A stretch of 64,000 nucleotides of DNA, taken from the NCBI RefSeq assembly GCF_900103285.1, contig NZ_FNGS01000003.1, positions 609,997-673,996 of the forward strand. Reading direction: 5' to 3'. This DNA is from Siphonobacter aquaeclarae. GTDB taxonomy: Bacteria > Bacteroidota > Bacteroidia > Cytophagales > Spirosomataceae. Position numbers and translations under genes: made by a program. Numbering within the stretch: position 1 is the stretch's first letter; each line of letters begins with the position of its first letter. Under the pieces are notes generated by a model. It was not told the origin of the DNA and did not search any database. It saw only the letters and a program-made list of their open reading frames with translations. This document shows positions 1 through 64,000 of this stretch, in pieces.

Positions 1-599
1 GTCATATCCTGCTGGGTCAGGTTATGGCTGGAGGGCAGTATTTCATGCTGTACCCGAAAGCCTGCGGATGTCAGCAGCTGCTCATATGCCTTCATATTCG
101 CCGGCTGGAAGTACGGGTCGGTCTGACCGGAGGTGAGCAATACCGGCGCGCCGTTGGAGGTTGCCGGTTTTTCGTCCGGGAGGGGCAGCATAGGTCGCCA
201 GAGAATCGCGCCTGCCAGCAGTTGCGGATATTTCTGAAGAATGGCTCCGCCGATATTGGCGCCGTTGGAATAGCCGAGGGCGATGACTTTGGAGAGGTCG
301 AATCCTTCGGAGGCAGAAACGTTTTTCAGGGTTTCGACGAGCTCGTCGGTCCGGAAGCGAAGGTCGTCATAATCAAAGATTCCGGTACCCAGGCGACGGA
401 AAAAGCGGGTAGTCAGGCCGTTTTCCAGCACATTACCTCTGACACCGAGCAGGTTGACGTGCCCTTCGGTCAGTTCTTCGGCCAGGTTGAGGAGATCGTT
501 TTCGTCGCCCCCGGTTCCGTGGAGCAGGAGGAGCGTCGGCCGCTGTCCGGGTTGTTCGGCTGCGGCGATGAATCGGTATTTCAACGGATGAAAGGACAT
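1..599 (-). CDS. alpha/beta hydrolase, carboxylesterase/phospholipase-like (partial)
   Basis: The gene is cut by the left edge; about 199 N-terminal codons are present from an ATG at 599. The translation starts MSFHPLKYRFIAAAEQ and has an oxyanion-type HGTGGDE motif near residue 28 and the nucleophile elbow GYSNGA (Ser nucleophile), followed by a strand with LLTSGQTDPYF, which carries the expected acid residue. This order fits the small esterase/phospholipase group (COG0400-like), which hydrolyses carboxylic esters in the cytoplasm; the substrate is unknown. The catalytic His probably lies close to the cut end (a SHN motif is visible). No signal peptide is seen. It is divergent from typA. Confidence 0.8.
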   Translation of the reverse strand, partial: MSFHPLKYRFIAAAEQPGQRPTLLLLHGTGGDENDLLNLAEELTEGHVNLLGVRGNVLENGLTTRFFRRLGTGIFDYDDLRFRTDELVETLKNVSASEGFDLSKVIALGYSNGANIGGAILQKYPQLLAGAILWRPMLPLPDEKPATSNGAPVLLTSGQTDPYFQPANMKAYEQLLTSAGFRVQHEILPSSHNLTQQDM

Positions 600-932
600 A
601 GTCTGGTCTTTTATAGGTGCGGTGGCGTGGTTCACCCGTGCGGTGAGACGTCTTTCTGTCTGACAGACAAAGATGGATATAAAAAAAGTTCAATTACCAA
701 TCGCGGCCCGGAGGCTATATTAAGAAATGATGATGTTTTAAATCAAACAGTTAGCGAATTTTTATGGAGAACCATAAGATAATATTGTTATAAATACGTA
801 CCTTTGCGGGCATTTTCATAGGACGTTATCCGTACATCTGTTGTCAACTGCCCCGGAACGGGAGGTAGGGGGCTGAAAAAAGCCCGTCGGTAAATGAAGC
901 GGATAACCTAAACGTACAAACTTTCTTCTCCG
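600..932. other. divergent intergenic region hydrolase / typA
   Basis: This 333-base gap separates two head-to-head genes. The part next to the hydrolase is AT-rich. A good Bacteroidota -7 element for typA lies at 799-806. No RNA gene or further ORF with convincing coding character is seen. Confidence 0.5.
799..806 (+). promoter_or_regulatory. Bacteroidota-type -7 element (TACCTTTG) upstream of typA
   Basis: TACCTTTG matches the TAnnTTTG consensus of the Bacteroidota primary sigma factor. It lies 127 bases before the typA ATG, implying a leader of roughly 120 bases. No clear TTTG -33 box is present at the usual distance. Confidence 0.5.
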
Positions 933-2750
933 ATGCAAAGTATCCGTAACATTGCCATCATTGCGCACGTTGACCACGGGAAGACGACGCTGGTTGACAA
1001 GATCATCCACTTCAGCAAGCTTTTCCGCGAGAACCAGGAATTCGGCGATCTCATCCTCGATAACAACGACCTCGAGCGGGAACGCGGTATTACCATTCTT
1101 GCCAAAAACGTATCCGTCCGGTATAAGGACGTCAAAATCAACATCATCGATACGCCGGGCCACGCCGACTTCGGCGGGGAAGTAGAGCGGGTACTCAAGA
1201 TGGCCGACGGAGTTTGTCTCCTCGTCGATGCCTTTGAAGGCCCCATGCCCCAAACGCGTTTCGTATTGTCCAAAGCCATCTCCCTCGGTCTGAAGGTAAT
1301 TGTCGTTGTCAACAAAGTCGACAAGGAAAACTGCCGCCCCGACGAAGTACATGAGCAGGTATTCGACCTCATGTTCAACCTCGGAGCTACCGAAGAGCAG
1401 CTCGACTTCCCGACCCTGTATGGTTCCGGAAAGGGCGGCTGGATGAGCCTTGACTACAAGAAGAAGACGGAAGACATCGCGCCCCTGCTCGACGTCATCC
1501 TCGAACATATCCCGGCTGCTCCGAGCCCGGAAGGTATCCCGCAAATGCAGGTTACTTCCCTGGACTACTCGCAGTTCACCGGCCGGATCGCCATCGGCCG
1601 TGTCTTCCAGGGTACCCTGAAAGAAGGCGCTTCGATGGGCCTCTGCAAAGCGGATGGTACCGTGAAGCGCGTCCGGATCAAGGAACTTCAATTGTTTGAA
1701 GGCCTTGGCCGCGTGAAAGTGGCTGAAGTCAGCGCCGGCGATATCTGTGCCGTAACCGGTCTCGAAGACTTCGAAATCGGCGACACCCTGACGGACTTCG
1801 ACAACCCGGCTCCGCTCGAGCGGATCGCGGTAGACGAGCCGACGATGAGTATGTTGTTCACGATCAACAACTCACCGTTCTTTGGTAAGGAAGGTAAGTT
1901 CGTTACCTCGCGCCACCTCCGGGATCGTCTTTTCAAGGAAATCGAAAAGAACCTGGCCATGCGCGTGAAGCCGACTGACAGCGAAGACCGCTTCCTGGTA
2001 TTCGGCCGCGGTATTCTTCACCTGTCTGTCCTGATCGAGACCATGCGCCGCGAAGGTTATGAACTTCAGGTAGGACAGCCCCAGGTACTGTACAAGGACG
2101 TAGACGGCGTTCGCCACGAGCCGATCGAGCTCATGGTAGTAGACGTTCCCGAAGCTACCGCCGGTAAAGTAATCGAACTCGCCACCCAACGCAAGGGCGA
2201 GCTCGTGATCATGGAACCGAAGGGAGACGTTCAGCACCTTGAATTCAACATTCCTTCCCGCGGGCTTATTGGTCTGCGTTCCGATGTCCTGACGGCTACC
2301 TTCGGGGAGGCGGTCATGACGCACCGGTTCCGGGCCTACGAACCGTTCAAGGGCCCCATCCCGGGCCGGATCAACGGATCCATCATTTCCAAGGGTACCG
2401 GTACGGCTACGGCGTATACGATCGACAAACTCCAGGACCGCGGACGGTTCTTCATCGACGCCGGTGAAGAAGTCTACACCGGGATGGTTGTCGGCGAACA
2501 CAACCGGAACAACGACATCGTCGTGAACCTCCAGGAAGCGAAGAAGCTCACCAACATGCGGGCATCCGGATCTGACGACAGCGTCCGGATCGTACCGAAG
2601 GTGAATTTCTCCCTCGAAGATTCGCTCGAATACATCCAGAAAGACGAATACCTCGAAATCACCCCGAAATCGATGCGTATGCGGAAGATTTTCCTGGATG
2701 AAAACGACCGCAAGCGCGCCGAAAGCAAAGGCGTTTTCGCGGAAGCATAA
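933..2750 (+). CDS. typA: ribosome-associated GTPase TypA/BipA
   Basis: A 605-residue translational GTPase of the EF-G superfamily, normal length for TypA/BipA. Visible GTPase motifs are the P-loop AHVDHGKTT (11-19), switch I RGITI (51-55), DTPGH (73-77) and NKVD (127-130). Domain II, the EF-G-like domains III and V, and the TypA-specific C-terminal domain follow. The family binds the 70S ribosome and helps ribosome assembly and stress or cold adaptation. The ATG at 933 puts the G domain exactly at the N-terminus. A hairpin pair including a strong terminator follows the stop, so the gene is probably monocistronic. Confidence 0.97.
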   Translation: MQSIRNIAIIAHVDHGKTTLVDKIIHFSKLFRENQEFGDLILDNNDLERERGITILAKNVSVRYKDVKINIIDTPGHADFGGEVERVLKMADGVCLLVDAFEGPMPQTRFVLSKAISLGLKVIVVVNKVDKENCRPDEVHEQVFDLMFNLGATEEQLDFPTLYGSGKGGWMSLDYKKKTEDIAPLLDVILEHIPAAPSPEGIPQMQVTSLDYSQFTGRIAIGRVFQGTLKEGASMGLCKADGTVKRVRIKELQLFEGLGRVKVAEVSAGDICAVTGLEDFEIGDTLTDFDNPAPLERIAVDEPTMSMLFTINNSPFFGKEGKFVTSRHLRDRLFKEIEKNLAMRVKPTDSEDRFLVFGRGILHLSVLIETMRREGYELQVGQPQVLYKDVDGVRHEPIELMVVDVPEATAGKVIELATQRKGELVIMEPKGDVQHLEFNIPSRGLIGLRSDVLTATFGEAVMTHRFRAYEPFKGPIPGRINGSIISKGTGTATAYTIDKLQDRGRFFIDAGEEVYTGMVVGEHNRNNDIVVNLQEAKKLTNMRASGSDDSVRIVPKVNFSLEDSLEYIQKDEYLEITPKSMRMRKIFLDENDRKRAESKGVFAEA

Positions 2751-2753
2751 TAA

Positions 2754-2774
2754 CCGGGAACACCCCGTTCCCGG
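2754..2774 (+). terminator. GC-rich hairpin after typA
   Basis: CCGGGAA and TTCCCGG form a 7-bp stem around a 7-base loop, starting 3 bases after the typA stop. It has no T-run of its own and stands just before the main terminator. Confidence 0.5.
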
Positions 2775-2783
2775 TGTAACACA

Positions 2784-2815
2784 AAAGGCAGATCACTTGG
2801 GGTCTGCCTTTTTTT
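2784..2815 (+). terminator. intrinsic terminator of typA
   Basis: AAAGGCAGA pairs with TCTGCCTTT (9 bp, loop about 10 bases) and is followed by a T-run. It separates typA from the polysaccharide cluster. Confidence 0.9.
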
Positions 2816-2861
2816 GTGTAAGGAAAAACCGTCGCTTATTTCGCGTTACCATTCACGTACC

Positions 2862-4289
2862 ATGTCATCTGTGTTTCAGCATTCGCATTTACCTTATTTT
2901 GAGTCGATTGCCCCGGGTCAGGCGGCGTACCGCCGGAAGCGCCAGTATTATTGGAATGAGATCACGAACTATTGTGATTACTTCGCCCATGAGGAGCTTT
3001 CTGTGCTCGAAATAGGCTGCGGCACCGGCGAGCTCATCGGCCAGATCCGCGGTAACCGGAAAAAGGGAATCGATTTCAGCAAAACCATGATTGCCGGTGC
3101 GAAAAAAGCGTTTCCGGAGGTTTCGTTTGAGGTAATGGATGCGATGACGCTGCAACTGGACGACGAACCGTATGACCTCATCGTCATCTCCAACCTGATC
3201 GGGTATGTAGACGACGTCGAAGCCCTCTTCGCCCAGCTGCACCGGGTATGCCACGAGCGGACGAAAGTCATTGTGACGTATTACAATTTCCTGTGGGAGC
3301 CGTTTCTCCGCCTGGCCGAAAAGCTTGGACTGAAACGCAGCACACCCCGGCAAAACTGGCTTTCCCGGATGGACGTCAATAACCTGCTCTACCTGGCAGG
3401 ATTTGACGTATACCGGAACAGCCTCCGGATGCTCTGCCCCGTGTACATTCCCCTGGTTTCGCACGTGCTGAACAAGTATGTGGCGAAACTTCCCGTTGTC
3501 CGGCACCTGTCGATCAACCAGTACAGCTTCGCCAAACCGCTGAAGGAGGTGAAGGACTGGGAAAATCGCTTTTCAACCAGCATCGTCATTCCGGCGCGGA
3601 ACGAAAGCGGAAACATCGAAAATGCCCTGCTCCGGATGCCGAAATTCGGAAAGCACCAGGAGATCATTTTTGTGGAAGGGAATTCGACGGATGATACCTG
3701 GGAGACGATTCAGCGGATTTATGCGCAATACAGGGACCGGTTCGACATCAAAATCCTTCAGCAGGACGGAAAAGGCAAAGGCAATGCCGTGCGAAACGGA
3801 TTCGCCGTCGCGACCGGTGATATCCTGATGATTCTGGATGCGGATCTGACCGTTCCACCGGAAGACCTGCCGAAGTTTTATGATGCCATTTCATCCGGGA
3901 AAGGCGACTTCGTCAATGGATCCCGCCTTGTTTACCCGATGGAAAAAAAGGCGATGCGTTTTCTCAACCTGCTGGGTAACAAGTTTTTCAGTCTGCTGTT
4001 TTCCTGGTTGCTCGACCGGCCGTTTAAGGATACCCTCTGCGGAACCAAAGTAATTTTCCGGCGGGACTACGACCGCCTGATCGCAAACCGTAAGTTTTTC
4101 GGGGATTTTGATCCGTTCGGTGACTTCGACCTCATTTTCGGGGCGTTCAAGCTCAACCTGAAGATCGTCGAGGTACCGATCCGCTACCGCGAACGTACCT
4201 ATGGCGATACCAACATTTCGCGGTTCAAGCATGGCTTTATTCTGCTGAGAATGTGTGCATTTGCCGCGCGTAAATTGAAATTTATCTGA
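2862..4289 (+). CDS. fusion protein: SAM methyltransferase + family 2 glycosyltransferase
   Basis: A 475-residue two-domain protein. Residues 1-230 form a class I SAM-dependent methyltransferase with motif I EIGCGTGEL at 50-58. From about 238 there is a GT-A fold family 2 glycosyltransferase of the dolichyl-phosphate-sugar synthase type (VIPARNESGNIE at 242-253, metal-binding DAD at 326-328). The ATG at 2862 is preferred over an upstream non-ATG codon because it follows the terminator and begins just before the fold. The C-terminus has no clear membrane segment. It is the first gene of the polysaccharide cluster, followed 5 bases later by another glycosyltransferase. The fusion suggests sugar transfer and methylation on one lipid or glycan substrate; the actual substrates are unknown. 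Confidence 0.85.
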   Translation: MSSVFQHSHLPYFESIAPGQAAYRRKRQYYWNEITNYCDYFAHEELSVLEIGCGTGELIGQIRGNRKKGIDFSKTMIAGAKKAFPEVSFEVMDAMTLQLDDEPYDLIVISNLIGYVDDVEALFAQLHRVCHERTKVIVTYYNFLWEPFLRLAEKLGLKRSTPRQNWLSRMDVNNLLYLAGFDVYRNSLRMLCPVYIPLVSHVLNKYVAKLPVVRHLSINQYSFAKPLKEVKDWENRFSTSIVIPARNESGNIENALLRMPKFGKHQEIIFVEGNSTDDTWETIQRIYAQYRDRFDIKILQQDGKGKGNAVRNGFAVATGDILMILDADLTVPPEDLPKFYDAISSGKGDFVNGSRLVYPMEKKAMRFLNLLGNKFFSLLFSWLLDRPFKDTLCGTKVIFRRDYDRLIANRKFFGDFDPFGDFDLIFGAFKLNLKIVEVPIRYRERTYGDTNISRFKHGFILLRMCAFAARKLKFI

Positions 4290-4294
4290 CCCGT

Positions 4295-5050
4295 ATGACT
4301 GACTACCCGAAAGTGTCCATCGTGACGGTCGTGTACAACGGCGCGGAAACCATTGAGGATACCATCCGGTCGGTACTGTCGCAGGACTATCCGAATATCG
4401 AGTACGTAATCATCGACGGAGCGTCGACAGACGGTACGCTGGAAAAAGTAGCGCCGTACCGCTCGCACGTGGATATCCTCATCAGCGAACGTGACAACGG
4501 CCTGTGGGATGCGATGAACAAGGGCTTACGGACGGCGACCGGCGACATCGTCGGTATTCTCAATTCAGACGACGTCTATGCCGGCCCTGATGTGATCAGC
4601 AGGGTAGTAACAGCGTTCCGGGAGCATCCCGGCGTCCGCGGCGTTTACGGTAACCTGAAATACATGGATAAGGGGTTGGAAAAGGTCATCCGGGACTGGA
4701 AGTCGCGGCCGTATGACAAGACCTTTTTTCCGGGAGGAGAAATGCCGCCTCACCCGACACTGTTTCTCGAGAAAAGCGTCTATGAAGAGATCGGCTATTT
4801 AGACCTGAATTTCAGGCTGGGAGCGGATTATGAGTTCACGTTCAGGGCGTTAGAAGTAAAGAAGGTACCCGTTTGGTGGATAAACGACTACCTCGTGCAT
4901 ATGCGGATCGGAGGGGAGTCAAACCGGAGTATCAAAAATATTCTGACCCAACACCGATTGAATATGAAAGCTTGGACAATTCATGGATTAAGAGTTCCTT
5001 TGTCATTCCATTATCGAAAGTTTATTCACCGTTTAAGGCAGTTTTTATAG
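4295..5050 (+). CDS. glycosyltransferase family 2
   Basis: A 251-residue GT2 enzyme with a GT-A fold: KVSIVTVVYNGAETIEDTI at the N-terminus, IIDGASTDGT, then the NSDD (DxD-like) metal motif and GADYEF near the acceptor site. It resembles the WcaA-like group that adds sugars to lipid-linked repeat units at the cytoplasmic face of the inner membrane. It follows the methyltransferase-glycosyltransferase fusion by 5 bases and is probably co-transcribed. Donor and acceptor cannot be read from sequence. Confidence 0.88.
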   Translation: MTDYPKVSIVTVVYNGAETIEDTIRSVLSQDYPNIEYVIIDGASTDGTLEKVAPYRSHVDILISERDNGLWDAMNKGLRTATGDIVGILNSDDVYAGPDVISRVVTAFREHPGVRGVYGNLKYMDKGLEKVIRDWKSRPYDKTFFPGGEMPPHPTLFLEKSVYEEIGYLDLNFRLGADYEFTFRALEVKKVPVWWINDYLVHMRIGGESNRSIKNILTQHRLNMKAWTIHGLRVPLSFHYRKFIHRLRQFL

Positions 5051-5109
5051 TCGGCACGCGTCTTATAAGGGGAGTGCCGTGCTCAATTCATTCAACCAGC
5101 TACCTGTAA

Positions 5110-7470
5110 ATGTTACGTATCTTCTCCCACCTTGTTACCTTTCTATTCCTTATAAGCTACATAGCCGTCGGGCAGGTTCCGGCAAAGGTGGAACAATTAT
5201 CAGATGATCAGATTCAGGAATTTCTCCAGAAAGCGCAGTCAAGTGGTCTGAGCGAAGCGCAGATTGAGCAAATGGCTCTTCAGCGTGGCTATACCCCTTC
5301 TGATATTGCTAAAATGCGGGACCGGATCGCAAAGATCAAGTCTGGACAAGTCAAAAAAGAATCCAGCCTTTCCGAAGAAACGGAGACGTCCCGCTTTCAG
5401 GCCGAGGAGGTAGCCAAGAAAGCTACAGTTACTCTGACCCAGACGCCATCCAAAAAAATAGCTTCTGATTCGGTCGTTGCAGTCGGTCTGGAAAAGCAGG
5501 TATATGGCTCAGCCTTTTTTCGGGAGGCAGGCATATCCTTCGAACCCAATCTCCGGATTGCCACTCCTAAGAATTACATATTGGGCCCGGAGGACGAAAT
5601 CAATGTCGAAGTTTTCGGCAGCTCCGTCCAGACGTATCGCCTGAAGGTCAGTCCGGAAGGAGCTGTGAAGCTCGAAAATTCCGGTCCGATTCTGGTGACG
5701 GGACTGACGATCGAGGAAGCCCGTAATAAGATTGCCGGCCGTCTCCGTCAGCTGTACTCCATGCCCGGCGTGGGCATTCAGGTAACACTTGGTAATATTC
5801 GTACGATCCGTGTAACGATCACCGGAGAAGTGGTTCGGCCGGGAAGCTATTCGATTTCATCTTTGGCGACTGTGTTCAATGCCATTTATCAGTCGGGAGG
5901 ACCAAATGCGAACGGAACGTTTCGTAGCATTCAGCTCCGGCGCGACAATAAAATCATCCGAACGATTGATCTCTATGACTTCCTCCTCAACGGAGACGAA
6001 AAGGACAACATAGGACTTCGGGACCAAGATGTTCTGGTCTTTCCGGACTATGCCGCGCGGGTAGAACTGCGGGGCGAGGTCCGACGCCCAATGATCTTCG
6101 AAATCAAGCCTGGGGAAACACTGAAAGATGTTTTCCGGTTTGCCGGAGGGTTTACCGATCAGGCCTACTCAGCGAATATATCCGTTCGCCGGAATACATC
6201 GCGTGAATTGAAGGTCGTGAATGTCGATCAGGCGGGTTTTTCAAATTTCGCCCTTCAGAATGGCGACAAGATATCGGTTGGAACGATTCTGAACCGTTAT
6301 GAAAACCGTGTGGAAATCTCCGGTGCCGTATTTCGTCCGGGAGAATTTGCGCTAGATGAATCTGTCCGGACGGTGAAGCAACTGGTCGAAAAGGCAGATG
6401 GCGTTCGTGGAGATGCTTTCCTAGGCCGCGCCTTTATACGCCGGGAAAAGGAAAACCTTGATACCGAGAATATTTCCTTTGACCTGGGTAAGCTGCTTCG
6501 CGGAGAGATCGCCGATATCCCGCTGAAACGCCAGGATATTGTGACGATCAAGTCGATCAATGAGCTTCGCGAAGCCTATACGGTCTCGATTGGCGGTGCG
6601 ATCAACAACGGCGGAGCGTTTGAATATGCGGAAAACATGAGTATCGGAGATCTCATTGTGCTCGCCGGTGGATTCAAGGAGGGAGCGGTTTCGTCACGGA
6701 TTGAAGTATCCCGCCGGATTAAAACGGACACAGCGACAACTGCCGATGCAGCCAATGTTCAGGTATTTGTTCTGAACCTTGATAAGAGTCTCAAAATCAA
6801 TACCGAAGACGCTTCTTTCCGGTTGCAGCCTTTTGATGCGGTGTTTGTCCGAAGCTCCCCTCTTTATGAAGTGCAGAAGGTAGTCGTGATTCAAGGAGAG
6901 GTGAATTTCCCCGGTTCGTATTCCATTCGGACCCGTGACGAGCGCGTATCAGATCTTATCGAGCGGGCTGGCGGTCTGAAGTTGCGCGCTTACCTGAAAG
7001 CTGCCCGGTTTTTCCGGAAAGGCGAGCTCGTGGCAGTTGATCTGAATCGGATTACCGAACATCCGGAGTCCATTGATAACCTCCGTCTGGAAGATAGAGA
7101 TACCCTCATTATTCCGCAAAAGGACGAGCTCGTCCGGATTACCGGAGCTGTACTTAACCCGGCTACTGTTAACTACGGGACATCCAGCGTGGGAGATTAC
7201 GTATCTCAGTCGGGAGGGTTTACCTCGGAAGCCATCCGGAAGCGGGTATATGTCACCTATGCAAACGGTAAGATTGCCAGTACCCGTAAGATTCTCTTTT
7301 TCCGATCTTATCCTCATGTGGAACCTGGCGCGGTGATTACGGTTCCGGCGGTGGATGAAACGAAACGCCGGAAGATGGAGCCCACGGAACGGATCGCTAT
7401 TTTCTCGTTGATCGGATCGCTGGTAATCGCTACTGGATCGATATTGGCTGCCATTTTGAGAAATAATTAA
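5110..7470 (+). CDS. SLBB-domain polysaccharide export protein (Wza-like)
   Basis: A 786-residue envelope protein. A signal peptide covers roughly residues 1-21 (cleavage near VGQ). A helical low-complexity region follows (about 25-110), then the poly-export domain starting at YILGPEDEINVEVFGSS, then several SLBB beta-grasp repeats with the recurring pattern GEVxRPGxY. A C-terminal membrane helix (about 760-782) ends in ILRNN. This layout is typical of long Bacteroidota outer-membrane polysaccharide exporters. It precedes the Wzz-like gene by 21 bases, together forming the export channel and periplasmic bridge. Confidence 0.92.
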   Translation: MLRIFSHLVTFLFLISYIAVGQVPAKVEQLSDDQIQEFLQKAQSSGLSEAQIEQMALQRGYTPSDIAKMRDRIAKIKSGQVKKESSLSEETETSRFQAEEVAKKATVTLTQTPSKKIASDSVVAVGLEKQVYGSAFFREAGISFEPNLRIATPKNYILGPEDEINVEVFGSSVQTYRLKVSPEGAVKLENSGPILVTGLTIEEARNKIAGRLRQLYSMPGVGIQVTLGNIRTIRVTITGEVVRPGSYSISSLATVFNAIYQSGGPNANGTFRSIQLRRDNKIIRTIDLYDFLLNGDEKDNIGLRDQDVLVFPDYAARVELRGEVRRPMIFEIKPGETLKDVFRFAGGFTDQAYSANISVRRNTSRELKVVNVDQAGFSNFALQNGDKISVGTILNRYENRVEISGAVFRPGEFALDESVRTVKQLVEKADGVRGDAFLGRAFIRREKENLDTENISFDLGKLLRGEIADIPLKRQDIVTIKSINELREAYTVSIGGAINNGGAFEYAENMSIGDLIVLAGGFKEGAVSSRIEVSRRIKTDTATTADAANVQVFVLNLDKSLKINTEDASFRLQPFDAVFVRSSPLYEVQKVVVIQGEVNFPGSYSIRTRDERVSDLIERAGGLKLRAYLKAARFFRKGELVAVDLNRITEHPESIDNLRLEDRDTLIIPQKDELVRITGAVLNPATVNYGTSSVGDYVSQSGGFTSEAIRKRVYVTYANGKIASTRKILFFRSYPHVEPGAVITVPAVDETKRRKMEPTERIAIFSLIGSLVIATGSILAAILRNN

Positions 7471-7491
7471 TCGCCCCTTACCTGGTAAAAT

Positions 7492-8550
7492 ATGGAAACA
7501 ACCCAGAACCCGAGCAGCGTCTTTTTCAGAATATCGGACATTACGGGTTTCCTCGGAAGAAATAAATGGAAGATCGCGGTGGCGGCAGTGTTATGTGCAG
7601 GGCTGTCAGCTGTGTATTCCCTCATGGTACTGGAAGAGTATAACTCCAGCGTAAAGCTGCTTCCGGAGATGCAGAGTAAAAGCACGATTGGCGGATTCAA
7701 GGCGCTGGCAGATCTGGCCGGTATTAATCTTGATAATGCGCAGGTATCCGAAGCGATTCGTCCTGACCTGTATCCGAGTGTACTGGAAAGTAGTCCGTTT
7801 TTATTAAAACTGGCGGATTACAAAGTGACGACGAAAAACGGAAAGGCGATGACGGTCCAGCAACTCCTCGAAAGCCAGCATTCGCCGATCGATGGAGTGA
7901 AATCAGCGATCTTTGGCTGGATGTCGTCCGAAAGTGAAGAAGAAAAGAAGCCGGTCGTTATTACGTCGCCGCTGCCGGGAGGAGTTGTGATGCTTTCCAG
8001 AGAGCGGAAAAGAATCGTCGAGAGCCTCTCAACACGTATCAGCGCGAACCTGGATAAGAAAACAGGGATTATTTCGATCGGAGTAGCAATGCCGGATCCG
8101 GTTGCCGCGGCGATGATTGCCGGCTTTTCGGCCGAATACCTGACGGATTACATGCTCAACTACCGGAGCGGCAAACAGGCCAAGCAGGTCGAATTTCTCA
8201 AGGCCCAGATGGATCAGGCGAAGGGCCGGTTGGACGAAGCGGACAGGAGATTTCGGTCGTATCGGGACCGTAACCGAAATCCGTTTTTATCGGCGTCTAC
8301 TTCCAGCGAAACAGACCTTGAAGCTTCACGCCTGACAGCTCAGACGCTTTTTACCGAGCTCTCCCGGCAGTATGAGCAGGCTAACCTGAAAATGAGGGAA
8401 GAAACCCCGATTATCAAAGTACTGGATCCTGCTGAAGTACCGTTGAAGAGAAGTAGCCCCAAGCGAACCCGGATGGTGATTTATGGGTTCATTTTTGGAG
8501 TGATGGCCGGAGCCGTTTTGTCATTTATTTCGGAGGTTAAATGGAATTAG
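7492..8550 (+). CDS. Wzz/GumC-like polysaccharide co-polymerase
   Basis: A 352-residue inner-membrane protein with two membrane segments (about residues 26-46 and 324-345) flanking a periplasmic helical domain. A coiled-coil stretch (about 215-300) precedes the second helix, and a proline-rich ILDPAEVPLKRSSPKR motif sits before it, a hallmark of chain-length determinants. No tyrosine-kinase domain is attached. It should set glycan chain length with the Wzy-like protein and link to the SLBB exporter just upstream. Its 3' end overlaps the next gene by 10 bases. Confidence 0.88.
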   Translation: METTQNPSSVFFRISDITGFLGRNKWKIAVAAVLCAGLSAVYSLMVLEEYNSSVKLLPEMQSKSTIGGFKALADLAGINLDNAQVSEAIRPDLYPSVLESSPFLLKLADYKVTTKNGKAMTVQQLLESQHSPIDGVKSAIFGWMSSESEEEKKPVVITSPLPGGVVMLSRERKRIVESLSTRISANLDKKTGIISIGVAMPDPVAAAMIAGFSAEYLTDYMLNYRSGKQAKQVEFLKAQMDQAKGRLDEADRRFRSYRDRNRNPFLSASTSSETDLEASRLTAQTLFTELSRQYEQANLKMREETPIIKVLDPAEVPLKRSSPKRTRMVIYGFIFGVMAGAVLSFISEVKWN

Positions 8551-9623
8551 ACCTGCCGGCGATAGATCCGCTTGTTTCTGTAGTAATCCCTTGCTACAAC
8601 GCGGAGAAGTTCGTCGAAGAGGCTGTCCGCTCTGTATTGAATCAGACCTACCGGAAACTCGAAGTCATTGCAATCGACGATTGTTCGACTGACAGGACCG
8701 GTGAGATCCTCCGGCTGCTGACCCAGGAAGACGATCGGGTGAAGTATTACCGGAATGAGGAAAATAAAAAGCTTATCTGGACGCTGAATTTCGGTTTGGA
8801 TCAGTGCCGTGGGAGCCTGATAGCAAGGATGGATGCAGATGATGTGTGCCATCCGGACCGGATCAGGAAACAGGTGGATTACTTGGTGAAAAAAAACGTC
8901 GACGTTGTTTCCTGTTTCTGTTTATATCTAAATGAAGATAACTCTTTCCATAGCCTGAACACTAACTTCAGCGTTACCGGTTTCCTGCCTATTCTTTTTG
9001 TCTCGCTGATCGAGAATCCGGTGCTACATCCGGGTGCGCTGTGTAAGCGTGACGTGCTGCTTTCAGAACGATACAGGCATGAGCCGGAAACAATTCATTC
9101 GGAAGATTATGACTTGTGGAGCCGAATGCTTCGTAAAGGAAAGGTAATCGAAGTAATCGGAGATTATCTGTTGTATTATCGTCGGAATACGCAAAGTGTA
9201 TCACACCTCTTTCGGGATATCCAGAATAAGAATCAGCTTTTGATTTCGAAGGAAAACATTTTGCATTTTCTTCAGATCCATGTGCGAAAAGATTTACACT
9301 TGCTGATTCTGTCAAAGCGAAAAACATCATCATCTTTTACGGTGATTTCCGAAGCGCTTTCCCAGTTAGAAGTTCTCAGAGATACATTCGTCAAGTGCTA
9401 CACTATTAGCGATGAAGATTGTCGAGAAATAGATCGATGGGTAGCGGCCCGCTTCCTGCGGATGATCGTCTATTACGTATTGGCTGCTGGAAGTGTACCT
9501 ACGATGCTTATGGGTATCCCGCTTGTTTGGAAATTCAGGAAGGTATGTCTCAGTCGAAACATGTATTGGGTTATATGTACGATTATTAAATCACGGACAG
9601 AGGTTCGAAAATATAGGCTATGA
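8541..9623 (+). CDS. glycosyltransferase family 2
   Basis: A 360-residue GT2 enzyme. The N-terminal GT-A domain shows VVIPCYNAEKFVEEAVRSV, AIDDCSTDRTGEI and the MDADDV metal-binding motif. The C-terminal 130 residues are poorly conserved and include one hydrophobic stretch near the end. The start overlaps the Wzz-like gene by 10 bases and the stop overlaps the next gene by 4, so translation is probably coupled. Sugar specificity is unknown. Confidence 0.87.
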   Translation: MELDLPAIDPLVSVVIPCYNAEKFVEEAVRSVLNQTYRKLEVIAIDDCSTDRTGEILRLLTQEDDRVKYYRNEENKKLIWTLNFGLDQCRGSLIARMDADDVCHPDRIRKQVDYLVKKNVDVVSCFCLYLNEDNSFHSLNTNFSVTGFLPILFVSLIENPVLHPGALCKRDVLLSERYRHEPETIHSEDYDLWSRMLRKGKVIEVIGDYLLYYRRNTQSVSHLFRDIQNKNQLLISKENILHFLQIHVRKDLHLLILSKRKTSSSFTVISEALSQLEVLRDTFVKCYTISDEDCREIDRWVAARFLRMIVYYVLAAGSVPTMLMGIPLVWKFRKVCLSRNMYWVICTIIKSRTEVRKYRL

Positions 9624-10660
9624 GAATTGCTTTTATTGTTGCTTCCCTGCGAGCATTTGGTCCGGTTCTCATGGTAAAGACCCTGGCAGACGAGCTGTTT
9701 GAGCGGGGCTATGAGGTAACTGTCTATTATTTTGACGACTTGAAAGGGATAAATTTCAAATGTCCGACAAAGCGGATTAGCTACCTCTCTTCGGAACCAT
9801 TTAGAAATAATGATATCATTCACTCTCATTCGTTCCGGCCGGATATCTATAATCTCGTCCGGGGTGTTTTTTTTCGTAAGCCTAAAATCTCTACAGCGCA
9901 CTGCTATGTATATCAGGATTTTGCGATGTTCTACGGAAAAATTGTGTCGGTCGTTTTCGGTTCACTTTGGATTCAAATTTGGCGGCGGTTCCGAATGGTT
10001 GTTCAACTGACGGATGACATGGAAAAGTACTACCGGTCCTACCTGCGTTCTGACAGGATGTGTGTGATCCACAATGCCAAATTTGTGGATCGGTTCGAAC
10101 CAGAAATAACAGAGACAGAAAAAGCGGTACTTGACGGGTGGTCGGCCCGGAATCTGTCAGTTTTAGGAATTTCAGCTAAACTGATTCCCCGTAAAGGCAT
10201 TGACCAGGTCATCAGAGCGTTGCCATCTCTCCCGGGTTTTGCCGCTCTTGTGCTAGGCGACGGCCAGGAGGCCGAAAACCTGCGTGACCTGGCGCGTCTG
10301 GGTGGAGTTGAAGACCGCGTTCTATGGGGCGGTTTCAGGGAAAACTCCTACCGCTTTCTGAAATATGTGGACATTTCGGTTCTGCCGTCTTTTTCAGAGG
10401 GATTTCCACTTGCCTTGCTGGAGGCGATCTACTTTGAAAAACCGATTGTATGCTCTGGAATTCCGACTCACCGTTCTATTTTTACAGAGGAGGAAGTAGG
10501 TTTTTTTGAATTAGGAGATATTCAGGATCTTGTACGTGCGATTGAAAAGACATATGCCAGGCGGAAGGTAATACGCGCCCGGATGAAAGAACTGAGTATA
10601 AAGTATTCGCTTGATGCAATGACCGAATCTTATCTGAAACTTTACAGAGCATGCTTGTAG
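9620..10660 (+). CDS. glycosyltransferase family 4
   Basis: A 346-residue GT-B enzyme. The second Rossmann domain has GISAKLIPRKGIDQVIRAL, LVLGDGQEAENLR and the donor-binding region PSFSEGFPLALLEA, with the EGFPLALLEA signature of GT4. The N-terminus (RIAFIVASLRAFGPVLMVKTLADEL) is the acceptor domain. It starts in an ATGA overlap with the preceding GT2 gene and overlaps the polymerase gene by 10 bases. Confidence 0.9.
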   Translation: MRIAFIVASLRAFGPVLMVKTLADELFERGYEVTVYYFDDLKGINFKCPTKRISYLSSEPFRNNDIIHSHSFRPDIYNLVRGVFFRKPKISTAHCYVYQDFAMFYGKIVSVVFGSLWIQIWRRFRMVVQLTDDMEKYYRSYLRSDRMCVIHNAKFVDRFEPEITETEKAVLDGWSARNLSVLGISAKLIPRKGIDQVIRALPSLPGFAALVLGDGQEAENLRDLARLGGVEDRVLWGGFRENSYRFLKYVDISVLPSFSEGFPLALLEAIYFEKPIVCSGIPTHRSIFTEEEVGFFELGDIQDLVRAIEKTYARRKVIRARMKELSIKYSLDAMTESYLKLYRACL

Positions 10661-12078
10661 ATGATAGTTCTCTTCAGAGGAAAGAAATTGCAATGCACGT
10701 GATCGTCTTTACGTGCATCGCTGTAGCTGTACTTCTTTACGATTGGGAAAGTGAAACGGTTTTTCTTCTGAATCGCTATCTTGCGTGGCTTTATGTGACA
10801 CTCGCTGTTATTGCATTGTCAATATTTAGGGTATCTTCTTTTTTGTCCATTTATGGACTCTTTTTTATTACTTCCAATGTATTTATTTGTGGGAGATTTT
10901 ATGCGCATTTTATCCTGGATTCGGATCCGTTTAGCTCACCTGTCAGTAATAACTATTATCCCAGTGATTTGGAGAAAATCCGATTAATGTATTATGTTAT
11001 TCTGTCATTTGTTGTCGTTCATCTCGGATATTTATTGCAGAAGTGTCTGTTTGATTATGATGCACTTCCGGAGCTGAAATCGCCGTTTAAAGAGTGGATG
11101 TATACTAATCGAAAACAAATCGCTCGTGCTTTTTTTGCTATAAGCGTTATCTACTGTGGTATCACGTTTAAATCTCTTGCGCAAGTATTTGCCACCGGAA
11201 GTTATCTCGGTCTTTATGAGTTTCAGGGAGAAGAGTATTCTACGTCCATTGTTGCTGTATTTAAAGTAGCATTTGTGTTTTTATTCGGTGTTGTTTTTGC
11301 GATTGCAGATAAAAAAGATCGGCGGATTGCTCTTGCTATTTCTGTCGTTGTTGGAATTGCTTATTTTATGATTGGGACTCGGAGCAGTTTTATTTCCTCC
11401 GTTCTGTTTATCGTGTGGTATTTTCATAACTACGAAAAAAAAGTCTCTTTTTTTAAAGTAGGCCTTGCTGGAGTGTTCGTTGTTTTTGCGTCACAGTATC
11501 TCATTGGTTTGACGCTAAGAGGAGTGGGCCTTGATGGTATGGCGGTTAGTCCAATAGATTTGCTGGCATTCTTTTTGCACGATCAGGGCGTTACATTAAT
11601 GGTATTTGAGTTTTCATTCCAGTTTTCTGAATGGCCTGCTGTATTGTATTTTCAGAGTCTGTTTCCTGGAGTTAATGCACTAACGAGTCTGTTTGGAGGA
11701 GGATTCGGGAGCCAATATTCAAATATTGGAAATTACCTGGCATATACTGTGAATTCTACTGCTTTTTTTAATGGAAATGCTTTAGGCTGGTCCATGTTTG
11801 GAGACTTTTCAATGTATTCTTTTGGCAGTAAAACGGGATTTATTTTAGTTGGACTTCTATGGGGTGGTTTTGTGTCTTTTTTAGAGTCGTATTCGAGGCG
11901 AAGTGTTATTGTTAGAGCACTTGCGTTATCTACTTTTTCTTCTATCGTTATTTCACCTCGCGGAGGTTTTTGCACGGTGTTTCCAAATTTTCTTTATTAT
12001 GCAATTTTCTGGTTATTGTTTTATATGCTGTGGAAACGTTTCAGCATTCGTACCAGTATAGCGGAGCCTGGTTCATAG
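10651..12078 (+). CDS. Wzy-like polysaccharide polymerase
   Basis: A 475-residue very hydrophobic protein with about ten to twelve predicted membrane helices and a long periplasmic loop, the topology of O-antigen/capsule polymerases. It contains an IGTRSSFI-like loop typical of Wzy proteins of Bacteroidota. Primary sequence identity in this family is low, so the call rests on topology, length and position between a glycosyltransferase and the flippase. Base composition is clearly more AT-rich than the flanking housekeeping genes. An internal ATG at 10693 is an alternative start that removes the overlap. Confidence 0.75.
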   Translation: MLVDDSSLQRKEIAMHVIVFTCIAVAVLLYDWESETVFLLNRYLAWLYVTLAVIALSIFRVSSFLSIYGLFFITSNVFICGRFYAHFILDSDPFSSPVSNNYYPSDLEKIRLMYYVILSFVVVHLGYLLQKCLFDYDALPELKSPFKEWMYTNRKQIARAFFAISVIYCGITFKSLAQVFATGSYLGLYEFQGEEYSTSIVAVFKVAFVFLFGVVFAIADKKDRRIALAISVVVGIAYFMIGTRSSFISSVLFIVWYFHNYEKKVSFFKVGLAGVFVVFASQYLIGLTLRGVGLDGMAVSPIDLLAFFLHDQGVTLMVFEFSFQFSEWPAVLYFQSLFPGVNALTSLFGGGFGSQYSNIGNYLAYTVNSTAFFNGNALGWSMFGDFSMYSFGSKTGFILVGLLWGGFVSFLESYSRRSVIVRALALSTFSSIVISPRGGFCTVFPNFLYYAIFWLLFYMLWKRFSIRTSIAEPGS

Positions 12079-12162
12079 TTTGCTAAAATGGGCTGCCAGG
12101 TCGCAGGCGTAGCTATCCGAATTTAAAGGGATATACCTACAGAAATACAGTCGTCACTTGAA

Positions 12163-12184
12163 AACCTAACAAAAAGGTTGGGTT
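12163..12184 (+). other. small stem-loop before the flavoprotein gene
   Basis: AACCTAAC and GTTGGGTT form an 8-bp stem (one G-T pair) around an A-rich loop, 18 bases before the start codon at 12203. It lies in the only sizeable gap (124 bases) of the central polysaccharide run. It could influence translation; it lacks a T-run. Confidence 0.3.
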
Positions 12185-12202
12185 AACTCATTGAAAGAAC
12201 AT

Positions 12203-13444
12203 ATGAAAGTAGGAATTATAGGTGCTGGTGTCTCAGGTTTGAGCATCGCCAAGTTGCTGTCACCCTATTTTGAGGTTGAAGTTTTGGAAAAGAAACAAGT
12301 TCATGGTGGTATTGCACGGACGCAGACCGTAAACGGAGCCACATATCATCCGATAGGCGGACACTGTTTCAATTCCAAATTCCCAGAAGTATTGGATTTC
12401 GTCTTTGACAAAGTTTTGTCCAAAGATCAATGGCATTTAGTCGAGCGTCGTGCTTCTATTAAACTGAATGATCACAAAGTCCCTTATCCAATCGAGTTTT
12501 CTGTCCGGCAGATTAACGAATTTGATCCAGAACTCGCCTTTCGGATTACAAAGGACTTTCTGTCTGCAGAGGATAATGGATCCTACTCAAACCTCGAAGA
12601 TTGGTTTCGTAGAAAATTCGGTGACACACTTGCCGAACTGTATTTCATCCCTTATAATTCGAAAATATGGAATCGCTCACCTCAATCGATGAGCCACGAG
12701 TGGGTAAAGGATAAACTTCCACTTCCGGATAAAAAGAGCTTTTTTGCCGGCCTTGTTTCGGAAATGAGAGATGCTATGCCGCATTCTTATTTTTATTATC
12801 CGAATTCCAATAATCAGAATACTTTTCTTGATGCGTTAAGGGGGGATACAACTATTCAGTTCGAAACACCGGTAGAATCTATTGCCAGGATTGGGGGTAA
12901 ATGGGTGGTGAATGGAGAGTTGTCATATGATATATTGATATCGACGGCTCCTCTGGACGAAATTCCGGCAAAGATGCAGGGCTTTGAGGAATTCGCAGAG
13001 CTGGCGAAGGGGTTGACTTATAATCGAGTGACCACTATGCTATGGAGGACTACCGGCACAGAAGATACATGGACGTATGTCCCCTCACCTGATATTATTT
13101 TTCACCGATATATCCATGTAGGCAGCTTCCTGGATCCTGTAAAGCCATTCTCTATTACCGAGGCCGTCGGAGTCAGAACAAGGGAGGAGATGATTCTTGC
13201 CGGCAAGGCCGATCCCTTTTTGGTGGAGCCTTTGAGTTATAATGTCTCTCAGCACGCCTATGTAGTATTCGACGCCAACTATCGAAGGCTTGTTGTCGGA
13301 TTGCGAGATGGACTTCAGCGTGATGAGTTTCATTTGTTAGGTAGGTTTGGCGAATGGGAGTACTATAACATGGATATTTGTATTAAAAAGGCTATGAATC
13401 TGGCGGAGACGCTCATCCGCAAACACGTGAATGGCGCTCTTTAA
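12203..13444 (+). CDS. FAD/NAD(P)-binding amine-oxidase/UDP-galactopyranose-mutase-like protein
   Basis: A 413-residue flavoprotein. The N-terminus MKVGIIGAGVSGLSIAKLL is a dinucleotide-binding Rossmann motif (GxGxxG), with E32-like acid at VEVLEK, then GGIARTQ and a YHPIGGHCFNS stretch placed as in UDP-galactopyranose mutases. A second conserved block, IWNRSPQSMSHEWVKDKLPLP, is typical of protoporphyrinogen-oxidase-like proteins found in glycan loci. Position between polymerase and flippase suggests a redox or mutase step on a nucleotide sugar or lipid-linked sugar. The ATG at 12203 is chosen over a TTG 12 bases earlier. It overlaps the flippase gene by 14 bases. Confidence 0.75.
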   Translation: MKVGIIGAGVSGLSIAKLLSPYFEVEVLEKKQVHGGIARTQTVNGATYHPIGGHCFNSKFPEVLDFVFDKVLSKDQWHLVERRASIKLNDHKVPYPIEFSVRQINEFDPELAFRITKDFLSAEDNGSYSNLEDWFRRKFGDTLAELYFIPYNSKIWNRSPQSMSHEWVKDKLPLPDKKSFFAGLVSEMRDAMPHSYFYYPNSNNQNTFLDALRGDTTIQFETPVESIARIGGKWVVNGELSYDILISTAPLDEIPAKMQGFEEFAELAKGLTYNRVTTMLWRTTGTEDTWTYVPSPDIIFHRYIHVGSFLDPVKPFSITEAVGVRTREEMILAGKADPFLVEPLSYNVSQHAYVVFDANYRRLVVGLRDGLQRDEFHLLGRFGEWEYYNMDICIKKAMNLAETLIRKHVNGAL

Positions 13445-14891
13445 AAATCTCTTTTTTAATTATCTGTTGTCCATCAGCTCTCTTCTGATTCCGCTGATGA
13501 TTTTTCCATACCTCACACGGGTACTGGATGAAGATGCGTTAGGAACGTATTTGTGGGTAGACTCAATTACGCAGTACTTTATCGTTCTCGCGTCATTTGG
13601 AATCCCTTATTACGGTGTCCGGGAGATTGCCAAAGCCAAGGAAGATGCAGACAAGGTGGCAAGCCTCACTTTTGATCTGATTCTGCTTCATATAGTGTTC
13701 ACGCTGATTGCCTGCATTTGTTATGGGATCAGTGCGGTTGTGAATGAGGAGCTGAATAGTCATTTTTATTTCGTCAGGTTGGGCCTGCTGACTTTGCTGT
13801 TTAGTGTATTTCTGATTGAATGGTTGTTTCAGGGATTATCCCGATTCAAGTACATTACGGTCCGAACGTTGACAATCAAAGCGTTGTCGCTCCTGTTGAT
13901 TTATTCGTTTGTCCGTAATTCGGACGATGTACGGGTGTACGCGGTTGTGACAATGCTATCCGTTTTTCTAAATGCGGCTGTGAACATATCATTCTTCTAT
14001 CGTAGTTACCCGATAGCCTTCTCGATCTCCTTCGAGCGACTGAAAGTTCACTTACGTCCGCTGCTGGTGTTCTTTTCCATTAATGTATCGATCAGCGTAT
14101 ATACATTGCTGGATTCGGTTTTTCTTGGGTTTTTGGACTCGCCGGGACACCTGAGTCTCTATGCTATGCCACTGAAACTTGTTAAGATTTACTGGACAGT
14201 ACTGAATAGTGCGACGCTGGTATTTCTTCCGAAGATTACGAAGCTTGGCGAAGAAGGAAACCTCGTGAAGATGTCAGATCTGCTGTCTAAGTCGATGAAC
14301 ATCGTAATCCTCGGCTCTCTGCCATTTATCTTGATATGTAATGTATTTCCAGAATGGATTCTTACGACATTTTTCGGGAAAGGGTACGGAAAGTCGGCGG
14401 ATGTTCTTCGCTTATTGTCGCTACTTCCACTGATCATTGGCATTTGTAATGTATTCAGTGTACAGTTTCTCGTAGCGATACACAAAGAAAAACTAGTACT
14501 GTATGCTACCGTCGTAGGTTTGCTGATCAGCGTCGTATTTAATTTCCTGCTTATCCCCCGGTTCTCCATTTTAGGCTGCGCAATTACGACATGTCTTTCG
14601 GAACTTGCCGTGATGGGGATGATGTACCTGAGTTCTGCCCGCTTCCTTTTTCTTAAGCCGGAGAGCAGGCTATTTTGGTCAATGGCATTGGCCTTTGCTG
14701 GAACGCTTCTTTGTCACTATTTTTTAAGTTCGCTTGAGCTTTCGACGCTTTTTGAGCTACCAATCATATTGAGTATCTACGGGACAATTGCTATGGCATC
14801 GGCTGTATTTATTTTCAGATCGGCTTTTGTAATAGAGATAATCAAACTTGTATCTTCTTATGTCAGGCGTTACATTAATTCTACTGTTTAA
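13431..14891 (+). CDS. Wzx-like polysaccharide flippase
   Basis: A 486-residue integral membrane protein with about 12-14 helices, matching the MOP/MVF polysaccharide-transporter superfamily. The N-terminus NLFFNYLLSISSLLIPLMIFPYLTRVLDEDALGTYLW contains the family-typical PYLTRVL..e..G motif. It would flip lipid-linked repeat units across the inner membrane for the Wzy-like polymerase. It overlaps the upstream flavoprotein gene by 14 bases and the downstream gene by 32 bases. Confidence 0.9.
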   Translation: MALFKNLFFNYLLSISSLLIPLMIFPYLTRVLDEDALGTYLWVDSITQYFIVLASFGIPYYGVREIAKAKEDADKVASLTFDLILLHIVFTLIACICYGISAVVNEELNSHFYFVRLGLLTLLFSVFLIEWLFQGLSRFKYITVRTLTIKALSLLLIYSFVRNSDDVRVYAVVTMLSVFLNAAVNISFFYRSYPIAFSISFERLKVHLRPLLVFFSINVSISVYTLLDSVFLGFLDSPGHLSLYAMPLKLVKIYWTVLNSATLVFLPKITKLGEEGNLVKMSDLLSKSMNIVILGSLPFILICNVFPEWILTTFFGKGYGKSADVLRLLSLLPLIIGICNVFSVQFLVAIHKEKLVLYATVVGLLISVVFNFLLIPRFSILGCAITTCLSELAVMGMMYLSSARFLFLKPESRLFWSMALAFAGTLLCHYFLSSLELSTLFELPIILSIYGTIAMASAVFIFRSAFVIEIIKLVSSYVRRYINSTV

Positions 14892-15813
14892 TCACAACTA
14901 TGAGAAAAATATAGAGCCGCTGGAGAAGCTATATGGTGACAGGTTTTCCAGTATATATTTTATCATGCCCTTTTATTCCGGCAAGAAAAAGAACGTGATT
15001 TCTGTATTTGATGACTCGTTTTATTTTCAGGGATATATGGCATATGCGCTGGATCGCCTGAAGGATAATGGCTCAGAGCACTTCATTATAGCCGGTGATG
15101 ACCTGATTCTTCATCCGGCTATTAATGAACATAATTATATGGAGTTCTTTAAGGTTGACAGTTCCACCGCGTTTGTTCCTTTCATTTTTGAACTCACGGA
15201 TACGACAGTTGGGCAACCGTGGAGGAAGATTCGACCGGCCTGGGGGCATATTTCCAAAGCTGTTGATCTGCGTCTTGAATCTCCCGGTATAAATATTTGG
15301 AATTATCTGCCAAAGGCGGAAGATGCACGGATATTGCTTGCACGGCACGGTTATCAGTTTGAGCCCATACTTCCAAGGAGCGTATTTATTGGAGAGCTGT
15401 CTGCTAAACGCAACGATAAGTCTTTTCTTTTTACCAAGCTGTCACAGATTAAACTGGCAATGAGGTACTTCCGGTACCTAGCAGGTAGTCGCCGCGTACC
15501 ATATCCGCTGCTCGGAGGTTATGTCGACCTACTTGTCCTTCCTCGCGCCAACCTGGAGTCATTTGTGCAATACTGCGGGGCTTTTTCCGCCAGAAATCTC
15601 TTTGTCGAGATGGCGGTACCAACGGCTGCTTGTCTAGCCTTTGATAACGTCGTGACAGAAACTGATATGGAATGGAAGGGATTGACTTACTGGTCGGCAA
15701 AGGATGTTGAGTTGTTCGAGTCTTCCTATTCAAACAGCCTTTCGGAGCTTTGGCGCAGGTTTCCGGACAATACACTCTATATACATCCCATTAAGTTATC
15801 CCGTTGGAAGTGA
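14860..15813 (+). CDS. unrecognised protein of the polysaccharide cluster
   Basis: A 317-residue cytoplasmic-looking protein without signal peptide or membrane helix. I do not recognise a family. The N-terminal part (VTLILLFNHNYEKNIEPLE..) alternates hydrophobic strands and helices, and IIAGDDLILHP near residue 80 resembles an acidic DxD-type metal motif, so a divergent glycosyltransferase is possible but unproven. The ATG at 14860 is preferred over a TTG 12 bases earlier; it overlaps the flippase by 32 bases, which argues for translational coupling and a role in the same pathway. Confidence 0.6.
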   Translation: MSGVTLILLFNHNYEKNIEPLEKLYGDRFSSIYFIMPFYSGKKKNVISVFDDSFYFQGYMAYALDRLKDNGSEHFIIAGDDLILHPAINEHNYMEFFKVDSSTAFVPFIFELTDTTVGQPWRKIRPAWGHISKAVDLRLESPGINIWNYLPKAEDARILLARHGYQFEPILPRSVFIGELSAKRNDKSFLFTKLSQIKLAMRYFRYLAGSRRVPYPLLGGYVDLLVLPRANLESFVQYCGAFSARNLFVEMAVPTAACLAFDNVVTETDMEWKGLTYWSAKDVELFESSYSNSLSELWRRFPDNTLYIHPIKLSRWK

Positions 15814-15830
15814 AATGACATTTTTGTTTG

Positions 15831-15838
15831 TATGTTTG
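15831..15838 (+). promoter_or_regulatory. -7 element (TATGTTTG) before the fibre-like gene
   Basis: TATGTTTG fits TAnnTTTG and lies 20 bases before the ATG at 15859. It would give the secreted fibre-like protein and the following T9SS cargo gene their own promoter, separate from the glycan operon. Confidence 0.45.
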
Positions 15839-15858
15839 GCTACCAATCGCTCTCAGAT

Positions 15859-17427
15859 ATGAAAAGAACTTTACTCAGAGCTAGTGTTCTATTATTGAGC
15901 GCGGCTTCATTTGTAAATGCTCAGCAAATCACGACGCCTGGCGGGAGTCCGTTGATTGTTGGCAATAACGGCCTTCGATTGTCTAATATTACCTCTGCCT
16001 CTACGCCACAGGCATCTAATGGTGTAGCTCTTTCCGTTAACGGCACCGGTGATGTTATTCTGGTACCCGCAGGTGCCGGTTCTTCGGGTTGGTCTGCATC
16101 TGGCAACAATCTTTTTTCAAGTGCGACAGGGAATATTGGCGTCGGAACGAACACTCCCGGGTTTAAGTTTGATCTCAACGGAGATTTCAACCTCGCTGAA
16201 TCAAGTCAGTTCCGGATAGGGGGCGTAGGTTTTTTGCGGAAGTCGGCTACTAGCATTTATTTCGGCGACAACGCTGCAGGAGCCGGAACCGGAACTACAA
16301 ATGCTGCCAATAACCTCTTTATGGGTGGGCAGGCTGGTTACAGCATAACAGATGGAAAGGAAAATACATTTATTGGAAACTATGCCGGTTATACGAATAA
16401 GGTAGGTATTCGGAATTTGTATCTCGGATTCCGCGCAGGAGTTTTGAGTACCGGTTCCAACAATATGTTTATGGGGGCCTATGCTGGCAACGTAAACACA
16501 ACGGGGGAATACAATTCTTTCATCGGTACTGGAACAGGTGCTGCCAACACGACTGGGTTCTGGAATACTTATATCGGTGGTATTTCCGGCTTTTATAATA
16601 ATGGTTTCGGAAATACCGCGATTGGCTATGGTACGCTCAATCCCCCGGATCAATCCGCCTCGGGGATCAATTACGGAACTTTTATAGGCACCAATGCCCA
16701 ACCTTCCGGCGCAAATATTGCCTCCCTGACTAACGTTACGGCTATCGGTGCCAATGCGAAAGTATCTGCATCCAACTCGGTCGTATTGGGGGATAACGCA
16801 AATGTCGGCATTGGTGTAACTGCTCCGACTGCCAAGCTGGAAGTGAAATCATCCGCTGCTGGTTCTTCAGGTCTTAAGTTCACCAACCTGACTTCTGCTT
16901 CGCCCGGGACGATTGTTACAGCTACCCGTTTCCTCACCGTCGACGCCAACGGCAACGTTGTTCTGGGTAGCACAACCGGCGGCCGCGAAGCGGCATCGTT
17001 TGCCGAAAACTGGAAACTGGATGCGGCGACGAAGAGCCTCTCCAACTCCAATGACGGTGCCGTTGTTATCGGTCAGAACCTGCTGAAGCTTCCGGGCAGC
17101 TACCGGCTCTTTGTACAGGAAGGTATCCTGACAGAACGCGTGAAGGTGGCCCTCCGGGGGACCGACGACTGGTCTGATAAGGTATTCGAACCCTCCTACA
17201 AGCTGCGCAGCCTCAACGAGGTAGAACAGTTCATCAAGGAAAACAACCACCTCCCGGGTGTTCCATCGGCGAAGGATATGGTTAAGAGCGGTAACGATCT
17301 CCATAAAACAGACGCTGTGCTGCTCGAGAAAATCGAAGAGCTTACGCTGTATATGCTCGAGCTGAAAAAGGAAAATGAGAAACTCCGGAAAGAAGTCGAC
17401 CAACTGAAGCAATCACAACAACGATGA
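15859..17427 (+). CDS. secreted fibre-like protein with glycine-rich head repeats and C-terminal coiled coil
   Basis: A 522-residue secreted protein; the signal peptide ends near SAASFVNAQ. The middle (about 150-300) carries repeats of roughly 20 residues with pattern N-x-(F/Y)-(M/I)-G-x-x-A-G, resembling left-handed beta-roll heads of trimeric adhesins. A second module near 330-400 is tail-fibre-like. The C-terminus has SLNEVEQFIKENNHLPGVPS and a coiled coil (KIEELTLYMLELKKENEKL), a module common at the end of Bacteroidota surface proteins. An in-frame ATG 27 bases upstream exists, but MKRTLLRASVLLLS is the natural signal start. Likely a trimeric surface fibre; binding target unknown. It overlaps the next gene by 4 bases. 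Confidence 0.75.
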   Translation: MKRTLLRASVLLLSAASFVNAQQITTPGGSPLIVGNNGLRLSNITSASTPQASNGVALSVNGTGDVILVPAGAGSSGWSASGNNLFSSATGNIGVGTNTPGFKFDLNGDFNLAESSQFRIGGVGFLRKSATSIYFGDNAAGAGTGTTNAANNLFMGGQAGYSITDGKENTFIGNYAGYTNKVGIRNLYLGFRAGVLSTGSNNMFMGAYAGNVNTTGEYNSFIGTGTGAANTTGFWNTYIGGISGFYNNGFGNTAIGYGTLNPPDQSASGINYGTFIGTNAQPSGANIASLTNVTAIGANAKVSASNSVVLGDNANVGIGVTAPTAKLEVKSSAAGSSGLKFTNLTSASPGTIVTATRFLTVDANGNVVLGSTTGGREAASFAENWKLDAATKSLSNSNDGAVVIGQNLLKLPGSYRLFVQEGILTERVKVALRGTDDWSDKVFEPSYKLRSLNEVEQFIKENNHLPGVPSAKDMVKSGNDLHKTDAVLLEKIEELTLYMLELKKENEKLRKEVDQLKQSQQR

Positions 17428-17954
17428 AAAGATACCTCTTCGGGGTAGCTTTTCTGACCTGTTTCAGTCTGGCTGCCCAGGCCCAGGAATACGCGATCCG
17501 GCTGACCGCGAAATACGTGAAGGGAAGCAACGTCGTGGAAGAAGCCGTAGAAACCATCGTTGCGTCGGGTTCAGTCGAGAACGGTGCGAACGTTGTGCTG
17601 AAGGCCGGTAAAGCGATTTACCTTGAGCCTGGTTTCACTGTACAGCCGGGTGCGGGTTTCGAAGCCCGTATTGAGGCGGTTCGGGTGGGTGATGTACGTG
17701 AACTCGCCGTCCGGGTTTTCCCGAACCCTGTCCGGACGAAAACAACCATCGAATACGACCTGCCCAATGACAGCCAGGTAACGCTGGGAATTTATGATAT
17801 GAACGGAAGGCTGGTAAAAATGCTTCTCCAGGAGAAAAAGACAGCCGGCAAACATGCCGAGGACTGGGACGCTACCGACGTTTCCGGCGGAACCTATCTG
17901 TATTCGCTGAAGACGGAAAAGGAAACGAAATCCGGACGTATGGTAAAGGAATAA
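17424..17954 (+). CDS. small T9SS type A cargo protein
   Basis: A 176-residue exported protein with a signal peptide (MKRYLFGVAFLTCFSLAAQAQ). A short repetitive beta region (VENGANVVLKAGKAIYLEPGFTVQPGAGF) is the 3-coordinate-type motif often found before sorting domains. Residues about 98-176 are a type A T9SS C-terminal sorting domain (VFPNPVRTKTTIEYDLP, IYDMNGRLV, GTYLYSL, KSGRMVKE), which directs export by the type IX system and surface attachment. It starts in an ATGA overlap with the fibre-like gene, so the two are probably made together. Confidence 0.88.
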   Translation: MKRYLFGVAFLTCFSLAAQAQEYAIRLTAKYVKGSNVVEEAVETIVASGSVENGANVVLKAGKAIYLEPGFTVQPGAGFEARIEAVRVGDVRELAVRVFPNPVRTKTTIEYDLPNDSQVTLGIYDMNGRLVKMLLQEKKTAGKHAEDWDATDVSGGTYLYSLKTEKETKSGRMVKE

Positions 17955-17970
17955 GAGACATGCTCTTCTG

Positions 17971-18007
17971 AAAAAGGCCATCAATCGCGCATTGATGGCC
18001 TTTTTTT
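17971..18007. terminator. bidirectional intrinsic terminator
   Basis: GGCCATCAAT and ATTGATGGCC form a perfect 10-bp stem with loop CGCGC, flanked by A5 on the left and T7 on the right. It can end transcription from the T9SS cargo gene (+) and the nucleotide-sugar dehydrogenase (-), which converge here. Confidence 0.93.
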
Positions 18008-19307
18008 ATAACCGACCGTCGATCAGATCCCGTGGCAGTACACCCTTGACGTCGTAGATAGCCGTTGTTTCGTGCCGGTGAACTAACCAGGCGAGATCCA
18101 GAAAGCAACTGTGGGCTACGGTCAGAATGATCGCGTCATAGAAGCCAGACGGGGCAACGACCGGCCTGTTCCAGCGGGAAAATACCTCCTCTTTGTCCGC
18201 AAACGGATCCCAGGTGTCTACCGCTGCGCCGAACTCGGTTAGTTCCCGCACTACGTCAATTACTTTGCTGTTCCGGATATCAGGACAATTCTCCTTATAA
18301 GTCACTCCCAAAACAAGGATCCGGCTTCCGTCAATGCGGTGCCCTTTCCGGATCATGAGTTTGATGACCTTGTTGGCGACAAAGATGCCCATCTGGTCGT
18401 TGATCCGCCGTCCGGACAACAGTACCTGTGGCGCATATCCGACGCTTTCGGCCTTAAACAGGAGGTAGTAAGGGTCTACGCTGATACAATGTCCGCCGAC
18501 AAGACCCGGCCGGAAGGGCAGAAAATTCCACTTGGTAGCCGCAGCATCAAGGACTTCATTCGTATCGAGACCAAGACGGTCGAAGAGCAGGGCCATCTCA
18601 TTGATAAAGGAAATATTGACGTCACGCTGAGCATTTTCCAGTACCTTACTTGCTTCGGCGACACGGATCGATGAAACAGGAAAGGTCCCGGCGGCGATGA
18701 TCGACGCATACAAGGTGTCAACGAATCCGGCGACTGCGGGCGTCGACCCGGAAGTAACCTTTCGGATGGTAGTCAGGCGACGCGAGCGATCCCCCGGGTT
18801 GATACGCTCCGGGGAGTAGCCGCAGAAGAAGTCTTCGTTGTAAACCAGTCCGCTTTCTTTTTCAAGTACAGGAACACATTCTTCTTCCGTACAGCCGGGA
18901 TAGACAGTCGACTCGAAAATAACCACATCTCCCTTCTTGAGCCGGGTACCAATGAGGCGGGAAGCGTGGAGAAGAGGCTTCAGATCCGGTTTCTTGAATG
19001 CGTCAACCGGCGTGGGTACGGCAACGACAAATACGTTGGCTCCACTGATGGCGTCGGCGGAGTCCGAAAAGGTTAGTTGTGGGGATAGAGAAAATTCATC
19101 AGAAATTAACTCGCCTGTTATGTCTATTTTCTGAGAGAGTTCGTTAATTCGCTGAGTATTAATATCGAATCCGACCGTAGGGTACTTTCTGCCGAATTCG
19201 ACTGCCAGCGGCAGACCAACATATCCGAGTCCCACTACAGCGATCGAAATAGGGCTTCTGTCATTGGGAATCAGTGAGTTGTCTTCTGATGGTAGAATCA
19301 AATTCAT
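18006..19307 (-). CDS. nucleotide-sugar (UDP-HexNAc type) dehydrogenase
   Basis: A 433-residue NAD-dependent UDP-sugar dehydrogenase of the UDP-glucose/GDP-mannose dehydrogenase family, TviB/WecC-like. Motifs include the NAD-binding GLGYVGLPLAVEFG, ESTVYPGCTEEECVP, and the catalytic block GGHCISVDPYYL with the nucleophilic Cys. The C-terminal UDP-binding domain ends in TAIYDVKGVLP. It would oxidise C6 of a UDP-sugar to a uronic acid for the glycan. The ATG at 19307 is chosen over an in-frame start 66 bases upstream. It is divergent from the initiating sugar transferase. Confidence 0.92.
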   Translation of the reverse strand: MNLILPSEDNSLIPNDRSPISIAVVGLGYVGLPLAVEFGRKYPTVGFDINTQRINELSQKIDITGELISDEFSLSPQLTFSDSADAISGANVFVVAVPTPVDAFKKPDLKPLLHASRLIGTRLKKGDVVIFESTVYPGCTEEECVPVLEKESGLVYNEDFFCGYSPERINPGDRSRRLTTIRKVTSGSTPAVAGFVDTLYASIIAAGTFPVSSIRVAEASKVLENAQRDVNISFINEMALLFDRLGLDTNEVLDAAATKWNFLPFRPGLVGGHCISVDPYYLLFKAESVGYAPQVLLSGRRINDQMGIFVANKVIKLMIRKGHRIDGSRILVLGVTYKENCPDIRNSKVIDVVRELTEFGAAVDTWDPFADKEEVFSRWNRPVVAPSGFYDAIILTVAHSCFLDLAWLVHRHETTAIYDVKGVLPRDLIDGRL

Positions 19308-19452
19308 GATTAATTTTTTAAGAAATGTCAAGGGCAGTCTTGGAGGTAATAGGTTTCTCCAGTAGATTAGCATCCCCAGAAGTATATAGATATTGATTAA
19401 AATTGGTTTTTGTCGTTACGCATATGATTTAGTTTTACAAAGACCTTCAAAG

Positions 19453-20460
19453 ATGGATATATTTTTAGCTTCCACTTCCCGGCAGCAGTTTATACATCGT
19501 TTGCGGAGCAAGCGGGTAAAGAACGGGAAAGTCATTTTATTTACGGGATATGATTATTTCTTGCAGAAATTGGATCTTCGTAATCTGCTGGAAAAGTTTC
19601 AGGAAGTTGTTCTGGTTCCCCGCTTTATTGACGAAACCTACCTGATTCAAGAGGCAATATCTCCTCTTTTTCACAAATACGGAGATATCCATCTGGTGGC
19701 CAATCCGGAATATGAAGAGCGATACCGGATTATCTATGAGTTCGCTGCCCGGAACAACAAGTCTATTAAAATCATCACAGTTTACGATTTTTGCGAGAAA
19801 CATCTTCGGAAAGTATACGTCCCGGATTCTGTCCATGAGCGTAATCCGCGCCTGGGGAAATTGAAACCAAAGGGTGTTTTTCAACAGGTAAGCAAGAGTT
19901 TTATCGACGTTTCCCTGGCGTCTGTCCTGCTGGCGGTGACGAGTCCATTGTGGCTGCTGAGCCGCATTCGGATCGCACAGCAATCCCCCGGGCCTACCTT
20001 CTACAAGCAAAAACGTATAGGGCTAAACTACCAGGAATTTGACTGTGTTAAGTTCCGGTCCATGCGCCTGGATGCGGAGGCATTTGGTGCGCAGTTTTCG
20101 AGCAAGCGTGACAAACGCGTATTCGGATACGGCGCTTTTATGAGAGCGACGCGTATCGATGAGCTTCCGCAGTTGCTGAATATTTTCCGGGGAGATGTGT
20201 CTCTCGTTGGCCCCCGCCCGGAGCGCCGCGTGTTTGTAGAAAGCTTTGAGGAAATGATCCCTCACTATGCCAGCCGGCACGTGGTCAAGCCCGGAATCAC
20301 GGGTTATGCCCAGGTGATGTATCCTTACGGAACAGGTGTAAAAGATGCCCGGCACAAGCTGATGTACGATCTGTATTATATTCGCAACTGGAGCCTTGGG
20401 CTGGAATTGCGGATTGTCTGGAAGACCGTCGTTACTGTGCTGTCATTCGGAGGATTCTGA
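19453..20460 (+). CDS. initiating phosphoglycosyltransferase (bacterial sugar transferase)
   Basis: A 335-residue protein. The C-terminal 190 residues are a bacterial sugar transferase domain (WcaJ/PglC superfamily): one membrane segment (VSLASVLLAVTSPLWLLSRI), the KQKRIGLN and KFRSMR motifs, RIDELPQLLNIFRGDVSLVGPRPE with the catalytic Asp-Glu pair, and PGITGYAQV. It links the first sugar phosphate to undecaprenyl phosphate. The N-terminal 140 residues are soluble and lack the four helices of full WcaJ proteins. The ATG at 19453 is preferred to a TTG 60 bases upstream. It starts the glycan pathway and ends the cluster. Confidence 0.9.
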   Translation: MDIFLASTSRQQFIHRLRSKRVKNGKVILFTGYDYFLQKLDLRNLLEKFQEVVLVPRFIDETYLIQEAISPLFHKYGDIHLVANPEYEERYRIIYEFAARNNKSIKIITVYDFCEKHLRKVYVPDSVHERNPRLGKLKPKGVFQQVSKSFIDVSLASVLLAVTSPLWLLSRIRIAQQSPGPTFYKQKRIGLNYQEFDCVKFRSMRLDAEAFGAQFSSKRDKRVFGYGAFMRATRIDELPQLLNIFRGDVSLVGPRPERRVFVESFEEMIPHYASRHVVKPGITGYAQVMYPYGTGVKDARHKLMYDLYYIRNWSLGLELRIVWKTVVTVLSFGGF

Positions 20461-20502
20461 AACCGGTACCGGGCCGTTTCATCCACGTTGTGAATCGCCT
20501 CG

Positions 20503-21699
20503 ATGAGCCAGCAACTTTCCCGTCTGTATTCCATTTCCCGAAAGGAAACCCGTCAAATTATTGGTCTGATGTCAGGGACGTCGCTTGACGGCCTTGATAT
20601 TGCCTTGTGTGCCGTTTCAGGCTCAGGCCTCAATACATCCGTGCGCCTCCGGAATTTTGCTACAGTTCCTTATTCGGAAGAGGTAAAGACCCGGATACGA
20701 ACCGTTTTTGCCCGGAAAGAAGTGGATTTTCAGTACCTCATCGTACTGAACGAATGGATCGGCATGCTGCATGCAGAGATGATTACCAACTGCCTGCAGG
20801 AATGGGGAGTCGCAGCGGAGGAGGTCGATTGTATTGCCAGCCACGGACAAACAGTATTTCATGCACCTGCTCATCAGCACGGCCTTCCGGATATGCCGAA
20901 CGCGACCCTGCAAATCGGCGACGGAGACCATATCGCTGTGCGAACCGGCATTATTACCCTGAGTGACTTCCGGCAAAAGCACCTCGCTGCCGGTGGTGAG
21001 GGCGCTCCTCTTGCCGTCTACGGCGATTACCTTCTCTTTTCGAAAAAGGAGGAAAATCGACTTATGCTCAACATGGGAGGTATCGCCAACTTTACCTACC
21101 TGCCGCGAACCCTCGACGCATCCTCTGTTTTCGTGACGGATACCGGACCGGGGAATACCCTCCTGGATGCTTTTTCGCAGAAACTGTTTGGTCTTCCATA
21201 TGACAAAGACGCAGCGCTCGCCCGTGCCGGAACCGTGCATACGGCATTACTGAATGCGTTGAAAAACAACCCATTCTTCGATGCGCCTTTCCCGAAAACA
21301 ACCGGCCCCGAGGTATTCAATACCGCTTATGTCCTGAAAGCACAACAGGAAACAGGTACCCGGGAAATTTCGGGCGAGGATCTTCTTGCCACCCTGACGG
21401 CCTTCAGTGCTGAAACAATCGTGGCAGCTATCCGCCAGATTATCCTTCCGGGAGAACGGTATTCTCTGTATGCCAGCGGCGGCGGAATGCACAACCCCCT
21501 TCTGATGGCGTATATCCAGCAGGAACTTCCGGAGATGAAACTTGCTCCGTCTGATGACCTGGGGATATCCGGAGATGCGAAAGAAGCGGTTCTTTTCGCT
21601 ATCCTGGCCAATGAAACGCTGGCTGGCGAGGCTGTTGACTACGGCTCACGCGAGGGTGTGCCCAGCGTCCACATGGGAAAGATATCGCTGCCCCGGTAG
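20503..21699 (+). CDS. anmK: anhydro-N-acetylmuramic acid kinase
   Basis: A 398-residue kinase of normal AnmK length. Motifs: GLMSGTSLDGLDIALC (ATP/substrate loop), the SHGQTVFH stretch, LNMGGIANFTYLP, and DTGPGNTLLDAF. The enzyme phosphorylates and opens 1,6-anhydro-MurNAc to MurNAc-6-phosphate in peptidoglycan recycling. It follows the sugar transferase by 42 bases and converges with the HupE-like gene 3 bases after its stop. Confidence 0.95.
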   Translation: MSQQLSRLYSISRKETRQIIGLMSGTSLDGLDIALCAVSGSGLNTSVRLRNFATVPYSEEVKTRIRTVFARKEVDFQYLIVLNEWIGMLHAEMITNCLQEWGVAAEEVDCIASHGQTVFHAPAHQHGLPDMPNATLQIGDGDHIAVRTGIITLSDFRQKHLAAGGEGAPLAVYGDYLLFSKKEENRLMLNMGGIANFTYLPRTLDASSVFVTDTGPGNTLLDAFSQKLFGLPYDKDAALARAGTVHTALLNALKNNPFFDAPFPKTTGPEVFNTAYVLKAQQETGTREISGEDLLATLTAFSAETIVAAIRQIILPGERYSLYASGGGMHNPLLMAYIQQELPEMKLAPSDDLGISGDAKEAVLFAILANETLAGEAVDYGSREGVPSVHMGKISLPR

Positions 21700-21702
21700 G
21701 AT

Positions 21703-22329
21703 TTAGTGGACGGTTCCCGTAAGCCCCTGCCAATAATCCGATTCCTTAATGAGTATCAGGGCAATACCCGCGACGGCTCCCGACAGAATCAGCTTCCAGT
21801 CATGCTTCCGGACCCGGAACAGGTCAATCAATATCCAGGAAACGGTCAGGATGATCAGCACGATCAGCAATTGCCCCAGTTCCAGCCCGATATTGAACGC
21901 CAGAAGAGGCTTGACAATCGAAGCTTCTTTCCCGAGCAGGCTTCGCAGGAAATTCGAAAAGCCCATGCCGTGAATCAGGCCGAAAAGCAGCGCCATCAGG
22001 TAGCGGGAGCGACCGCCGCGTACCGGTTCTTCGTCGAAAATGCTGTCCAGGCGACTTCGGTGGAAGAAGTTTGAAAAGGCAGTTGCCAGAATGGTACAGG
22101 GAATTAAGAACTCAATGACTTCCGTAGAATAGGAGAGGTAGTTCAGCGTAGCGAGCGCCAGCGTAATACTGTGTCCGAGGGTGAAGGCCGTGACCAGGAT
22201 CAATACCCGTCTCCAGTCTTTCAACCGGTAAATAGCGCAAAGGGCTACCAGGAAGATGATGTGGTCGTATCCATTTGGATCGGTGATGTGATCAAAACCT
22301 AATTGCAGGTAGACGGAAAACTCGTTCAT
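21703..22329 (-). CDS. HupE/UreJ-like membrane protein
   Basis: A 208-residue membrane protein with about six helices. The N-terminal half has HITDPNGYDHIIFLVAL, and the family-typical FTLGHSITLALA and FGLIHGMGFSNFL follow, with conserved His residues facing a possible metal path. HupE/UreJ proteins are proposed nickel or cobalt permeases, but in Bacteroidota this copy usually stands alone, as here, without hydrogenase or urease genes. The ATG at 22329 is preferred to one 42 bases upstream because the latter lies inside the ndk terminator. Confidence 0.82.
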   Translation of the reverse strand: MNEFSVYLQLGFDHITDPNGYDHIIFLVALCAIYRLKDWRRVLILVTAFTLGHSITLALATLNYLSYSTEVIEFLIPCTILATAFSNFFHRSRLDSIFDEEPVRGGRSRYLMALLFGLIHGMGFSNFLRSLLGKEASIVKPLLAFNIGLELGQLLIVLIILTVSWILIDLFRVRKHDWKLILSGAVAGIALILIKESDYWQGLTGTVH

Positions 22330-22343
22330 AGTGGAATAGTCGT

Positions 22344-22378
22344 AAAAAAGGGGATCTGAAAACGCGTTCAAATCCCCT
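22344..22378 (-). terminator. intrinsic terminator of ndk
   Basis: On the minus strand AGGGGAT pairs with ATCCCCT across a 16-base loop and is followed by T6. It lies between ndk and the HupE-like gene, so the two are separately terminated. Confidence 0.8.
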
Positions 22379-22400
22379 CTGGCGGTGCGGCCGGGCCGGT

Positions 22401-22814
22401 TTAGTATTGTTCCGTTTGGGCAAAGAAGAATGCCGACTCAATCGCAGCATTTTCATCCGAATCCGATCCGTGAATGGCGTTGGCCTCGATAGACTTGGCG
22501 AACAGCTTCCGGATCGTGCCTTCCTCGGCGTTGGCCGGGTTGGTGGCGCCGATCAGCTTGCGGAAGTCTGCCACGGCGTTGTCTTTCTCCAGAATGATCG
22601 GAACGATCGGTCCCGAAGACATGTACGCACACAGGTCACCGTAAAAAGGACGCTCGGCGTGTACGGCGTAGAATTGGCCGGCCCGCTCGGGCGTCAATTG
22701 GGTCTTCTTCAACGCGACAATGCGAAATCCTGCCTCCTGAATCATCTTGATGATAGCTCCGGTGTTTTCGATCGCATCCGGCTTGATCATCGTAAAGGTG
22801 CGGTTACCTGCCAT
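22401..22814 (-). CDS. ndk: nucleoside-diphosphate kinase
   Basis: A 137-residue NDK of canonical length. FTMIKPDAI at the N-terminus and the catalytic phospho-His in [12 protein letters not shown] (His115) are present, as are [15 protein letters not shown] and the nucleotide-binding residues around Phe58-Tyr. It balances NTP and dNTP pools in the cytoplasm. It stands alone between its terminator and a divergent promoter region. Confidence 0.97.
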
Positions 22815-23123
22815 AGTTAGGGTAGTTTACTGATACACACGGAAGAAGCAGTCCGGTAAAAAGGCCTCTCCCTCCTTTTGGGGCGCAATTTAGGCATACA
22901 TTTTCAGCCATTCCGCAACGAGACGGGAAATGAACAGGTTTTTGGACTCTTTTTCAATAACTTTGCCCGCCCAACCGATGGGGTATGCCGGATAGGTTGT
23001 CCGTAAGTTTTTGATTAACAGAAATTTATCGTCCGGAACTGGTGGAGTACCAACGGGTTTCTTCCCGATTTTCACTGAATGATGAAGGACTTTTCCGCTC
23101 CCACCGGCGGATAAAGGACCTGG
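22815..23123. other. divergent intergenic region ndk / DHH phosphoesterase
   Basis: A 309-base gap between head-to-head genes. It contains a good plus-strand -7 element at 22958-22965. A minus-strand frame of 106 codons crosses the gap and the downstream gene start, but it lacks family features and conflicts with the promoter. Confidence 0.4.
22958..22965 (+). promoter_or_regulatory. -7 element (TAACTTTG) upstream of the DHH phosphoesterase gene
   Basis: TAACTTTG matches TAnnTTTG. It lies about 160 bases before the ATG at 23124, leaving a leader of about 150 bases. Confidence 0.45.
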
Positions 23124-24161
23124 ATGAACGATTCTAGTATGGATCAATCTGCGTTGGACGCTCTCAGGCGGATCGTCGATACCCCGCAGCGGGTGGTGAT
23201 TACCACTCACTATAACCCCGATGCCGATGCCCTCGGGTCATCGCTCGGGTGGGCCGGATACCTTCGGAAGAAGGGGCACACGGTGACCGTCATCACTCCG
23301 TCGGAGTCTCCCCGCTTCCTTTGCTGGATGGAGGGAAACGAAGACGTTGTGGAGTTTGGCGCCAAAACCGCCCAGCGTGCCGCGGCGGAAGCAGCTGCCG
23401 CCGAGGTGATTTTCTGCCTTGATTTCAATGCTCTGGGCCGGCTGAACGACCTCGAACCGATCATCCGGAACGCGAAAGCGCCGAAGGTAATGATCGACCA
23501 TCACCAGTTGCCGGAAGATTTTGCAACGGTGGTGATTTCGGAGCCGTCCGCCGCCGCAACAGCACAACTGATCTACCAGCTCATTCTCGAACTGGGAGAC
23601 AGAGCGCTGCTGGATATCTCCATCGGCGAGTGCCTGTATGCTGGTTTGATGACGGATACCGGGTCTTTCCGACACCCGAGTACCAATCCGGAGGTTCACC
23701 GCATGGCGGCCGAACTCATCGAACTGGGCGTTAATACCAGCCGGATTCATCGGCTTATTTTTGATAACAATTCCCTCGGCCGGCTTCAATTCCTGGGCTA
23801 TGTACTTTCCCAGAAGCTGAATGTGCTTCCTGAATTCCGGACGGCCTATGTCGCCCTGACGTCGGAAGAGCTCCGCCGGTTCAATTCCCAGACGGGAGAC
23901 ACCGAAGGCGTTGTGAACTACGTGCTGTCGATCGAAAATGTCGTGATGGCCGTCCTGCTGATCGAAAGGGAACAGGAGATCAAATTGTCCTTCCGGTCTG
24001 TCGGAGACGTCGCCGTCAACGAATTTGCCCGGAAGCATTTCAGCGGCGGCGGTCACCGGAACGCTGCCGGCGGGCGCAGCACCGACTCCCTCGAGGAAAC
24101 CATCCGCCGCCTGATTGCCTCTCTGCCTGAGATCCGGGAAGCCCTGGAAAAGGTTTCCTGA
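23124..24161 (+). CDS. nrnA: DHH-family phosphoesterase, NrnA-like oligoribonuclease/pAp phosphatase
   Basis: A 345-residue DHH-DHHA1 protein of NrnA length. Metal-binding motifs are THYNPDADALGSS (Asp33, Asp35), a CLDFNALGR Asp, MIDHHQ (the DHH signature) and MTDTGSFRHPS. The C-terminal DHHA1 substrate-binding motif GGGHRNAAGG is intact. NrnA enzymes degrade nanoRNAs and dephosphorylate pAp. It is followed 48 bases later by a lipoprotein gene with its own promoter element. Confidence 0.9.
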   Translation: MNDSSMDQSALDALRRIVDTPQRVVITTHYNPDADALGSSLGWAGYLRKKGHTVTVITPSESPRFLCWMEGNEDVVEFGAKTAQRAAAEAAAAEVIFCLDFNALGRLNDLEPIIRNAKAPKVMIDHHQLPEDFATVVISEPSAAATAQLIYQLILELGDRALLDISIGECLYAGLMTDTGSFRHPSTNPEVHRMAAELIELGVNTSRIHRLIFDNNSLGRLQFLGYVLSQKLNVLPEFRTAYVALTSEELRRFNSQTGDTEGVVNYVLSIENVVMAVLLIEREQEIKLSFRSVGDVAVNEFARKHFSGGGHRNAAGGRSTDSLEETIRRLIASLPEIREALEKVS

Positions 24162-24185
24162 AAACAGCAGCTCGATTTCGTTTTT

Positions 24186-24193
24186 TAACTTTG
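24186..24193 (+). promoter_or_regulatory. -7 element (TAACTTTG) upstream of the first FKBP lipoprotein
   Basis: TAACTTTG fits TAnnTTTG, 17 bases before the ATG at 24210. This would give a very short leader. Confidence 0.5.
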
Positions 24194-24209
24194 AAACATA
24201 CTCAATCCC

Positions 24210-25079
24210 ATGCAAAAAAAAGTCTGGATGTTGCCCCTGTTGGCAGCGGCCACCCTGTGGTCCTGTAACCAGTTCAAGGTGAGCGTCGCTGAAAACGGAG
24301 TAAAATACCAGTTTCATCAGCACGACGAAAAAGGCAAGCTGCCCAAGGATGGAGACGTCATCTCCTTCCACATGGTAGTGAAGACCGCCGGCGACTCCGT
24401 CCTCCGGAACTCCCAGGAAGAAGGACAGCCCCTCGTCATGCTGGCTCAGAAAGGCCCCTACAAAGGCAGCTTCGAAGACGGTATCAAAATGCTGACCGTC
24501 GGCGACAGCGCCACGTTCTTTATCAGTGTAGACTCACTCTTCCGCGGCGCCATGCAGGCTCCGCCGCCATTCGCGAAGCCGGGCACCGACTTCCGTTTCC
24601 AGGTGAAAGTGCTGCGCATCGAAAGCCAGGACGACTTCAAGAAACGTTCAGCTGCTGAAGCCGCCGGCCGCCCGAAGAAAGAAGCCTCGGATATCGCCGC
24701 CTACGCTGCGAAAAATGGCTACAAGACTCCTACAGTACTCGCTTCAGGTGTACAGTACGTCGTGACGCAGCCCGGTACGGGCGAAGCGCCGGCAAAGGGA
24801 GATACCGTAAAAGTTCTCTATGTCGGCAAGCTGCTGAGCGGCAAAATCTTCGATCAGGATCAGAAAAAAGGCCTTGTCTTCCCGGTAGGACTGGGTCAGA
24901 TGATCCCCGGATTCGACGAAGCAGTACAAACCATGAAGAAAGGCGAAAAGGGCGTGATCCTGATTCCGTCGGCACAAGGCTACGGCGAGCAGGGCTCTCC
25001 CGGCGCTATTCCCCCGAATTCAGTACTCGTCTTCGACGTACAGCTGATCGACGTTCATAAGGGTAAACTCCCCCTTTGA
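24210..25079 (+). CDS. FKBP-type peptidyl-prolyl isomerase lipoprotein, two FKBP modules
   Basis: A 289-residue lipoprotein: signal MQKKVWMLPLLAAATLWSC with lipobox LWSC (Cys19). The N-terminal module (about 45-135) is FKBP-like but divergent (GDVISFHMVVKTAGDSVL, FEDGIKMLTVGDSATFFI). The C-terminal module (about 175-289) is canonical FKBP: GDTVKVLYVGKLLSGKIFDQ, LGQMIPGFDEAVQTMKKGEKGVILIPSAQGYGEQG, and VLVFDVQLIDV. It should assist folding of exported proteins in the periplasm. It is the first of two adjacent FKBP lipoproteins, with a hairpin between them. Confidence 0.9.
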   Translation: MQKKVWMLPLLAAATLWSCNQFKVSVAENGVKYQFHQHDEKGKLPKDGDVISFHMVVKTAGDSVLRNSQEEGQPLVMLAQKGPYKGSFEDGIKMLTVGDSATFFISVDSLFRGAMQAPPPFAKPGTDFRFQVKVLRIESQDDFKKRSAAEAAGRPKKEASDIAAYAAKNGYKTPTVLASGVQYVVTQPGTGEAPAKGDTVKVLYVGKLLSGKIFDQDQKKGLVFPVGLGQMIPGFDEAVQTMKKGEKGVILIPSAQGYGEQGSPGAIPPNSVLVFDVQLIDVHKGKLPL

Positions 25080-25122
25080 TCCCCGTTCAGGCCGTATTGG
25101 TAGACGCAACACCTGTTTTGTT

Positions 25123-25154
25123 CGATGAAGGACACCTTTCGGGTGTCTTTCATC
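25123..25154 (+). terminator. hairpin between the two FKBP genes
   Basis: GATGAAGGACACC pairs with GGTGTCTTTCATC over about 13 bp (one G-T pair) with a short loop. Only a short T-run follows, so it may attenuate rather than end transcription. Confidence 0.55.
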
Positions 25155-25189
25155 GTTTAAGAAAAAAATTGTTCGCTACTCTGTTAATC

Positions 25190-26083
25190 ATGAAACTCTA
25201 TTTACCTGTTTTATTCGCCGCAGCAACAATGCTTTTCGGATGCAGCCCGATGGAATCGGAAGACGAAAAGCGTCTGGCTGAAAATGACAAATTGATTCAG
25301 TCTTATATTACTGCCAACAGTCTGAGTCCGACCAAGCAGCCGAACGGCTTGTATTACCAGCAGAAAAACTCGATTCCGGGTAATCGCAAACCCGAGCTCG
25401 GAGATCAGATCGCGTTGAATCTGGTCATTCGAAACCTCTCCGGTACGATCATTAACGACTATTATCAAGTAACGCCCTTCAAACTTGTGTATCATCCGGG
25501 CGGTACCTCTTTCACCGCGCTTCTTGAAGGTGCTCAGTACCTGCGTGAAGGAGAGAGCATCCTCTTGCTGGCGCCGTATTTCATGGCGTATGGAAGTGGC
25601 GACCTGAAAGATTCAACCGGGCGCCTGCTTTTACCCGGCTATTCTCCGGTGCGGGTAGATATGACACTCGCCAAAGTTCGTAACGAAGAGGAACAGATCA
25701 AGCAATACCTGGTCGATAACAGACTTACTCCGACAGACTCAACTACCGACGGACTTCGCTACATCCGTACCAAAGCCGGCACCGGCGCAGCGATTACCAA
25801 TGGCAAGTATGTGAAGTTGAAATACACAGGCCGCCTGATTACCGGTGGTAAGTTTGATGAAAGCACCGATGGCTCCTACTCGCTCACGATGGGTGTCGCG
25901 AACGTCATATCAGGATTTTCCAAAGGCCTCCTGATGATGAAGGAAGGGGAGAAAGCCACGATTATTTTCCCGTCAGCACTGGGTTATGGGACGCAGGGCT
26001 ACCCTAACCCAAATGGTAACGGTTATTACATTATGCCGTATTCTCCGCTGGTCTTCGATATCGAAGTAGTATCGGTGAACTGA
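25190..26083 (+). CDS. FKBP-type peptidyl-prolyl isomerase lipoprotein
   Basis: A 297-residue lipoprotein with signal MKLYLPVLFAAATMLFGC (Cys18). The N-terminal module (about 45-165) is a degenerate FKBP fold without the usual aromatic pocket motifs. The C-terminal module (about 190-297) is recognisable: NGKYVKLKYTGRLITGGKFDES, VISGFSKGLLMMKEGEKATIIFPSALGYGTQG, PLVFDIEVVSV. The module order copies the preceding gene, suggesting tandem duplication and divergence. The ATG at 25190 is chosen because it begins the signal peptide; an upstream TTG frame runs through the intergenic hairpin. Confidence 0.88.
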   Translation: MKLYLPVLFAAATMLFGCSPMESEDEKRLAENDKLIQSYITANSLSPTKQPNGLYYQQKNSIPGNRKPELGDQIALNLVIRNLSGTIINDYYQVTPFKLVYHPGGTSFTALLEGAQYLREGESILLLAPYFMAYGSGDLKDSTGRLLLPGYSPVRVDMTLAKVRNEEEQIKQYLVDNRLTPTDSTTDGLRYIRTKAGTGAAITNGKYVKLKYTGRLITGGKFDESTDGSYSLTMGVANVISGFSKGLLMMKEGEKATIIFPSALGYGTQGYPNPNGNGYYIMPYSPLVFDIEVVSVN

Positions 26084-26101
26084 TCGGAAATTGTACTGAA
26101 C

Positions 26102-26136
26102 AAAAAAGGCGACCGGATTCCCGGTCGCCTTTTTTG
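26102..26136. terminator. bidirectional intrinsic terminator
   Basis: GGCGACCGG and CCGGTCGCC form a 9-bp stem with loop ATTC, flanked by A6 and T6. It serves the FKBP gene and the converging unknown gene on the minus strand. Confidence 0.92.
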
Positions 26137-27270
26137 TTATCCATTGAATCGTCTTCGGACAATCTCGTAGAAATCATCGGCTTCATCCACCACATTACGC
26201 CAGTTGTATTTGGTCGAATAGGTCCGGTTCATGAGATCTTTGGCCTGGTCAAACGCCTGGCACTTTTCCAGCTCATCTACGGCGTGGTGATAGGCCGTCG
26301 CATCTCCCTGGAATAACTGGTTGATGAAAATAAACTTCCGGTTCAGGGAAATAAAGCTATGAATGCTGTCACCATTTTTCGGACGAAGCTGGCTGGCAAG
26401 TGACTCGGCCGCCGGTTTTTCCTTCCGGAGCGAATCGTTGAGCGTTGCGCCGGCTGACGCATACTGCTGGTGGACGGCCGTCGATTCTTCGCGTACGGAT
26501 TGTTTGGCGGGAGTAATAACAACGGGCTCCGGCACAGCCCGGGGAACTACCGGTTGCGCGGCTACAGGAGGAGCCGGTGCAGGTACTACCGGTTCGGGCG
26601 TCGCGGCAACCAGTGGCTGTTCCGCTACCGGTTCCGGCACAATCTGATCAAAGAAATTTCCCTGATACAAAGAGGATTCTTCCAGCGGAAGAGTAGCCGA
26701 AAAAGCCGACAGAGTCTCCTGCGGCGCATCCGCCTGTGCGAGTAGCCCGGGTACAAGTGCCAGCACTTCGTTGATATAAACAGCGTCGCGGTCGGCCAGG
26801 CGGGCGCTGAGCCCGGCGACGATGGACTTGTGAATCCGGTTGTACTTCTGAAAATGTTTCAGCGCCGCGGAGGTCAGCCGGAAATCCGGTTGCTCGCGCA
26901 GCCAGCCGTCGAAGTAGGATTCAGGCTGGAGAAGCAATTCCAGGGTTTCGTGCGTAGCTTTCGTCAGCAGGGGTTCCAGATCCTTCCGCTGAACGGAAAT
27001 GTACTTCGAAACGGTATTGAGAAAGGTTTGCAGGGAAGTTTTGACTTCTTCCTGTTCAAAATCGAAGTAAGGACTGCGGAAAGCAGACGCCGTTTCTTTC
27101 CAGGCTTCGTACAGGTCACGGAGAACAAACAGGTTGACCTGCGGTACGCTGCTGAGGCGGAGGAGGTCATCCCCGTTGATCCGGTTCTTTTCCGAAAAGT
27201 ACTGCCGGCAAAGCTGGCTGGCGTAGGCCTTTGCGTAGTTCTCTACTGCGGTGACATCTAATTTCGGCAT
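26137..27270 (-). CDS. conserved-looking protein of unknown function with Pro/Ala-rich linker
   Basis: A 377-residue soluble protein; I do not recognise a family. Residues 1-185 are mostly helical. Residues about 210-260 are a proline/alanine/valine-rich linker (repeats like PEPV and PAPAPPVAAQPVV). Residues about 290-377 form a second helical domain (SIHSFISLNRKFIFINQLFQGD...YEIVRRRFNG). No signal peptide is visible, so it is probably cytoplasmic. The two-domain layout with a flexible linker suggests a scaffold or adaptor role, which is inference only. It lies upstream of nothing obvious on its strand. Confidence 0.7.
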   Translation of the reverse strand: MPKLDVTAVENYAKAYASQLCRQYFSEKNRINGDDLLRLSSVPQVNLFVLRDLYEAWKETASAFRSPYFDFEQEEVKTSLQTFLNTVSKYISVQRKDLEPLLTKATHETLELLLQPESYFDGWLREQPDFRLTSAALKHFQKYNRIHKSIVAGLSARLADRDAVYINEVLALVPGLLAQADAPQETLSAFSATLPLEESSLYQGNFFDQIVPEPVAEQPLVAATPEPVVPAPAPPVAAQPVVPRAVPEPVVITPAKQSVREESTAVHQQYASAGATLNDSLRKEKPAAESLASQLRPKNGDSIHSFISLNRKFIFINQLFQGDATAYHHAVDELEKCQAFDQAKDLMNRTYSTKYNWRNVVDEADDFYEIVRRRFNG

Positions 27271-27355
27271 AGAATAGTCGCTGATTGTCGGTAAAAGTAC
27301 ACATCAAACGCTGACACAGGCGAGGTTATTCGCCGGAACGGCCGGGAAAGTAGAT

Positions 27356-27393
27356 AAAAAAAATCCCCGGCAGGTATCGCCGGGGATTTTTTT
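27356..27393. terminator. intrinsic terminator of the HtrA-like gene
   Basis: ATCCCCGGC pairs with GCCGGGGAT (9 bp, 7-base loop), flanked by A8 and T7. On the minus strand it lies 18 bases after the protease stop codon. Confidence 0.93.
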
Positions 27394-27410
27394 CGAACGA
27401 CTGGACCGGC

Positions 27411-28937
27411 TTAGCGGAGGCTTCCGTCAATCCGGTATTGCTGTCCGCTGGAAGGATCAATGCCGATGATGCGTACACGTCCGCGGCGATTGGCCAGAAT
27501 TTCGGCTGCCTGCTTGGCATCCTTGATGGCTACGTCATCAATCTTGGTGATGATGAAGCCTACCGGCACTTCCTGGTATTCCATCCAGCCGTCGGGAAGT
27601 ACTTCCACGATCTTCGCACCGCCGTTGATCCGGAACTTCGCCTTTTCATTGGCATTCAGGTTGTCGAGCTTCGCGCCGATGGATGAAACTTCGAGCAGGG
27701 AGGATACCGGAGACTTGACAATCGCGGTATTGCCTTCCATGTTCTTCAGCGTCACGTTGAAATCTTTCTGCTGACCGTCACGGTTGACCGTCACGACTAC
27801 CACATCACCGGGTTTATGCTGCCCGACGAGCTCTACCAGTTTCTGCAGATCCCGGACATCCTTGCCGTCGACCTTCGTAATAACGTCACCGATTTTAAGA
27901 CCAGCGGCTTTCGCGGCGCTTGCATTCGGATTTTCGCCAAAGCTGCCGAAGTAGATGCCTGCATTGGTTTTCAGATCCCGTTCGTTGGCCAGTTTCTCAT
28001 CGACAACCTCCATTTTGGAGATGCCGAGGTATCCGCGCTGAACGTTGCCATACTTAAGCAGATCGCCGGCTACTTTCTTCACCAGGTTAGACGGTACGGC
28101 AAACGAGTAGCCGACATAGGTACCGGTCATTCCGCCGGCAATAGCCGTATTGATACCAATCAGTTCGCCTTTCGCGTTGACGAGCGCACCACCCGAGTTG
28201 CCGGGGTTAACCGCCGCGTCGGTCTGAATAAAGGCTTCGATGGGGCTTTGCGCCTTGTCATTGTCACCGATGATACCGATGGAGCGGCCCTTGGCGCTTA
28301 CAATACCGGCTGTAACAGTTGATTCCAGGTTAAAGGGGTTGCCAACGGCCAGTACCCATTCTCCGACTTTGATATCATCCGAGTTGGCAAAAGGCAGGTA
28401 GGGCAGGTTATCCGGCAGCTTATCTCCCTGGATCTGAATAACGGCGATATCCGTATTCGGGTCGGTACCGACGAGCTTGGCCCGGAACTTGCGTTTGTCG
28501 CTCAATACTACTTCCAGTTCGCTGGCATCGGCTACAACGTGGTTGTTCGTCACGATATAGCCATCCGGGCTGATCATGACACCGGAGCCGGAGGCTTCAC
28601 CCTGCTGGCGGCGCTGAGGCTGCTGGCGCCCGCCGAACATATCGTCTCCGTCACCGAAGAAGTCGAAAATGCTGGGCATTTGCTGCTGCCGCACCTGGCG
28701 GACGATCTTCGATTTGATATGGACGACGGCCGGCGTCGATTTGTCGGCGGCGTATACAAAGTCACCCGGGGCACCCGCAGGCGCCGAGGTAAAGCGCGCA
28801 CCGGAACCGGAGGCGGCTTCCGTCAGGATAACGTCGCGGTGTGAGGAACCGAGTCCGAGAAAATGGGCTCCGCCCAGCGTCAGGCCACTGCTCAATACCC
28901 CTACGAGGGCGAGTGGTTTCCAATTGGTATTCTTCAT
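27411..28937 (-). CDS. HtrA/Deg-family periplasmic serine protease
   Basis: A 508-residue Do-like protease. An N-terminal signal or anchor (about 8-30) is followed by a Gln/Gly-rich loop (about 84-115). The trypsin-like domain holds the triad His133 (NNHVVADA), Asp163 (NTDIAVIQI) and Ser248 (NPGNSGGAL). A first PDZ domain starts at RGYLGISKMEV and a second, shorter PDZ-like module lies at the C-terminus (VPVGFIITKIDDVAIKDAKQ). It degrades or refolds damaged envelope proteins. The long gap upstream contains no obvious TAnnTTTG box but has TTGACA and TACCTA spaced 17 bases apart on the minus strand. Confidence 0.93.
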   Translation of the reverse strand: MKNTNWKPLALVGVLSSGLTLGGAHFLGLGSSHRDVILTEAASGSGARFTSAPAGAPGDFVYAADKSTPAVVHIKSKIVRQVRQQQMPSIFDFFGDGDDMFGGRQQPQRRQQGEASGSGVMISPDGYIVTNNHVVADASELEVVLSDKRKFRAKLVGTDPNTDIAVIQIQGDKLPDNLPYLPFANSDDIKVGEWVLAVGNPFNLESTVTAGIVSAKGRSIGIIGDNDKAQSPIEAFIQTDAAVNPGNSGGALVNAKGELIGINTAIAGGMTGTYVGYSFAVPSNLVKKVAGDLLKYGNVQRGYLGISKMEVVDEKLANERDLKTNAGIYFGSFGENPNASAAKAAGLKIGDVITKVDGKDVRDLQKLVELVGQHKPGDVVVVTVNRDGQQKDFNVTLKNMEGNTAIVKSPVSSLLEVSSIGAKLDNLNANEKAKFRINGGAKIVEVLPDGWMEYQEVPVGFIITKIDDVAIKDAKQAAEILANRRGRVRIIGIDPSSGQQYRIDGSLR

Positions 28938-29159
28938 AGCTGTCTTGCGTTGTTTGGAGAGGGAAATAAAAATAGGTACGAGTGCTCCAAAATCGTGTCA
29001 ACAGGTTTGTTAGGGACAGTGCGGAAAAGCGTTTGCTAACCTAAACGGCATTTCCGGAATTTGAGTTGCTAAAGTAGGGCGTTTAAGGTTTTTTAACAAC
29101 ACTTCGCCGGCATAGTAAAGGGCAAATGTGATGATTGGATCAGGCAGCGGCTGAAAAGT

Positions 29160-29194
29160 AAAAAAGAGGCAGAGGGAATGGTTCTCTCTGCCTC
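29160..29194 (-). terminator. intrinsic terminator of hsp20
   Basis: On the minus strand GAGGCAGAG pairs with CTCTGCCTC (9 bp) across an 11-base loop and is followed by T6. Confidence 0.9.
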
Positions 29195-29220
29195 CCTTCA
29201 GGATGCTACCGGACAGTGGA

Positions 29221-29649
29221 TCAGGCAATCGCGATTTCCCGCGGCTGGATCTTCGCTTCTTCTTTTTTCGGCAGCGTCACATGGAGTACGCCATCCGTGT
29301 AGGAAGCTTCGATCTTTTCTCCGTCGACCGTTTTGGGGATGACGAACGCGCGCTGGAAGCTGTTATAGCTGAATTCCTTCCGGGTATATTTTTCGCTGGA
29401 TTCTTCGGTTTTGTTTTCCTTGCTGGCAGAAATGACCAGGCGGTTTTCCTGCACGGAAATCTTGAAGTCCTCCTTCTTGAGGCCGGGCGCGGCGACTTCG
29501 AGTGAAATCGATCCTTCGCTTTCTTTCACGTTCACTGCGGGAAGGCTGTTCCATTCGCCTTTTGCAGGAACATTATACGATTTGAGAAAGTCATCGTGGA
29601 AGAAACGGTTCACGAGAGAAGGAAAAGCAGGCTGATTGAAACGTGACAT
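29221..29649 (-). CDS. small heat-shock protein, Hsp20/alpha-crystallin
   Basis: A 142-residue sHSP. A short N-terminal arm (SRFNQPAFPSLVNRFFHDDF) precedes the alpha-crystallin domain, with LEVAAPGLKKEDFKISVQENRLVISA and the A-x-x-x-n-G-V-L motif SYTDGVLHVTLPKK. The family prevents aggregation of unfolding proteins. A pair of identical palindromic elements lies 108-164 bases upstream and is the likely control region. The gene is monocistronic. Confidence 0.95.
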   Translation of the reverse strand: MSRFNQPAFPSLVNRFFHDDFLKSYNVPAKGEWNSLPAVNVKESEGSISLEVAAPGLKKEDFKISVQENRLVISASKENKTEESSEKYTRKEFSYNSFQRAFVIPKTVDGEKIEASYTDGVLHVTLPKKEEAKIQPREIAIA

Positions 29650-29756
29650 GGCTATTGATGTTTGTGTGTTTTCGAAATGATTCCCGGCGTCTTATTTGTC
29701 GCCGGACGCCTCTCTTTTCAAAAGCTCCGTTCCAATTTTTACAAGGTATTGTTTTT

Positions 29757-29771
29757 GTGACAAAATGTCTT
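29757..29771. repeat. operator-like repeat, copy 1 (GTGACAAAATGTCTT)
   Basis: Contains GACA-AAA-TGTC, a short palindrome with a 3-base spacer. It is identical to the copy 42 bases downstream, and both lie upstream of hsp20. Confidence 0.6.
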
Positions 29772-29798
29772 GTTTTGATAAGTTGTTGTTTTTGTATG

Positions 29799-29813
29799 GT
29801 GACAAAATGTCTT
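29799..29813. repeat. operator-like repeat, copy 2 (GTGACAAAATGTCTT)
   Basis: Second exact copy. The centre-to-centre distance is 42 bases, about four helical turns, so two bound dimers would sit on the same DNA face. Confidence 0.6.
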
Positions 29814-29954
29814 AATGGGTGCTGCGTGTGACAGTTATTGCCTGGTAAACAGGTTTTCAATAGCCCATTTCAGCGTTCGTTTCTTGATCCGTATCAATAT
29901 TTCCGGTCCCGTGCCGAAGGAATTTTGCGGTGTAATCACAACAAACCAACGTTC

Positions 29955-30179
29955 ATGAAACGGAAATACTACAAGTTTGTAAACACGCTCTTCGTCGTCG
30001 TTCCGATGACGCTCGTCATGGCCTTCGTCGCTCTTTTGCGGAACCACGGCCTTACGCCTGGCTGGGTTTCGCTGTTTTTCAAAGCCTGGTCGGTCATGCT
30101 GCCCGTCGCATACCTGGCGGCTTTTCTGATCATTCCGCGGGCGAAAAAGCTCACCGATCGATTTAACTGGAAAGAGTAA
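29955..30179 (+). CDS. small DUF2798-like membrane protein
   Basis: A 74-residue protein with two membrane helices (VNTLFVVVPMTLVMAFVALL and FFKAWSVMLPVAYLAAFLIIP), followed by the charged tail RAKKLTDRF. This matches DUF2798, whose function is unknown. The ATG at 29955 is chosen over a start 117 bases upstream that would add a non-hydrophobic tail overlapping the hsp20 control region. A Crp/Fnr regulator follows 3 bases later and probably shares its transcript. Confidence 0.75.
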   Translation: MKRKYYKFVNTLFVVVPMTLVMAFVALLRNHGLTPGWVSLFFKAWSVMLPVAYLAAFLIIPRAKKLTDRFNWKE

Positions 30180-30182
30180 CAC

Positions 30183-30743
30183 ATGAATACCCTCAGAGAA
30201 AAGCTGAACATTCCGGTTTCGGATTCCGAATGGGATCGGATCCGGAGCTGTTTTCAGCCGGTACATGCAGAAAAAGGGGAATTCCTCGTCCGCCAGGGAC
30301 AGCGCCAGCAACGCATGTACTTTGTTGTGAGCGGATGCGTGCGGATTTTCTTTGTGCCGGACGACGGCCGGGAAGTAACCCGCTACCTCGCTTTTGAAAA
30401 CGAGTTTGCGACCGCGCTCGTGAGTTTCATTACGGAAGACCCTTCCGGAGAGTACGTGCAGGCCCTTGAAGAATCGGAGCTGCTGGCCATCTCCGGGTAT
30501 GATTTTCAACGATTACTGGCTGAAATACCCTCCTGGGAGCTTTTTTACCGCCAGTACCTGGAGCTTGCTTACGTCACGAATACCAACCGGCTGATGAGTT
30601 TCATCACGCTTGATGCAACAGCCCGCTACCGGTTACTGCTGCAGGAAAAGCCGGAAATAGTCCGGCGGCTGCCGAACCAGGTCGTGGCTTCCTATCTCCG
30701 GATTTCGCCGGAGACGCTGAGCCGGCTCAAGTCCCGCGTTTAG
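30183..30743 (+). CDS. Crp/Fnr-family transcriptional regulator
   Basis: A 186-residue protein with an N-terminal cyclic-nucleotide-binding-type beta-barrel (GEFLVRQGQRQQRMYFVVSGCVRIFF) and a C-terminal helix-turn-helix (NQVVASYLRISPETLSRLKSR). The length and short C-terminus are usual for Bacteroidota members. No Fe-S cysteine cluster is present, so it is not a classical Fnr. Only 3 bases separate it from the DUF2798 gene. It overlaps the tail of mnmD by 4 bases. Confidence 0.88.
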   Translation: MNTLREKLNIPVSDSEWDRIRSCFQPVHAEKGEFLVRQGQRQQRMYFVVSGCVRIFFVPDDGREVTRYLAFENEFATALVSFITEDPSGEYVQALEESELLAISGYDFQRLLAEIPSWELFYRQYLELAYVTNTNRLMSFITLDATARYRLLLQEKPEIVRRLPNQVVASYLRISPETLSRLKSRV

Positions 30744-31456
30744 TCCTTGATCGCGCGGACAATTTCCCGCTTGCGGCCTGGTCCGGGATGTTTCTCCACC
30801 CGGAATCCGGCTGCCTGCAAGGCCCGCCGGACATCTCCCTTCGCCGAATACGTCGTCAGAATACCACCTGAAGGCAACAGGCGGGCAATCCCCGCGAATA
30901 CCTCCGGCGTCCAGAGCTCCGGCTGTGAGCCGGGAGCGAATGCGTCGTAATAGACCAGGTCAAACGGCCCTTTTGCCGTTTTCAGGTAGGCCTGCAGTTC
31001 CGCATGTACTTTCTCAAGCATGAAAGACGGCGAAATCACTACCGGTATATTCCACTCCGCTTCATGAAGCGCCTGCAGCTCGCCACTACCCATGACGGCG
31101 TCGTAGTTTAACTGCCTGTATTCGGCAGGAGAGATGGGATAGGCTTCAAGGGACGTATAGCGTATAGACAGTTCTCCCGCTTCCAGCAAGGTCAGCAGGG
31201 CATTAAACCCCGTTCCGAAACCCATTTCGAGAATACGTACTTCGCGGCGTTCCGGAAAAACTTCCCGGAAATAGGCCAGTCCCAGTTCCAGAAAAACACG
31301 CCGGGATTCTTCCAGCGCGCCGTGTACCGAATGATACCACTGCCCGAACCGGGCCGAGTAGAGGGTATGGGTGCCGTCCTGCGTCAGGACGAGGTCATTC
31401 GAAAAGGCTGTACTTTCCGGTGACTGTTCTTCATTTGTTGAAGTTCCTTCGCTCAT
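30740..31456 (-). CDS. mnmD: tRNA (mnm5s2U34)-methyltransferase MnmD
   Basis: A 238-residue SAM-dependent methyltransferase of the MnmC1/MnmD family, without the FAD-oxidase half of E. coli MnmC. Motifs: GTHTLYSARFGQWYHSVHGA, the SAM loop LEMGFGTGFNALLT, and YYDAFAPGSQPELWTPE. It makes the last methylation of the wobble uridine in certain tRNAs. It converges with the Crp/Fnr gene with a 4-base overlap and is divergent from uxaB. Confidence 0.93.
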   Translation of the reverse strand: MSEGTSTNEEQSPESTAFSNDLVLTQDGTHTLYSARFGQWYHSVHGALEESRRVFLELGLAYFREVFPERREVRILEMGFGTGFNALLTLLEAGELSIRYTSLEAYPISPAEYRQLNYDAVMGSGELQALHEAEWNIPVVISPSFMLEKVHAELQAYLKTAKGPFDLVYYDAFAPGSQPELWTPEVFAGIARLLPSGGILTTYSAKGDVRRALQAAGFRVEKHPGPGRKREIVRAIKD

Positions 31457-31550
31457 CGTTGTCTCTTCTTCAGGGTGATGGCGGCTTTCGCCCGTCTTAC
31501 GTTACAGCAGAATCGCCGATTCGCCCCGAACTCATTCAAATTTGCTTCCT

Positions 31551-33077
31551 ATGTTGCTCTCCCGCGAAAATCTCTCCCAAATTTCGGCATCCGTGCCGGT
31601 TCAATTGCCCGATCCGGCCGTTTTTGAATTACCCGAACGGATTCTTCAGTTCGGAACGGGTGTGCTGTTGAGAGGGTTATGCGACTATTTTGTCGATAAA
31701 GCCAACCGGAAGGGTGTCTTCAACGGCCGTATTGTTGTTGTGAAGTCCACCGGCCGTGATACCTCCGATTTTGACCGGCAGGATCAATTATTTACGCAGG
31801 TAATCCGCGGCCTTGAAAATGGAAAGGCCGTCGAAGAATACATTGTCAACGCCAGCATTTCACGTACCCTGGCAGCCGATGGGCAGTGGGAAACCATCCT
31901 GTCCTGTGCTGCCAGCCCGGACATGCAGATCGTTGTCTCCAATACCACCGAAGTAGGTATTCAGCTGAATGAAAACGAAGACCTGACAGCGAATCCGCCC
32001 CAGTCGTTTCCCGGCAAGCTGACTGCCTTTCTCTACGCCCGCTGGAAGGCCTTTAACGGGTCGGCAGAAAGCGGTATGATTATCGTACCGACGGAGCTGG
32101 TCCCGGATAACGGAACCAATCTCCGCCGGATCTGCCTGGAACTGGCGCGGCGCGGTAACCTCGAACCTGCCTTCATCTCCTGGCTGGAAAGTGCTAACCA
32201 TTTTTGCAATTCGCTCGTCGACCGCATCGTCCCCGGAAAGCCCAATGCCGCAGATCTGGCCGGGTATCAGGAGCAGCTCGGCTACGAAGACGACCTGCTG
32301 TGCGTTTCGGAAGTATACCGTCTGTGGGCAATCGAAGGCGGGGAAGAAGTGAAAAAAGTACTGAGCTTCGATCAGGTTGATTCAGACGAAGCCAACGCGC
32401 TCGGCGTCATCATCAAGCCGGATATCGACCGGTACCGGGAGCTCAAGCTGCGCCTCCTCAACGGAACACACTCCCTGACCTGCGGACTGAACTACCTGAC
32501 CGGCAGGAATGCCGTGCGCGAAAGCATGAAGGATCCGGTGGCTGCCCGGTTTGTCGCAGAACTTATGCTCGAAGAATTGGCGCCTTCCATTCCCTATACC
32601 ATCGATCTCGCGGCCGCCCGTGCCTACGGCGAAAGCGTACTGGATCGTTTCCGGAATCCGTTTATTGAACATAAACTGCTCAGTATCACGCTGTACTACA
32701 CATCTAAGCTTAAGACGCGGGACGTGCCGATGCTGCTCCGTCACTTCGAACAGTTCGGTTCAGTACCCCAGCGCTTTGCCCTTGGTTTTGCGGCCTATCT
32801 GTATTTCATGAAAGCGGTGAAGGAAGAAGGCGGGAAGTACTTCGGCGAGCGGAACGGCGAATCATACCTCATTCAGGATGAGCCTGCCGCCTGGTATTTT
32901 GACTGGTGGCAACGCCGCGGACCGGTTTCGGAAGTACTCGGAAATACCGACTTCTGGGGAACCGATCTGAATGTTCTTCCCGGCTTCGGAGAGCAGGTAA
33001 ACGAGTACCTGGAGAAGATTGAAAAAGAGGGAGCAATAGCCGCTTTGGCCGCTTTGCCAGTACCTCAGGGAGAGTGA
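31551..33077 (+). CDS. uxaB: tagaturonate reductase (altronate oxidoreductase)
   Basis: A 508-residue mannitol-dehydrogenase-family oxidoreductase. The N-terminal NAD domain has LQFGTGVLLRGLCDYFVDKA and the catalytic C-terminal region includes NGTHSLTCGLNYLTG. It converts tagaturonate to altronate in galacturonate catabolism. The ATG at 31551 is used; a TTG 9 bases upstream is less likely. It is the first gene of uxaB-uxaA-uxuA. Confidence 0.92.
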   Translation: MLLSRENLSQISASVPVQLPDPAVFELPERILQFGTGVLLRGLCDYFVDKANRKGVFNGRIVVVKSTGRDTSDFDRQDQLFTQVIRGLENGKAVEEYIVNASISRTLAADGQWETILSCAASPDMQIVVSNTTEVGIQLNENEDLTANPPQSFPGKLTAFLYARWKAFNGSAESGMIIVPTELVPDNGTNLRRICLELARRGNLEPAFISWLESANHFCNSLVDRIVPGKPNAADLAGYQEQLGYEDDLLCVSEVYRLWAIEGGEEVKKVLSFDQVDSDEANALGVIIKPDIDRYRELKLRLLNGTHSLTCGLNYLTGRNAVRESMKDPVAARFVAELMLEELAPSIPYTIDLAAARAYGESVLDRFRNPFIEHKLLSITLYYTSKLKTRDVPMLLRHFEQFGSVPQRFALGFAAYLYFMKAVKEEGGKYFGERNGESYLIQDEPAAWYFDWWQRRGPVSEVLGNTDFWGTDLNVLPGFGEQVNEYLEKIEKEGAIAALAALPVPQGE

Positions 33078-33112
33078 GTCCGGAACCGGCAGACCGGCTT
33101 TGGGCTTATTCG

Positions 33113-33136
33113 CGTAAATTCGGGTAGCAATTTACG
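33113..33136. promoter_or_regulatory. 24-base palindrome between uxaB and uxaA, possible operator
   Basis: CGTAAATT and AATTTACG form perfect 8-base arms around an 8-base centre, ending 38 bases before the uxaA ATG. The even arm length and spacing resemble regulator half-sites; a hairpin role is also possible. Confidence 0.45.
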
Positions 33137-33174
33137 GTTTGACTCTTACTGAGGAAAAGAATCCCATTAAATCC

Positions 33175-34827
33175 ATGCAACAGCGAGTATTGAAGGTACA
33201 CCCTTCGGACAACGTGATAGTGGCGCTGACGGACCTGAAAAAAGGGGAGGTCATCACTTTTGAGGGTGTCGATTATGAACTGGTCGACGACATCGCGGCG
33301 AAACACAAATTTCTGACCGAAGACCGGGCCGTGGGAGAGCACATCACCATGTACGGCGTGCTGGTCGGAAAGGCAAAGCAGGCCATTCCCCGCGGCGGGC
33401 TGATGCATACGTTCAACACCACGCACGCGTCAGACGATTTCGGTCTCGGAACGCGTAAGCTGGACTGGCACAAGCCCGATACCGGCCGCTTCGAAGGCCG
33501 GAGTTTCATGGGCTATCCCCGCCAGGACGGCAGCGTCGGTACAGCCAACTACTGGATCGTTTTGCCGATGGTTTTCTGTGAAACGCGCAACCTGGAAGTC
33601 ATGCGGGAAGCGCTCGTAGACTCCCTCGGCTACGCGAAAAGCCAGGTCTGGAAAGATCAGACGGATCAGTTGGTCAGCCTGTACAAGGCCGGTAAGTCGG
33701 TCGCGGAAATCCTGGAAGCAGACGTAGCCGTTGAAACCACGACCGGTACCTCCTCCCGCCTGTTTCCGAATATCGACGGCGTCAAATTCCTCAACCATGA
33801 AATGGGTTGCGGTGGTACCCGTTCCGATGCGCAGGCACTTTGCGGGCTTCTGGCCGGGTACGTAACGCACCCGAACGTCGCCGGAGCTACTGTGCTCAGT
33901 CTCGGCTGCCAGAACGCGCAGGTATCGATTTTGCAGGAAGAAATTGCCAAGCGCGATCCGAATTTCTCCAAGCCGCTGCTCGTCTTTGAACAACAGGAAA
34001 TCGGCTCGGAAGAAAAACTGATTTCAGAAGCAATCAAGCAAACCTTCGCCGGACTTATCGAAGCGAATAAGCTCGAGCGCCAGCCGGCTCCCCTTTCCAA
34101 ACTGGTGATCGGCCTGGAATGCGGCGGTTCGGACGGATTCTCCGGTATTTCGGCAAACCCGGCTATCGGCCATACGTCTGATATTCTGGTGGCTCTGGGC
34201 GGTACGGTTATCCTGGCCGAGTTTCCCGAGCTGTGCGGCGTGGAGCAGGAACTGTCAGACCGGTGTGTCGACGAACCTACGGCGCTGCGGTTCAACTCGC
34301 TCATGAAGACCTACAACAGCCGGGCGGAAGCCGTAGGCTCCGGATTCTACATGAACCCGTCGCCCGGCAATATCAAGGATGGCCTCATTACCGACGCGAT
34401 CAAGTCGGCCGGCGCTGCGAAAAAAGGCGGCACCTCGCCTGTCGTAGATGTTCTTGATTATCCCGAACGCGTCACCAAACCCGGCCTCAACCTGGTGTGT
34501 ACGCCCGGAAACGACGTGGAAAGTACTACTGCGGAAGTAGCTTCCGGGGCGACGGTTGTCCTCTTTACCACCGGGCTGGGTACGCCGACAGGCAACCCCG
34601 TTACGCCGGTGATCAAGCTGTCGACCAATACCAAACTGTATAACAAGATGAATGATATCATAGACATCAACTGTGGTAGCATCATCGATGGCAACGAAAC
34701 CATTGAGCACGCCGGCGAGCGGATTCTGGAGTATGTAATCCAGGTTGCAAGCGGCGAGGTTCAGCCTCATTCCGTACGCCTCGGCCAGGATGATTTTATT
34801 CCGTGGAAGCGGGGCGTGTCACTGTAG
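33175..34827 (+). CDS. uxaA: altronate dehydratase
   Basis: A 550-residue UxaA-type dehydratase. An N-terminal SAF domain (about 1-95, VLKVHPSDNVIVAL..GVLVGKAKQAIPRGG) is joined to the large catalytic region with GYPRQDGSVGTANYW, HEMGCGGTRSDAQ, LGCQNAQVS and GLECGGSDGFSG, including Cys residues expected to bind the metal. It makes 2-keto-3-deoxygluconate from altronate. The ATG at 33175 is chosen over a TTG 36 bases earlier. A 7-base-phased hairpin begins at the stop codon. Confidence 0.95.
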   Translation: MQQRVLKVHPSDNVIVALTDLKKGEVITFEGVDYELVDDIAAKHKFLTEDRAVGEHITMYGVLVGKAKQAIPRGGLMHTFNTTHASDDFGLGTRKLDWHKPDTGRFEGRSFMGYPRQDGSVGTANYWIVLPMVFCETRNLEVMREALVDSLGYAKSQVWKDQTDQLVSLYKAGKSVAEILEADVAVETTTGTSSRLFPNIDGVKFLNHEMGCGGTRSDAQALCGLLAGYVTHPNVAGATVLSLGCQNAQVSILQEEIAKRDPNFSKPLLVFEQQEIGSEEKLISEAIKQTFAGLIEANKLERQPAPLSKLVIGLECGGSDGFSGISANPAIGHTSDILVALGGTVILAEFPELCGVEQELSDRCVDEPTALRFNSLMKTYNSRAEAVGSGFYMNPSPGNIKDGLITDAIKSAGAAKKGGTSPVVDVLDYPERVTKPGLNLVCTPGNDVESTTAEVASGATVVLFTTGLGTPTGNPVTPVIKLSTNTKLYNKMNDIIDINCGSIIDGNETIEHAGERILEYVIQVASGEVQPHSVRLGQDDFIPWKRGVSL

Positions 34828-34904
34828 CGGGAGTTTTCAGTTTACGGTTTGCAGTTTTCGGTTCACGCAACCGAAAACTGCAAACCGTAAACCAAAGCCC
34901 GCTT
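34827..34904. repeat. heptad-phased inverted repeat A (uxaA-uxuA)
   Basis: A perfect 24-bp stem (34840-34863 with 34869-34892) around loop CACGC, closed further out by GCGGG/CCCGC. The left arm reads in 7-base units with core GTTT, such as GTTTACG and GTTTGCA. The element starts at the last base of the uxaA stop and ends 20 bases before uxuA. It could reduce read-through into uxuA. Confidence 0.85.
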
Positions 34905-34924
34905 TCGCCTAATTCTCTCTCCCT

Positions 34925-36127
34925 ATGTCATTACTGCAATCCTTTCGCTGGTTTGGCCCGAAGGATCCCGTGAGCCTGCGTGACATCCGTCAGGCCGGCG
35001 CAACCGGAATCGTAACAGCGCTCCATGAAGTACCCAACGGCAAAGTCTGGACTACGGAAGCCATTGAATCCCGCAAAACCCTTATTGAAAATGCCGGCCT
35101 GACCTGGGCCGTCGTGGAAAGCGTACCTGTCCACGAGCATATCAAGCGGGGTATGCCCGACCGGGATCAGCTGATCGATAACTACAGGCAGACGCTCCGT
35201 AACCTCGGCGCCAACGGCATCAAAACGGTATGCTACAACTTCATGCCGGTGCTGGACTGGACCCGTACTGATCTTGCCTATGTGGTAGCCGACGGTTCTG
35301 AAGCGCTTCGTTTCGATGCCGTAGCCTTTGCCGCTTTTGAGCTTTTCCTGCTCAAGCGCCCGGGCGCGGAAGCCTCGTATCCGGAAGCATTCCGGCAGCG
35401 GGCCGAAGCCTACTTCCGGAAACTCAGCGAAAGCGAGAAGACCCTGCTCATCCGGAATGTTATTGCCGGTTTGCCTGGTTCGGAAGAGAGCTTTACGGTC
35501 GAGCAGTTTCAGAAAGTACTCGATTATTACGCGGAAGTAGGCGATAAAGAACTTCGTGAAAACCTGTACTACTTCATCCGGGCGATTGTGCCGGTGGCGG
35601 AAGAGGCGGGTATTCAGCTCTGTATTCACCCCGATGATCCTCCGCGCCCGATTCTGGGCCTGCCGCGGGTACTCAGCACGGCAGATGACGTCCGGCAGCT
35701 TTTCGCTGCGGCAGATTCTCCGGCAAACGGCCTGACGTTCTGTACGGGCAGTTTCGGCGTACGGGCAGATAATGACATGCCGGCTATGCTGCGGGAATTT
35801 GGTCCACGGACGCATTTCCTTCATTTCCGGAGCGTCGAACGGGAAACCGACGAAGTACCGGAAACTTTCCACGAAGCCAATCACCTCGAAGGCCATGCCG
35901 ACATGTATGAAGTCATGAAAGCAGCAGTCGAAGAAATGGCGCGGCGGAAAAAGGAAGGCCGGGAAGATATACGCATCCCGATGCGCCCCGACCACGGCCA
36001 CCGCATGCTCGACGACCTCAACCCCGACAAGCGTACCAATCCCGGTTACACGGCCATCGGCCGCCTGCGCGGGCTGGCGGAGTTGCGGGGGTTGGAGTTG
36101 GGGATAGAGAGAAGTTTAGGGTTTTGA
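34925..36127 (+). CDS. uxuA: mannonate dehydratase
   Basis: A 400-residue UxuA, TIM-barrel family. Motifs include [19 protein letters not shown] at the N-terminus, [46 protein letters not shown] and FLHFRSVER, with [12 protein letters not shown] near the end carrying metal and substrate residues. It makes 2-keto-3-deoxygluconate from mannonate (glucuronate branch), joining the same product as UxaA. Its last two codons and the stop lie inside the first two 7-base units of inverted repeat B. Confidence 0.95.
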
Positions 36128-36206
36128 GTTTAGTGTTTTGAGTGGACGGAAATCTGTTTGATGAGGGCCAAACTCTCAACTCTAAACCCCAAACTCAAAA
36201 CTCTTT
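36114..36206. repeat. heptad-phased inverted repeat B (uxuA 3' end)
   Basis: Left arm 36114-36148 is five exact 7-base units (GTTTAGG, GTTTTGA and three more). Right arm 36170-36206 reads, in reverse complement, GTTTTGA, GTTTGGG and similar units. The arms pair imperfectly and in several registers because the GTTT core recurs. A short T-run follows the right arm. The uxuA stop TGA is the end of the second unit. Confidence 0.75.
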
Positions 36207-36250
36207 TATTAACTTGCGCACAATTTCGCAAAGATTGTCATCGCAAACAC

Positions 36251-36631
36251 ATGAACTTTCCCGCAGATCTCCGCTACACAGCTGAACACGAATGGATTAA
36301 GCTGGTTGATGGAAATGTAGCCCTGGTAGGTATTACCGATTATGCACAGGACCAACTGGGTGACGTTGTCTTCGTTGAAGTCAACTCGGTTGACCAGGAC
36401 CTGGCAGCCAATGAAGTTTTCGGTTCTGTTGAAGCGGTGAAAACGGTTTCTGACCTGTTTCTCCCGGTTGCCGGTAAGGTAGTCGAAGTCAACGAATCCC
36501 TGAACGACAATCCCGACAAAGTCAACACCGATCCGTACGGTGACGGCTGGATCATCAAACTCGAGCTCGCCAATCCGGCAGATCTCGACGGCCTGATGGA
36601 CGCCACCGCCTACGAAAAGCTGGTGGGATAA
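36251..36631 (+). CDS. gcvH: glycine cleavage system H protein
   Basis: A 126-residue lipoyl carrier of normal length. YTAEHEWIKL starts the fold and the lipoylated Lys sits in GSVEAVKTVSDL. It shuttles the aminomethyl group between P, T and L proteins. The ATG at 36251 is chosen over an in-frame start 93 bases upstream, which would run through inverted repeat B. Other gcv genes are not in this window, and no glycine riboswitch is evident upstream. Confidence 0.95.
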   Translation: MNFPADLRYTAEHEWIKLVDGNVALVGITDYAQDQLGDVVFVEVNSVDQDLAANEVFGSVEAVKTVSDLFLPVAGKVVEVNESLNDNPDKVNTDPYGDGWIIKLELANPADLDGLMDATAYEKLVG

Positions 36632-36761
36632 AAACATATCTTCTCCCGGAGTTCGTTGATCCGGCGGCTGGTATGCCTCTTTTTCGAAGTAATTACCCGG
36701 ACAAGGAACAATGAATATCCACAGGAGATATTTGTTGTTCCTTTTTCAACATTTACCCAAC

Positions 36762-38060
36762 ATGAATCTGCTATTCCGCTCCGCCCGTATTCTGGATCCG
36801 CTTTCTCCTTTTCACCAGCAGGTGCTGGATGTTTGGGTGGAAAACGGCGTCATCCGGAAAATCGGAGAAAACCTTCCGGCAGCCCCTGCCGGACAAGAAA
36901 TCCGGGCGCAAGGCCTTAGTCTTTCTCCGGGCTGGCTGGACCTCCGCGTGCATGCCAAAGACCCCGGGTATGAGGCGAAGGAAGACCTGTATTCCCTGCG
37001 CCGGGCGGCGGTTGCCGGCGGATTCACTGAAATCGTCCTCCTTCCGAATACGAAGCCGGTCGCCCAAACCAAGGAAAGTCTCGGGTATTTCCGTCGGTTT
37101 TCGGAAGAGCAGGTCGTGACCTTCCTGCCCGCCGCCGCTCTGACCCTGGGTTGCGACGGCAAGGATTTTACCGAAATGCTGGACCTGCACCATGCCGGCG
37201 CCGCAGCGTATACCGACGGCGAGCATCCGGTCTGGAATGCCGATATTCTCCTGAAATCGCTTCAGTACCTGGCGCAGGTAAACGGCCTGCTGATTCAACG
37301 GCCGGAAGAGCCCACGCTGACCGTCCACGGGCAGATGCACGAAGGTACAGTCAGCACACTCCTGGGTATGCGGGGTATTCCGGCGATGGCCGAAGAGCTG
37401 GTTATTCAGCGGGACCTGCGCCTGCTGGAGTATGCCGTTGAAACCTTTGACCTGCGCCCGCGCCTGCACTTCTCGCTTGTATCAACGGGCCGTTCGGTTC
37501 AGATGATCCGGGAAGCCAAGGCGAAAGGCCTGCCCGTTACGTGTGATACGGCAGCCCACTACCTGGCTTTCACCGACGGTGACCTCGTTTCGTTCGATAC
37601 CAACCTGAAAGTAATGCCGCCGTTCCGGCCGGCGTCGGAAATCGACGCGCTGCGGGCCGGGCTGCTGGATGGTACGATCGATGCCCTCGTGTCGGACCAC
37701 TATCCGCAGGATGCCGAGTCGAAAAACCTGGAGTTTGACCTGGCTGAGTTTGGAATCAGTTCCCTCGAAACCACATTCGCGACGGCGCTGACATACGGTA
37801 ACCTCGGGCTGGAGAAGGTATTGGAGTTGTTTACGACCCGCCCCCGGGCGGTTTTGGGCCGCACACCGGTGACGATTGCCGAAGGGCAGATCGCCAACCT
37901 GACGGTCTTTAACCCGGAAGAGGAGTGGACGGTAACCCCGGCCGACTGGAAATCCAAGGGACGGAATACGCCTTTCTTCGGCAAAACGTTGAAAGGAAGA
38001 GTCCTGGGGATTGTCAACCAGGGAAAAAGCACCTTTTACCACGTCAAGCTGGGAGTCTAG
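36762..38060 (+). CDS. dihydroorotase homologue lacking metal ligands (PyrC'-like)
   Basis: A 432-residue amidohydrolase of the class I dihydroorotase type by length and order of motifs. However, the HxH motif is LRVHA (first His is Arg), the HCED motif is QRPEE (His lost), and the HVST motif is SLVST (His lost); the Asp of SDHYP remains. Three of the expected metal ligands are gone, so it is probably inactive as a dihydroorotase. Such pseudo-dihydroorotases support aspartate transcarbamoylase assembly in other bacteria; that role here is inference. The ATG at 36762 follows a TTTACCCAAC leader. The next gene starts at the base after its stop. Confidence 0.85.
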   Translation: MNLLFRSARILDPLSPFHQQVLDVWVENGVIRKIGENLPAAPAGQEIRAQGLSLSPGWLDLRVHAKDPGYEAKEDLYSLRRAAVAGGFTEIVLLPNTKPVAQTKESLGYFRRFSEEQVVTFLPAAALTLGCDGKDFTEMLDLHHAGAAAYTDGEHPVWNADILLKSLQYLAQVNGLLIQRPEEPTLTVHGQMHEGTVSTLLGMRGIPAMAEELVIQRDLRLLEYAVETFDLRPRLHFSLVSTGRSVQMIREAKAKGLPVTCDTAAHYLAFTDGDLVSFDTNLKVMPPFRPASEIDALRAGLLDGTIDALVSDHYPQDAESKNLEFDLAEFGISSLETTFATALTYGNLGLEKVLELFTTRPRAVLGRTPVTIAEGQIANLTVFNPEEEWTVTPADWKSKGRNTPFFGKTLKGRVLGIVNQGKSTFYHVKLGV

Positions 38061-38600
38061 ATGATTACGAAAGTATTTGTACGGTTTGCATTACTGGCCG
38101 GAGTGCTGGCAGGACTGGCCTGTTTTGCGTATTTCTACATCCTGAAAATCAACGATGCCATGCCGCTCGGCACCCGCCGGAACCTGGGCATGGTATTCGT
38201 CTGGATCGCGATGGCGGTCGCTGCCTACCGGTACTGGAAGGTATCAGACCGGTCCCTGCATTTTCTGGAGGTATTTCTCCTTTGTTTGACGGTGATGCTG
38301 GTTGCTTCGGCGGTGGACGGGCTGCTCGTCAGCGCCTACGTGAAGTACATTGAGCCCGGGCTTATTCCGGAATACATCGCGCAGCTGAAAGTACTGGCCC
38401 TGCGCGACCAGGCGTCTATTCAGAAAGAATTCGGAAACAAGGGAAATGCCGGACTGATCGACTTTGAGACATTCCTCAAACAAATCGACCAGATTTCGCC
38501 GGAATCCATATTCTGGAGTACCTTCGGCATTTTCCGGATGATCTTCCACGTGCTCTATGCAGCGCTGATTGGAGTATGGGTCCGGAAGATGAGTCTTTAA
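38061..38600 (+). CDS. DUF4199-like membrane protein
   Basis: A 179-residue protein with four membrane helices: two N-terminal, a third at VFLLCLTVMLVASAVDGLLVSAYV, and one near the C-terminus. A soluble helical loop of about 40 residues precedes the last helix. This layout matches DUF4199, of unknown function. Its ATG directly follows the dihydroorotase-like stop, so translation is probably coupled. A second DUF4199 gene follows after 19 bases. Confidence 0.75.
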   Translation: MITKVFVRFALLAGVLAGLACFAYFYILKINDAMPLGTRRNLGMVFVWIAMAVAAYRYWKVSDRSLHFLEVFLLCLTVMLVASAVDGLLVSAYVKYIEPGLIPEYIAQLKVLALRDQASIQKEFGNKGNAGLIDFETFLKQIDQISPESIFWSTFGIFRMIFHVLYAALIGVWVRKMSL

Positions 38601-38619
38601 CCTGTAAAAACCTGTCTGT

Positions 38620-39162
38620 ATGGAACCCACGCCTTCTACTGCCCGCGTTGCTCTGAAATGGGGCCTGATTTCCGGGATTATCTCTGCCGCTTTTTCGATT
38701 GGTTATCAGGTACTTGGCTTTATGCCCGACGATCCGACTCAGGCCAATATGGGTTGGGGCATGCTCGTCAATCTCCTGCAATTGGCCTTTGCCGTATTGA
38801 TTCTGGTACTGGCCACGCGTGAATTCCGCAGCCAGAATGACGGCTTTATTTCCTTCGGCCAGGGAGTAGGTCTTTCGGCGTTGTGCGGCGCTGTCTGGGG
38901 TGTGACGTCGGCGGGACTTACCCTGGTATACACTCAGTTTATCGATAATTCCGCTCAGGAAAAGATGCTTTCCGGATTGCGGAATGCCTATGAAGAACGG
39001 GGAATGTCGGACGAACAGATCGACGTCGCGATGAAGGCGGTGACGTTCATGACCAACCCGGGCGTCGGTTTTGTGATGACCATTCTGGTAGGCGCGCTGA
39101 CAGGCGTACTCCTTGGCCTGATCGTTGCTGCTGTCGTTAAGAAAGACCGTCCCGTATTCTGA
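38620..39162 (+). CDS. DUF4199 membrane protein
   Basis: A 180-residue protein with four membrane helices and the DUF4199 pattern: ALKWGLISGIISAAFSIGYQVLG, FAVLILVLATREFRSQNDGFISFGQGVGLSALCGAVWG, and a C-terminal glycine-rich helix. It appears to be a diverged duplicate of the preceding gene. The function is not known. The GldF-like gene begins 7 bases later. Confidence 0.85.
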   Translation: MEPTPSTARVALKWGLISGIISAAFSIGYQVLGFMPDDPTQANMGWGMLVNLLQLAFAVLILVLATREFRSQNDGFISFGQGVGLSALCGAVWGVTSAGLTLVYTQFIDNSAQEKMLSGLRNAYEERGMSDEQIDVAMKAVTFMTNPGVGFVMTILVGALTGVLLGLIVAAVVKKDRPVF

Positions 39163-39169
39163 TTTGCCT

Positions 39170-39895
39170 ATGTTTGCCATTTTCCGGAAAGAAGTACATT
39201 CCTTTCTGAGTTCCCTGGTCGGCTACGTCGTGATGGCTGTTTTTCTAACGGCTATGGGGCTGCTGGTCTGGTTATTTCCCGATACCAGCGTGCTCGACGC
39301 CGGCTATGCGGATATGGCTTCCTTCTTTCGGCTGGCGCCCTATGTTTTTCTGTTCCTCGTCCCGGCGATTACCATGCGCCTCATCGCCGAGGAACGCAAG
39401 TCCGGTACCCTGGAGCTTCTCCTGACCAAGCCGCTCACCGAATGGCAGGTTATCGGCGGAAAGTTTCTGGCCGCCTGTTTTCTGCTGCTGATCAGCCTGC
39501 TGCCGACGCTGCTCTACTATTTTTCCGTTTACCGTCTCGGTAATCCGCCGGGAAACATCGATTCGGCCAGTGTACAGGGTTCCTATCTCGGGCTGTTTTT
39601 GCTCGGATGTGTGTTTGCTGCCATCGGCGTGTATACTTCTTCGCTGACGGATAACCAGATAGTCGCCTTTTTGCTTGGGGTATTTGTCTGCTTCCTGCTC
39701 TATGTCGGGTTTAGCTCGATTGCCGGCCTGGAATGGTGGGAAGGGGCTGCCTACTGGCTGGAATGGCTCGGCCTCGATACCCAGTACAACGCGCTCGGCC
39801 GCGGACTCATTGATTCCCGAAACCTCGTCTATTTTATCTCCCTGATTCTGCTGGCGCTGGCGGGTACGTACGCCCGGCTGCGCAAGCGTAGCTGA
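39170..39895 (+). CDS. gldF: ABC-2 type permease, gliding-motility GldF-like
   Basis: A 241-residue membrane protein with about six helices. FAIFRKEVHSFLSSLVGYVVMAVFLTAMGLLVW and MRLIAEERKSGTLELLLTKPLTEWQVIGGKFLAA are typical of GldF, the permease of the gliding-associated ABC complex. The ATG at 39170 is chosen over an in-frame start inside the preceding gene. The expected neighbour gldG is missing; a DUF3472 gene follows instead. The motility role is inferred from the family. Confidence 0.85.
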   Translation: MFAIFRKEVHSFLSSLVGYVVMAVFLTAMGLLVWLFPDTSVLDAGYADMASFFRLAPYVFLFLVPAITMRLIAEERKSGTLELLLTKPLTEWQVIGGKFLAACFLLLISLLPTLLYYFSVYRLGNPPGNIDSASVQGSYLGLFLLGCVFAAIGVYTSSLTDNQIVAFLLGVFVCFLLYVGFSSIAGLEWWEGAAYWLEWLGLDTQYNALGRGLIDSRNLVYFISLILLALAGTYARLRKRS

Positions 39896-39906
39896 TCCTG
39901 CTTTTC

Positions 39907-41145
39907 ATGAAACTGATAACCGCTCTGGTCGTCTGGCTGTTTGGTATGAACGCGCACGACGACAACAAACTCACTGTACCCACCGGCGGCAATACCTGGG
40001 TCAAAAATGCACCCGCCCGCAACGCCGCCTGGACGGATACCCGCACCGTTTCCCAAACGTACTTCCGCCTTGCCCAGCCGGGAAAACTGAAGGTTTCTGT
40101 GATCTGGAAATCGCCGCCCAAAGCCCGCCTGTCGCTCAAAATCGGCAACAAAAGCATGACGCTCACTCCTGCCGGAGAAAAGGAAACGTATGCCGGCGAA
40201 TGGGACATCGCGGAGGCTGGATACCTTCATGCCGACTTGCAGGGTATCTCCAAAGAGAGCGAAACGTTTGGGGAAATAGAGGCCCTGGGTATCAGCGGGA
40301 GCGCCGTATCGGCCCAGACGGCCTTCGTGAAAGATAATGAAGGTAATTTCTTCTATTGGGGACGACGCGGCCCGTCTGTCCACCTGAGCTACACCCTGCC
40401 GGCAGACCAGTCGTTCGAATATTTCTACAACGAAGTCACCGTCCTGGAAGGGCAGGATGTACAGGGATCGTACTTCATGGCCAACGGTTTCGGAGAAGGG
40501 TATTTTGGCATGCAGGTTAATTCACCGACCGAACGCCGGGTTCTTTTTTCGGTCTGGAGTCCGTTTACAACCGACGATCCGAAGAAAATCCCGGAAGAAC
40601 AACGCATTAAAATGCTCGGAAAGGGAGAAGGCGTGTACACCGGCGAGTTCGGCAACGAAGGTTCCGGCGGACAGAGCTACCTGAAATTCAACTGGAAGGC
40701 CGGGCAGACGTACCGTTTCCTGCTGCGCGGCGTTCCGTCCGAAGAAACAAAATCAACGACCTATACGGCCTGGTTTTTCGCGCCGGAAGAAAAGAAATGG
40801 CGGCTCATCGCGAGCTTCCGCCGTCCGCAGACCAATACCCACCTGAAGCGGTTCCATTCCTTCCTCGAGAACTTCATTCCGGAATTCGGAGATCAGGGGC
40901 GACGGGTATACTTCGGGAATCAATGGGCGAAGACGACCGGCGGCAAATGGATAGAGCTCACCGAGGCGAAATTCACCGCCGACGCTACCGGCCGGAAAGG
41001 CTACCGGCTTGACTATGGCGGCGGAGAAGAAAAACCGTACTTCTTCCTGCGCAACTGCGGTTTCTTCAACGAAACCACCCCGATTAACAGCCTCTTTCAC
41101 CGCCCGGCGGGTGGGAAGGAGCCGGAGATCGGGGTACTGCCGTAA
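39907..41145 (+). CDS. DUF3472/DUF5077 domain protein
   Basis: A 412-residue protein with a weak N-terminal signal (MKLITALVVWLFGMNAHD). An N-terminal beta domain of DUF5077 type is followed by a DUF3472 domain (SFEYFYNEVTVLEGQDVQGSYFMANGFGEGYFGMQVNS and RVYFGNQWAKTTGGKWIELTEAKFT). It is probably exported and may act on or bind a glycan, but no catalytic residues can be assigned. It follows gldF by 11 bases. Its stop directly abuts inverted repeat C. Confidence 0.8.
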   Translation: MKLITALVVWLFGMNAHDDNKLTVPTGGNTWVKNAPARNAAWTDTRTVSQTYFRLAQPGKLKVSVIWKSPPKARLSLKIGNKSMTLTPAGEKETYAGEWDIAEAGYLHADLQGISKESETFGEIEALGISGSAVSAQTAFVKDNEGNFFYWGRRGPSVHLSYTLPADQSFEYFYNEVTVLEGQDVQGSYFMANGFGEGYFGMQVNSPTERRVLFSVWSPFTTDDPKKIPEEQRIKMLGKGEGVYTGEFGNEGSGGQSYLKFNWKAGQTYRFLLRGVPSEETKSTTYTAWFFAPEEKKWRLIASFRRPQTNTHLKRFHSFLENFIPEFGDQGRRVYFGNQWAKTTGGKWIELTEAKFTADATGRKGYRLDYGGGEEKPYFFLRNCGFFNETTPINSLFHRPAGGKEPEIGVLP

Positions 41146-41212
41146 GCATGGGGCAGAGGGCGTGGGGCATGGGGTGAAAAGCTCGTACCCCATGCTCCCT
41201 GCCCTTTGCCCC
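41146..41212. repeat. heptad-phased inverted repeat C (GCATGGG type)
   Basis: The left arm is five exact 7-base units starting right after the stop codon (GCATGGG, GCAGAGG, then GCGTGGG, GCATGGG and GTGAAAA). GCATGGGGT pairs perfectly with ACCCCATGC, and the longer stem matches 15 of 18 positions. It lies between two converging genes and fills the whole gap. Confidence 0.85.
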
Positions 41213-41661
41213 TAGCGTTTCACAATGACGCCATCGGCCACAAACACCAGCGCTTTTTCCGGCTGGGTGATTTTGGCGATCTCTTCTTTCGATTTGCCGG
41301 CGTCTTCGGCGTAGTGCTTCAACTCATTTACCGGCGTGGTTTTGGTAAAGACATCGCCTTCGAATACCACGGTTTTTCCTTCAATATCCTTCGGGACGAA
41401 GAAATCATAGTCCCGGAACGTCACCCGCATGGTTTTGCCTTCGGGCAGGCGGACTTTCATCCAGCATCCCTTGACCTTGCAGACCGACTCCACGGTTCCG
41501 GTTACTTTGGTATGAAGCGTATCGGCTTTCTGCATTTTGGCGAGAAGAGCCGGTGCTGAAAGTGCATTTTCCTCGGTGATTTTGGCGCCGTGGTAGCTGG
41601 TTTGGGCCTGGGCTGCCAGTCCGGCAAGCGATACGGCCAATGCGAGAAGGATTCGTTTCAT
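41212..41661 (-). CDS. exported DUF4920 protein
   Basis: A 149-residue protein with signal peptide MKRILLALAVSLAGLAAQAQ. The body has the DUF4920 pattern, including GTVESVCKVKGCWMKV with two Cys residues and VTFRDYDFFVPKDIEGK. The fold is OB-like; the conserved CxxxxCW region may bind metal. Function unknown. The ATG at 41661 is chosen over a start 21 bases upstream. A strong -7 element lies just upstream. Confidence 0.88.
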   Translation of the reverse strand: MKRILLALAVSLAGLAAQAQTSYHGAKITEENALSAPALLAKMQKADTLHTKVTGTVESVCKVKGCWMKVRLPEGKTMRVTFRDYDFFVPKDIEGKTVVFEGDVFTKTTPVNELKHYAEDAGKSKEEIAKITQPEKALVFVADGVIVKR

Positions 41662-41679
41662 CGTGTGTTTGTTGGTAGA

Positions 41680-41687
41680 CAAAGATA
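41680..41687 (-). promoter_or_regulatory. -7 element (TATCTTTG) of the DUF4920 gene
   Basis: On the minus strand TATCTTTG fits TAnnTTTG exactly, 18 bases before the ATG at 41661, in the 30-base gap after the giant surface-protein gene. It indicates independent transcription. Confidence 0.6.
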
Positions 41688-41691
41688 CGTG

Positions 41692-44600
41692 TCAGTTGAC
41701 GACCTGCAGCCAGCTTTTGCACTGCTTGCCGTCCGGGAAGGTAATCAGGTAATAGTAGGTGCCGGGCGCGACCGAGGGCGACCAGTCGTTCTGATAACTG
41801 GCGGACTGGTATACGGCTTTTCCCCAGCGGTTGAATACGTCGAGTTTCAGTCCGTTTACGCCGATTACAAAGGCATCGTTCTTGCCGTCTCCGTTGGGTG
41901 TTACCGCATTTGGAACTTCCAGGGGCGGTTCGATCGTAACCGATTGGGACGACGTCAGCGTACAGCTGCCGCGGGTAGCGCTTCCGGTGATCTGGTAGGT
42001 GCCGGGCTTCACGTAGGTATAGCGGACGGCCCCGCCTGACAATGAATCACCATTTCCGAATTGCCAGGTAAACGGTCCGTCTCCCTTTACCCGGATGGAC
42101 ACCTGGGCCGGTTTGATGCAGTCAAAAGTCTTTTCGACGACAAACTCCGGCCGGAAGGATTCGTCTATCGTGACCGTCGCCGTTGCGATACCCATGCATC
42201 CTTTGGTATCCCGTACCTGAACCGTATAACTTTTGGTAGCGCCCGGTTTGACGCGGATGGTCGCGCTGGTGGAATCGGCAACGCCGGCGCTGAGCCAGCG
42301 GTACGTCGTGCCGCCTTCCGCGCGGAGCGTCACCTCCTGTCCGGAACAGATAACCGGCTCTGAAACGGTGATTTTGGCCGGAAGCGGTTGTACCGTTACG
42401 TTGACCGATTTCTGCCCCTTGCAACCGGAGGCATCGGTGGCTTCTACCGTATATGTCGTGCTTTTTTCGGGTCTGGCGATCGGATTGGGAATAGCCGTGG
42501 AGCTGAGCGTCGGGTCGGTTTGCCAACGATAGCCTGTTCCGCCGGAGGCGGATAGCTGCACGCTTCCGCCGAGGCAAATGGTAGTGTCCCGTCTGATCTG
42601 AAAGCCCGCCTCCGTTACCCGGATAACGCGCTGATACAGTGCTTCTTTCTTGCAGCTAAGCGGATTTCGTCCAACCAGAGAAATGGTATAGGTGCCCGGT
42701 TTGGTAAAGGTATACTCAGCTGATACAGCATTGGTGGAACGGTCCAGATTCCCCAGGTTCCATTCATAGCTCTTTCCGCCGGTACTGGCATTGACGAATT
42801 GCAGCTTCAGCGGCGCGCAGGCGGTGACGGTATCGCTTTGTTTGACGCCGTCCCGGACGATGTCAAAACGTACGTCCAGGTTGTCGATATCAAATTTGAA
42901 AACGGCGTTGTTGCAGTTGGAAGAGTTATTGGCGGACGACCAGGCCCCCGGCGTAGTCGGAAAAGACGACGGATGACAGGAACAAACGGCCTGGTAGACA
43001 AATCCTTTTTTGTCGAACCGGGAAGTACCTCCGTCGACGTGGTCGCCCCGTACTTCCCGCGAGGAAACGGTATTCCCGAAAAATGTCCCGTACAGCAACG
43101 ATTTGGCATTGCTTTCGAGCAGGGCGAGGTAGAAGTTACTTCCGTCGGTGGTCTTCTGAAACGCATCGGAGGTGACGGGTAGTCCGGTCGTGTTGCTCGC
43201 GAGCGCAATAGGTGAGTCGAGGGTATGGTTGACATTCCCGCCCCAGCCGGCGAGGTAAATGTTTCCACATTCATTGACAAGAAAAGCCGTCGGCGCGATG
43301 TCCGGCTTTCGCCGCCCGCTTCCGATTACCGTCGAAAACAGGGTCTTCGATAAGGCAGGATCGAAGGCGTGGATAAACTGGCAGCTGTTGCGGTTGGAAT
43401 AGGTTCCGGCGGTTACCGGATACTGCCCGTTGTCGCTGATTCCGAAGACATACACGTTGTCGGCCTGATCGAGATCGAGCAGCATCGCAACGTCGGCATT
43501 AGCCGTAGCCAGTCGCTGGCTCGTTTTGATCGTACCGGACGCATCCAGGCGCGCTACCCAGCCATCTTCCGGCTTTTCGAAGTTGTCGCGGATGGCGCCG
43601 CAGACGTAGATATCGCCCGACTTGCCCGTCCGGATACCGTATGCGCCGCTGAACCCGGCCATCAGGTTGGGTTTTCCCCACAATAGTGTGGATAAGTCTG
43701 TGGAAAACTTCAGTACGGTAGCGGTCAACTGGTCCGGACGTTTCAGCGGTATTTGTCCCGGCGTGGTGGTGGCGACGAGGATATTATCCTGCGCGTCGGT
43801 CATGATTTCACCCCGGTAGGCATCTCCATAGTTACGAATATTGAGGAGACTATTGAGATTCAGACCATCGTTGGACTCTGTTCCCCAATAGGTTGCGGCT
43901 TTGAGCGTTTTCCCGTCAGTACTGAGCCGGGCAATGAAAATATCGCTGCCGTTGGCGTAGTCCATGCCGTTGAGCGGAGCGTCGGGGCCGGATAGCTGTG
44001 TACCGCCGGCGAAGGTCTTCTGGTACGCATTGGTACTGACGGGGAAGTTCTTTGAAGACGTTGTCCCGAAAATAAGCAGGTCTCCCTGTGCGCTGACGAT
44101 GAGGCTATGCGGGATATCCGTTTGCGTGCCGCCAAGGTACGTGGCGTAGAGCAGGCGGGTTCCGGTGGGATTAAACTTCAGAATCGCGACATCCCAGAGG
44201 TTTCCGTTCCCGTTTCCGGCGTAGTTGAGCTGGTACGCTCCGGCCGTCACGGGAAAGCCCTGTGCATTGGCGGAACCGCCGGAAAGCAGGTTGCCGTCGG
44301 CATCGTACGTGGCGGTATGCCCCCAGTTATCAGCATAGGAGCCGGAAAACGTCGCGAAGATGAGTTCGGGGTCGATGACGAGCGACTCCCGTTTGTCGTA
44401 GCCGTCGGGTAAATGAAAGGAAACTACCCGTTTGTCCTGCACGGTAAAATGTCCGCGAACCAACTGCGTTTTGCCTTTGATTTCCTGATAGTTATACGGA
44501 TTCAGCTCCCGGAATTCACCAAAGGTTGTTTTGATCTGGAGGTTTCCCTGGGTGGATACCGAAAGGTCGTCGGCTCCCTCGTACTTCATCCGGATCAGGG

Positions 44601-45078
44601 AAGGGTCGGCTCCGGGACGAACGATAAACTCATACTTGATCGTGGCGTGGTGCGCGAAAAGCCGCAAGTCGATACCCGGGTAGAGGTCGCGGTAACGTAC
44701 TTCCCCAAAGCCTTTTACATCGGAAGCCCACCGGCCAGGGTCGTTGCCGAGGAAGTAGTTCCGGGAAACGCCGTCGGGCAGATCACCTGCCAATTGGGTC
44801 GACGGGCTCGCTCCTTCGAAACGCACTTTTACCCCGTGCAGGCGGAGCGGGGTATTGGCGGGCAGCGTATTGTCGTGTAGTTTCTGGAAGTACTCTGTGT
44901 CGTAAAAAACGTAGTCGAGACCATCTGCCCGCAGGTCGAGCTGTCCTCCCGGAATCTGCATGCGGTACCGGATGGATGCGTCCCACTGCCCCTGATTGCT
45001 GACAAACGAAACCGGTTGATTTTCAGCAAAAAGAGCAAAGCAAATCCAACTGAAGAGAACGGTATAGAGGTAACGCAT
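41692..45078 (-). CDS. giant secreted T9SS type B surface protein with SBBP and PKD repeats
   Basis: A 1128-residue exported protein. A signal peptide (YLYTVLFSWICFALFAE) precedes a beta-rich module typical of SBBP-repeat proteins (about 22-240: VSFVSNQGQWDASIRYRM, YPGIDLRLF). Then come SBBP-type propeller repeats (about 240-720; pattern ILKFNPTGTRLLYATYLGG). Further on are PKD-like or Ig-like modules (about 745-1050). The end is a CHU_C/type B sorting domain (VPNAVTPNGDGKNDAFVIGV, LDVFNRWGKAVYQS, PGTYYYLITFPDG). It should be exported by T9SS and held at the cell surface. Possible roles are adhesion or glycan contact; the sequence does not decide. Confidence 0.9.
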   Translation of the reverse strand: MRYLYTVLFSWICFALFAENQPVSFVSNQGQWDASIRYRMQIPGGQLDLRADGLDYVFYDTEYFQKLHDNTLPANTPLRLHGVKVRFEGASPSTQLAGDLPDGVSRNYFLGNDPGRWASDVKGFGEVRYRDLYPGIDLRLFAHHATIKYEFIVRPGADPSLIRMKYEGADDLSVSTQGNLQIKTTFGEFRELNPYNYQEIKGKTQLVRGHFTVQDKRVVSFHLPDGYDKRESLVIDPELIFATFSGSYADNWGHTATYDADGNLLSGGSANAQGFPVTAGAYQLNYAGNGNGNLWDVAILKFNPTGTRLLYATYLGGTQTDIPHSLIVSAQGDLLIFGTTSSKNFPVSTNAYQKTFAGGTQLSGPDAPLNGMDYANGSDIFIARLSTDGKTLKAATYWGTESNDGLNLNSLLNIRNYGDAYRGEIMTDAQDNILVATTTPGQIPLKRPDQLTATVLKFSTDLSTLLWGKPNLMAGFSGAYGIRTGKSGDIYVCGAIRDNFEKPEDGWVARLDASGTIKTSQRLATANADVAMLLDLDQADNVYVFGISDNGQYPVTAGTYSNRNSCQFIHAFDPALSKTLFSTVIGSGRRKPDIAPTAFLVNECGNIYLAGWGGNVNHTLDSPIALASNTTGLPVTSDAFQKTTDGSNFYLALLESNAKSLLYGTFFGNTVSSREVRGDHVDGGTSRFDKKGFVYQAVCSCHPSSFPTTPGAWSSANNSSNCNNAVFKFDIDNLDVRFDIVRDGVKQSDTVTACAPLKLQFVNASTGGKSYEWNLGNLDRSTNAVSAEYTFTKPGTYTISLVGRNPLSCKKEALYQRVIRVTEAGFQIRRDTTICLGGSVQLSASGGTGYRWQTDPTLSSTAIPNPIARPEKSTTYTVEATDASGCKGQKSVNVTVQPLPAKITVSEPVICSGQEVTLRAEGGTTYRWLSAGVADSTSATIRVKPGATKSYTVQVRDTKGCMGIATATVTIDESFRPEFVVEKTFDCIKPAQVSIRVKGDGPFTWQFGNGDSLSGGAVRYTYVKPGTYQITGSATRGSCTLTSSQSVTIEPPLEVPNAVTPNGDGKNDAFVIGVNGLKLDVFNRWGKAVYQSASYQNDWSPSVAPGTYYYLITFPDGKQCKSWLQVVN

Positions 45079-45101
45079 GTATTCGAACGAGGGTTATCGA
45101 A

Positions 45102-45109
45102 CGAAGATA
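45102..45109 (-). promoter_or_regulatory. near-consensus -7 element (TATCTTCG) of the surface-protein gene
   Basis: On the minus strand TATCTTCG matches seven of eight positions of TAnnTTTG, 23 bases before the ATG at 45078. Confidence 0.35.
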
Positions 45110-45204
45110 CACATTTTCAAAACGGGAAGCAGACCGGGAAAAGGCTTTGCGGTGAATGCCGGGAAAAGCACGCCCGCGCAGGATAATCCGTAGAAAGAGA
45201 AGGC

Positions 45205-45810
45205 CTATTTATACTGCTGAATATCAATGGCCTGAGAGCAGAAGGCATACTCGGAGGGAACGTTCGATCCGATCAGGATGATCTGGTCACCGGGTAATTG
45301 CTGTACTTCCCGGAGGTACCAGTCGGTGTTCCGGGCATCGAGGTTGGAGGTAGGCTCGTCGAGGATAATGAGACGTGCTTCCGACCAGAACGCCAGTCCG
45401 AGTTTCAGGCGTTGTTTCATCCCGGAAGAAAAATTACGAATGTACTTGTCGCGGGAGGCCGTAAGATCCAGTCGCTCAATAAAGTCAGGCGTCGAAAGAC
45501 CCTGTTTGAGAGGCTTGAATTTCCGGTGAAAATCGACCAGTTCGGTCAGGGTGAATTCTTCAATCAGCTCCAGGTACGGGGCGGCGATGACCACGTGGCG
45601 GTAGACCGCATCGTCCTGAACGGAACCGTAGCGGATGCTTCCTTCGGTTGCCGGCATGGAGCCGGCGATTACCTGGAGCAGGGTGGATTTTCCGGAACCG
45701 TTGGGGCCGGTTATGGCAACGCGGCTGCCCGGCGCGAGGTCGACCGACAGGCGGCGGAAGATCCATTCCCGGATAAACCGTTTTCCAAGTTGTTCGAGCT
45801 GAAGCTGCAT
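45205..45810 (-). CDS. ABC transporter ATP-binding protein (solitary)
   Basis: A 201-residue ABC ATPase, shorter than most. Walker A is GPNGSGKST, the signature is FSSGMKQR and Walker B is LIILDEPT. There is no partner permease next to it. It lies after the lpxD-lpxC/fabZ-lpxA operon but is separated from lpxA by a terminator, so it probably has its own promoter. Partner and substrate are unknown. Confidence 0.88.
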   Translation of the reverse strand: MQLQLEQLGKRFIREWIFRRLSVDLAPGSRVAITGPNGSGKSTLLQVIAGSMPATEGSIRYGSVQDDAVYRHVVIAAPYLELIEEFTLTELVDFHRKFKPLKQGLSTPDFIERLDLTASRDKYIRNFSSGMKQRLKLGLAFWSEARLIILDEPTSNLDARNTDWYLREVQQLPGDQIILIGSNVPSEYAFCSQAIDIQQYK

Positions 45811-45816
45811 GAGCAG

Positions 45817-45843
45817 AAAAAAGGGGCAGGAAACCCTGCCCCG
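45817..45843 (-). terminator. intrinsic terminator after lpxA
   Basis: On the minus strand GGGGCAGG pairs with CCTGCCCC (8 bp, 4-base loop) and is followed by T6. It ends the lipid A operon before the ABC ATPase gene. Confidence 0.9.
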
Positions 45844-45851
45844 AAAGTCGT

Positions 45852-46646
45852 TTATTCGACGGGTCCGCCTTTTCCGGGGCCCCGCATGATACCCCGTTCG
45901 GAGGAGCGGATGAAGTTGACAATTTCGTCGCGCTCCGCGGACGCCGGCAGTTCGATTTCGATCCGGTTAAGGGCTTCGGTATTGTTGTAGCCCTTGAGGT
46001 AGATATGCCGGTAGATTTCCTGGATTTCGGCGATTTTTTCGTTGCTGAATCCGCGCCGGCGGAGGCCGATGGAATTCACACCCGCGTAGGAGATCGGGTC
46101 CCGGCCGGCCTTGCTGTACGGCGGAATATCCTTGAGAACTTTGGATGCGCCCGACACCATGGCATGTACGCCGATTTTGGAGAACTGGTGAACGGCCGTT
46201 GCTCCGCCCAGAATGGCCCAGTCGCCGATTTCCACGTGTCCGCCCAGAATAACGGAGTTGACAATCACGCAGTTATCGCCGATATGGCAGTCGTGCGCAA
46301 TGTGCACATACGCCATCAGGAGGCAATTGGAGCCGATCTGCGTCTTGCCGGAAGCAACCGTCCCCTTGTTGATCGTGACACATTCCCGGATAGTCGTGTT
46401 ATCGCCGATCACCGTGAGAGTCTCTTCTCCGTTGAATTTCAGGTCCTGGGGAATAGCGGAGATACTTGCTCCCGGGAAAATACGGCAGTTTTTGCCGATA
46501 CGCGCACCTTCAAAAATGGTGACGTTCGATCCAATCCAGGTACCTTCTCCGATTTCCACATTTTTGTGGATCACAGCGAAGGGTTCAATCACCACATTGG
46601 GGGCAATTTTCGCATCCGGGTGGACGTATGCAAGTGGCTGTATCAT
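45852..46646 (-). CDS. lpxA: UDP-N-acetylglucosamine O-acyltransferase
   Basis: A 264-residue left-handed beta-helix acyltransferase, normal LpxA length. Hexapeptide repeats fill residues 10-190 (IEPFAVIHKNVEIGEGTWIGSN and onwards), including the catalytic-region AHDCHIGDNCV His and the GVNSIGLRRRGFS motif. The C-terminal helical part follows. It adds the first acyl chain in lipid A synthesis. The ATG at 46646 is preferred to a GTG 12 bases upstream. It is last in lpxD-lpxC/fabZ-lpxA. Confidence 0.95.
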   Translation of the reverse strand: MIQPLAYVHPDAKIAPNVVIEPFAVIHKNVEIGEGTWIGSNVTIFEGARIGKNCRIFPGASISAIPQDLKFNGEETLTVIGDNTTIRECVTINKGTVASGKTQIGSNCLLMAYVHIAHDCHIGDNCVIVNSVILGGHVEIGDWAILGGATAVHQFSKIGVHAMVSGASKVLKDIPPYSKAGRDPISYAGVNSIGLRRRGFSNEKIAEIQEIYRHIYLKGYNNTEALNRIEIELPASAERDEIVNFIRSSERGIMRGPGKGGPVE

Positions 46647-46691
46647 TCGTTCTTTCACGGCATGCTGACGGCGGTTTCCCGCCGGGCAGGC

Positions 46692-48086
46692 TTATTTTTT
46701 TCGTACTAAACTCGCTGTCATGTCACTTTCCATCACCAGCTGGCCGGCTACCCAGGCCTGACCGTGCATCTTGGCGATGCCGCGCTTCATCGGCGCCATG
46801 AATTCGCATTTGAAGATGACGGTATCTCCCGGAACGACGTTCCGGCGGAACCGGCAGTTTTCAATCGCCGCCAGGTAAGCCCAGTAGTTTTCCGGATCCG
46901 GGACGGTACTCATCACCAGAATACCGCCGGTTTGCGCCATTGCTTCGATCTGAAGCACACCGGGCATCACCGGGTTATTGGGGAAGTGACCCATGAAGAA
47001 CGGCTCGTTTATCGTGACGTTCTTCACGCCGACGACGCTGTTCTCGTCCATGTAGATCACCTTGTCGATCAGTTGGAACGGATACCGGTGGGCCAGCAGA
47101 TTGGAGATCTGCTTGATGTCCATGATCGGCGGAATCTTCGGATCGTAAGTCGGGATCTTCGGCTTCTGCGTTTCCAGCATCAACTTTTTGATTTTCTTGG
47201 CGAGTGCGACGTTGGCCGCGTGGCCGGGACGTGCTGCCAGAATCTGCGCTTTGAGCGGCCGTCCGACCAGCGCCAGGTCGCCGACAACGTCCAGCAGTTT
47301 GTGCCGGGCCGGTTCGTTGGCGTAGTGCAGGTCGACGTTATTGAGAATACCTTTTCCGGGAATGACGCTGACGCGGGGCTTGCCGAGGAGTGAAGCCAGG
47401 TGATCCAGCTCGCCGTCTTCGAATTCCCGGTCTACAATCACAATCGCGTTGGAAAGGTCGCCTCCCTTGATGAGGTTCGCCTTGAAAAGAGCCTCCAGTT
47501 CATGCAGGAAGCAGAATGTACGGCTCTTCGCAATCTCCTGCTTGAAAAGGGAGAGGTCGTTGAGCGTCGCATGCTGGCTGCTGAGAACCTTGGAGTTGTA
47601 GTCTACCATGACGGTCACCCGGTAATCGTCGAGCGGAAGCGCAGCGATTTCCACGTCCCGTTCCTTGTCCCGGTAGCGAACTTCCGTCGGTACTTCAAAG
47701 TAGTTCCGGAGGACGTTCTGCTCGGCAAGGCCGGCGTCTTCGAGGGCGTCAATGAATTTGATGGAAGAACCGTCCATGATCGGAGGCTCGGGGCCGTCGA
47801 GCTGAATGAGGCAGTTATCGATCTGAAGACCGACAAGCGCCGCCAGCGTATGCTCGACCGTGTGCACACGGGCGCCGTTTTGCTCCAGGGTGGTACCGCG
47901 GGAAACGTCGACGACGTTATCCACATCCGCATCCACGATGGGCTGGCCGGGTAAGTCAATCCGCTGAAACTTGTAACCGTGATCGGGCGGAGCCGGGACA
48001 AAAGTCATCGTGGCTACAACGCCGGTATGTAAACCAACGCCCGACACGGTGACGGGCTTCTGAATGGTGTGCTGTTTGAGGTTCAT
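46692..48086 (-). CDS. lpxC/fabZ: bifunctional LpxC / FabZ fusion
   Basis: A 464-residue fusion usual for Bacteroidota. Residues 1-300 are UDP-3-O-acyl-GlcNAc deacetylase (LpxC): KPVTVSGVGLHTG, zinc-binding HTVEHTLAALVG, and HKLLDVVGDLALVG. Residues about 320-464 are 3-hydroxyacyl-ACP dehydratase (FabZ): HRYPFQLIDKVI and GHFPNNPVMPGVLQIEAMAQ with the catalytic His and Glu. It couples lipid A commitment to fatty acid supply. The gene lies 80 bases after lpxD and 45 bases before lpxA. Confidence 0.97.
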   Translation of the reverse strand: MNLKQHTIQKPVTVSGVGLHTGVVATMTFVPAPPDHGYKFQRIDLPGQPIVDADVDNVVDVSRGTTLEQNGARVHTVEHTLAALVGLQIDNCLIQLDGPEPPIMDGSSIKFIDALEDAGLAEQNVLRNYFEVPTEVRYRDKERDVEIAALPLDDYRVTVMVDYNSKVLSSQHATLNDLSLFKQEIAKSRTFCFLHELEALFKANLIKGGDLSNAIVIVDREFEDGELDHLASLLGKPRVSVIPGKGILNNVDLHYANEPARHKLLDVVGDLALVGRPLKAQILAARPGHAANVALAKKIKKLMLETQKPKIPTYDPKIPPIMDIKQISNLLAHRYPFQLIDKVIYMDENSVVGVKNVTINEPFFMGHFPNNPVMPGVLQIEAMAQTGGILVMSTVPDPENYWAYLAAIENCRFRRNVVPGDTVIFKCEFMAPMKRGIAKMHGQAWVAGQLVMESDMTASLVRKK

Positions 48087-48166
48087 CGTGGATGAACAGC
48101 TATCGACTGCCCGCGGGATTTTACCCGGAAGACCGATCGCCCGGAGCAGCTAAATAACTGGTAACG

Positions 48167-49222
48167 CTAGCTATTAGCGGGCAAAGTTAACTCTTTCAGG
48201 ATTTTTTCCAGTTCCTTCACCCGCTTTTCGAGTTCAGGAAGTCGACGAACACCCACCTCCGTGCGAAGATTCTCCCGGTTTTCCATAGCGGGACTACCGC
48301 GAAGGACAAGTCCTTCCCGCTCCCAATTCTTCGAAATACCGGATTGAGCCGTGATGATGGTTTTGTTGGGAACATGAAGATGTCCGGCGATACCTACCTG
48401 CCCGCCGATCATACACTGCTCGCCGATTTTAGTGGAACCGGAAATGCCGGTCTGAGCGGCTATGACTGTATTCCGGCCAATTTCAACGTTGTGAGCGACC
48501 TGGATCAGGTTGTCGAGCTTGGCGCCATTACGGATAATCGTGGCGTCTTCGGGCATCGTCGCGCAGTCGATCGTCGTGTTGGCACCGATGGATACATTGT
48601 CCTCCAGAACCACATAACCGAGCTGCGGAATGCCTTTGTAGCTGCCGTCGGCCTGAGGGGCAAAACCGAACCCGTCAGCCCCGATTACCGCATTGGCATG
48701 AAGGGTACAGGAAGCCCCGATTTTACAATTGTCGTAAATGCGGACGCCGCTGTACAAAATGGTATTATCTCCGATGACAACATTTTCGCCAATGTACACA
48801 TGCGGATAAATCTTCACATTTTTTCCGATGCGGGAGTGATCACCGATGTAGGCAAATGCGCCGAGGTAAATGCCTTCGCCGATTTCGACATCCTTGCCGA
48901 CACGAACAGGCTCCTCCGTTCCGGTTTTCCGGAAAGTAAGCGCATTATGGTATACTTCCAGCAGACGGGTAAAGGCCGTGTAGGCATTGTCCACCAGAAT
49001 GAGGGAAGGAGAATAGGCTTTCTTGGGCTCGAACGTCCGGTCTACAATAACCGCCGACGCCGACGTCGTATACAGGAAATGCTCGTACTTCAGGTTGGAC
49101 AGAAAACTGATGGCCCCTTCGGTCCCTTCCTCGATCTTGGATAACCGATTCACCTTCAGATCGGAAGGGCCTTTGACTTCACCGCCCAACAGTTGGGCCA
49201 CCTGTGCAATAGTAAACTCCAT
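48167..49222 (-). CDS. lpxD: UDP-3-O-(3-hydroxyacyl)glucosamine N-acyltransferase
   Basis: A 351-residue LpxD: an N-terminal uridine-binding domain (1-100), a long left-handed beta-helix (GEGIYLGAFAYIGDHSRIGKN onwards), the HNVEIGRNTVIAAQTGISGSTKIG stretch that includes the catalytic His, and a C-terminal coiled coil (RLPELEKRVKELEKIL). It adds the second 3-hydroxyacyl chain. It is first in its operon, with a consensus -7 element about 105 bases upstream. Confidence 0.95.
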   Translation of the reverse strand: MEFTIAQVAQLLGGEVKGPSDLKVNRLSKIEEGTEGAISFLSNLKYEHFLYTTSASAVIVDRTFEPKKAYSPSLILVDNAYTAFTRLLEVYHNALTFRKTGTEEPVRVGKDVEIGEGIYLGAFAYIGDHSRIGKNVKIYPHVYIGENVVIGDNTILYSGVRIYDNCKIGASCTLHANAVIGADGFGFAPQADGSYKGIPQLGYVVLEDNVSIGANTTIDCATMPEDATIIRNGAKLDNLIQVAHNVEIGRNTVIAAQTGISGSTKIGEQCMIGGQVGIAGHLHVPNKTIITAQSGISKNWEREGLVLRGSPAMENRENLRTEVGVRRLPELEKRVKELEKILKELTLPANS

Positions 49223-49327
49223 AAGTGATCGAAAACGACGGTTAGGAATTTGTTCCTCGGTGGCGGCCTATATGCTCCGGACTTGGGAAAATACAACAAA
49301 ACCGCCTGTAAACCGGGTTTTTTGTGG

Positions 49328-49335
49328 CAAAGATA
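49328..49335 (-). promoter_or_regulatory. -7 element (TATCTTTG) of the lpxD operon
   Basis: On the minus strand TATCTTTG fits TAnnTTTG exactly, about 105 bases upstream of the lpxD ATG. A T-rich stretch lies at the -33 distance. Confidence 0.65.
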
Positions 49336-49561
49336 CAAGAGAAATCAGATGAAAAAGAAGGACCCCGGTCATCGGAGGCAAAAATGGAGCATTTTTCTGC
49401 AAAGTTATTTTAGTGAGAAGTTTGTGTTAACCGGCCGGTTCGGTCCGGGCGCCAAATTGCTTAATTTTTTTAAAAATGACAGGGCTTATGGGATGAAAGG
49501 TAATGTGCTGATAGTCAGTATTTTGTGAATAAAGAAAAGGAGGCGGGAAGTTTGCTACAGG

Positions 49562-49600
49562 GCCGTGAAATACCAACCGGGAGTATACGGGACTCACGGC
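49562..49600. other. stem-loop at the 3' side of the TspO-like gene
   Basis: GCCGTGA and TCACGGC form a 7-bp stem around a 25-base loop, about 50 bases after the TspO-like stop on the minus strand. There is no T-run, so termination is uncertain. Confidence 0.35.
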
Positions 49601-49649
49601 ATTTTCTGGCTTGTGTCAGATGGAAAAAGAAGACGACTCCCGACAGGCG

Positions 49650-50498
49650 TCAGGGCTGAACCCTCGGTTGCGTCCAATGCAAAAACGGACGCTTACGGAT
49701 CGGAATGGTTACGCCGGTAAACGTAGCGACAATCACCGAAATGAGCAGGACGACAAAGCAGATCTCGGCCGTATAAATCACACTCATCACCGGTTCAGGT
49801 TCTTCGTAGCGCCGGATGACAATGCCGGCCAGCGCCCACATCACCACCAGGCCATAGGAAATGCTGTGAACCGTGAAGAGCACGCCGAGCGTCAGGAGGG
49901 TACCGATGCCGATCAGCAGCATCGCCCAGGTCTGCCCGCCGAGGCCCCACTGGTTCCAGTTGACCGAGACCAGCCAGGCGGTAATATTGGCGATGGTTGC
50001 CATGGATATCCAGCCCGCATACAGGCCGAAAGGTACTTTCGTCAGCAGGTACTGCCACCGCCGGGCCCGCAGGCTCGCGATGACCTGGATACGTTCGAGC
50101 AGGATAAGCTGGGTACACAGCAGAGCAAGCATGATTCCAACCGAAAGCGCCACCTGTTCATAATGCCAGGCGACAATCCAGGAGGCGTTCAGGAGATTGG
50201 ATACAATCAGCCAGGGCCCTATGCGGGATACAAGCCGGGTAACCAGGCTGTCCGGATCGTTCCGGAATAGTCCCTTTAACTGGAAAAGAACGAAGGCGCC
50301 AAGCGTCAGGTAGATGACCCCCCAGATGGAAAAGGTAAGACCGGCCGGTGTAAAGAGGTTCGGATACTGGTCGGAGAGCTCACGCGTCGTCTTTCCGTTG
50401 AGCGGAAGGGTAACAGCGGCCCAGTTGGCGGCAATAGCCAGCAGAAACGTCAGCAGATTGAGCAGGCGGAGGACAGCCTCCCGGCGAATGGGTTTCAT
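49650..50498 (-). CDS. TspO/MBR-like multi-spanning membrane protein
   Basis: A 282-residue protein with about eight to nine membrane helices. The N-terminal half has NLFTPAGLTFSIWGVIYLTLG, which resembles the P-x-F-t-P/W motif of TspO/MBR tryptophan-rich sensory proteins, but the protein is nearly twice as long and probably a larger relative. Function is unclear; TspO proteins bind tetrapyrroles. The YihY gene is 11 bases upstream on the same strand, so the two are likely co-transcribed. Confidence 0.7.
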   Translation of the reverse strand: MKPIRREAVLRLLNLLTFLLAIAANWAAVTLPLNGKTTRELSDQYPNLFTPAGLTFSIWGVIYLTLGAFVLFQLKGLFRNDPDSLVTRLVSRIGPWLIVSNLLNASWIVAWHYEQVALSVGIMLALLCTQLILLERIQVIASLRARRWQYLLTKVPFGLYAGWISMATIANITAWLVSVNWNQWGLGGQTWAMLLIGIGTLLTLGVLFTVHSISYGLVVMWALAGIVIRRYEEPEPVMSVIYTAEICFVVLLISVIVATFTGVTIPIRKRPFLHWTQPRVQP

Positions 50499-50509
50499 AG
50501 TTGTTTCGG

Positions 50510-51460
50510 TTATGTGCGGCGAGTGGTTTCGACGTGGCTGACTTGCCCGTGGCGGAGGTTTTCCGGAAGAATCTCCTGTTCGACGACGATGACGGTCTCG
50601 GCTTTAGGCGTAATACCCCGTCCGTACCGGCGGACATAAACCTTCGTAAACTCCGCTCCGAAGTACAGAATCGTCGCCGAATAGTTGACCCACAGCAGGA
50701 TCAGGACAATGGAAGCGGCCGAACCGTATGCCGTTGCTACGTTGGAGCTACCCAGGTACAGGCCGATCAGAAACTTCCCCACCATGAAAAGTACCGCTGT
50801 GAAGCCGGCTCCTGCGAGCGAATCTTTCCAGTAGAGCTTTCCATCCGGCAAAACATTGAATATCAGAGCAAAAAGCAAGGTAATGACCACGAAAATGACA
50901 GCCAGGTTGACGAGGTAAAAGAAGAATACCAGATTGGTATGGAACATGCGCTGCAATTGCTCGCCGAAAACATCGAGCAGGGAATTGAGAAGCAGCGAAA
51001 CCAGCAGCAGAAAACCGATACTGACAATCATGGAAAAGGATAGCAGGCGGTTGATCAGCAGTTTCAGCCATCCTTTGCGGGGTTTGGCCCGGAGTGACCA
51101 GATCCGGTTGAGCGAATCCTGCATTTCCCCGAATACGCCGGTCGCCCCGATGAGCAGGGTGATAATACCGGCAACAAGCGCCGTTCCCGACCGGTCCGAC
51201 AACTCTGCCCGCTTCAGAAATTCCTGAATCTGGAGGGCGGCGTCCTTCCCTACCAGCCCGCGTATCTGCCCGAAAACTTCACCCTGAATGGCGTCTCTTC
51301 CGAAGAAAATACTGCAGAGCGAAATCACCACGATCAGCATCGGAGCAAGGGAAAAGATCGTATAATAGGAGAGCGAGGCGCTCATTTTGAGGGCATTATC
51401 CTCTGAAAATTCTTTGTAAACCTCGCTTAAAAAATCAAGGGTCAAACGTAATCGCTTCAT
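50510..51460 (-). CDS. YihY/BrkB-family membrane protein
   Basis: A 316-residue membrane protein with six helices. The N-terminal DNALKMSASLSYYTIFSLAPML motif and GATGVFGEMQDSLNRIWSLRAKPRKGW are characteristic of the YihY/BrkB family, once misassigned as RNase BN. The C-terminal VNYSATILYFGAEFTKVYVRRYG block is conserved. The cytoplasmic tail (about 285-316) is variable. Transport or envelope roles are proposed for the family; no activity can be read here. Confidence 0.9.
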   Translation of the reverse strand: MKRLRLTLDFLSEVYKEFSEDNALKMSASLSYYTIFSLAPMLIVVISLCSIFFGRDAIQGEVFGQIRGLVGKDAALQIQEFLKRAELSDRSGTALVAGIITLLIGATGVFGEMQDSLNRIWSLRAKPRKGWLKLLINRLLSFSMIVSIGFLLLVSLLLNSLLDVFGEQLQRMFHTNLVFFFYLVNLAVIFVVITLLFALIFNVLPDGKLYWKDSLAGAGFTAVLFMVGKFLIGLYLGSSNVATAYGSAASIVLILLWVNYSATILYFGAEFTKVYVRRYGRGITPKAETVIVVEQEILPENLRHGQVSHVETTRRT

Positions 51461-51659
51461 CAGATGTGGAGTGGTTTATCAGGGGTACTACCATTTCAAT
51501 GCCACGGACATTCCCCGTTGTGCCTCAGAGATGGTTCCCCGCGCTGGGGAATAATTTGCCCGAACTTCCGGAATTCAGACGTATAGAGGCGGGTGTCAGT
51601 GGTGGCAAAGAGTTTTTTCTCAAAAAGGCATCACGATTCATCCTAAACCTGAACAAGTT

Positions 51660-51812
51660 ATGCGTAGTCTGTTGTATATCATCGCCGTTCTCCTCGTGAT
51701 CGGCTGGATCATCGGAGTCGTTGGGTACAGCGCCGGAGGTTTGATTCATATTTTGCTGGTAATTGCGCTGGTGTCTCTTCTGCTGACGTTTATACGCAGG
51801 GGAACAGTCTGA
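51660..51812 (+). CDS. tiny lmo0937-like membrane protein
   Basis: A 50-residue protein (MRSLLYIIAVLLVIGWIIGV..) with two membrane helices joined by GYSAGGLIHILLVI, matching the lmo0937 family of very small membrane proteins. Function unknown. It is followed after 28 bases by another tiny membrane protein. Confidence 0.8.
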   Translation: MRSLLYIIAVLLVIGWIIGVVGYSAGGLIHILLVIALVSLLLTFIRRGTV

Positions 51813-51840
51813 CCGGATTACCTTAGAACCACACACTGAT

Positions 51841-52017
51841 ATGTCCTATGCCGTTATCGCCTTGCTGGCCCTGGGATTAGGGGCTATGCTGGCAGCGCTG
51901 ATTGACTGGTTTACCCAGGGCAGTGAACTGGGATATTACCGTCCCGGAAAACACGTCCAGCGCTCCGATTTCAGTCATTTCATCCGGACCGTACGGAATA
52001 AATCGGCCCGGGTTTGA
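51841..52017 (+). CDS. tiny membrane protein of unknown function
   Basis: A 58-residue protein with one N-terminal membrane helix (SYAVIALLALGLGAMLAALI) and a basic cytoplasmic tail (YYRPGKHVQRSDFSHFIRTVRNK). I do not recognise a family. Good spacing to the preceding small gene and a terminator downstream support real coding. Confidence 0.55.
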   Translation: MSYAVIALLALGLGAMLAALIDWFTQGSELGYYRPGKHVQRSDFSHFIRTVRNKSARV

Positions 52018-52073
52018 GATAAGTTCTTACCCGAAAGGGTTTGTTAGGTTAGGTAAAACAATGGGGGAAAAGG

Positions 52074-52105
52074 AAAGTCCGGTAGCGATGCTGTCGGACT
52101 TTTTT
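52074..52105 (+). terminator. intrinsic terminator of the small membrane protein pair
   Basis: AAAGTCCG pairs with CGGACTTT (8 bp, 13-base loop) and is followed by T6. Confidence 0.88.
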
Positions 52106-52113
52106 GTTGGCTT

Positions 52114-52190
52114 TAAGCCGTAAGCTGTATGCGATAAGCTATAGGTGTGCCTTCCGCAGCCTATAGCTTATCGCATACAGCTTACAGCCG
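52114..52190. repeat. heptad-phased inverted repeat D (GCTGTAA type)
   Basis: A perfect 26-bp stem (52120-52145 with 52160-52185) around a 14-base loop. Both arms read in 7-base units of the form GCNNNNN (GCTGTAA, GCTGTAT, GCGATAA, GCTATAG). It follows a normal terminator by 9 bases, so termination alone does not explain it. Confidence 0.88.
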
Positions 52191-52310
52191 ACGATAAAGC
52201 CTTCAATCCACTGCTTACCGCCCCAAATTGCCGCTCATCCAAAAAGGTCTGTGTACAATTCCGGACTCGGCGTAACATTGAGCTATCAACACGCTGATCT
52301 AACCGTACCG

Positions 52311-53753
52311 ATGAGGCAGAAACTGTGGCTGGCGATAGTGCCGGTTTTTCTTTGCTTGTCCGTCTTCGCCCAGGAAACGCGGGCGGTCCGGAAATTGACC
52401 CTGCAGGAATGTGTGGATGTCGCCTGGAAAAATAACCTCCAGGTGAAGCAGAGCCAGGTGCAGGTGGACGTCAACCGGAACAACCTGGCGCAGTCGCAGG
52501 CCAATCGGTTGCCTACGCTCAACGGTTCCGCCGGGCAGGGGTTAAACCTCGGGCGGAATATTGACCCGTTTACCAACACCTACGTCACCCAGACGCTGAA
52601 TTACACGAATCTGGGGCTCAATTCGTCCGCTACGATCTACAATGGCGGAATTATCAACAATACCATCAGGCAGAATGACCTGCTGCTTCAGGCCAGCGAG
52701 CAGGATGTACAGGCCAGCCGCGACCAGGTAGCGCTCAACGTCGTCCTGGCGTATCTGCAGGTTATCAACAATGAAGATGTCCTGTCTGTAGCCCGTGCCC
52801 AGGTCGAAATTTCGGCCCAGCAGGTAGCGCGGACGGAAAAACTGGTACAGGCGGGCGCCCTTCCGCTGGCGAATCTCCTGGACCTGAAGGCGCAGCTTGC
52901 CAACGACGAGCTTTCAATCGTTACGGCAGAAAACAACCTGGCGCTGTCGCGTTTGCAGCTGGTTCAGCTCATGAATGACAAATCGATCCGGGAATTTGAG
53001 CTGGATCGGTTAAGCGTTAATACCCCCGGCGACGGATACGACGCCGGTATTCAGCAGATCTACGATGTGGCGGTAGGCACGCAGGCAGCGGTAAAAGCCG
53101 CCGAACTCCGGACGCTTAGCGCCCGGAAAGGTGTTGATATTGCCCGCGGCTCATTCTATCCCTCACTTGGATTCAACTTCAGCATGGGGTCCAACTACTC
53201 CAGCGCTGCGAAACGCTCGCGCCTGGGAGAGCCTACATCGGTGAGTACTTCGGCGGAGGTGGAATTCAACGGACAGAAAGTTCCGATTACCTTCACGACC
53301 CAGCAGCCTACGTACCTGACATCGGCTATTCCCTGGGCGAATCAGCTGACGAACAACGTCAACGGCGGTATCGGCGTGGCGATGCGTATACCGATTTTCA
53401 ACGGATACCAGGTACGGTACCGGACGGCCAACGCGATCCTCAACGTTAAAAACCAGGAATACCAGACAGAAAATACGAAACTTCAGCTCCGGCAGAATAT
53501 TGAGCAGGCATACGTCAACATGACCGGATCGTCGAAAAAATACGCTTCGCTGAGCAAGCAGGTAGAATCCCTCGAGCAGGCCTTTAAGGCCGCCGAAAGC
53601 CGGTATAATGCCGGCGCAATCAATGCCGTGGATTACAACCTGGCGAAGACGAATCTCGACCGCGCCCGGATCAACCAGGTGCAGGCCAAGTACGACTACA
53701 TCCTGCGGATCAAAGTACTCGACTACTACCAAAACAAACCCTTGTCCTTCTGA
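52311..53753 (+). CDS. TolC-family outer-membrane efflux protein
   Basis: A 480-residue TolC protein: signal peptide MRQKLWLAIVPVFLCLSVFAQ, then two outer-membrane-factor repeats rich in long helices (LTLQECVDVAWKNNLQVKQSQVQV; the second at about 250-470 with YNAGAINAVDYNLAKTNL). It forms the outer-membrane duct of a tripartite exporter with the membrane-fusion protein encoded 50 bases downstream. No inner-membrane pump gene is in the window. The ATG at 52311 starts the signal peptide; an in-frame start 60 bases earlier is rejected. Confidence 0.93.
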   Translation: MRQKLWLAIVPVFLCLSVFAQETRAVRKLTLQECVDVAWKNNLQVKQSQVQVDVNRNNLAQSQANRLPTLNGSAGQGLNLGRNIDPFTNTYVTQTLNYTNLGLNSSATIYNGGIINNTIRQNDLLLQASEQDVQASRDQVALNVVLAYLQVINNEDVLSVARAQVEISAQQVARTEKLVQAGALPLANLLDLKAQLANDELSIVTAENNLALSRLQLVQLMNDKSIREFELDRLSVNTPGDGYDAGIQQIYDVAVGTQAAVKAAELRTLSARKGVDIARGSFYPSLGFNFSMGSNYSSAAKRSRLGEPTSVSTSAEVEFNGQKVPITFTTQQPTYLTSAIPWANQLTNNVNGGIGVAMRIPIFNGYQVRYRTANAILNVKNQEYQTENTKLQLRQNIEQAYVNMTGSSKKYASLSKQVESLEQAFKAAESRYNAGAINAVDYNLAKTNLDRARINQVQAKYDYILRIKVLDYYQNKPLSF

Positions 53754-53803
53754 CACATCAACCGGCATACCCTCGGCAGGGCCGGCTTTAACACCCGTTT
53801 CAC

Positions 53804-55180
53804 ATGGCAAAACGTTCTTCAAATCGGATCTGGTGGATTCTCGGCGGCATCGTCATTCTCCTGGTCGGCGGGCTCCTCGTCGCGAAATCGGCCGGCTGGA
53901 TCGGAAAGGAAAAGGAAGAGGAAGCCACATTCAGCAAAGCCCAAAAGGCGGACATCGTGGAGCGTGTGAGCGCTTCCGGGAAGGTTCAGCCGGAAGTGGA
54001 AGTCAAAATCAGCCCGGATGTTTCGGGGGAAATCATTGAATTGAAAGTACACGAAGGAGATTCCGTCGTGAAAGGTCAGCTGCTGCTGCGGATTCGTCCG
54101 GATAACTATGAGTCGCTCGTAGCCCGCGCAAAAGCCGCTGTAGATCAGGCCCGTGCAAGCTATGAACAGACCAAAGCATCGGTCGGACAAATGGAAGCCC
54201 AGCTCGCCCGTGCGCAGGCCGATTACAACCGGAACAAGAAGCTGTATGGAGATAAAGTTATTTCAGACGCTGATTTCGAAACATCCGAGGCCAACTTCAA
54301 AGTAGCCCGTCAGAATGTTGAATCGGCCCGGTCCAACGTCGACGCCTCACGGTTTGCCGTCGAAAGCGCGCAGGCAGGCCTGCGCGACGCCGGCGAAAAC
54401 CTGCGGAAAACGACTATCTACGCGCCTTCGAGCGGTATTATCTCCAAGCTGGGCGTAGAGCTTGGCGAGCGGGTGGTAGGTACTTCGCAGATGGCCGGTA
54501 CGGAAATGCTCCGTATCGCGAACCTCAATAACATGGAGGTACGGGTAAACGTCAATGAAAATGATATTGTCCGGGTCAATGTCGGCGACTCCGCCCTCAT
54601 TGATGTGGATGCGTATACCTACTCCGGCCGGAAATTCAAGGGTATTGTCACGTCTATTGCCAATACCGCGAATGGCTTGGGCGGATCAGTATCGGCGGCG
54701 GCAACAGCTACCGATGCCGTGACGGAGTTTGAAGTAAAAATCAAGATTCTGCCGGAATCGTATATGGATCTGGTCGACCGTTCGAAGAAGCGGAGTTTTC
54801 CGTTCCGTCCGGGCATGACGGCTTCTGTCGAAGTCATCACCGAACGGAAAAACGGGGTACTCAGCGTCCCGATCGCCGCCGTGACAACGCGTACGGAAGA
54901 AAAGAAAACAACCGAGAGCGAAGAGCCTGTCGTGACCAATACCAACCAGCGTCCGAAGGAAGAGAAGCCGAAAGAGGTGGTTTTCGTCAACAAAGCGGGC
55001 GTGGTAGAGATGCGGGAAGTGAAAACCGGCATCAGCGATTTCGAAAACATCGAAGTAATATCAGGCCTGAAGGAAGGGGAGGAAGTTGTATCCGGCCCGT
55101 TCCTCCTCGTCTCGAAAAACCTCAAAGCCGGAGATAAAGTGAAGAAGAAAGTAGAGAAGAAAGACGGGAAGAAGGAGTAG
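53804..55180 (+). CDS. HlyD-like membrane-fusion (periplasmic adaptor) protein
   Basis: A 458-residue adaptor. One N-terminal membrane helix (IWWILGGIVILLVGGLLVA) precedes the lipoyl domain (RVSASGKVQPEVEVKISPDVSGEIIELKVHEGDSV), the long helical hairpin (about 110-190), and the beta-barrel and membrane-proximal domains. The C-terminal tail is Lys-rich. It bridges a MacB- or RND-type pump to TolC. Its stop is followed by inverted repeat E. Confidence 0.93.
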   Translation: MAKRSSNRIWWILGGIVILLVGGLLVAKSAGWIGKEKEEEATFSKAQKADIVERVSASGKVQPEVEVKISPDVSGEIIELKVHEGDSVVKGQLLLRIRPDNYESLVARAKAAVDQARASYEQTKASVGQMEAQLARAQADYNRNKKLYGDKVISDADFETSEANFKVARQNVESARSNVDASRFAVESAQAGLRDAGENLRKTTIYAPSSGIISKLGVELGERVVGTSQMAGTEMLRIANLNNMEVRVNVNENDIVRVNVGDSALIDVDAYTYSGRKFKGIVTSIANTANGLGGSVSAAATATDAVTEFEVKIKILPESYMDLVDRSKKRSFPFRPGMTASVEVITERKNGVLSVPIAAVTTRTEEKKTTESEEPVVTNTNQRPKEEKPKEVVFVNKAGVVEMREVKTGISDFENIEVISGLKEGEEVVSGPFLLVSKNLKAGDKVKKKVEKKDGKKE

Positions 55181-55186
55181 GGAGGC

Positions 55187-55303
55187 GGTTTTGGAGTTTT
55201 CAGTTTAGGGTTTTCAGTTTAGAGTTTGGAGTTTGGAGTTTGGGGAGGGCGCAATGGCCTGCCTTGAACTCTAAACCCTAAACTCCAAACTCTAAACTTT
55301 TTT
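55187..55303. repeat. heptad-phased inverted repeat E (terminator-like)
   Basis: From 55196 the left arm is seven exact 7-base GTTTNNN units (for example GTTTAGA, GTTTGGA). An 18-bp perfect stem (55217-55234 with 55280-55297) is directly followed by T6, so it can act as an intrinsic terminator for the adaptor gene. It lies in the convergent gap with recF. Confidence 0.85.
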
Positions 55304-56426
55304 ATTTCTGACCGATGGTGATGATGCCGGCGTCGATGCCGGCGTCGCTGAGGAGGGCCTGGGTACGTTCGGGGCGGGCGTCGGTGAGGAAGACCTGGCC
55401 GAAGGTTCCGTCTTTCATGCAGCGGAGGAGCATGGCGATGCGGCGGTCGTCGAGCTTGTCGAAAATATCGTCCAGCAGGAGAATAGGCTGGAAGCCTTTT
55501 TCGCGGGTGAGGAGGTCGAACTGCGCGAGTTTAAGGGCGATGACAAAGGATTTTTGCTGTCCCTGTGACCCGAATTTCTTCAACGGGTAGGAGTCGATTT
55601 CAAAAAGGTAATCGTCCCGGTGAATGCCCATCGTAGTCCGCTGAGCGGCAACGTCCCGGTGCCGGTTGAGCCAGAATTCCCGCTGAAAATCATCCGGTAC
55701 AATCTCTGAATCATAGGCAATGGAGACGGCTTCCCGCCCTTCGCTGAGGCCGGTATAGTGCTCCTGAAAGACCGGGAGAAAAGAGGCGATGAACGCTTTC
55801 CGCTGCTCATGCAGGCGTAGCGAAAGCTCCACCAGGGGCTGGGAATAGGCTTCGAGCAAGTCTTCGTCGGTGTAATGCCGCTCGTGAAATTGCTTGAGGA
55901 GAGAATTCCGCTGGTCGAGCAGGCGGTTGTATTGCAGCAGATCGGCGAGGTAATCAGGCCGTTGCTGAGACAGTACGCCGTCGATAAACTTCCGGCGTTC
56001 TTCGGAGCCGTCGCGGACGAGGTCGGTATCATCCGGCGCGATCAGGACAACGGGAAAACGGCCGATGTGATCAGCGAGGCGTTCGTAGGCTTTGCGGTCC
56101 TGCAATACCACTTTCCGCTGCCCGCGCGGCAGGGAAACGGTAATCTGGGAAGCTTTGCCGGAAGCAGGTATAGAATCGGAAAACGCTTCGTCGCTTTTGC
56201 GGAACGTTCCGTCGATTACCATGAAATCCGCGCCATGCCGGATGGAGAGGGCGTCCTGACTGGTCAGGGCACTTTTCGTGAGCGAAAGGAAATAAATAGC
56301 GTCGAGCAGGTTGGTTTTACCGCTGCCGTTCTCCCCCACAATGGCATTTATACGCCTGGAAAACAGAAAGGCCTCCGAATCGTACGATTTATAATGGGTA
56401 AGATGGAGCCGTTCCAGAAAAAGCAT
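55302..56426 (-). CDS. recF: DNA replication/repair protein RecF
   Basis: A 374-residue SMC-like ATPase of normal RecF length. The N-terminus LERLHLTHYKSYDSEAF and Walker A GENGSGKTNLLDA are followed by the ABC signature region (GSQGQQKSFVIALKLAQ) and Walker B PILLLDDIFDKLD. It loads RecA at single-strand gaps with RecO and RecR. The dnaA-dnaN neighbours common elsewhere are absent. The upstream region is shared divergently with pdhA. Confidence 0.95.
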   Translation of the reverse strand: MLFLERLHLTHYKSYDSEAFLFSRRINAIVGENGSGKTNLLDAIYFLSLTKSALTSQDALSIRHGADFMVIDGTFRKSDEAFSDSIPASGKASQITVSLPRGQRKVVLQDRKAYERLADHIGRFPVVLIAPDDTDLVRDGSEERRKFIDGVLSQQRPDYLADLLQYNRLLDQRNSLLKQFHERHYTDEDLLEAYSQPLVELSLRLHEQRKAFIASFLPVFQEHYTGLSEGREAVSIAYDSEIVPDDFQREFWLNRHRDVAAQRTTMGIHRDDYLFEIDSYPLKKFGSQGQQKSFVIALKLAQFDLLTREKGFQPILLLDDIFDKLDDRRIAMLLRCMKDGTFGQVFLTDARPERTQALLSDAGIDAGIITIGQK

Positions 56427-56450
56427 CTTTGTGTTTTAACGATTGGAAGC

Positions 56451-56458
56451 TAATTTCG
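56451..56458 (+). promoter_or_regulatory. near-consensus -7 element (TAATTTCG) before pdhA
   Basis: TAATTTCG matches seven of eight positions of TAnnTTTG, 87 bases before the pdhA ATG. Confidence 0.35.
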
Positions 56459-56473
56459 CCGAAAGTTTCGAAT

Positions 56474-56510
56474 CATGGGTTTAACCGAACTGTGCCGCGC
56501 AGAACCCATG
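56474..56510. promoter_or_regulatory. inverted repeat in the pdhA leader
   Basis: CATGGGTT and AACCCATG are perfect 8-base arms 21 bases apart, between the likely -7 element and the pdhA start. It could be an operator or an RNA hairpin. Confidence 0.4.
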
Positions 56511-56544
56511 GCCTCTACTTTCACGCTTTTAATCCCAGAGTTCA

Positions 56545-57561
56545 ATGGCAACAAAAGAAAAAGCCAAGGCGAAGGTAAAATACCCGAAAGAAACCTACCT
56601 CTTTTGGTTTGAAAATATGCTGCTGCAGCGGCGTTTCGAAGAGAAAGCCGGCCAGCTGTACGGTCAGCAGAAGATCCGTGGCTTTTGCCATTTGTACATC
56701 GGCCAGGAGGCTTGCTCTACCGGCGCTGCTACTGCCCTCACGAAAGACGACAAGTGGATTACCGCCTACCGGGATCACGGGATTCCGCTGGCGCTGGGTA
56801 CCAGCCCGAACGCGATCATGGCCGAGCTCTTCGGAAAAGCCACCGGTACCACCAAGGGTAAGGGCGGCTCCATGCACATCTTCGACAAGGAACACAACTT
56901 CATGGGTGGTCACGGAATCGTAGGGGCGCAAATCCCCCTCGGCGCCGGTATCGCCTTTGCCGAAAAGTATAACAAAACCGGTCACCTCGCCATCTGTTAC
57001 TTTGGCGACGGAGCCGTTCGTCAGGGTGCCCTGCACGAAGCCTTCAACATGGCGATGACCTGGAAACTTCCGGTGATTTTCGTTGTGGAAAACAACGGCT
57101 ACGCGATGGGTACCTCTGTTGAGCGGACGTCCAACGTAACCGATCTCTACACCATTGGTGAAGCGTATGACATGCCTTCCGAGCCGGTTGACGGCATGAG
57201 TGTAGAAGCGGTTCACGAGGCCGTTGGCCGTGCCGCTGAGCGCGCCCGCAAGGGAGACGGCCCGACCTTCCTCGAATTCAAAACCTACCGGTACCGCGGA
57301 CACTCCATGTCCGACCCCCAGAAATACCGGACGAAGGAGGAGGTAGAATCCTACAAGCAGCGCGACCCGATCGAGTGGGTACGTCATACCATCCTCGAAA
57401 ACGGCCTGGCGACGGAAGAAGACCTCGCCGCCATCGAAGAAAAGATCAAAGGTATCGTAGCGGAGTCGGTGAAATTCGCCGAAGAATCTCCCTGGCCGGA
57501 CGCATCCGAAGCATATAAGGATGTGTATGTGCAGGCGGATTATCCGTTTATTCAGGAATAG
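56545..57561 (+). CDS. pdhA: pyruvate dehydrogenase E1 component, alpha subunit
   Basis: A 338-residue thiamine-diphosphate enzyme subunit. The N-terminal MLLQRRFEEKAGQLYGQQKIRGFCHLYIGQEA and the ThDP motif YFGDGAVRQGALHEAFNMA..VENNGYAMGTS are intact, and the phosphorylation-loop-like YRGHSMSDP follows. With the beta subunit (not in this window) it decarboxylates pyruvate and transfers the acetyl unit to lipoyl-E2. An Ala/Lys-rich tail of about ten residues starts the protein. Confidence 0.95.
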   Translation: MATKEKAKAKVKYPKETYLFWFENMLLQRRFEEKAGQLYGQQKIRGFCHLYIGQEACSTGAATALTKDDKWITAYRDHGIPLALGTSPNAIMAELFGKATGTTKGKGGSMHIFDKEHNFMGGHGIVGAQIPLGAGIAFAEKYNKTGHLAICYFGDGAVRQGALHEAFNMAMTWKLPVIFVVENNGYAMGTSVERTSNVTDLYTIGEAYDMPSEPVDGMSVEAVHEAVGRAAERARKGDGPTFLEFKTYRYRGHSMSDPQKYRTKEEVESYKQRDPIEWVRHTILENGLATEEDLAAIEEKIKGIVAESVKFAEESPWPDASEAYKDVYVQADYPFIQE

Positions 57562-58046
57562 CGGAAGCGGTTTTCAGTTTTCCGTTTACAGTTTTTAGTT
57601 GGAGGGCCGGCGTAATTGCCGGCCTTCTGCGTTTTCGGGTTTGTTGTTTTCAGTTTACCGTTTGTTGTTTTCAGTTTTCGGGGGTGGCGTATCTGGTCGC
57701 CTGCCGTGCGTAGCATCCGCTACGCACTTTTTAGTTAGTAGGCTGCGCCTACCCGTTGAGAAGACAATAGTCTGTTCCTCAATGCATAGATGGTCTCACT
57801 ATCAAAGCATTTTACTTCGTACCTACCATAAGTTGCCAAGATTGATTTTACGGAAGCCTTAAACAGTAGGCATAGCCTACTAACTAAAAAGTGCGTAGCA
57901 TTTGCTACGCACGGCGGGGGGCGGCCTGATACGCTACCCCCGAAAACTGAAAACAACAAACGGTAAACCCGAAAACGCAGAAGGCCGGCAATTACGCCGG
58001 CCATCCAACTGAAAACTGAAAACAGTAAACCGAAAACCGCTTTCGC
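57562..58046. repeat. composite nested inverted repeat F, heptad-phased
   Basis: A 485-base palindromic element filling the gap between the converging pdhA and glpK. From outside in, each arm has GTTTNNN 7-base units, a GGCCGGC hairpin, a second GTTTNNN block, a GTGCGTAGC hairpin, a TTTTTAGTTAGTAGGC segment and a TAGGC-centred hairpin. Arms run about 57562-57753 and 57865-58046. The AT-richer centre of about 111 bases is unpaired. The left arm carries 14 extra bases (two units) in the second block. Confidence 0.85.
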
Positions 58047-59537
58047 TTACTCCTCCCACCCAAAACTCCTCCTTACCGCTTTCCGCCAGTGGCGGTAGAG
58101 GCTGTTGCGGACGGATTTTTCCATGACGGGCTCCCAGGTCTTTTCGATGCCCCAGTTGCGGCGGAGGTCGTCGGTGTCTTTCCAGTATCCGACGGCGAGA
58201 CCGGCGGCGTAAGCGGCCCCGAGGGCGGTGGTTTCAATCATTTTCGGACGGACGACCGGCACATTGAGCAAATCCGCCTGGAATTGCATCAGCAGCTCGT
58301 TGACGGTCATGCCGCCGTCTACCCGCAGCTCCGACAGCCGGATACCAGCGTCTTTCTCCATTGCTTCGAGTACTTCCAGGGTTTGAAAGGCTGTGGCTTC
58401 GAGTGCTGCGCGACCGAGGTGGCCTTTGTTGACAAAACGCGTCAGTCCGGCAATTACCCCGCGGGCGTCGGCACGCCAGTACGGTGCGTATAATCCCGAA
58501 AAAGCCGGGACAAAGTAGCAGCCTCCGTTGTCTTCTACCGTGGCTGCCAATTCTTCGATATCACTGCTTTTCTGAATAATACCCAGGTTGTCGCGCAGCC
58601 ATTGTACCAGCGCGCCGGCAATGGCTACAGAGCCTTCCAGGGCATAGTGCGCGGGCTTGTCGCCCAGTTGGTAGGCGACGGTTGTGATGAGGCCGTGGGT
58701 CGACTGGTTGATTGTCGTACCCGTATTCAGCAGCATGAAACACCCTGTGCCATAGGTATTCTTGGCTTCGCCGGGCTCGAAGCAGGTCTGCCCGACGAGG
58801 GCCGCCTGCTGATCGCCCAGGATACCTGCTACCGGTACGCCTTCGAGAACACCGGTAGCGGTGCCATATACTTCGGAGGAAGAGCGGATCTCCGGCAGGA
58901 TATTCCGGGGAATACCGAACGCTTCAAGCAGTTCCCCGTCCCACTGCAGGGTACTCAGGTTCATGAGCTGGGTACGGCTGGCGTTGGTGACGTCGGTGAT
59001 GTGCTGGCCGCCGTGCACGCCGCCGGTGAGTTGCCAGAGGACATAGGTATCCATCGTCCCGAAGAGTACTTCGCCTTTCAGCGCGTCTTTTTCGAGCGTC
59101 GCGATGTGCTTGAGCAGCCATTTGGCTTTGAGACTGCTGAAATAGGTGGCGAGGGGAAGGCCGGTTTTCGGGCGGAAACGGTCGGCTCCGCCTTCTGCCG
59201 CGAGTTCGGCGACGAGGGAAGACGTCCGGGTATCCTGCCAGACGAGGGCATTGTAATACGGTTTTCCGGTGTGTTTGTTCCAGACCACGGTCGTTTCCCG
59301 CTGGTTGGTAATACCCACGGCGGCGAGGTCTTTCGTCGTCAGGCCGCCTTTATGCAGCGCCTCGGCAATGACTTCCTGGGTATTGGTCCAGATTTCATCG
59401 GGATTGTGCTCAACCCAGCCGGGCTGAGGATAGATCTGGGTATGTTCTTTCTGGGCGACGGAGATAATCTGCCCTTGCTGGTCAAAAACAATGAAGCGGG
59501 TGCTGGTAGTACCCTGGTCAATCGAACCGATGTACAT
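58047..59537 (-). CDS. glpK: glycerol kinase
   Basis: A 496-residue FGGY kinase of usual GlpK length. [15 protein letters not shown] forms the phosphate-binding loop; [21 protein letters not shown] and the [10 protein letters not shown] segment are the substrate and ATP regions. It phosphorylates glycerol to glycerol-3-phosphate. The ATG at 59537 is chosen; an in-frame extension upstream overlaps glpF. The glpF-like gene is 26 bases upstream on the same strand, so they form an operon. Confidence 0.96.
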
Positions 59538-59563
59538 GGTCGGAAGAAATAGGGATGGAAGAA

Positions 59564-60280
59564 TCAATGGAAAAGGCCGAAGAACAATCCTCCGGCAACG
59601 CCTCCTGCAAGCGACGCAAGGACCGGAATCCAGGCATAACCCCAATCAGATGAGCCTTTTCCGGGAATCGGCAACAGCGCGTGCGCGATACGCGGGCTGA
59701 GGTCGCGGGCGGGGCTCATGGCATAGCCGGTGGTACCTCCGAGCGATAACCCGATGCTCCATACCAGCAGGCCGACGAGGTACGGACCGAAGCCGGCGGC
59801 CAGTTCGCCCGAGCCGGAAATGGAGCTTACGCCGACGATCAGCATGGCCGTCGCCAGAAATTCCGAAATAAAATTATCCCGCTTGTTTCGTATCGCCGGG
59901 CCGGTGGAAAAGACGGCCAGCTTGGCGCCGGGATCGGCCGTTGCGGCCCAGTGCGGCAGGTACATCAGCCAGACAAGTACCGCGCCGAGAAACGCGCCGA
60001 TCATCTGCGCGGGCCAATAGGTCAATAGTTTGGAATAGTCGCCGGAGGAAGCGGCGAACGCCAGCGTAACCGCCGGGTTGAGGTGCGCGTCTGCACTGCC
60101 GAACGCTTTGGAGGCGAAGATGCCGAGCATAACGGCGAAGCCCCAGCCGGCGGTAATCACGATCCACCCGGAATTTTCGCCTTTGGATTGTTTCAGACAG
60201 ACGTTGGCTACGACGCCGTCGCCCAGGAAGATAAGCACGAGGGTACCGACCAGTTCGCCCCAGAACGGAGAAGCTTGCAT
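59564..60280 (-). CDS. glpF: aquaglyceroporin, GlpF-like (MIP family)
   Basis: A 238-residue MIP channel with six helices. The first NPA box is HLNPAVT, and the second is SPARDLSP, with Ser in place of Asn but the aquaglyceroporin Asp of PARD kept. It would let glycerol enter for GlpK. The ATG at 60280 gives the usual N-terminus ([20 protein letters not shown]); a longer frame upstream runs into the next gene's promoter region. The Asn-to-Ser change in the pore is notable but may be normal for this lineage. Confidence 0.93.
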
Positions 60281-60470
60281 GAAAGATTGACTTAAAAACA
60301 GATTTAGTTGAACAAAGAAAGTAATTATTGGCAGACAGGCGGCGCAGGACCGGAGAAAGGCGGAAAAAAGGGAGCCGCCGCCGCTGCAACCGTTCCGCTC
60401 GGAAAATAAAATCAATTCTGTTAACTTCCGTAGGATTAGCGAGATAGAAGAGAAAAACCCCACCAAAACG

Positions 60471-60848
60471 ATGAAAGCACTTCTCCTCTCCTTCGGCGTA
60501 CTCTGTTCTCTTCCGGTAGTCGCCCAACATGAGCCGGCGATCAAGCGGCAGACCGGCCACGGAATCCCCGTGCCGCTGGCCTTATTCCATTCCGGGTACG
60601 TGAAGGCAAACGGTACGCCGGTTGCCGCCTACTATTACACCAAACCGGACAATACCAACTGGAACAACTTCTCGACCATCGGGAACATCAACTGGTATAC
60701 CCGGAAGAAAGGTACCCGCCCCAAAGACTATACCCCGCAGGCCGAAAACTACGGTCGCGGCCGGATCATCCTGACGGGTCCCCGAGGCGGGCAGTATTAT
60801 ATCAGTGCAAAAGGGAAGAAGATATACGTTCCGAAGCGGGAGATCTAG
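60471..60848 (+). CDS. small secreted basic protein with GPRGGxY motif
   Basis: A 125-residue protein with signal peptide MKALLLSFGVLCSLPVVAQ. The mature chain is basic and aromatic-rich; the C-terminus TGPRGGQYYISAKGKKIYVPK resembles the TGPRGGxYY motif of small basic adaptor-like domains. A repeated YxP-type stretch precedes it. Function unknown. It is divergent from glpF, which suggests its own promoter in the 190-base gap. Confidence 0.6.
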   Translation: MKALLLSFGVLCSLPVVAQHEPAIKRQTGHGIPVPLALFHSGYVKANGTPVAAYYYTKPDNTNWNNFSTIGNINWYTRKKGTRPKDYTPQAENYGRGRIILTGPRGGQYYISAKGKKIYVPKREI

Positions 60849-61205
60849 TTTTTCAGGCTATCCCGCCTGGTAGCATTGGCGATTTTTCAACAAGCGTGTG
60901 GTTGCCCGGCGGCCGCACGTTTTTCCCGTTTCAGGCAATACTGCTTATGGCTTGTTCGAAACGCATGGGTGGAGCGGCGTCTGTATGGATGTCTTACTCC
61001 CCGTCCGGGCCTACTGAGGGCCTGCAAATACCTTCTTTCCGGGCATATCCGCCGTCTTTCCTTCGCTTTAACGGGTATGAGGGGTGCTTTCTCCGCTAAA
61101 TCGTAAAAATTCTTTCTTTTTTCTAAGTGTTTTTCCGGGGCAGATCGACATCATTATTGAAAGGGCTGCAGAACCGAAGGGACATGCTCATCTGAATCAG
61201 AAGCA
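60849..61205. other. intergenic region before the ECF sigma factor
   Basis: A 357-base gap. Short plus-strand frames (76 and 67 codons) show no domain and unusual composition, so they are not called. A small CAGGC/GCCTG hairpin lies just after the upstream stop. The AT-rich end near 61100-61160 probably contains the sigma-factor promoter, but I see no TAnnTTTG box. Confidence 0.4.
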
Positions 61206-61862
61206 ATGGAAAGTCCAGTAGATCAACAGGGAGGCGACGCTGACCGGCCGCACTGGCCGGGGCCGGATCGCCCGAAGCGCCGGCCGGAAATGCCGGCAGA
61301 GTCGGAGATGCTTCTCAGAAAGGCATTTGAGTCAGACGTGCGCAAAGGAATCGAATTACTATTCCGGTGGTACTACCGTCCGCTGTGCAGCCACGTCGTG
61401 CGGTATGTGTCGTCGCGGGAGATTGCGGAGGATATTGTTTCGGATGTGTTCTACAAGTTCCACCGGGACAACGTGTTTGAACACGTAGAAACGTCCTTCC
61501 GGGCGTACCTCTTTACCGCCGTCCGCTACAGTGCCTTTGACTACGCCCGTGTGGAAATGAAGCGGAATACTTCCCTGGAATATGCCGAGTATGTAACGCT
61601 TCAGCCTGAAAACCAGCCCGATCACATTACGCAGTACGAAGACCTGTACAACGACGTCCAGAATGCCATCAATACGCTTCCGCAAAAGCAGCGCCGCATT
61701 TACCTCATGAACCGCCATGAAGGGAAAAAGTACGCGGAAATAGCAGCGGAACTCGGTCTGTCGCTTCGCACCGTCGAATCGCAGATGTATGGCGCCATGC
61801 AGGAGCTCCGGCGGATTATCCGGGCGAAATGGTTCTTCCTCCTGCTCCTGCTTTTTCATTGA
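61206..61862 (+). CDS. ECF RNA polymerase sigma factor (FecI-like)
   Basis: A 218-residue sigma-70-family ECF factor. A Pro/Arg-rich N-terminal extension of about 30 residues precedes region 2 (LLFRWYYRPLCSHVVRYVSSREIAEDIVSDVF). Region 4 (INTLPQKQRRIYLMNRHEGKKYAEIAAELGLSLRTVESQM) carries the helix-turn-helix. The FecR-like gene follows after 37 bases and a TonB transducer after that: a cell-surface signalling cassette. The true start could be at MPAESEMLLRKAF, 28 codons downstream. Confidence 0.88.
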   Translation: MESPVDQQGGDADRPHWPGPDRPKRRPEMPAESEMLLRKAFESDVRKGIELLFRWYYRPLCSHVVRYVSSREIAEDIVSDVFYKFHRDNVFEHVETSFRAYLFTAVRYSAFDYARVEMKRNTSLEYAEYVTLQPENQPDHITQYEDLYNDVQNAINTLPQKQRRIYLMNRHEGKKYAEIAAELGLSLRTVESQMYGAMQELRRIIRAKWFFLLLLLFH

Positions 61863-61899
61863 TCTCAACCCGACTTTAGAACCTATTTCCTACGAAACC

Positions 61900-62898
61900 A
61901 TGAAAGATCAAATAAATGCCGAACTGATTTTCCGCTACTTCTCGGGTAACGCGACGGCGTTCGAGAAGGAGCTGATCAACGAATGGAGTGCCGACCCCCA
62001 GGCCAGGGAGCGGCTGTTTATCTGGCTCCAGGAGTGGGAAAATCAGAATCTGCAATATGCCGCCGACGACGAAAACGCGATAGCCCGCCACTTTATCCGC
62101 ATGGAGGACGGTACCCCTCCGGAAGAAAAAGAACAGCAGGAAACACCGCGTATCCGGAGATGGACCTGGAAAGCAGGGCTCATCGCAGCGGCCACGGCGG
62201 CGGCAGTCCTGACGGCCGGCTGGCTCGGATTTGACGAAATCCGCTACCAGACCTATGCCACCGGATACGGCCAGATCGAGCGCCTCGAACTGCCCGACGG
62301 AAGCCGGGTAGTACTCAACGCCAACTCGACGCTGCGCGTACCCCGGTTCGGCTTCGGGAATCTGTCCCGGGAGGTGTACATGACCGGAGAGGCGGATTTC
62401 GCGGTTATCCACACGGAGAATCACCAGAAATTCATCGTGCGGACAGAGGAAGACTTTGCCGTGGAAGTACTCGGGACGGAGTTTAACGTATACGCCCGGC
62501 CGCGGCGTTCGCGCGTTGTCCTGAACAAAGGGAAAGTCAAACTGCTCTACCTCAATGGCCAGCGGGAAGAGCAACTGCTGATGAAACCCGGCGATCTGGT
62601 CAATTTCGATGCCGCCGGGCACGCAGAAGTAAAACGCACCGAAAATCCCCAGCATTTCTCGGCCTGGAAAGCACACCGGTTTGTTTTCGAGAACGAGAGT
62701 CTTCGGGATATCTGCGACCAGTTTGAAGACAATTTCGGTCTGGAAATTCACATTCCCGACTCCACCCTCGCTGCCCTGACGATCTCCGGATCGTTTACCG
62801 CCATCAGTGCCGAAGAACTCTTCGAAATCCTGGCGGAGGGCTCGGGGTTTTCCTACCAGCGTTCGGCTGACGGGAAGACGATTACCCTGTCGTATTGA
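61900..62898 (+). CDS. FecR-family anti-sigma factor
   Basis: A 332-residue protein: a cytoplasmic N-terminal part (1-88, DUF4880-like; DQINAELIFRYFSGNATAFEKELINEW), one membrane helix (about 92-110, AGLIAAATAAAVLTAGWLGF), a periplasmic FecR domain (RLELPDGSRVVLNANSTLRVPRFGF..GEADFAV, VLGTEFNVYAR) and a C-terminal STN-interacting domain (FENESLRDICDQFEDNFGLEI). It would hold the sigma factor until the receptor STN domain signals. The ATG at 61900 is preferred; the frame extends upstream over the sigma gene. Confidence 0.93.
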   Translation: MKDQINAELIFRYFSGNATAFEKELINEWSADPQARERLFIWLQEWENQNLQYAADDENAIARHFIRMEDGTPPEEKEQQETPRIRRWTWKAGLIAAATAAAVLTAGWLGFDEIRYQTYATGYGQIERLELPDGSRVVLNANSTLRVPRFGFGNLSREVYMTGEADFAVIHTENHQKFIVRTEEDFAVEVLGTEFNVYARPRRSRVVLNKGKVKLLYLNGQREEQLLMKPGDLVNFDAAGHAEVKRTENPQHFSAWKAHRFVFENESLRDICDQFEDNFGLEIHIPDSTLAALTISGSFTAISAEELFEILAEGSGFSYQRSADGKTITLSY

Positions 62899-62934
62899 CG
62901 CCCCATTATCCCGCTTTACTTAAACCTGTGACGT

Positions 62935-64000
62935 ATGAAAAAATCATTACGATTCCTCTTGACGACGATCGTAATCGGCACCACTTTGCCCGGACATTCG
63001 CAGTTGCTGGCTGTCATCGGGCAAAAATCCCCACCGCTGGTTGTGCTCGGTCACTCGTCAAAAAAAAGCCTGAAATCAGCTCTTCAGGACCTGAAAGCCT
63101 ATTACAAGGTCGATATCCTCTATTTCGACAGCGTGGTGGAAGGTTACGAAGTACCGGCGAACCAGCCGGCATTCGGAAAATCGGTCGAAAAAGCGCTTAC
63201 AACTATTCTCAAGCCGCTCGGACTTGAATACAAAAAGTCCAAAACCGGCAGCTACGTTGTCACCAAACCGCTTAAATCCGGAAAAAAGGGACAAAGCACG
63301 CCGGTTTCACAAAGCGCTCTTCCGGAAGAACCGTCCGTCGCGCTTGAGGACGTCACGAGTACTTCTCCCGGAGTGACAGCCATCCAGACCATCGTCGTGA
63401 GCGGGCGTGTAGCCGACGAAAACGGCCAGGGCCTGCCCGGCGTGAACGTCCTCCTTAAGGGTACGACGCGGGGAGCTACCACCGACGAGCGCGGTGAATT
63501 CCGGCTCGAAGTCCCTGATAAAGAGGCGGTTCTGATCTTTTCCTATGTCGGTTTCCGTTCGCAGGAGCAGACGGTCGGCAACCGCACGCGCGTCGAGGTG
63601 ACGCTCGCAGCGGACACAAAAGGGCTGGAGGAAGTCGTCGTGACGGGGTATTCGTCCCAGAAGAAATCCCTGTTGACGGGGTCTGTCGCGACGGTAAACG
63701 TCAGCGAACAAATGCAGCAGATCCCGACGACGTCGGCCGGAAATATCCTGGCGGGTCGGCTTGCCGGTGTGAATATCACAACGCCAAACGGGATTCCCGG
63801 TACCAATCCCACCATCAGTATCCGGACGGGTTCTTCGCCCAACTCGCAGCCGGTTACCTACGTGATCGATGGAGTGATCCGGGGATCGGGAGATTTTAAT
63901 AACCTCAGTCCCAATGAAATAGAAACGGTAACGGTACTGAAGGATGCGGCGGCCACGGCAGTGTATGGTTCCCGGTCGGCGGGTGGCGTCATAGTCGTGA
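62935..64000 (+). CDS. SusC/RagA TonB-linked outer-membrane transducer with STN domain (partial)
   Basis: Runs off the right edge; 355 codons are present. The signal peptide (MKKSLRFLLTTIVIGTTLPGHSQ) is followed by a secretin/TonB short N-terminal domain (about 42-105: KSALQDLKAYYKVDILYFD), a carboxypeptidase-D-regulatory-like domain (about 155-225: VSGRVADENGQGLPGVNVLLKGTTRGATTDERGEF), the TonB box-like EEVVVTGYSSQKK, and the plug (GNILAGRLAGVN, PVTYVIDGV). The barrel is outside the window. The STN domain makes it a signalling receptor for the FecI/FecR pair; a SusD partner should follow. Confidence 0.93.
   Translation, partial: MKKSLRFLLTTIVIGTTLPGHSQLLAVIGQKSPPLVVLGHSSKKSLKSALQDLKAYYKVDILYFDSVVEGYEVPANQPAFGKSVEKALTTILKPLGLEYKKSKTGSYVVTKPLKSGKKGQSTPVSQSALPEEPSVALEDVTSTSPGVTAIQTIVVSGRVADENGQGLPGVNVLLKGTTRGATTDERGEFRLEVPDKEAVLIFSYVGFRSQEQTVGNRTRVEVTLAADTKGLEEVVVTGYSSQKKSLLTGSVATVNVSEQMQQIPTTSAGNILAGRLAGVNITTPNGIPGTNPTISIRTGSSPNSQPVTYVIDGVIRGSGDFNNLSPNEIETVTVLKDAAATAVYGSRSAGGVIVV

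Follow-up and report, generated by a model that had tools for sequence, protein, structure and literature searches.

What produces and maintains intergenic inverted repeats whose arms are written in consecutive words of 7 bases? The question is raised by a stretch of 64,000 bases of the Siphonobacter aquaeclarae genome (the whole stretch analysed, hereafter the window), in which a preliminary description had placed six such repeats. All six are present, each with a word phase of 7, at the following positions:

34833..34892, no strand assigned: locus A, GTTTTCA-class heptad hairpin; stem 34840-34863 / 34869-34892, 100% complementary
36114..36206, no strand assigned: locus B, GTTTAGG/GTTTTGA-class heptad hairpin; arms 36118-36146 / 36176-36204, 83% complementary
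41146..41212, no strand assigned: locus C, GCATGGG-class heptad hairpin; arms 41150-41175 / 41187-41212, 85% complementary
52114..52190, no strand assigned: locus D, GCTNTAR-class heptad hairpin; arms 52117-52145 / 52160-52188, 97% complementary
55187..55303, no strand assigned: locus E, GTTTAGA/GTTTGGA-class heptad hairpin; arms 55216-55241 / 55273-55298
57560..58047, no strand assigned: locus F, long nested inverted repeat; GTTTTCA-class arms 57560-57663 / 57944-58047, 86%

Phased hairpins in the window and across the genome

As had been described, five of the six loci touch a stop codon or lie at most 7 bases from one, and the sixth, D, follows a terminator. Locus A sits directly 3' of the uxaA stop codon, between tandem uxaA-like and uxuA-like genes, B overlaps the uxuA stop codon, and C spans from the stop of a plus-strand gene to the end of a minus-strand gene. 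Locus D comes directly after an ordinary terminator and 5' of an outer-membrane efflux gene, E fills the gap between convergent stop codons and itself ends in TTTTTT, and F runs from stop to stop between convergent genes, its heptad arms enclosing further palindromes. Of 60 dinucleotide shuffles of the window, 59 held no such hairpin and one held a single one, against seven in the real window under the same filter; the seventh, a short hairpin at 36703-36743, was left out of the finding. Folded as single-stranded RNA, loci A to E gave z-scores of -4.0 to -13.2 (-11.1 for A), with none of 200 shuffles equally stable at any locus. Rfam returned no match above threshold in window positions 30000-60000, with sub-threshold microRNA look-alikes on C and D as its only hits, and a tRNA/tmRNA scan of the window found none.

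The preliminary description had set a lag-7 scan beyond the window as its check, and the signal persists when this genome is sampled evenly: in 464 kb, made up of the window and 20 evenly placed stretches, 22 hairpins were dominated by period 7, 15 of them outside the window, whereas each of the other lags between 4 and 13 dominated 0-3. Across all 61 own-genome sources lag 7 was dominant in 72 hairpins and lag 9 came next with 24, two thirds of which belong to a period-9 class, TCTGTGNNN. Because 20 of the 60 extra own-genome stretches, and several in another set, were picked for known arrays in or beside them, densities and per-gap rates are inflated outside the evenly placed set; array lengths may also have been shortened by assembly. 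A four-word GTTT pattern had 450 overlapping matches in the whole genome and its reversed control none, and the hairpin design of phased words recurs, with other words, in other Cytophagales. We regard the layout and its genome-wide spread as established, but period 7 is not the invariant, since period 8 (found in other genera) and period 9 occur with the same layout.

For gap placement, word and flank comparisons, arm comparison and the later wobble test, the 72 hairpins were reduced to 70 by removing L035:11510, which overlaps a gene, and window:36703; for the first wobble and T-run tests, 45 were reduced to 42 by removing these two and L036:15402, in which the lead of lag 7 over other lags fell short of 0.1. 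In a sample partly picked for arrays, heptad elements occupied 29 of the 103 gaps between convergent genes, 33 of the 343 tandem gaps and 5 of the 135 divergent ones, and their placement at gene ends is likewise established.

Words, arms and orthologous loci

The G-rich arm is nearly always the 5' arm, in 41 of 42 hairpins; the G-word also came first in 57 of 59 strict-motif neighbour pairs and, among the period-9 pairs listed, in 40 of 44. The word classes had been called unrelated, which stands in that no word is common to them, yet the last base is A or G in 85-95% of the words anchored by GTTT or GC. Similarly, a fifth unit beginning with GT opens the loop at A to D as had been noted, but this is no general rule, as L037:748, L176:2103 and L045:11058 open otherwise. 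Variability differs strongly between word positions (1171 versus 592 +/- 21, with a maximum of 650 in 500 permutations): some positions hardly change and others take A, G or T, seldom C. This division is unexplained by the steps of slippage, copying and exchange that we propose below and suggests an additional recognition or structural requirement. Plain slippage with drift would not give the observed inequality, which counts against the proposal.

The two arms of an element also agree with each other. Identical spacers were found in both arms of 31 of 40 period-9 pairs, in 12 different combinations, whereas shuffling gave a mean of 3.8 and a maximum of 12 in 10,000; this agreement would partly reflect descent if period-9 hairpins spread as whole units. 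Among period-7 elements, likeness to the own arm exceeded likeness to arms of other loci in both the GC class (0.807 versus 0.725, n = 27) and the GTTT class (0.871 versus 0.811, n = 36), with 7 of the 70 elements falling in no class and left uncompared, although in only 7 of 27 and 3 of 36 cases, respectively, did no other arm match better than the own arm. We regard the G-rich 5' arm and the concordance of variants between arms as established too. Units are pure within expanded arms, and elsewhere 933 of 3360 adjacent-word positions differ. Lone arrays read away from the nearest gene in 28 of 32 cases, from which we draw nothing because many may be halves of decayed hairpins.

At orthologous places in five congeners (G001 to G005), word classes differ. 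Locus F has GTTNTTR-class arms in the 7-base inverted layout in all five (hairpin scores 8-18, weak in some), a GTTTAGR/GTTTTGR-class hairpin stands at the place of locus D in three, and locus B has, on our reading, arms of other words in four, low-scoring in G001 and G004. A lone AAAC-side arm stands at locus A in all five, weakly in G002. No heptad hairpin was read in any of the five at the place of C, where ordinary hairpins were judged by eye to stand, or at that of E, and the gaps there are too divergent to show an empty site. Lag-7 hairpins found under a loose criterion (A in G001, G003 and G004, B in G005, C in G002 and G004, E in G005) were judged to be ordinary terminators, chance or low complexity and left uncounted. 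The conserved period and geometry of the preliminary description hold in part: at B, D and F the layout outlasts the words, in part of the congeners or in all of them, but a period of 7 is not invariant.

Growth of one arm

Expansion is strand-specific in this genome, replication strand fixing which arm holds the long pure run: of 20 elements with a pure run (at least 14 lag-7 matches), 19 had it in the arm that contig GC skew predicts, the skew being one that was measured after array strands were known and was ambiguous for contig C11 and, for C6, 0.000 overall and +0.039 at fourfold sites. Gene direction fails to explain which arm expands, since of 12 expanded elements in tandem contexts 3 had the longer arm on the 5' side of the transcript and 9 had it on the 3' side, and transcription direction was ruled out as the cause of expansion. 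The strand specificity of these pure expansions supports unit-wise slippage, one of the explanations offered at the outset, for one arm in this genome. The polarity was not replicated in congeners, so the rule rests on one genome: GTTT-class pure arrays had the opposite skew polarity on 8 of 8 contigs of G002 and 7 of 8 of G004, while two GTTGTT-class runs in G002 followed the polarity seen here. The pure arrays of congeners are mostly another kind of array; of the 26 pure runs in G002 and G004, 3 had an inverted partner within 260 bases, these being of mixed polarity, and 14 had a dispersed-element motif alongside.

We propose, with a probability of roughly 45%, that these loci are palindromic minisatellites at gene ends that grow by strand-specific slippage and whose arms are kept alike by copying or selection. 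DNA synthesis would stall at the hairpin and slip back in steps of complete words, so that the arm reached first grows longer, and the other arm may then be re-matched through template switching across the hairpin or through selection that acts on the stem. Words could pass from locus to locus when short patches are copied without the adjoining loops and flanks, in keeping with the finding that words are shared while loops and flanks mostly are not, and elements would persist at gene ends where the hairpin is harmless, or useful for two-sided transcript 3' ends. If true, the loci provide a natural readout of slippage with an internal control, as the same words are present in both orientations and one arm grows; many loci with stem agreement despite word replacement would make RNA selection, DNA copying and protein recognition separable; and the elements may describe gene-end closure in many Cytophagales. 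A broader idea, which we consider possible but somewhat doubtful, is that these are self-maintaining palindromes of Cytophagales that inherit a grammar (the length of the word, one G fixed in each word, a leading G-rich arm, a position at gene ends and agreement of the arms) and not a sequence. Under such a grammar, words would be replaced, and new classes, including ones whose word length is itself new, like the period-9 class, would arise and reach about a hundred sites in one lineage through hairpin-templated copying or a putative trans-acting reader.

The STRR sequences of heterocystous cyanobacteria are heptanucleotide tandem repeats in direct arrays, and the elements described here likewise consist of tandem units of exactly 7 bases, by which heptanucleotide SSRs are defined. 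TAACTGA repeats occur in Beggiatoaceae, cyanobacteria and some Bacteroidetes (PMC4679880), and a proposal by others that heptanucleotide repeats arise from slippage together with a 7-base polymerase contact is reported in the same account. The SSRs described there share contiguous 7-base units, intergenic location and length differences in 7-base steps with our elements, but use one exact word in direct arrays, mostly near start codons in the main genome of that study (PMC4679880), whereas in ours the words are degenerate, fall into several classes and form paired inverted arrays with concordant arms, mostly at gene 3' ends. A limited search of the open-licence PMC literature found no description of paired phased-word hairpins.

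RNA ends, protein binding and mobility

Could selection on transcripts, instead of replication, keep these hairpins? In this unlikely alternative, they would be retained as bidirectional terminators or exonuclease-resistant ends, with arm concordance arising by compensatory change. Placement at gene ends and the strong RNA folding of A to E are consistent with this, and C and E occupy, by eye, the places of ordinary terminators in congeners. Like intrinsic (bidirectional) terminators, the elements are hairpins right after stop codons, often between convergent genes; they differ in their periodic arms and in that a T-run seldom adjoins the stem (2 of 42, compared to 21 of 116 ordinary hairpins), and locus D is already preceded by a terminator. 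In convergent gaps another strong hairpin was found in 5 of 29 heptad regions and 44 of 74 regions without heptads (Fisher p = 1.4e-4), but this exclusion was non-significant in tandem gaps (p = 0.32), and under a permissive scan terminator-like sites were undepleted in heptad regions (18 of 29 versus 52 of 74, p = 0.48). Substitution for terminators was rejected on these grounds. A first wobble test on 42 elements was null (tandem 24:20, convergent 32:25). With 70 elements, wobble pairs exceeded A-C mismatches in tandem contexts (61:38, p = 0.027), but not in convergent ones (39:40), and the tandem excess faded to 39:24 (p = 0.077) once expanded elements were removed. The earlier suggestion of a 3'-end RNA structure thus retains a weak signal of RNA-level selection, confined to this tandem excess.

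It is quite unlikely that the elements are binding arrays for a putative phased-word protein, the hairpin being a by-product of arrays that face inward. Such a protein would account for the sharp split of word positions into fixed and variable and for the constant inward orientation of strict-motif pairs and of the period-9 pairs listed, and there is a precedent in Omega/ParB of pSM19035, an RHH protein that reads contiguous 7-bp heptads (PMC9499535). The parS heptads are contiguous, unspaced 7-bp words as here (PMC9499535), but have one consensus word at six plasmid sites, whereas our arrays occupy many chromosomal sites and have no single heptad consensus. Against such a reader, there are different word classes, orthologous loci change from one to another, and some arrays have period 8 or 9.

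We consider a REP- or MITE-like family of non-autonomous mobile elements, also raised in the preliminary description, the least probable reading and set it aside for the most part, since only 5 of the 70 period-7 elements have loop or flank sequence in common with another. The other 65 share neither, nor do any of 15 sampled period-9 hairpins, whose loops are too short for a strong test. REP/BIME sequences are also intergenic palindromes in high copy (PMC2817692), but are tied to the rayt gene that they flank; here several word classes take the place of a palindrome common to the copies, and no rayt gene flanked by the same palindrome was found in this genome. Its single Y1_Tnp match adjoins GACCCC-GGGGTC palindromes, with neither a GTTT nor a TCTGTG array within about 3 kb, and heptad arrays are present in G001 and G005, two congeners that gave no Y1 transposase match; the Y1 (REP-associated) transposase was rejected as driver because its occurrence does not track the heptads. 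In favour of mobility are the many copies at gene ends, the dispersed element adjoining many pure heptamer arrays in G002 and G004, the burst of the period-9 class in a single lineage (206 pattern matches here, 0 in five congeners) and a dispersed module within F:

57709..57752, + strand (G000:C18:667705-667748): dispersed palindromic module in locus F, CGTAGCATCCGCTACG ... GTAGGCTGCGCCTAC

Within the sample, this module was common to F, L182:7679 and L214:16789 only, and it has 11 matches in this genome, 18 in G004 and 1 in G001.

Heptamer hairpins and the structure of their words

The window is contig C18:609997-673996 of G000, a 6.19-Mb Cytophagales genome in 19 contigs whose E1 protein has Runella, Telluribacter, and Larkinella among its nearest named relatives. 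We confirmed the preliminary description of six inverted repeats (loci A to F, window 34827-58046) with arms strictly in 7-base phase. At its loosest threshold, a periodicity scan made independently of hairpins found nine lag-7 stretches in the window; the remaining lags between 4 and 25 had 0 to 1 apiece, apart from 12, 14, and 21 (three, four, and two; the latter two lags being multiples of seven). Across 464 kb, comprising the window and 20 stretches spaced evenly over two contigs, 39 hairpins had arms 18 bases or longer. Of these, 14 reached lag-7 identity of at least 0.6, and other lags did so in at most one, lag 14 excepted. When one lag had to exceed every other from 3 to 13, lag 7 was dominant in 22 hairpins (7 in the window, 15 elsewhere) versus 0 to 3 for any other single lag between 4 and 13, and one lag-7 hairpin in total arose across 60 dinucleotide shuffles of the window, so the signal exceeds chance. 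A short hairpin in the gap preceding an amidohydrolase gene (window 36703-36743, AAGGAACAATGAATATC) also passed the lag-7 filter, and a GAACAAG-type lag-7 hairpin lies at a similar place in two congeners (sampled stretches L079:19573 and L089:19937).

Five word classes were read: GTTTTCR; GTTTAGR (with GTTTTGA and GTTTGGA); GCTNTAR/GCTNTCR; GCRTGGG; and, in congeners, GTTNTTR. Three GTTTNNN words followed by GTTT matched 450 times across G000 (overlapping matches inside one array counted separately) and never in reverse; the pattern occurred in 22 of 59 relatives, in several of which the reversed control was equally frequent. Over 480 adjacent pairs of unanchored words from 70 elements (hairpins with arms of phased words), mismatches were strongly uneven among the seven positions (statistic 1171 vs 592 ± 21, maximum 650, in 500 permutations). 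Anchoring the words on GC or GTTT necessarily favors the anchor letters; read in this way, the GC class had A, G, or T at position 4 (C 2%) and G/A at position 7 in 95%, while in the GTTT class positions 5 to 7 varied, with C 1% at 5 and 3% at 7 and mostly C or G at 6. Words therefore consist of a frame plus free positions. The G-rich arm was the 5′ arm in 41 of 42 elements (C over G in none) and in 62 of 116 ordinary hairpins (C over G in 37); the respective counts in relatives were 49 of 58 (6) and 217 of 465 (176). Whole GCTNTAR hairpin units are seemingly tandem-duplicated two or three times at L185:11780-12353, L227:17837-18201, and L230:8080-8580.

Strand polarity and agreement between arms

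We tentatively propose, with a probability of roughly 45%, that the elements are gene-end palindromic minisatellites, in which slippage would lengthen arrays in a strand-specific way and homogenization from arm to arm would make the arms of a locus alike. Long pure runs, in which one word repeats without variation, were confined to one arm. Runs of at least 14 occurred in 20 of 72 elements, 19 of them in the arm with the G-rich word on the C-rich strand (17 of 18 following the skew rule with contig C11 excluded). With a six-word pattern, pure arrays occupied one strand per contig on C7 (7/7), C11 (2/2), C17 (2/2), C12 (both), and C8 (all three); on C6 the − strand carried a pure array and the + strand a mixed one. 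Fourfold-site GC skew was negative on the contigs with arrays on + (C7, C8, C12, C14, and C16) and positive on those with arrays on − (C17, C18, and C6); that of C11 (arrays on −) was +0.009, too near zero to assign. All 72 elements showed a milder trend, the presumed entry arm being more homogeneous in 39, the presumed exit arm in 22, with 11 ties. In most bacteria the lagging strand is the C-rich one; if this holds here, the expanded arm would be the one first entered by the lagging-strand polymerase. The direction of neighboring genes does not account for the polarity.

GTTT-class pure arrays had the opposite polarity in 8/8 contigs of the congener G002 and 7/8 of G004 (C1 skew weak). Since only 3 of these 26 pure runs had an inverted partner nearby and 14 carried the motif of a dispersed palindromic element, their strand may be set by element orientation rather than slippage. 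G002 also has two GTTGTT-class runs, on the strand opposite to its GTTT-class arrays. Long direct heptamer arrays stand at one end of a dispersed palindromic element at:

G002 C4:110000
G002 C6:28564
G002 C10:31408
G004 C213:188676
G004 C221:335292

The elements beside them read AACCCC..GGGGTT and GCCCCG..CGGGG, with the array G-word on the G-rich strand.

The arms of a locus also agree in a separate hairpin class, of period 9. Joining each arm to its neighbor in + then − order (four neighbor pairs in the opposite order were left out), both variable spacers were identical in 31 of 40 pairs at the listed places in G000, in 12 different combinations; partner shuffling gave a mean of 3.8 identical pairs and a maximum of 12 in 10,000. 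At period 7, arms resembled their own partner modestly more than arms of the same class at other loci, 26 to 28% of which, on average, matched at least equally well, and for 21 of 38 elements the match fell at p ≤ 0.2 once words were shuffled within an arm. The minisatellite account covers only partly why some positions are fixed and others free, and how words spread without their flanks.

Gene-end placement and turnover of words and periods

By the gene calls of a purpose-written simple Markov caller, 30 of 70 elements lie in convergent, 34 in tandem, and 5 in divergent gaps (1 unassigned), occupying 29/103, 33/343, and 5/135 such gaps; the first 41 sources gave 20, 20, and 3 of 45. At least one "divergent" case, locus D, follows a terminator and thus also lies behind a 3′ end. 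This placement fits hairpins maintained by selection on RNA 3′ ends, as does RNA folding, with weak evidence from wobble; we nevertheless regard that explanation as unlikely, though it is the strongest of the alternatives. Upstream of D (window ~52026-52110), behind two small ORFs, a stretch identical by eye in five congeners (TTACCCGAAAGGGTTTGTTAGGTTAGGTAAAACAATGGGGGAAAAGGAAAGTCC) precedes the terminator; it had no match in Rfam and may be a small RNA or conserved 3′ UTR.

Synteny of the block extends to five congeners. The proposal that layout is conserved without word sequence held at F, D, and B in some or all of them; at C and E no arms were read in any. F keeps inverted heptad arms in all five (hairpin scores 8 to 18) with GTTNTTR rather than GTTTTCR words, D has GTTTAGR/GTTTTGR arms in three, replacing GCTNTAR, B has arms, on our reading, in four, and A has a lone AAAC-side arm in five. 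A stricter filter passed only F in G002 and both D and B in G002 and G003. At F and D, word class differs in both arms jointly, with place and phase kept. A protein that reads the words is a less likely explanation on present evidence, and we consider it improbable; the nearest 7-bp protein-binding array named is that of the Omega heptads (PMC9499535).

Period 7, likewise put forward as conserved, dominates in G000, but period 9 occurs there too and period 8 in relatives. Control lags revealed the period-9 class (TCTGTGNNN ×3), with 16 elements in a 1.26-Mb sample, 8 of them convergent. Its pattern matched 206 times across G000 (reversed, 0), nowhere in the five congeners and 19 other family members searched, and three times in one more distant genome of 39 (G038). 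Judged from these sequence matches, numerous in G000 and absent from its congeners, the family is a lineage-specific birth. Its hairpins have short, A/T-rich loops, often with a T- or A-run, for example:

L176:2768-2842
L188:9828-9895
L229:16297-16362

Relatives yielded 21 period-8 hairpins, the 5′ arm being G-rich in 19 and C-rich in none. The 80 named loci (1.51 Mb) had 32 hairpins dominated by lag 7, at 21 loci, 16 by lag 8, at 12, and 15 by lag 12, at 14; the excess at seven is thus smaller outside the genus, where a simpler criterion gave a slight one (lag 7, 38 vs lag 8, 31).

Dispersed modules and known repeat systems

Loop or flank sequence was common to only 5 of 70 period-7 elements, namely F, L182:7679, and L214:16789, within a dispersed palindromic module, and two neighboring copies in L230; none was shared among 15 period-9 hairpins chosen by motif, whose loops are short. 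That the hairpins are mobile elements is, on present evidence, the least probable explanation, and we doubt it. The dispersed nested-palindrome element (CGTAGCATNYGCTACG, GTAGGCTGYGCCTAC), in two facing copies at some places and bordered by heptad arms wherever checked (F, L182, L214), lies at:

window 57709-57752
G000 C7:487762-487987
G000 C8:112705
G000 C8:536873
G000 C12:692143
G000 C13:118184

Heptamer repeats are known in bacteria, and 7-base slippage was proposed earlier by Mrazek and colleagues (as reported in PMC4679880). A limited literature search found no description of phased-word arrays that are paired, inverted, and exchangeable in their vocabulary; the nearest palindrome system named is that of REP sequences (PMC2817692). 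At L048:9201-9756, a Y1 (REP-associated) transposase match adjoins clustered GACCCC-GGGGTC and GCCCGG palindromes, and at L032:14239-14597 a unit of ~130 bp with GGTGGTTGAGCTACGTCGAAACCA palindromes stands in three tandem copies.
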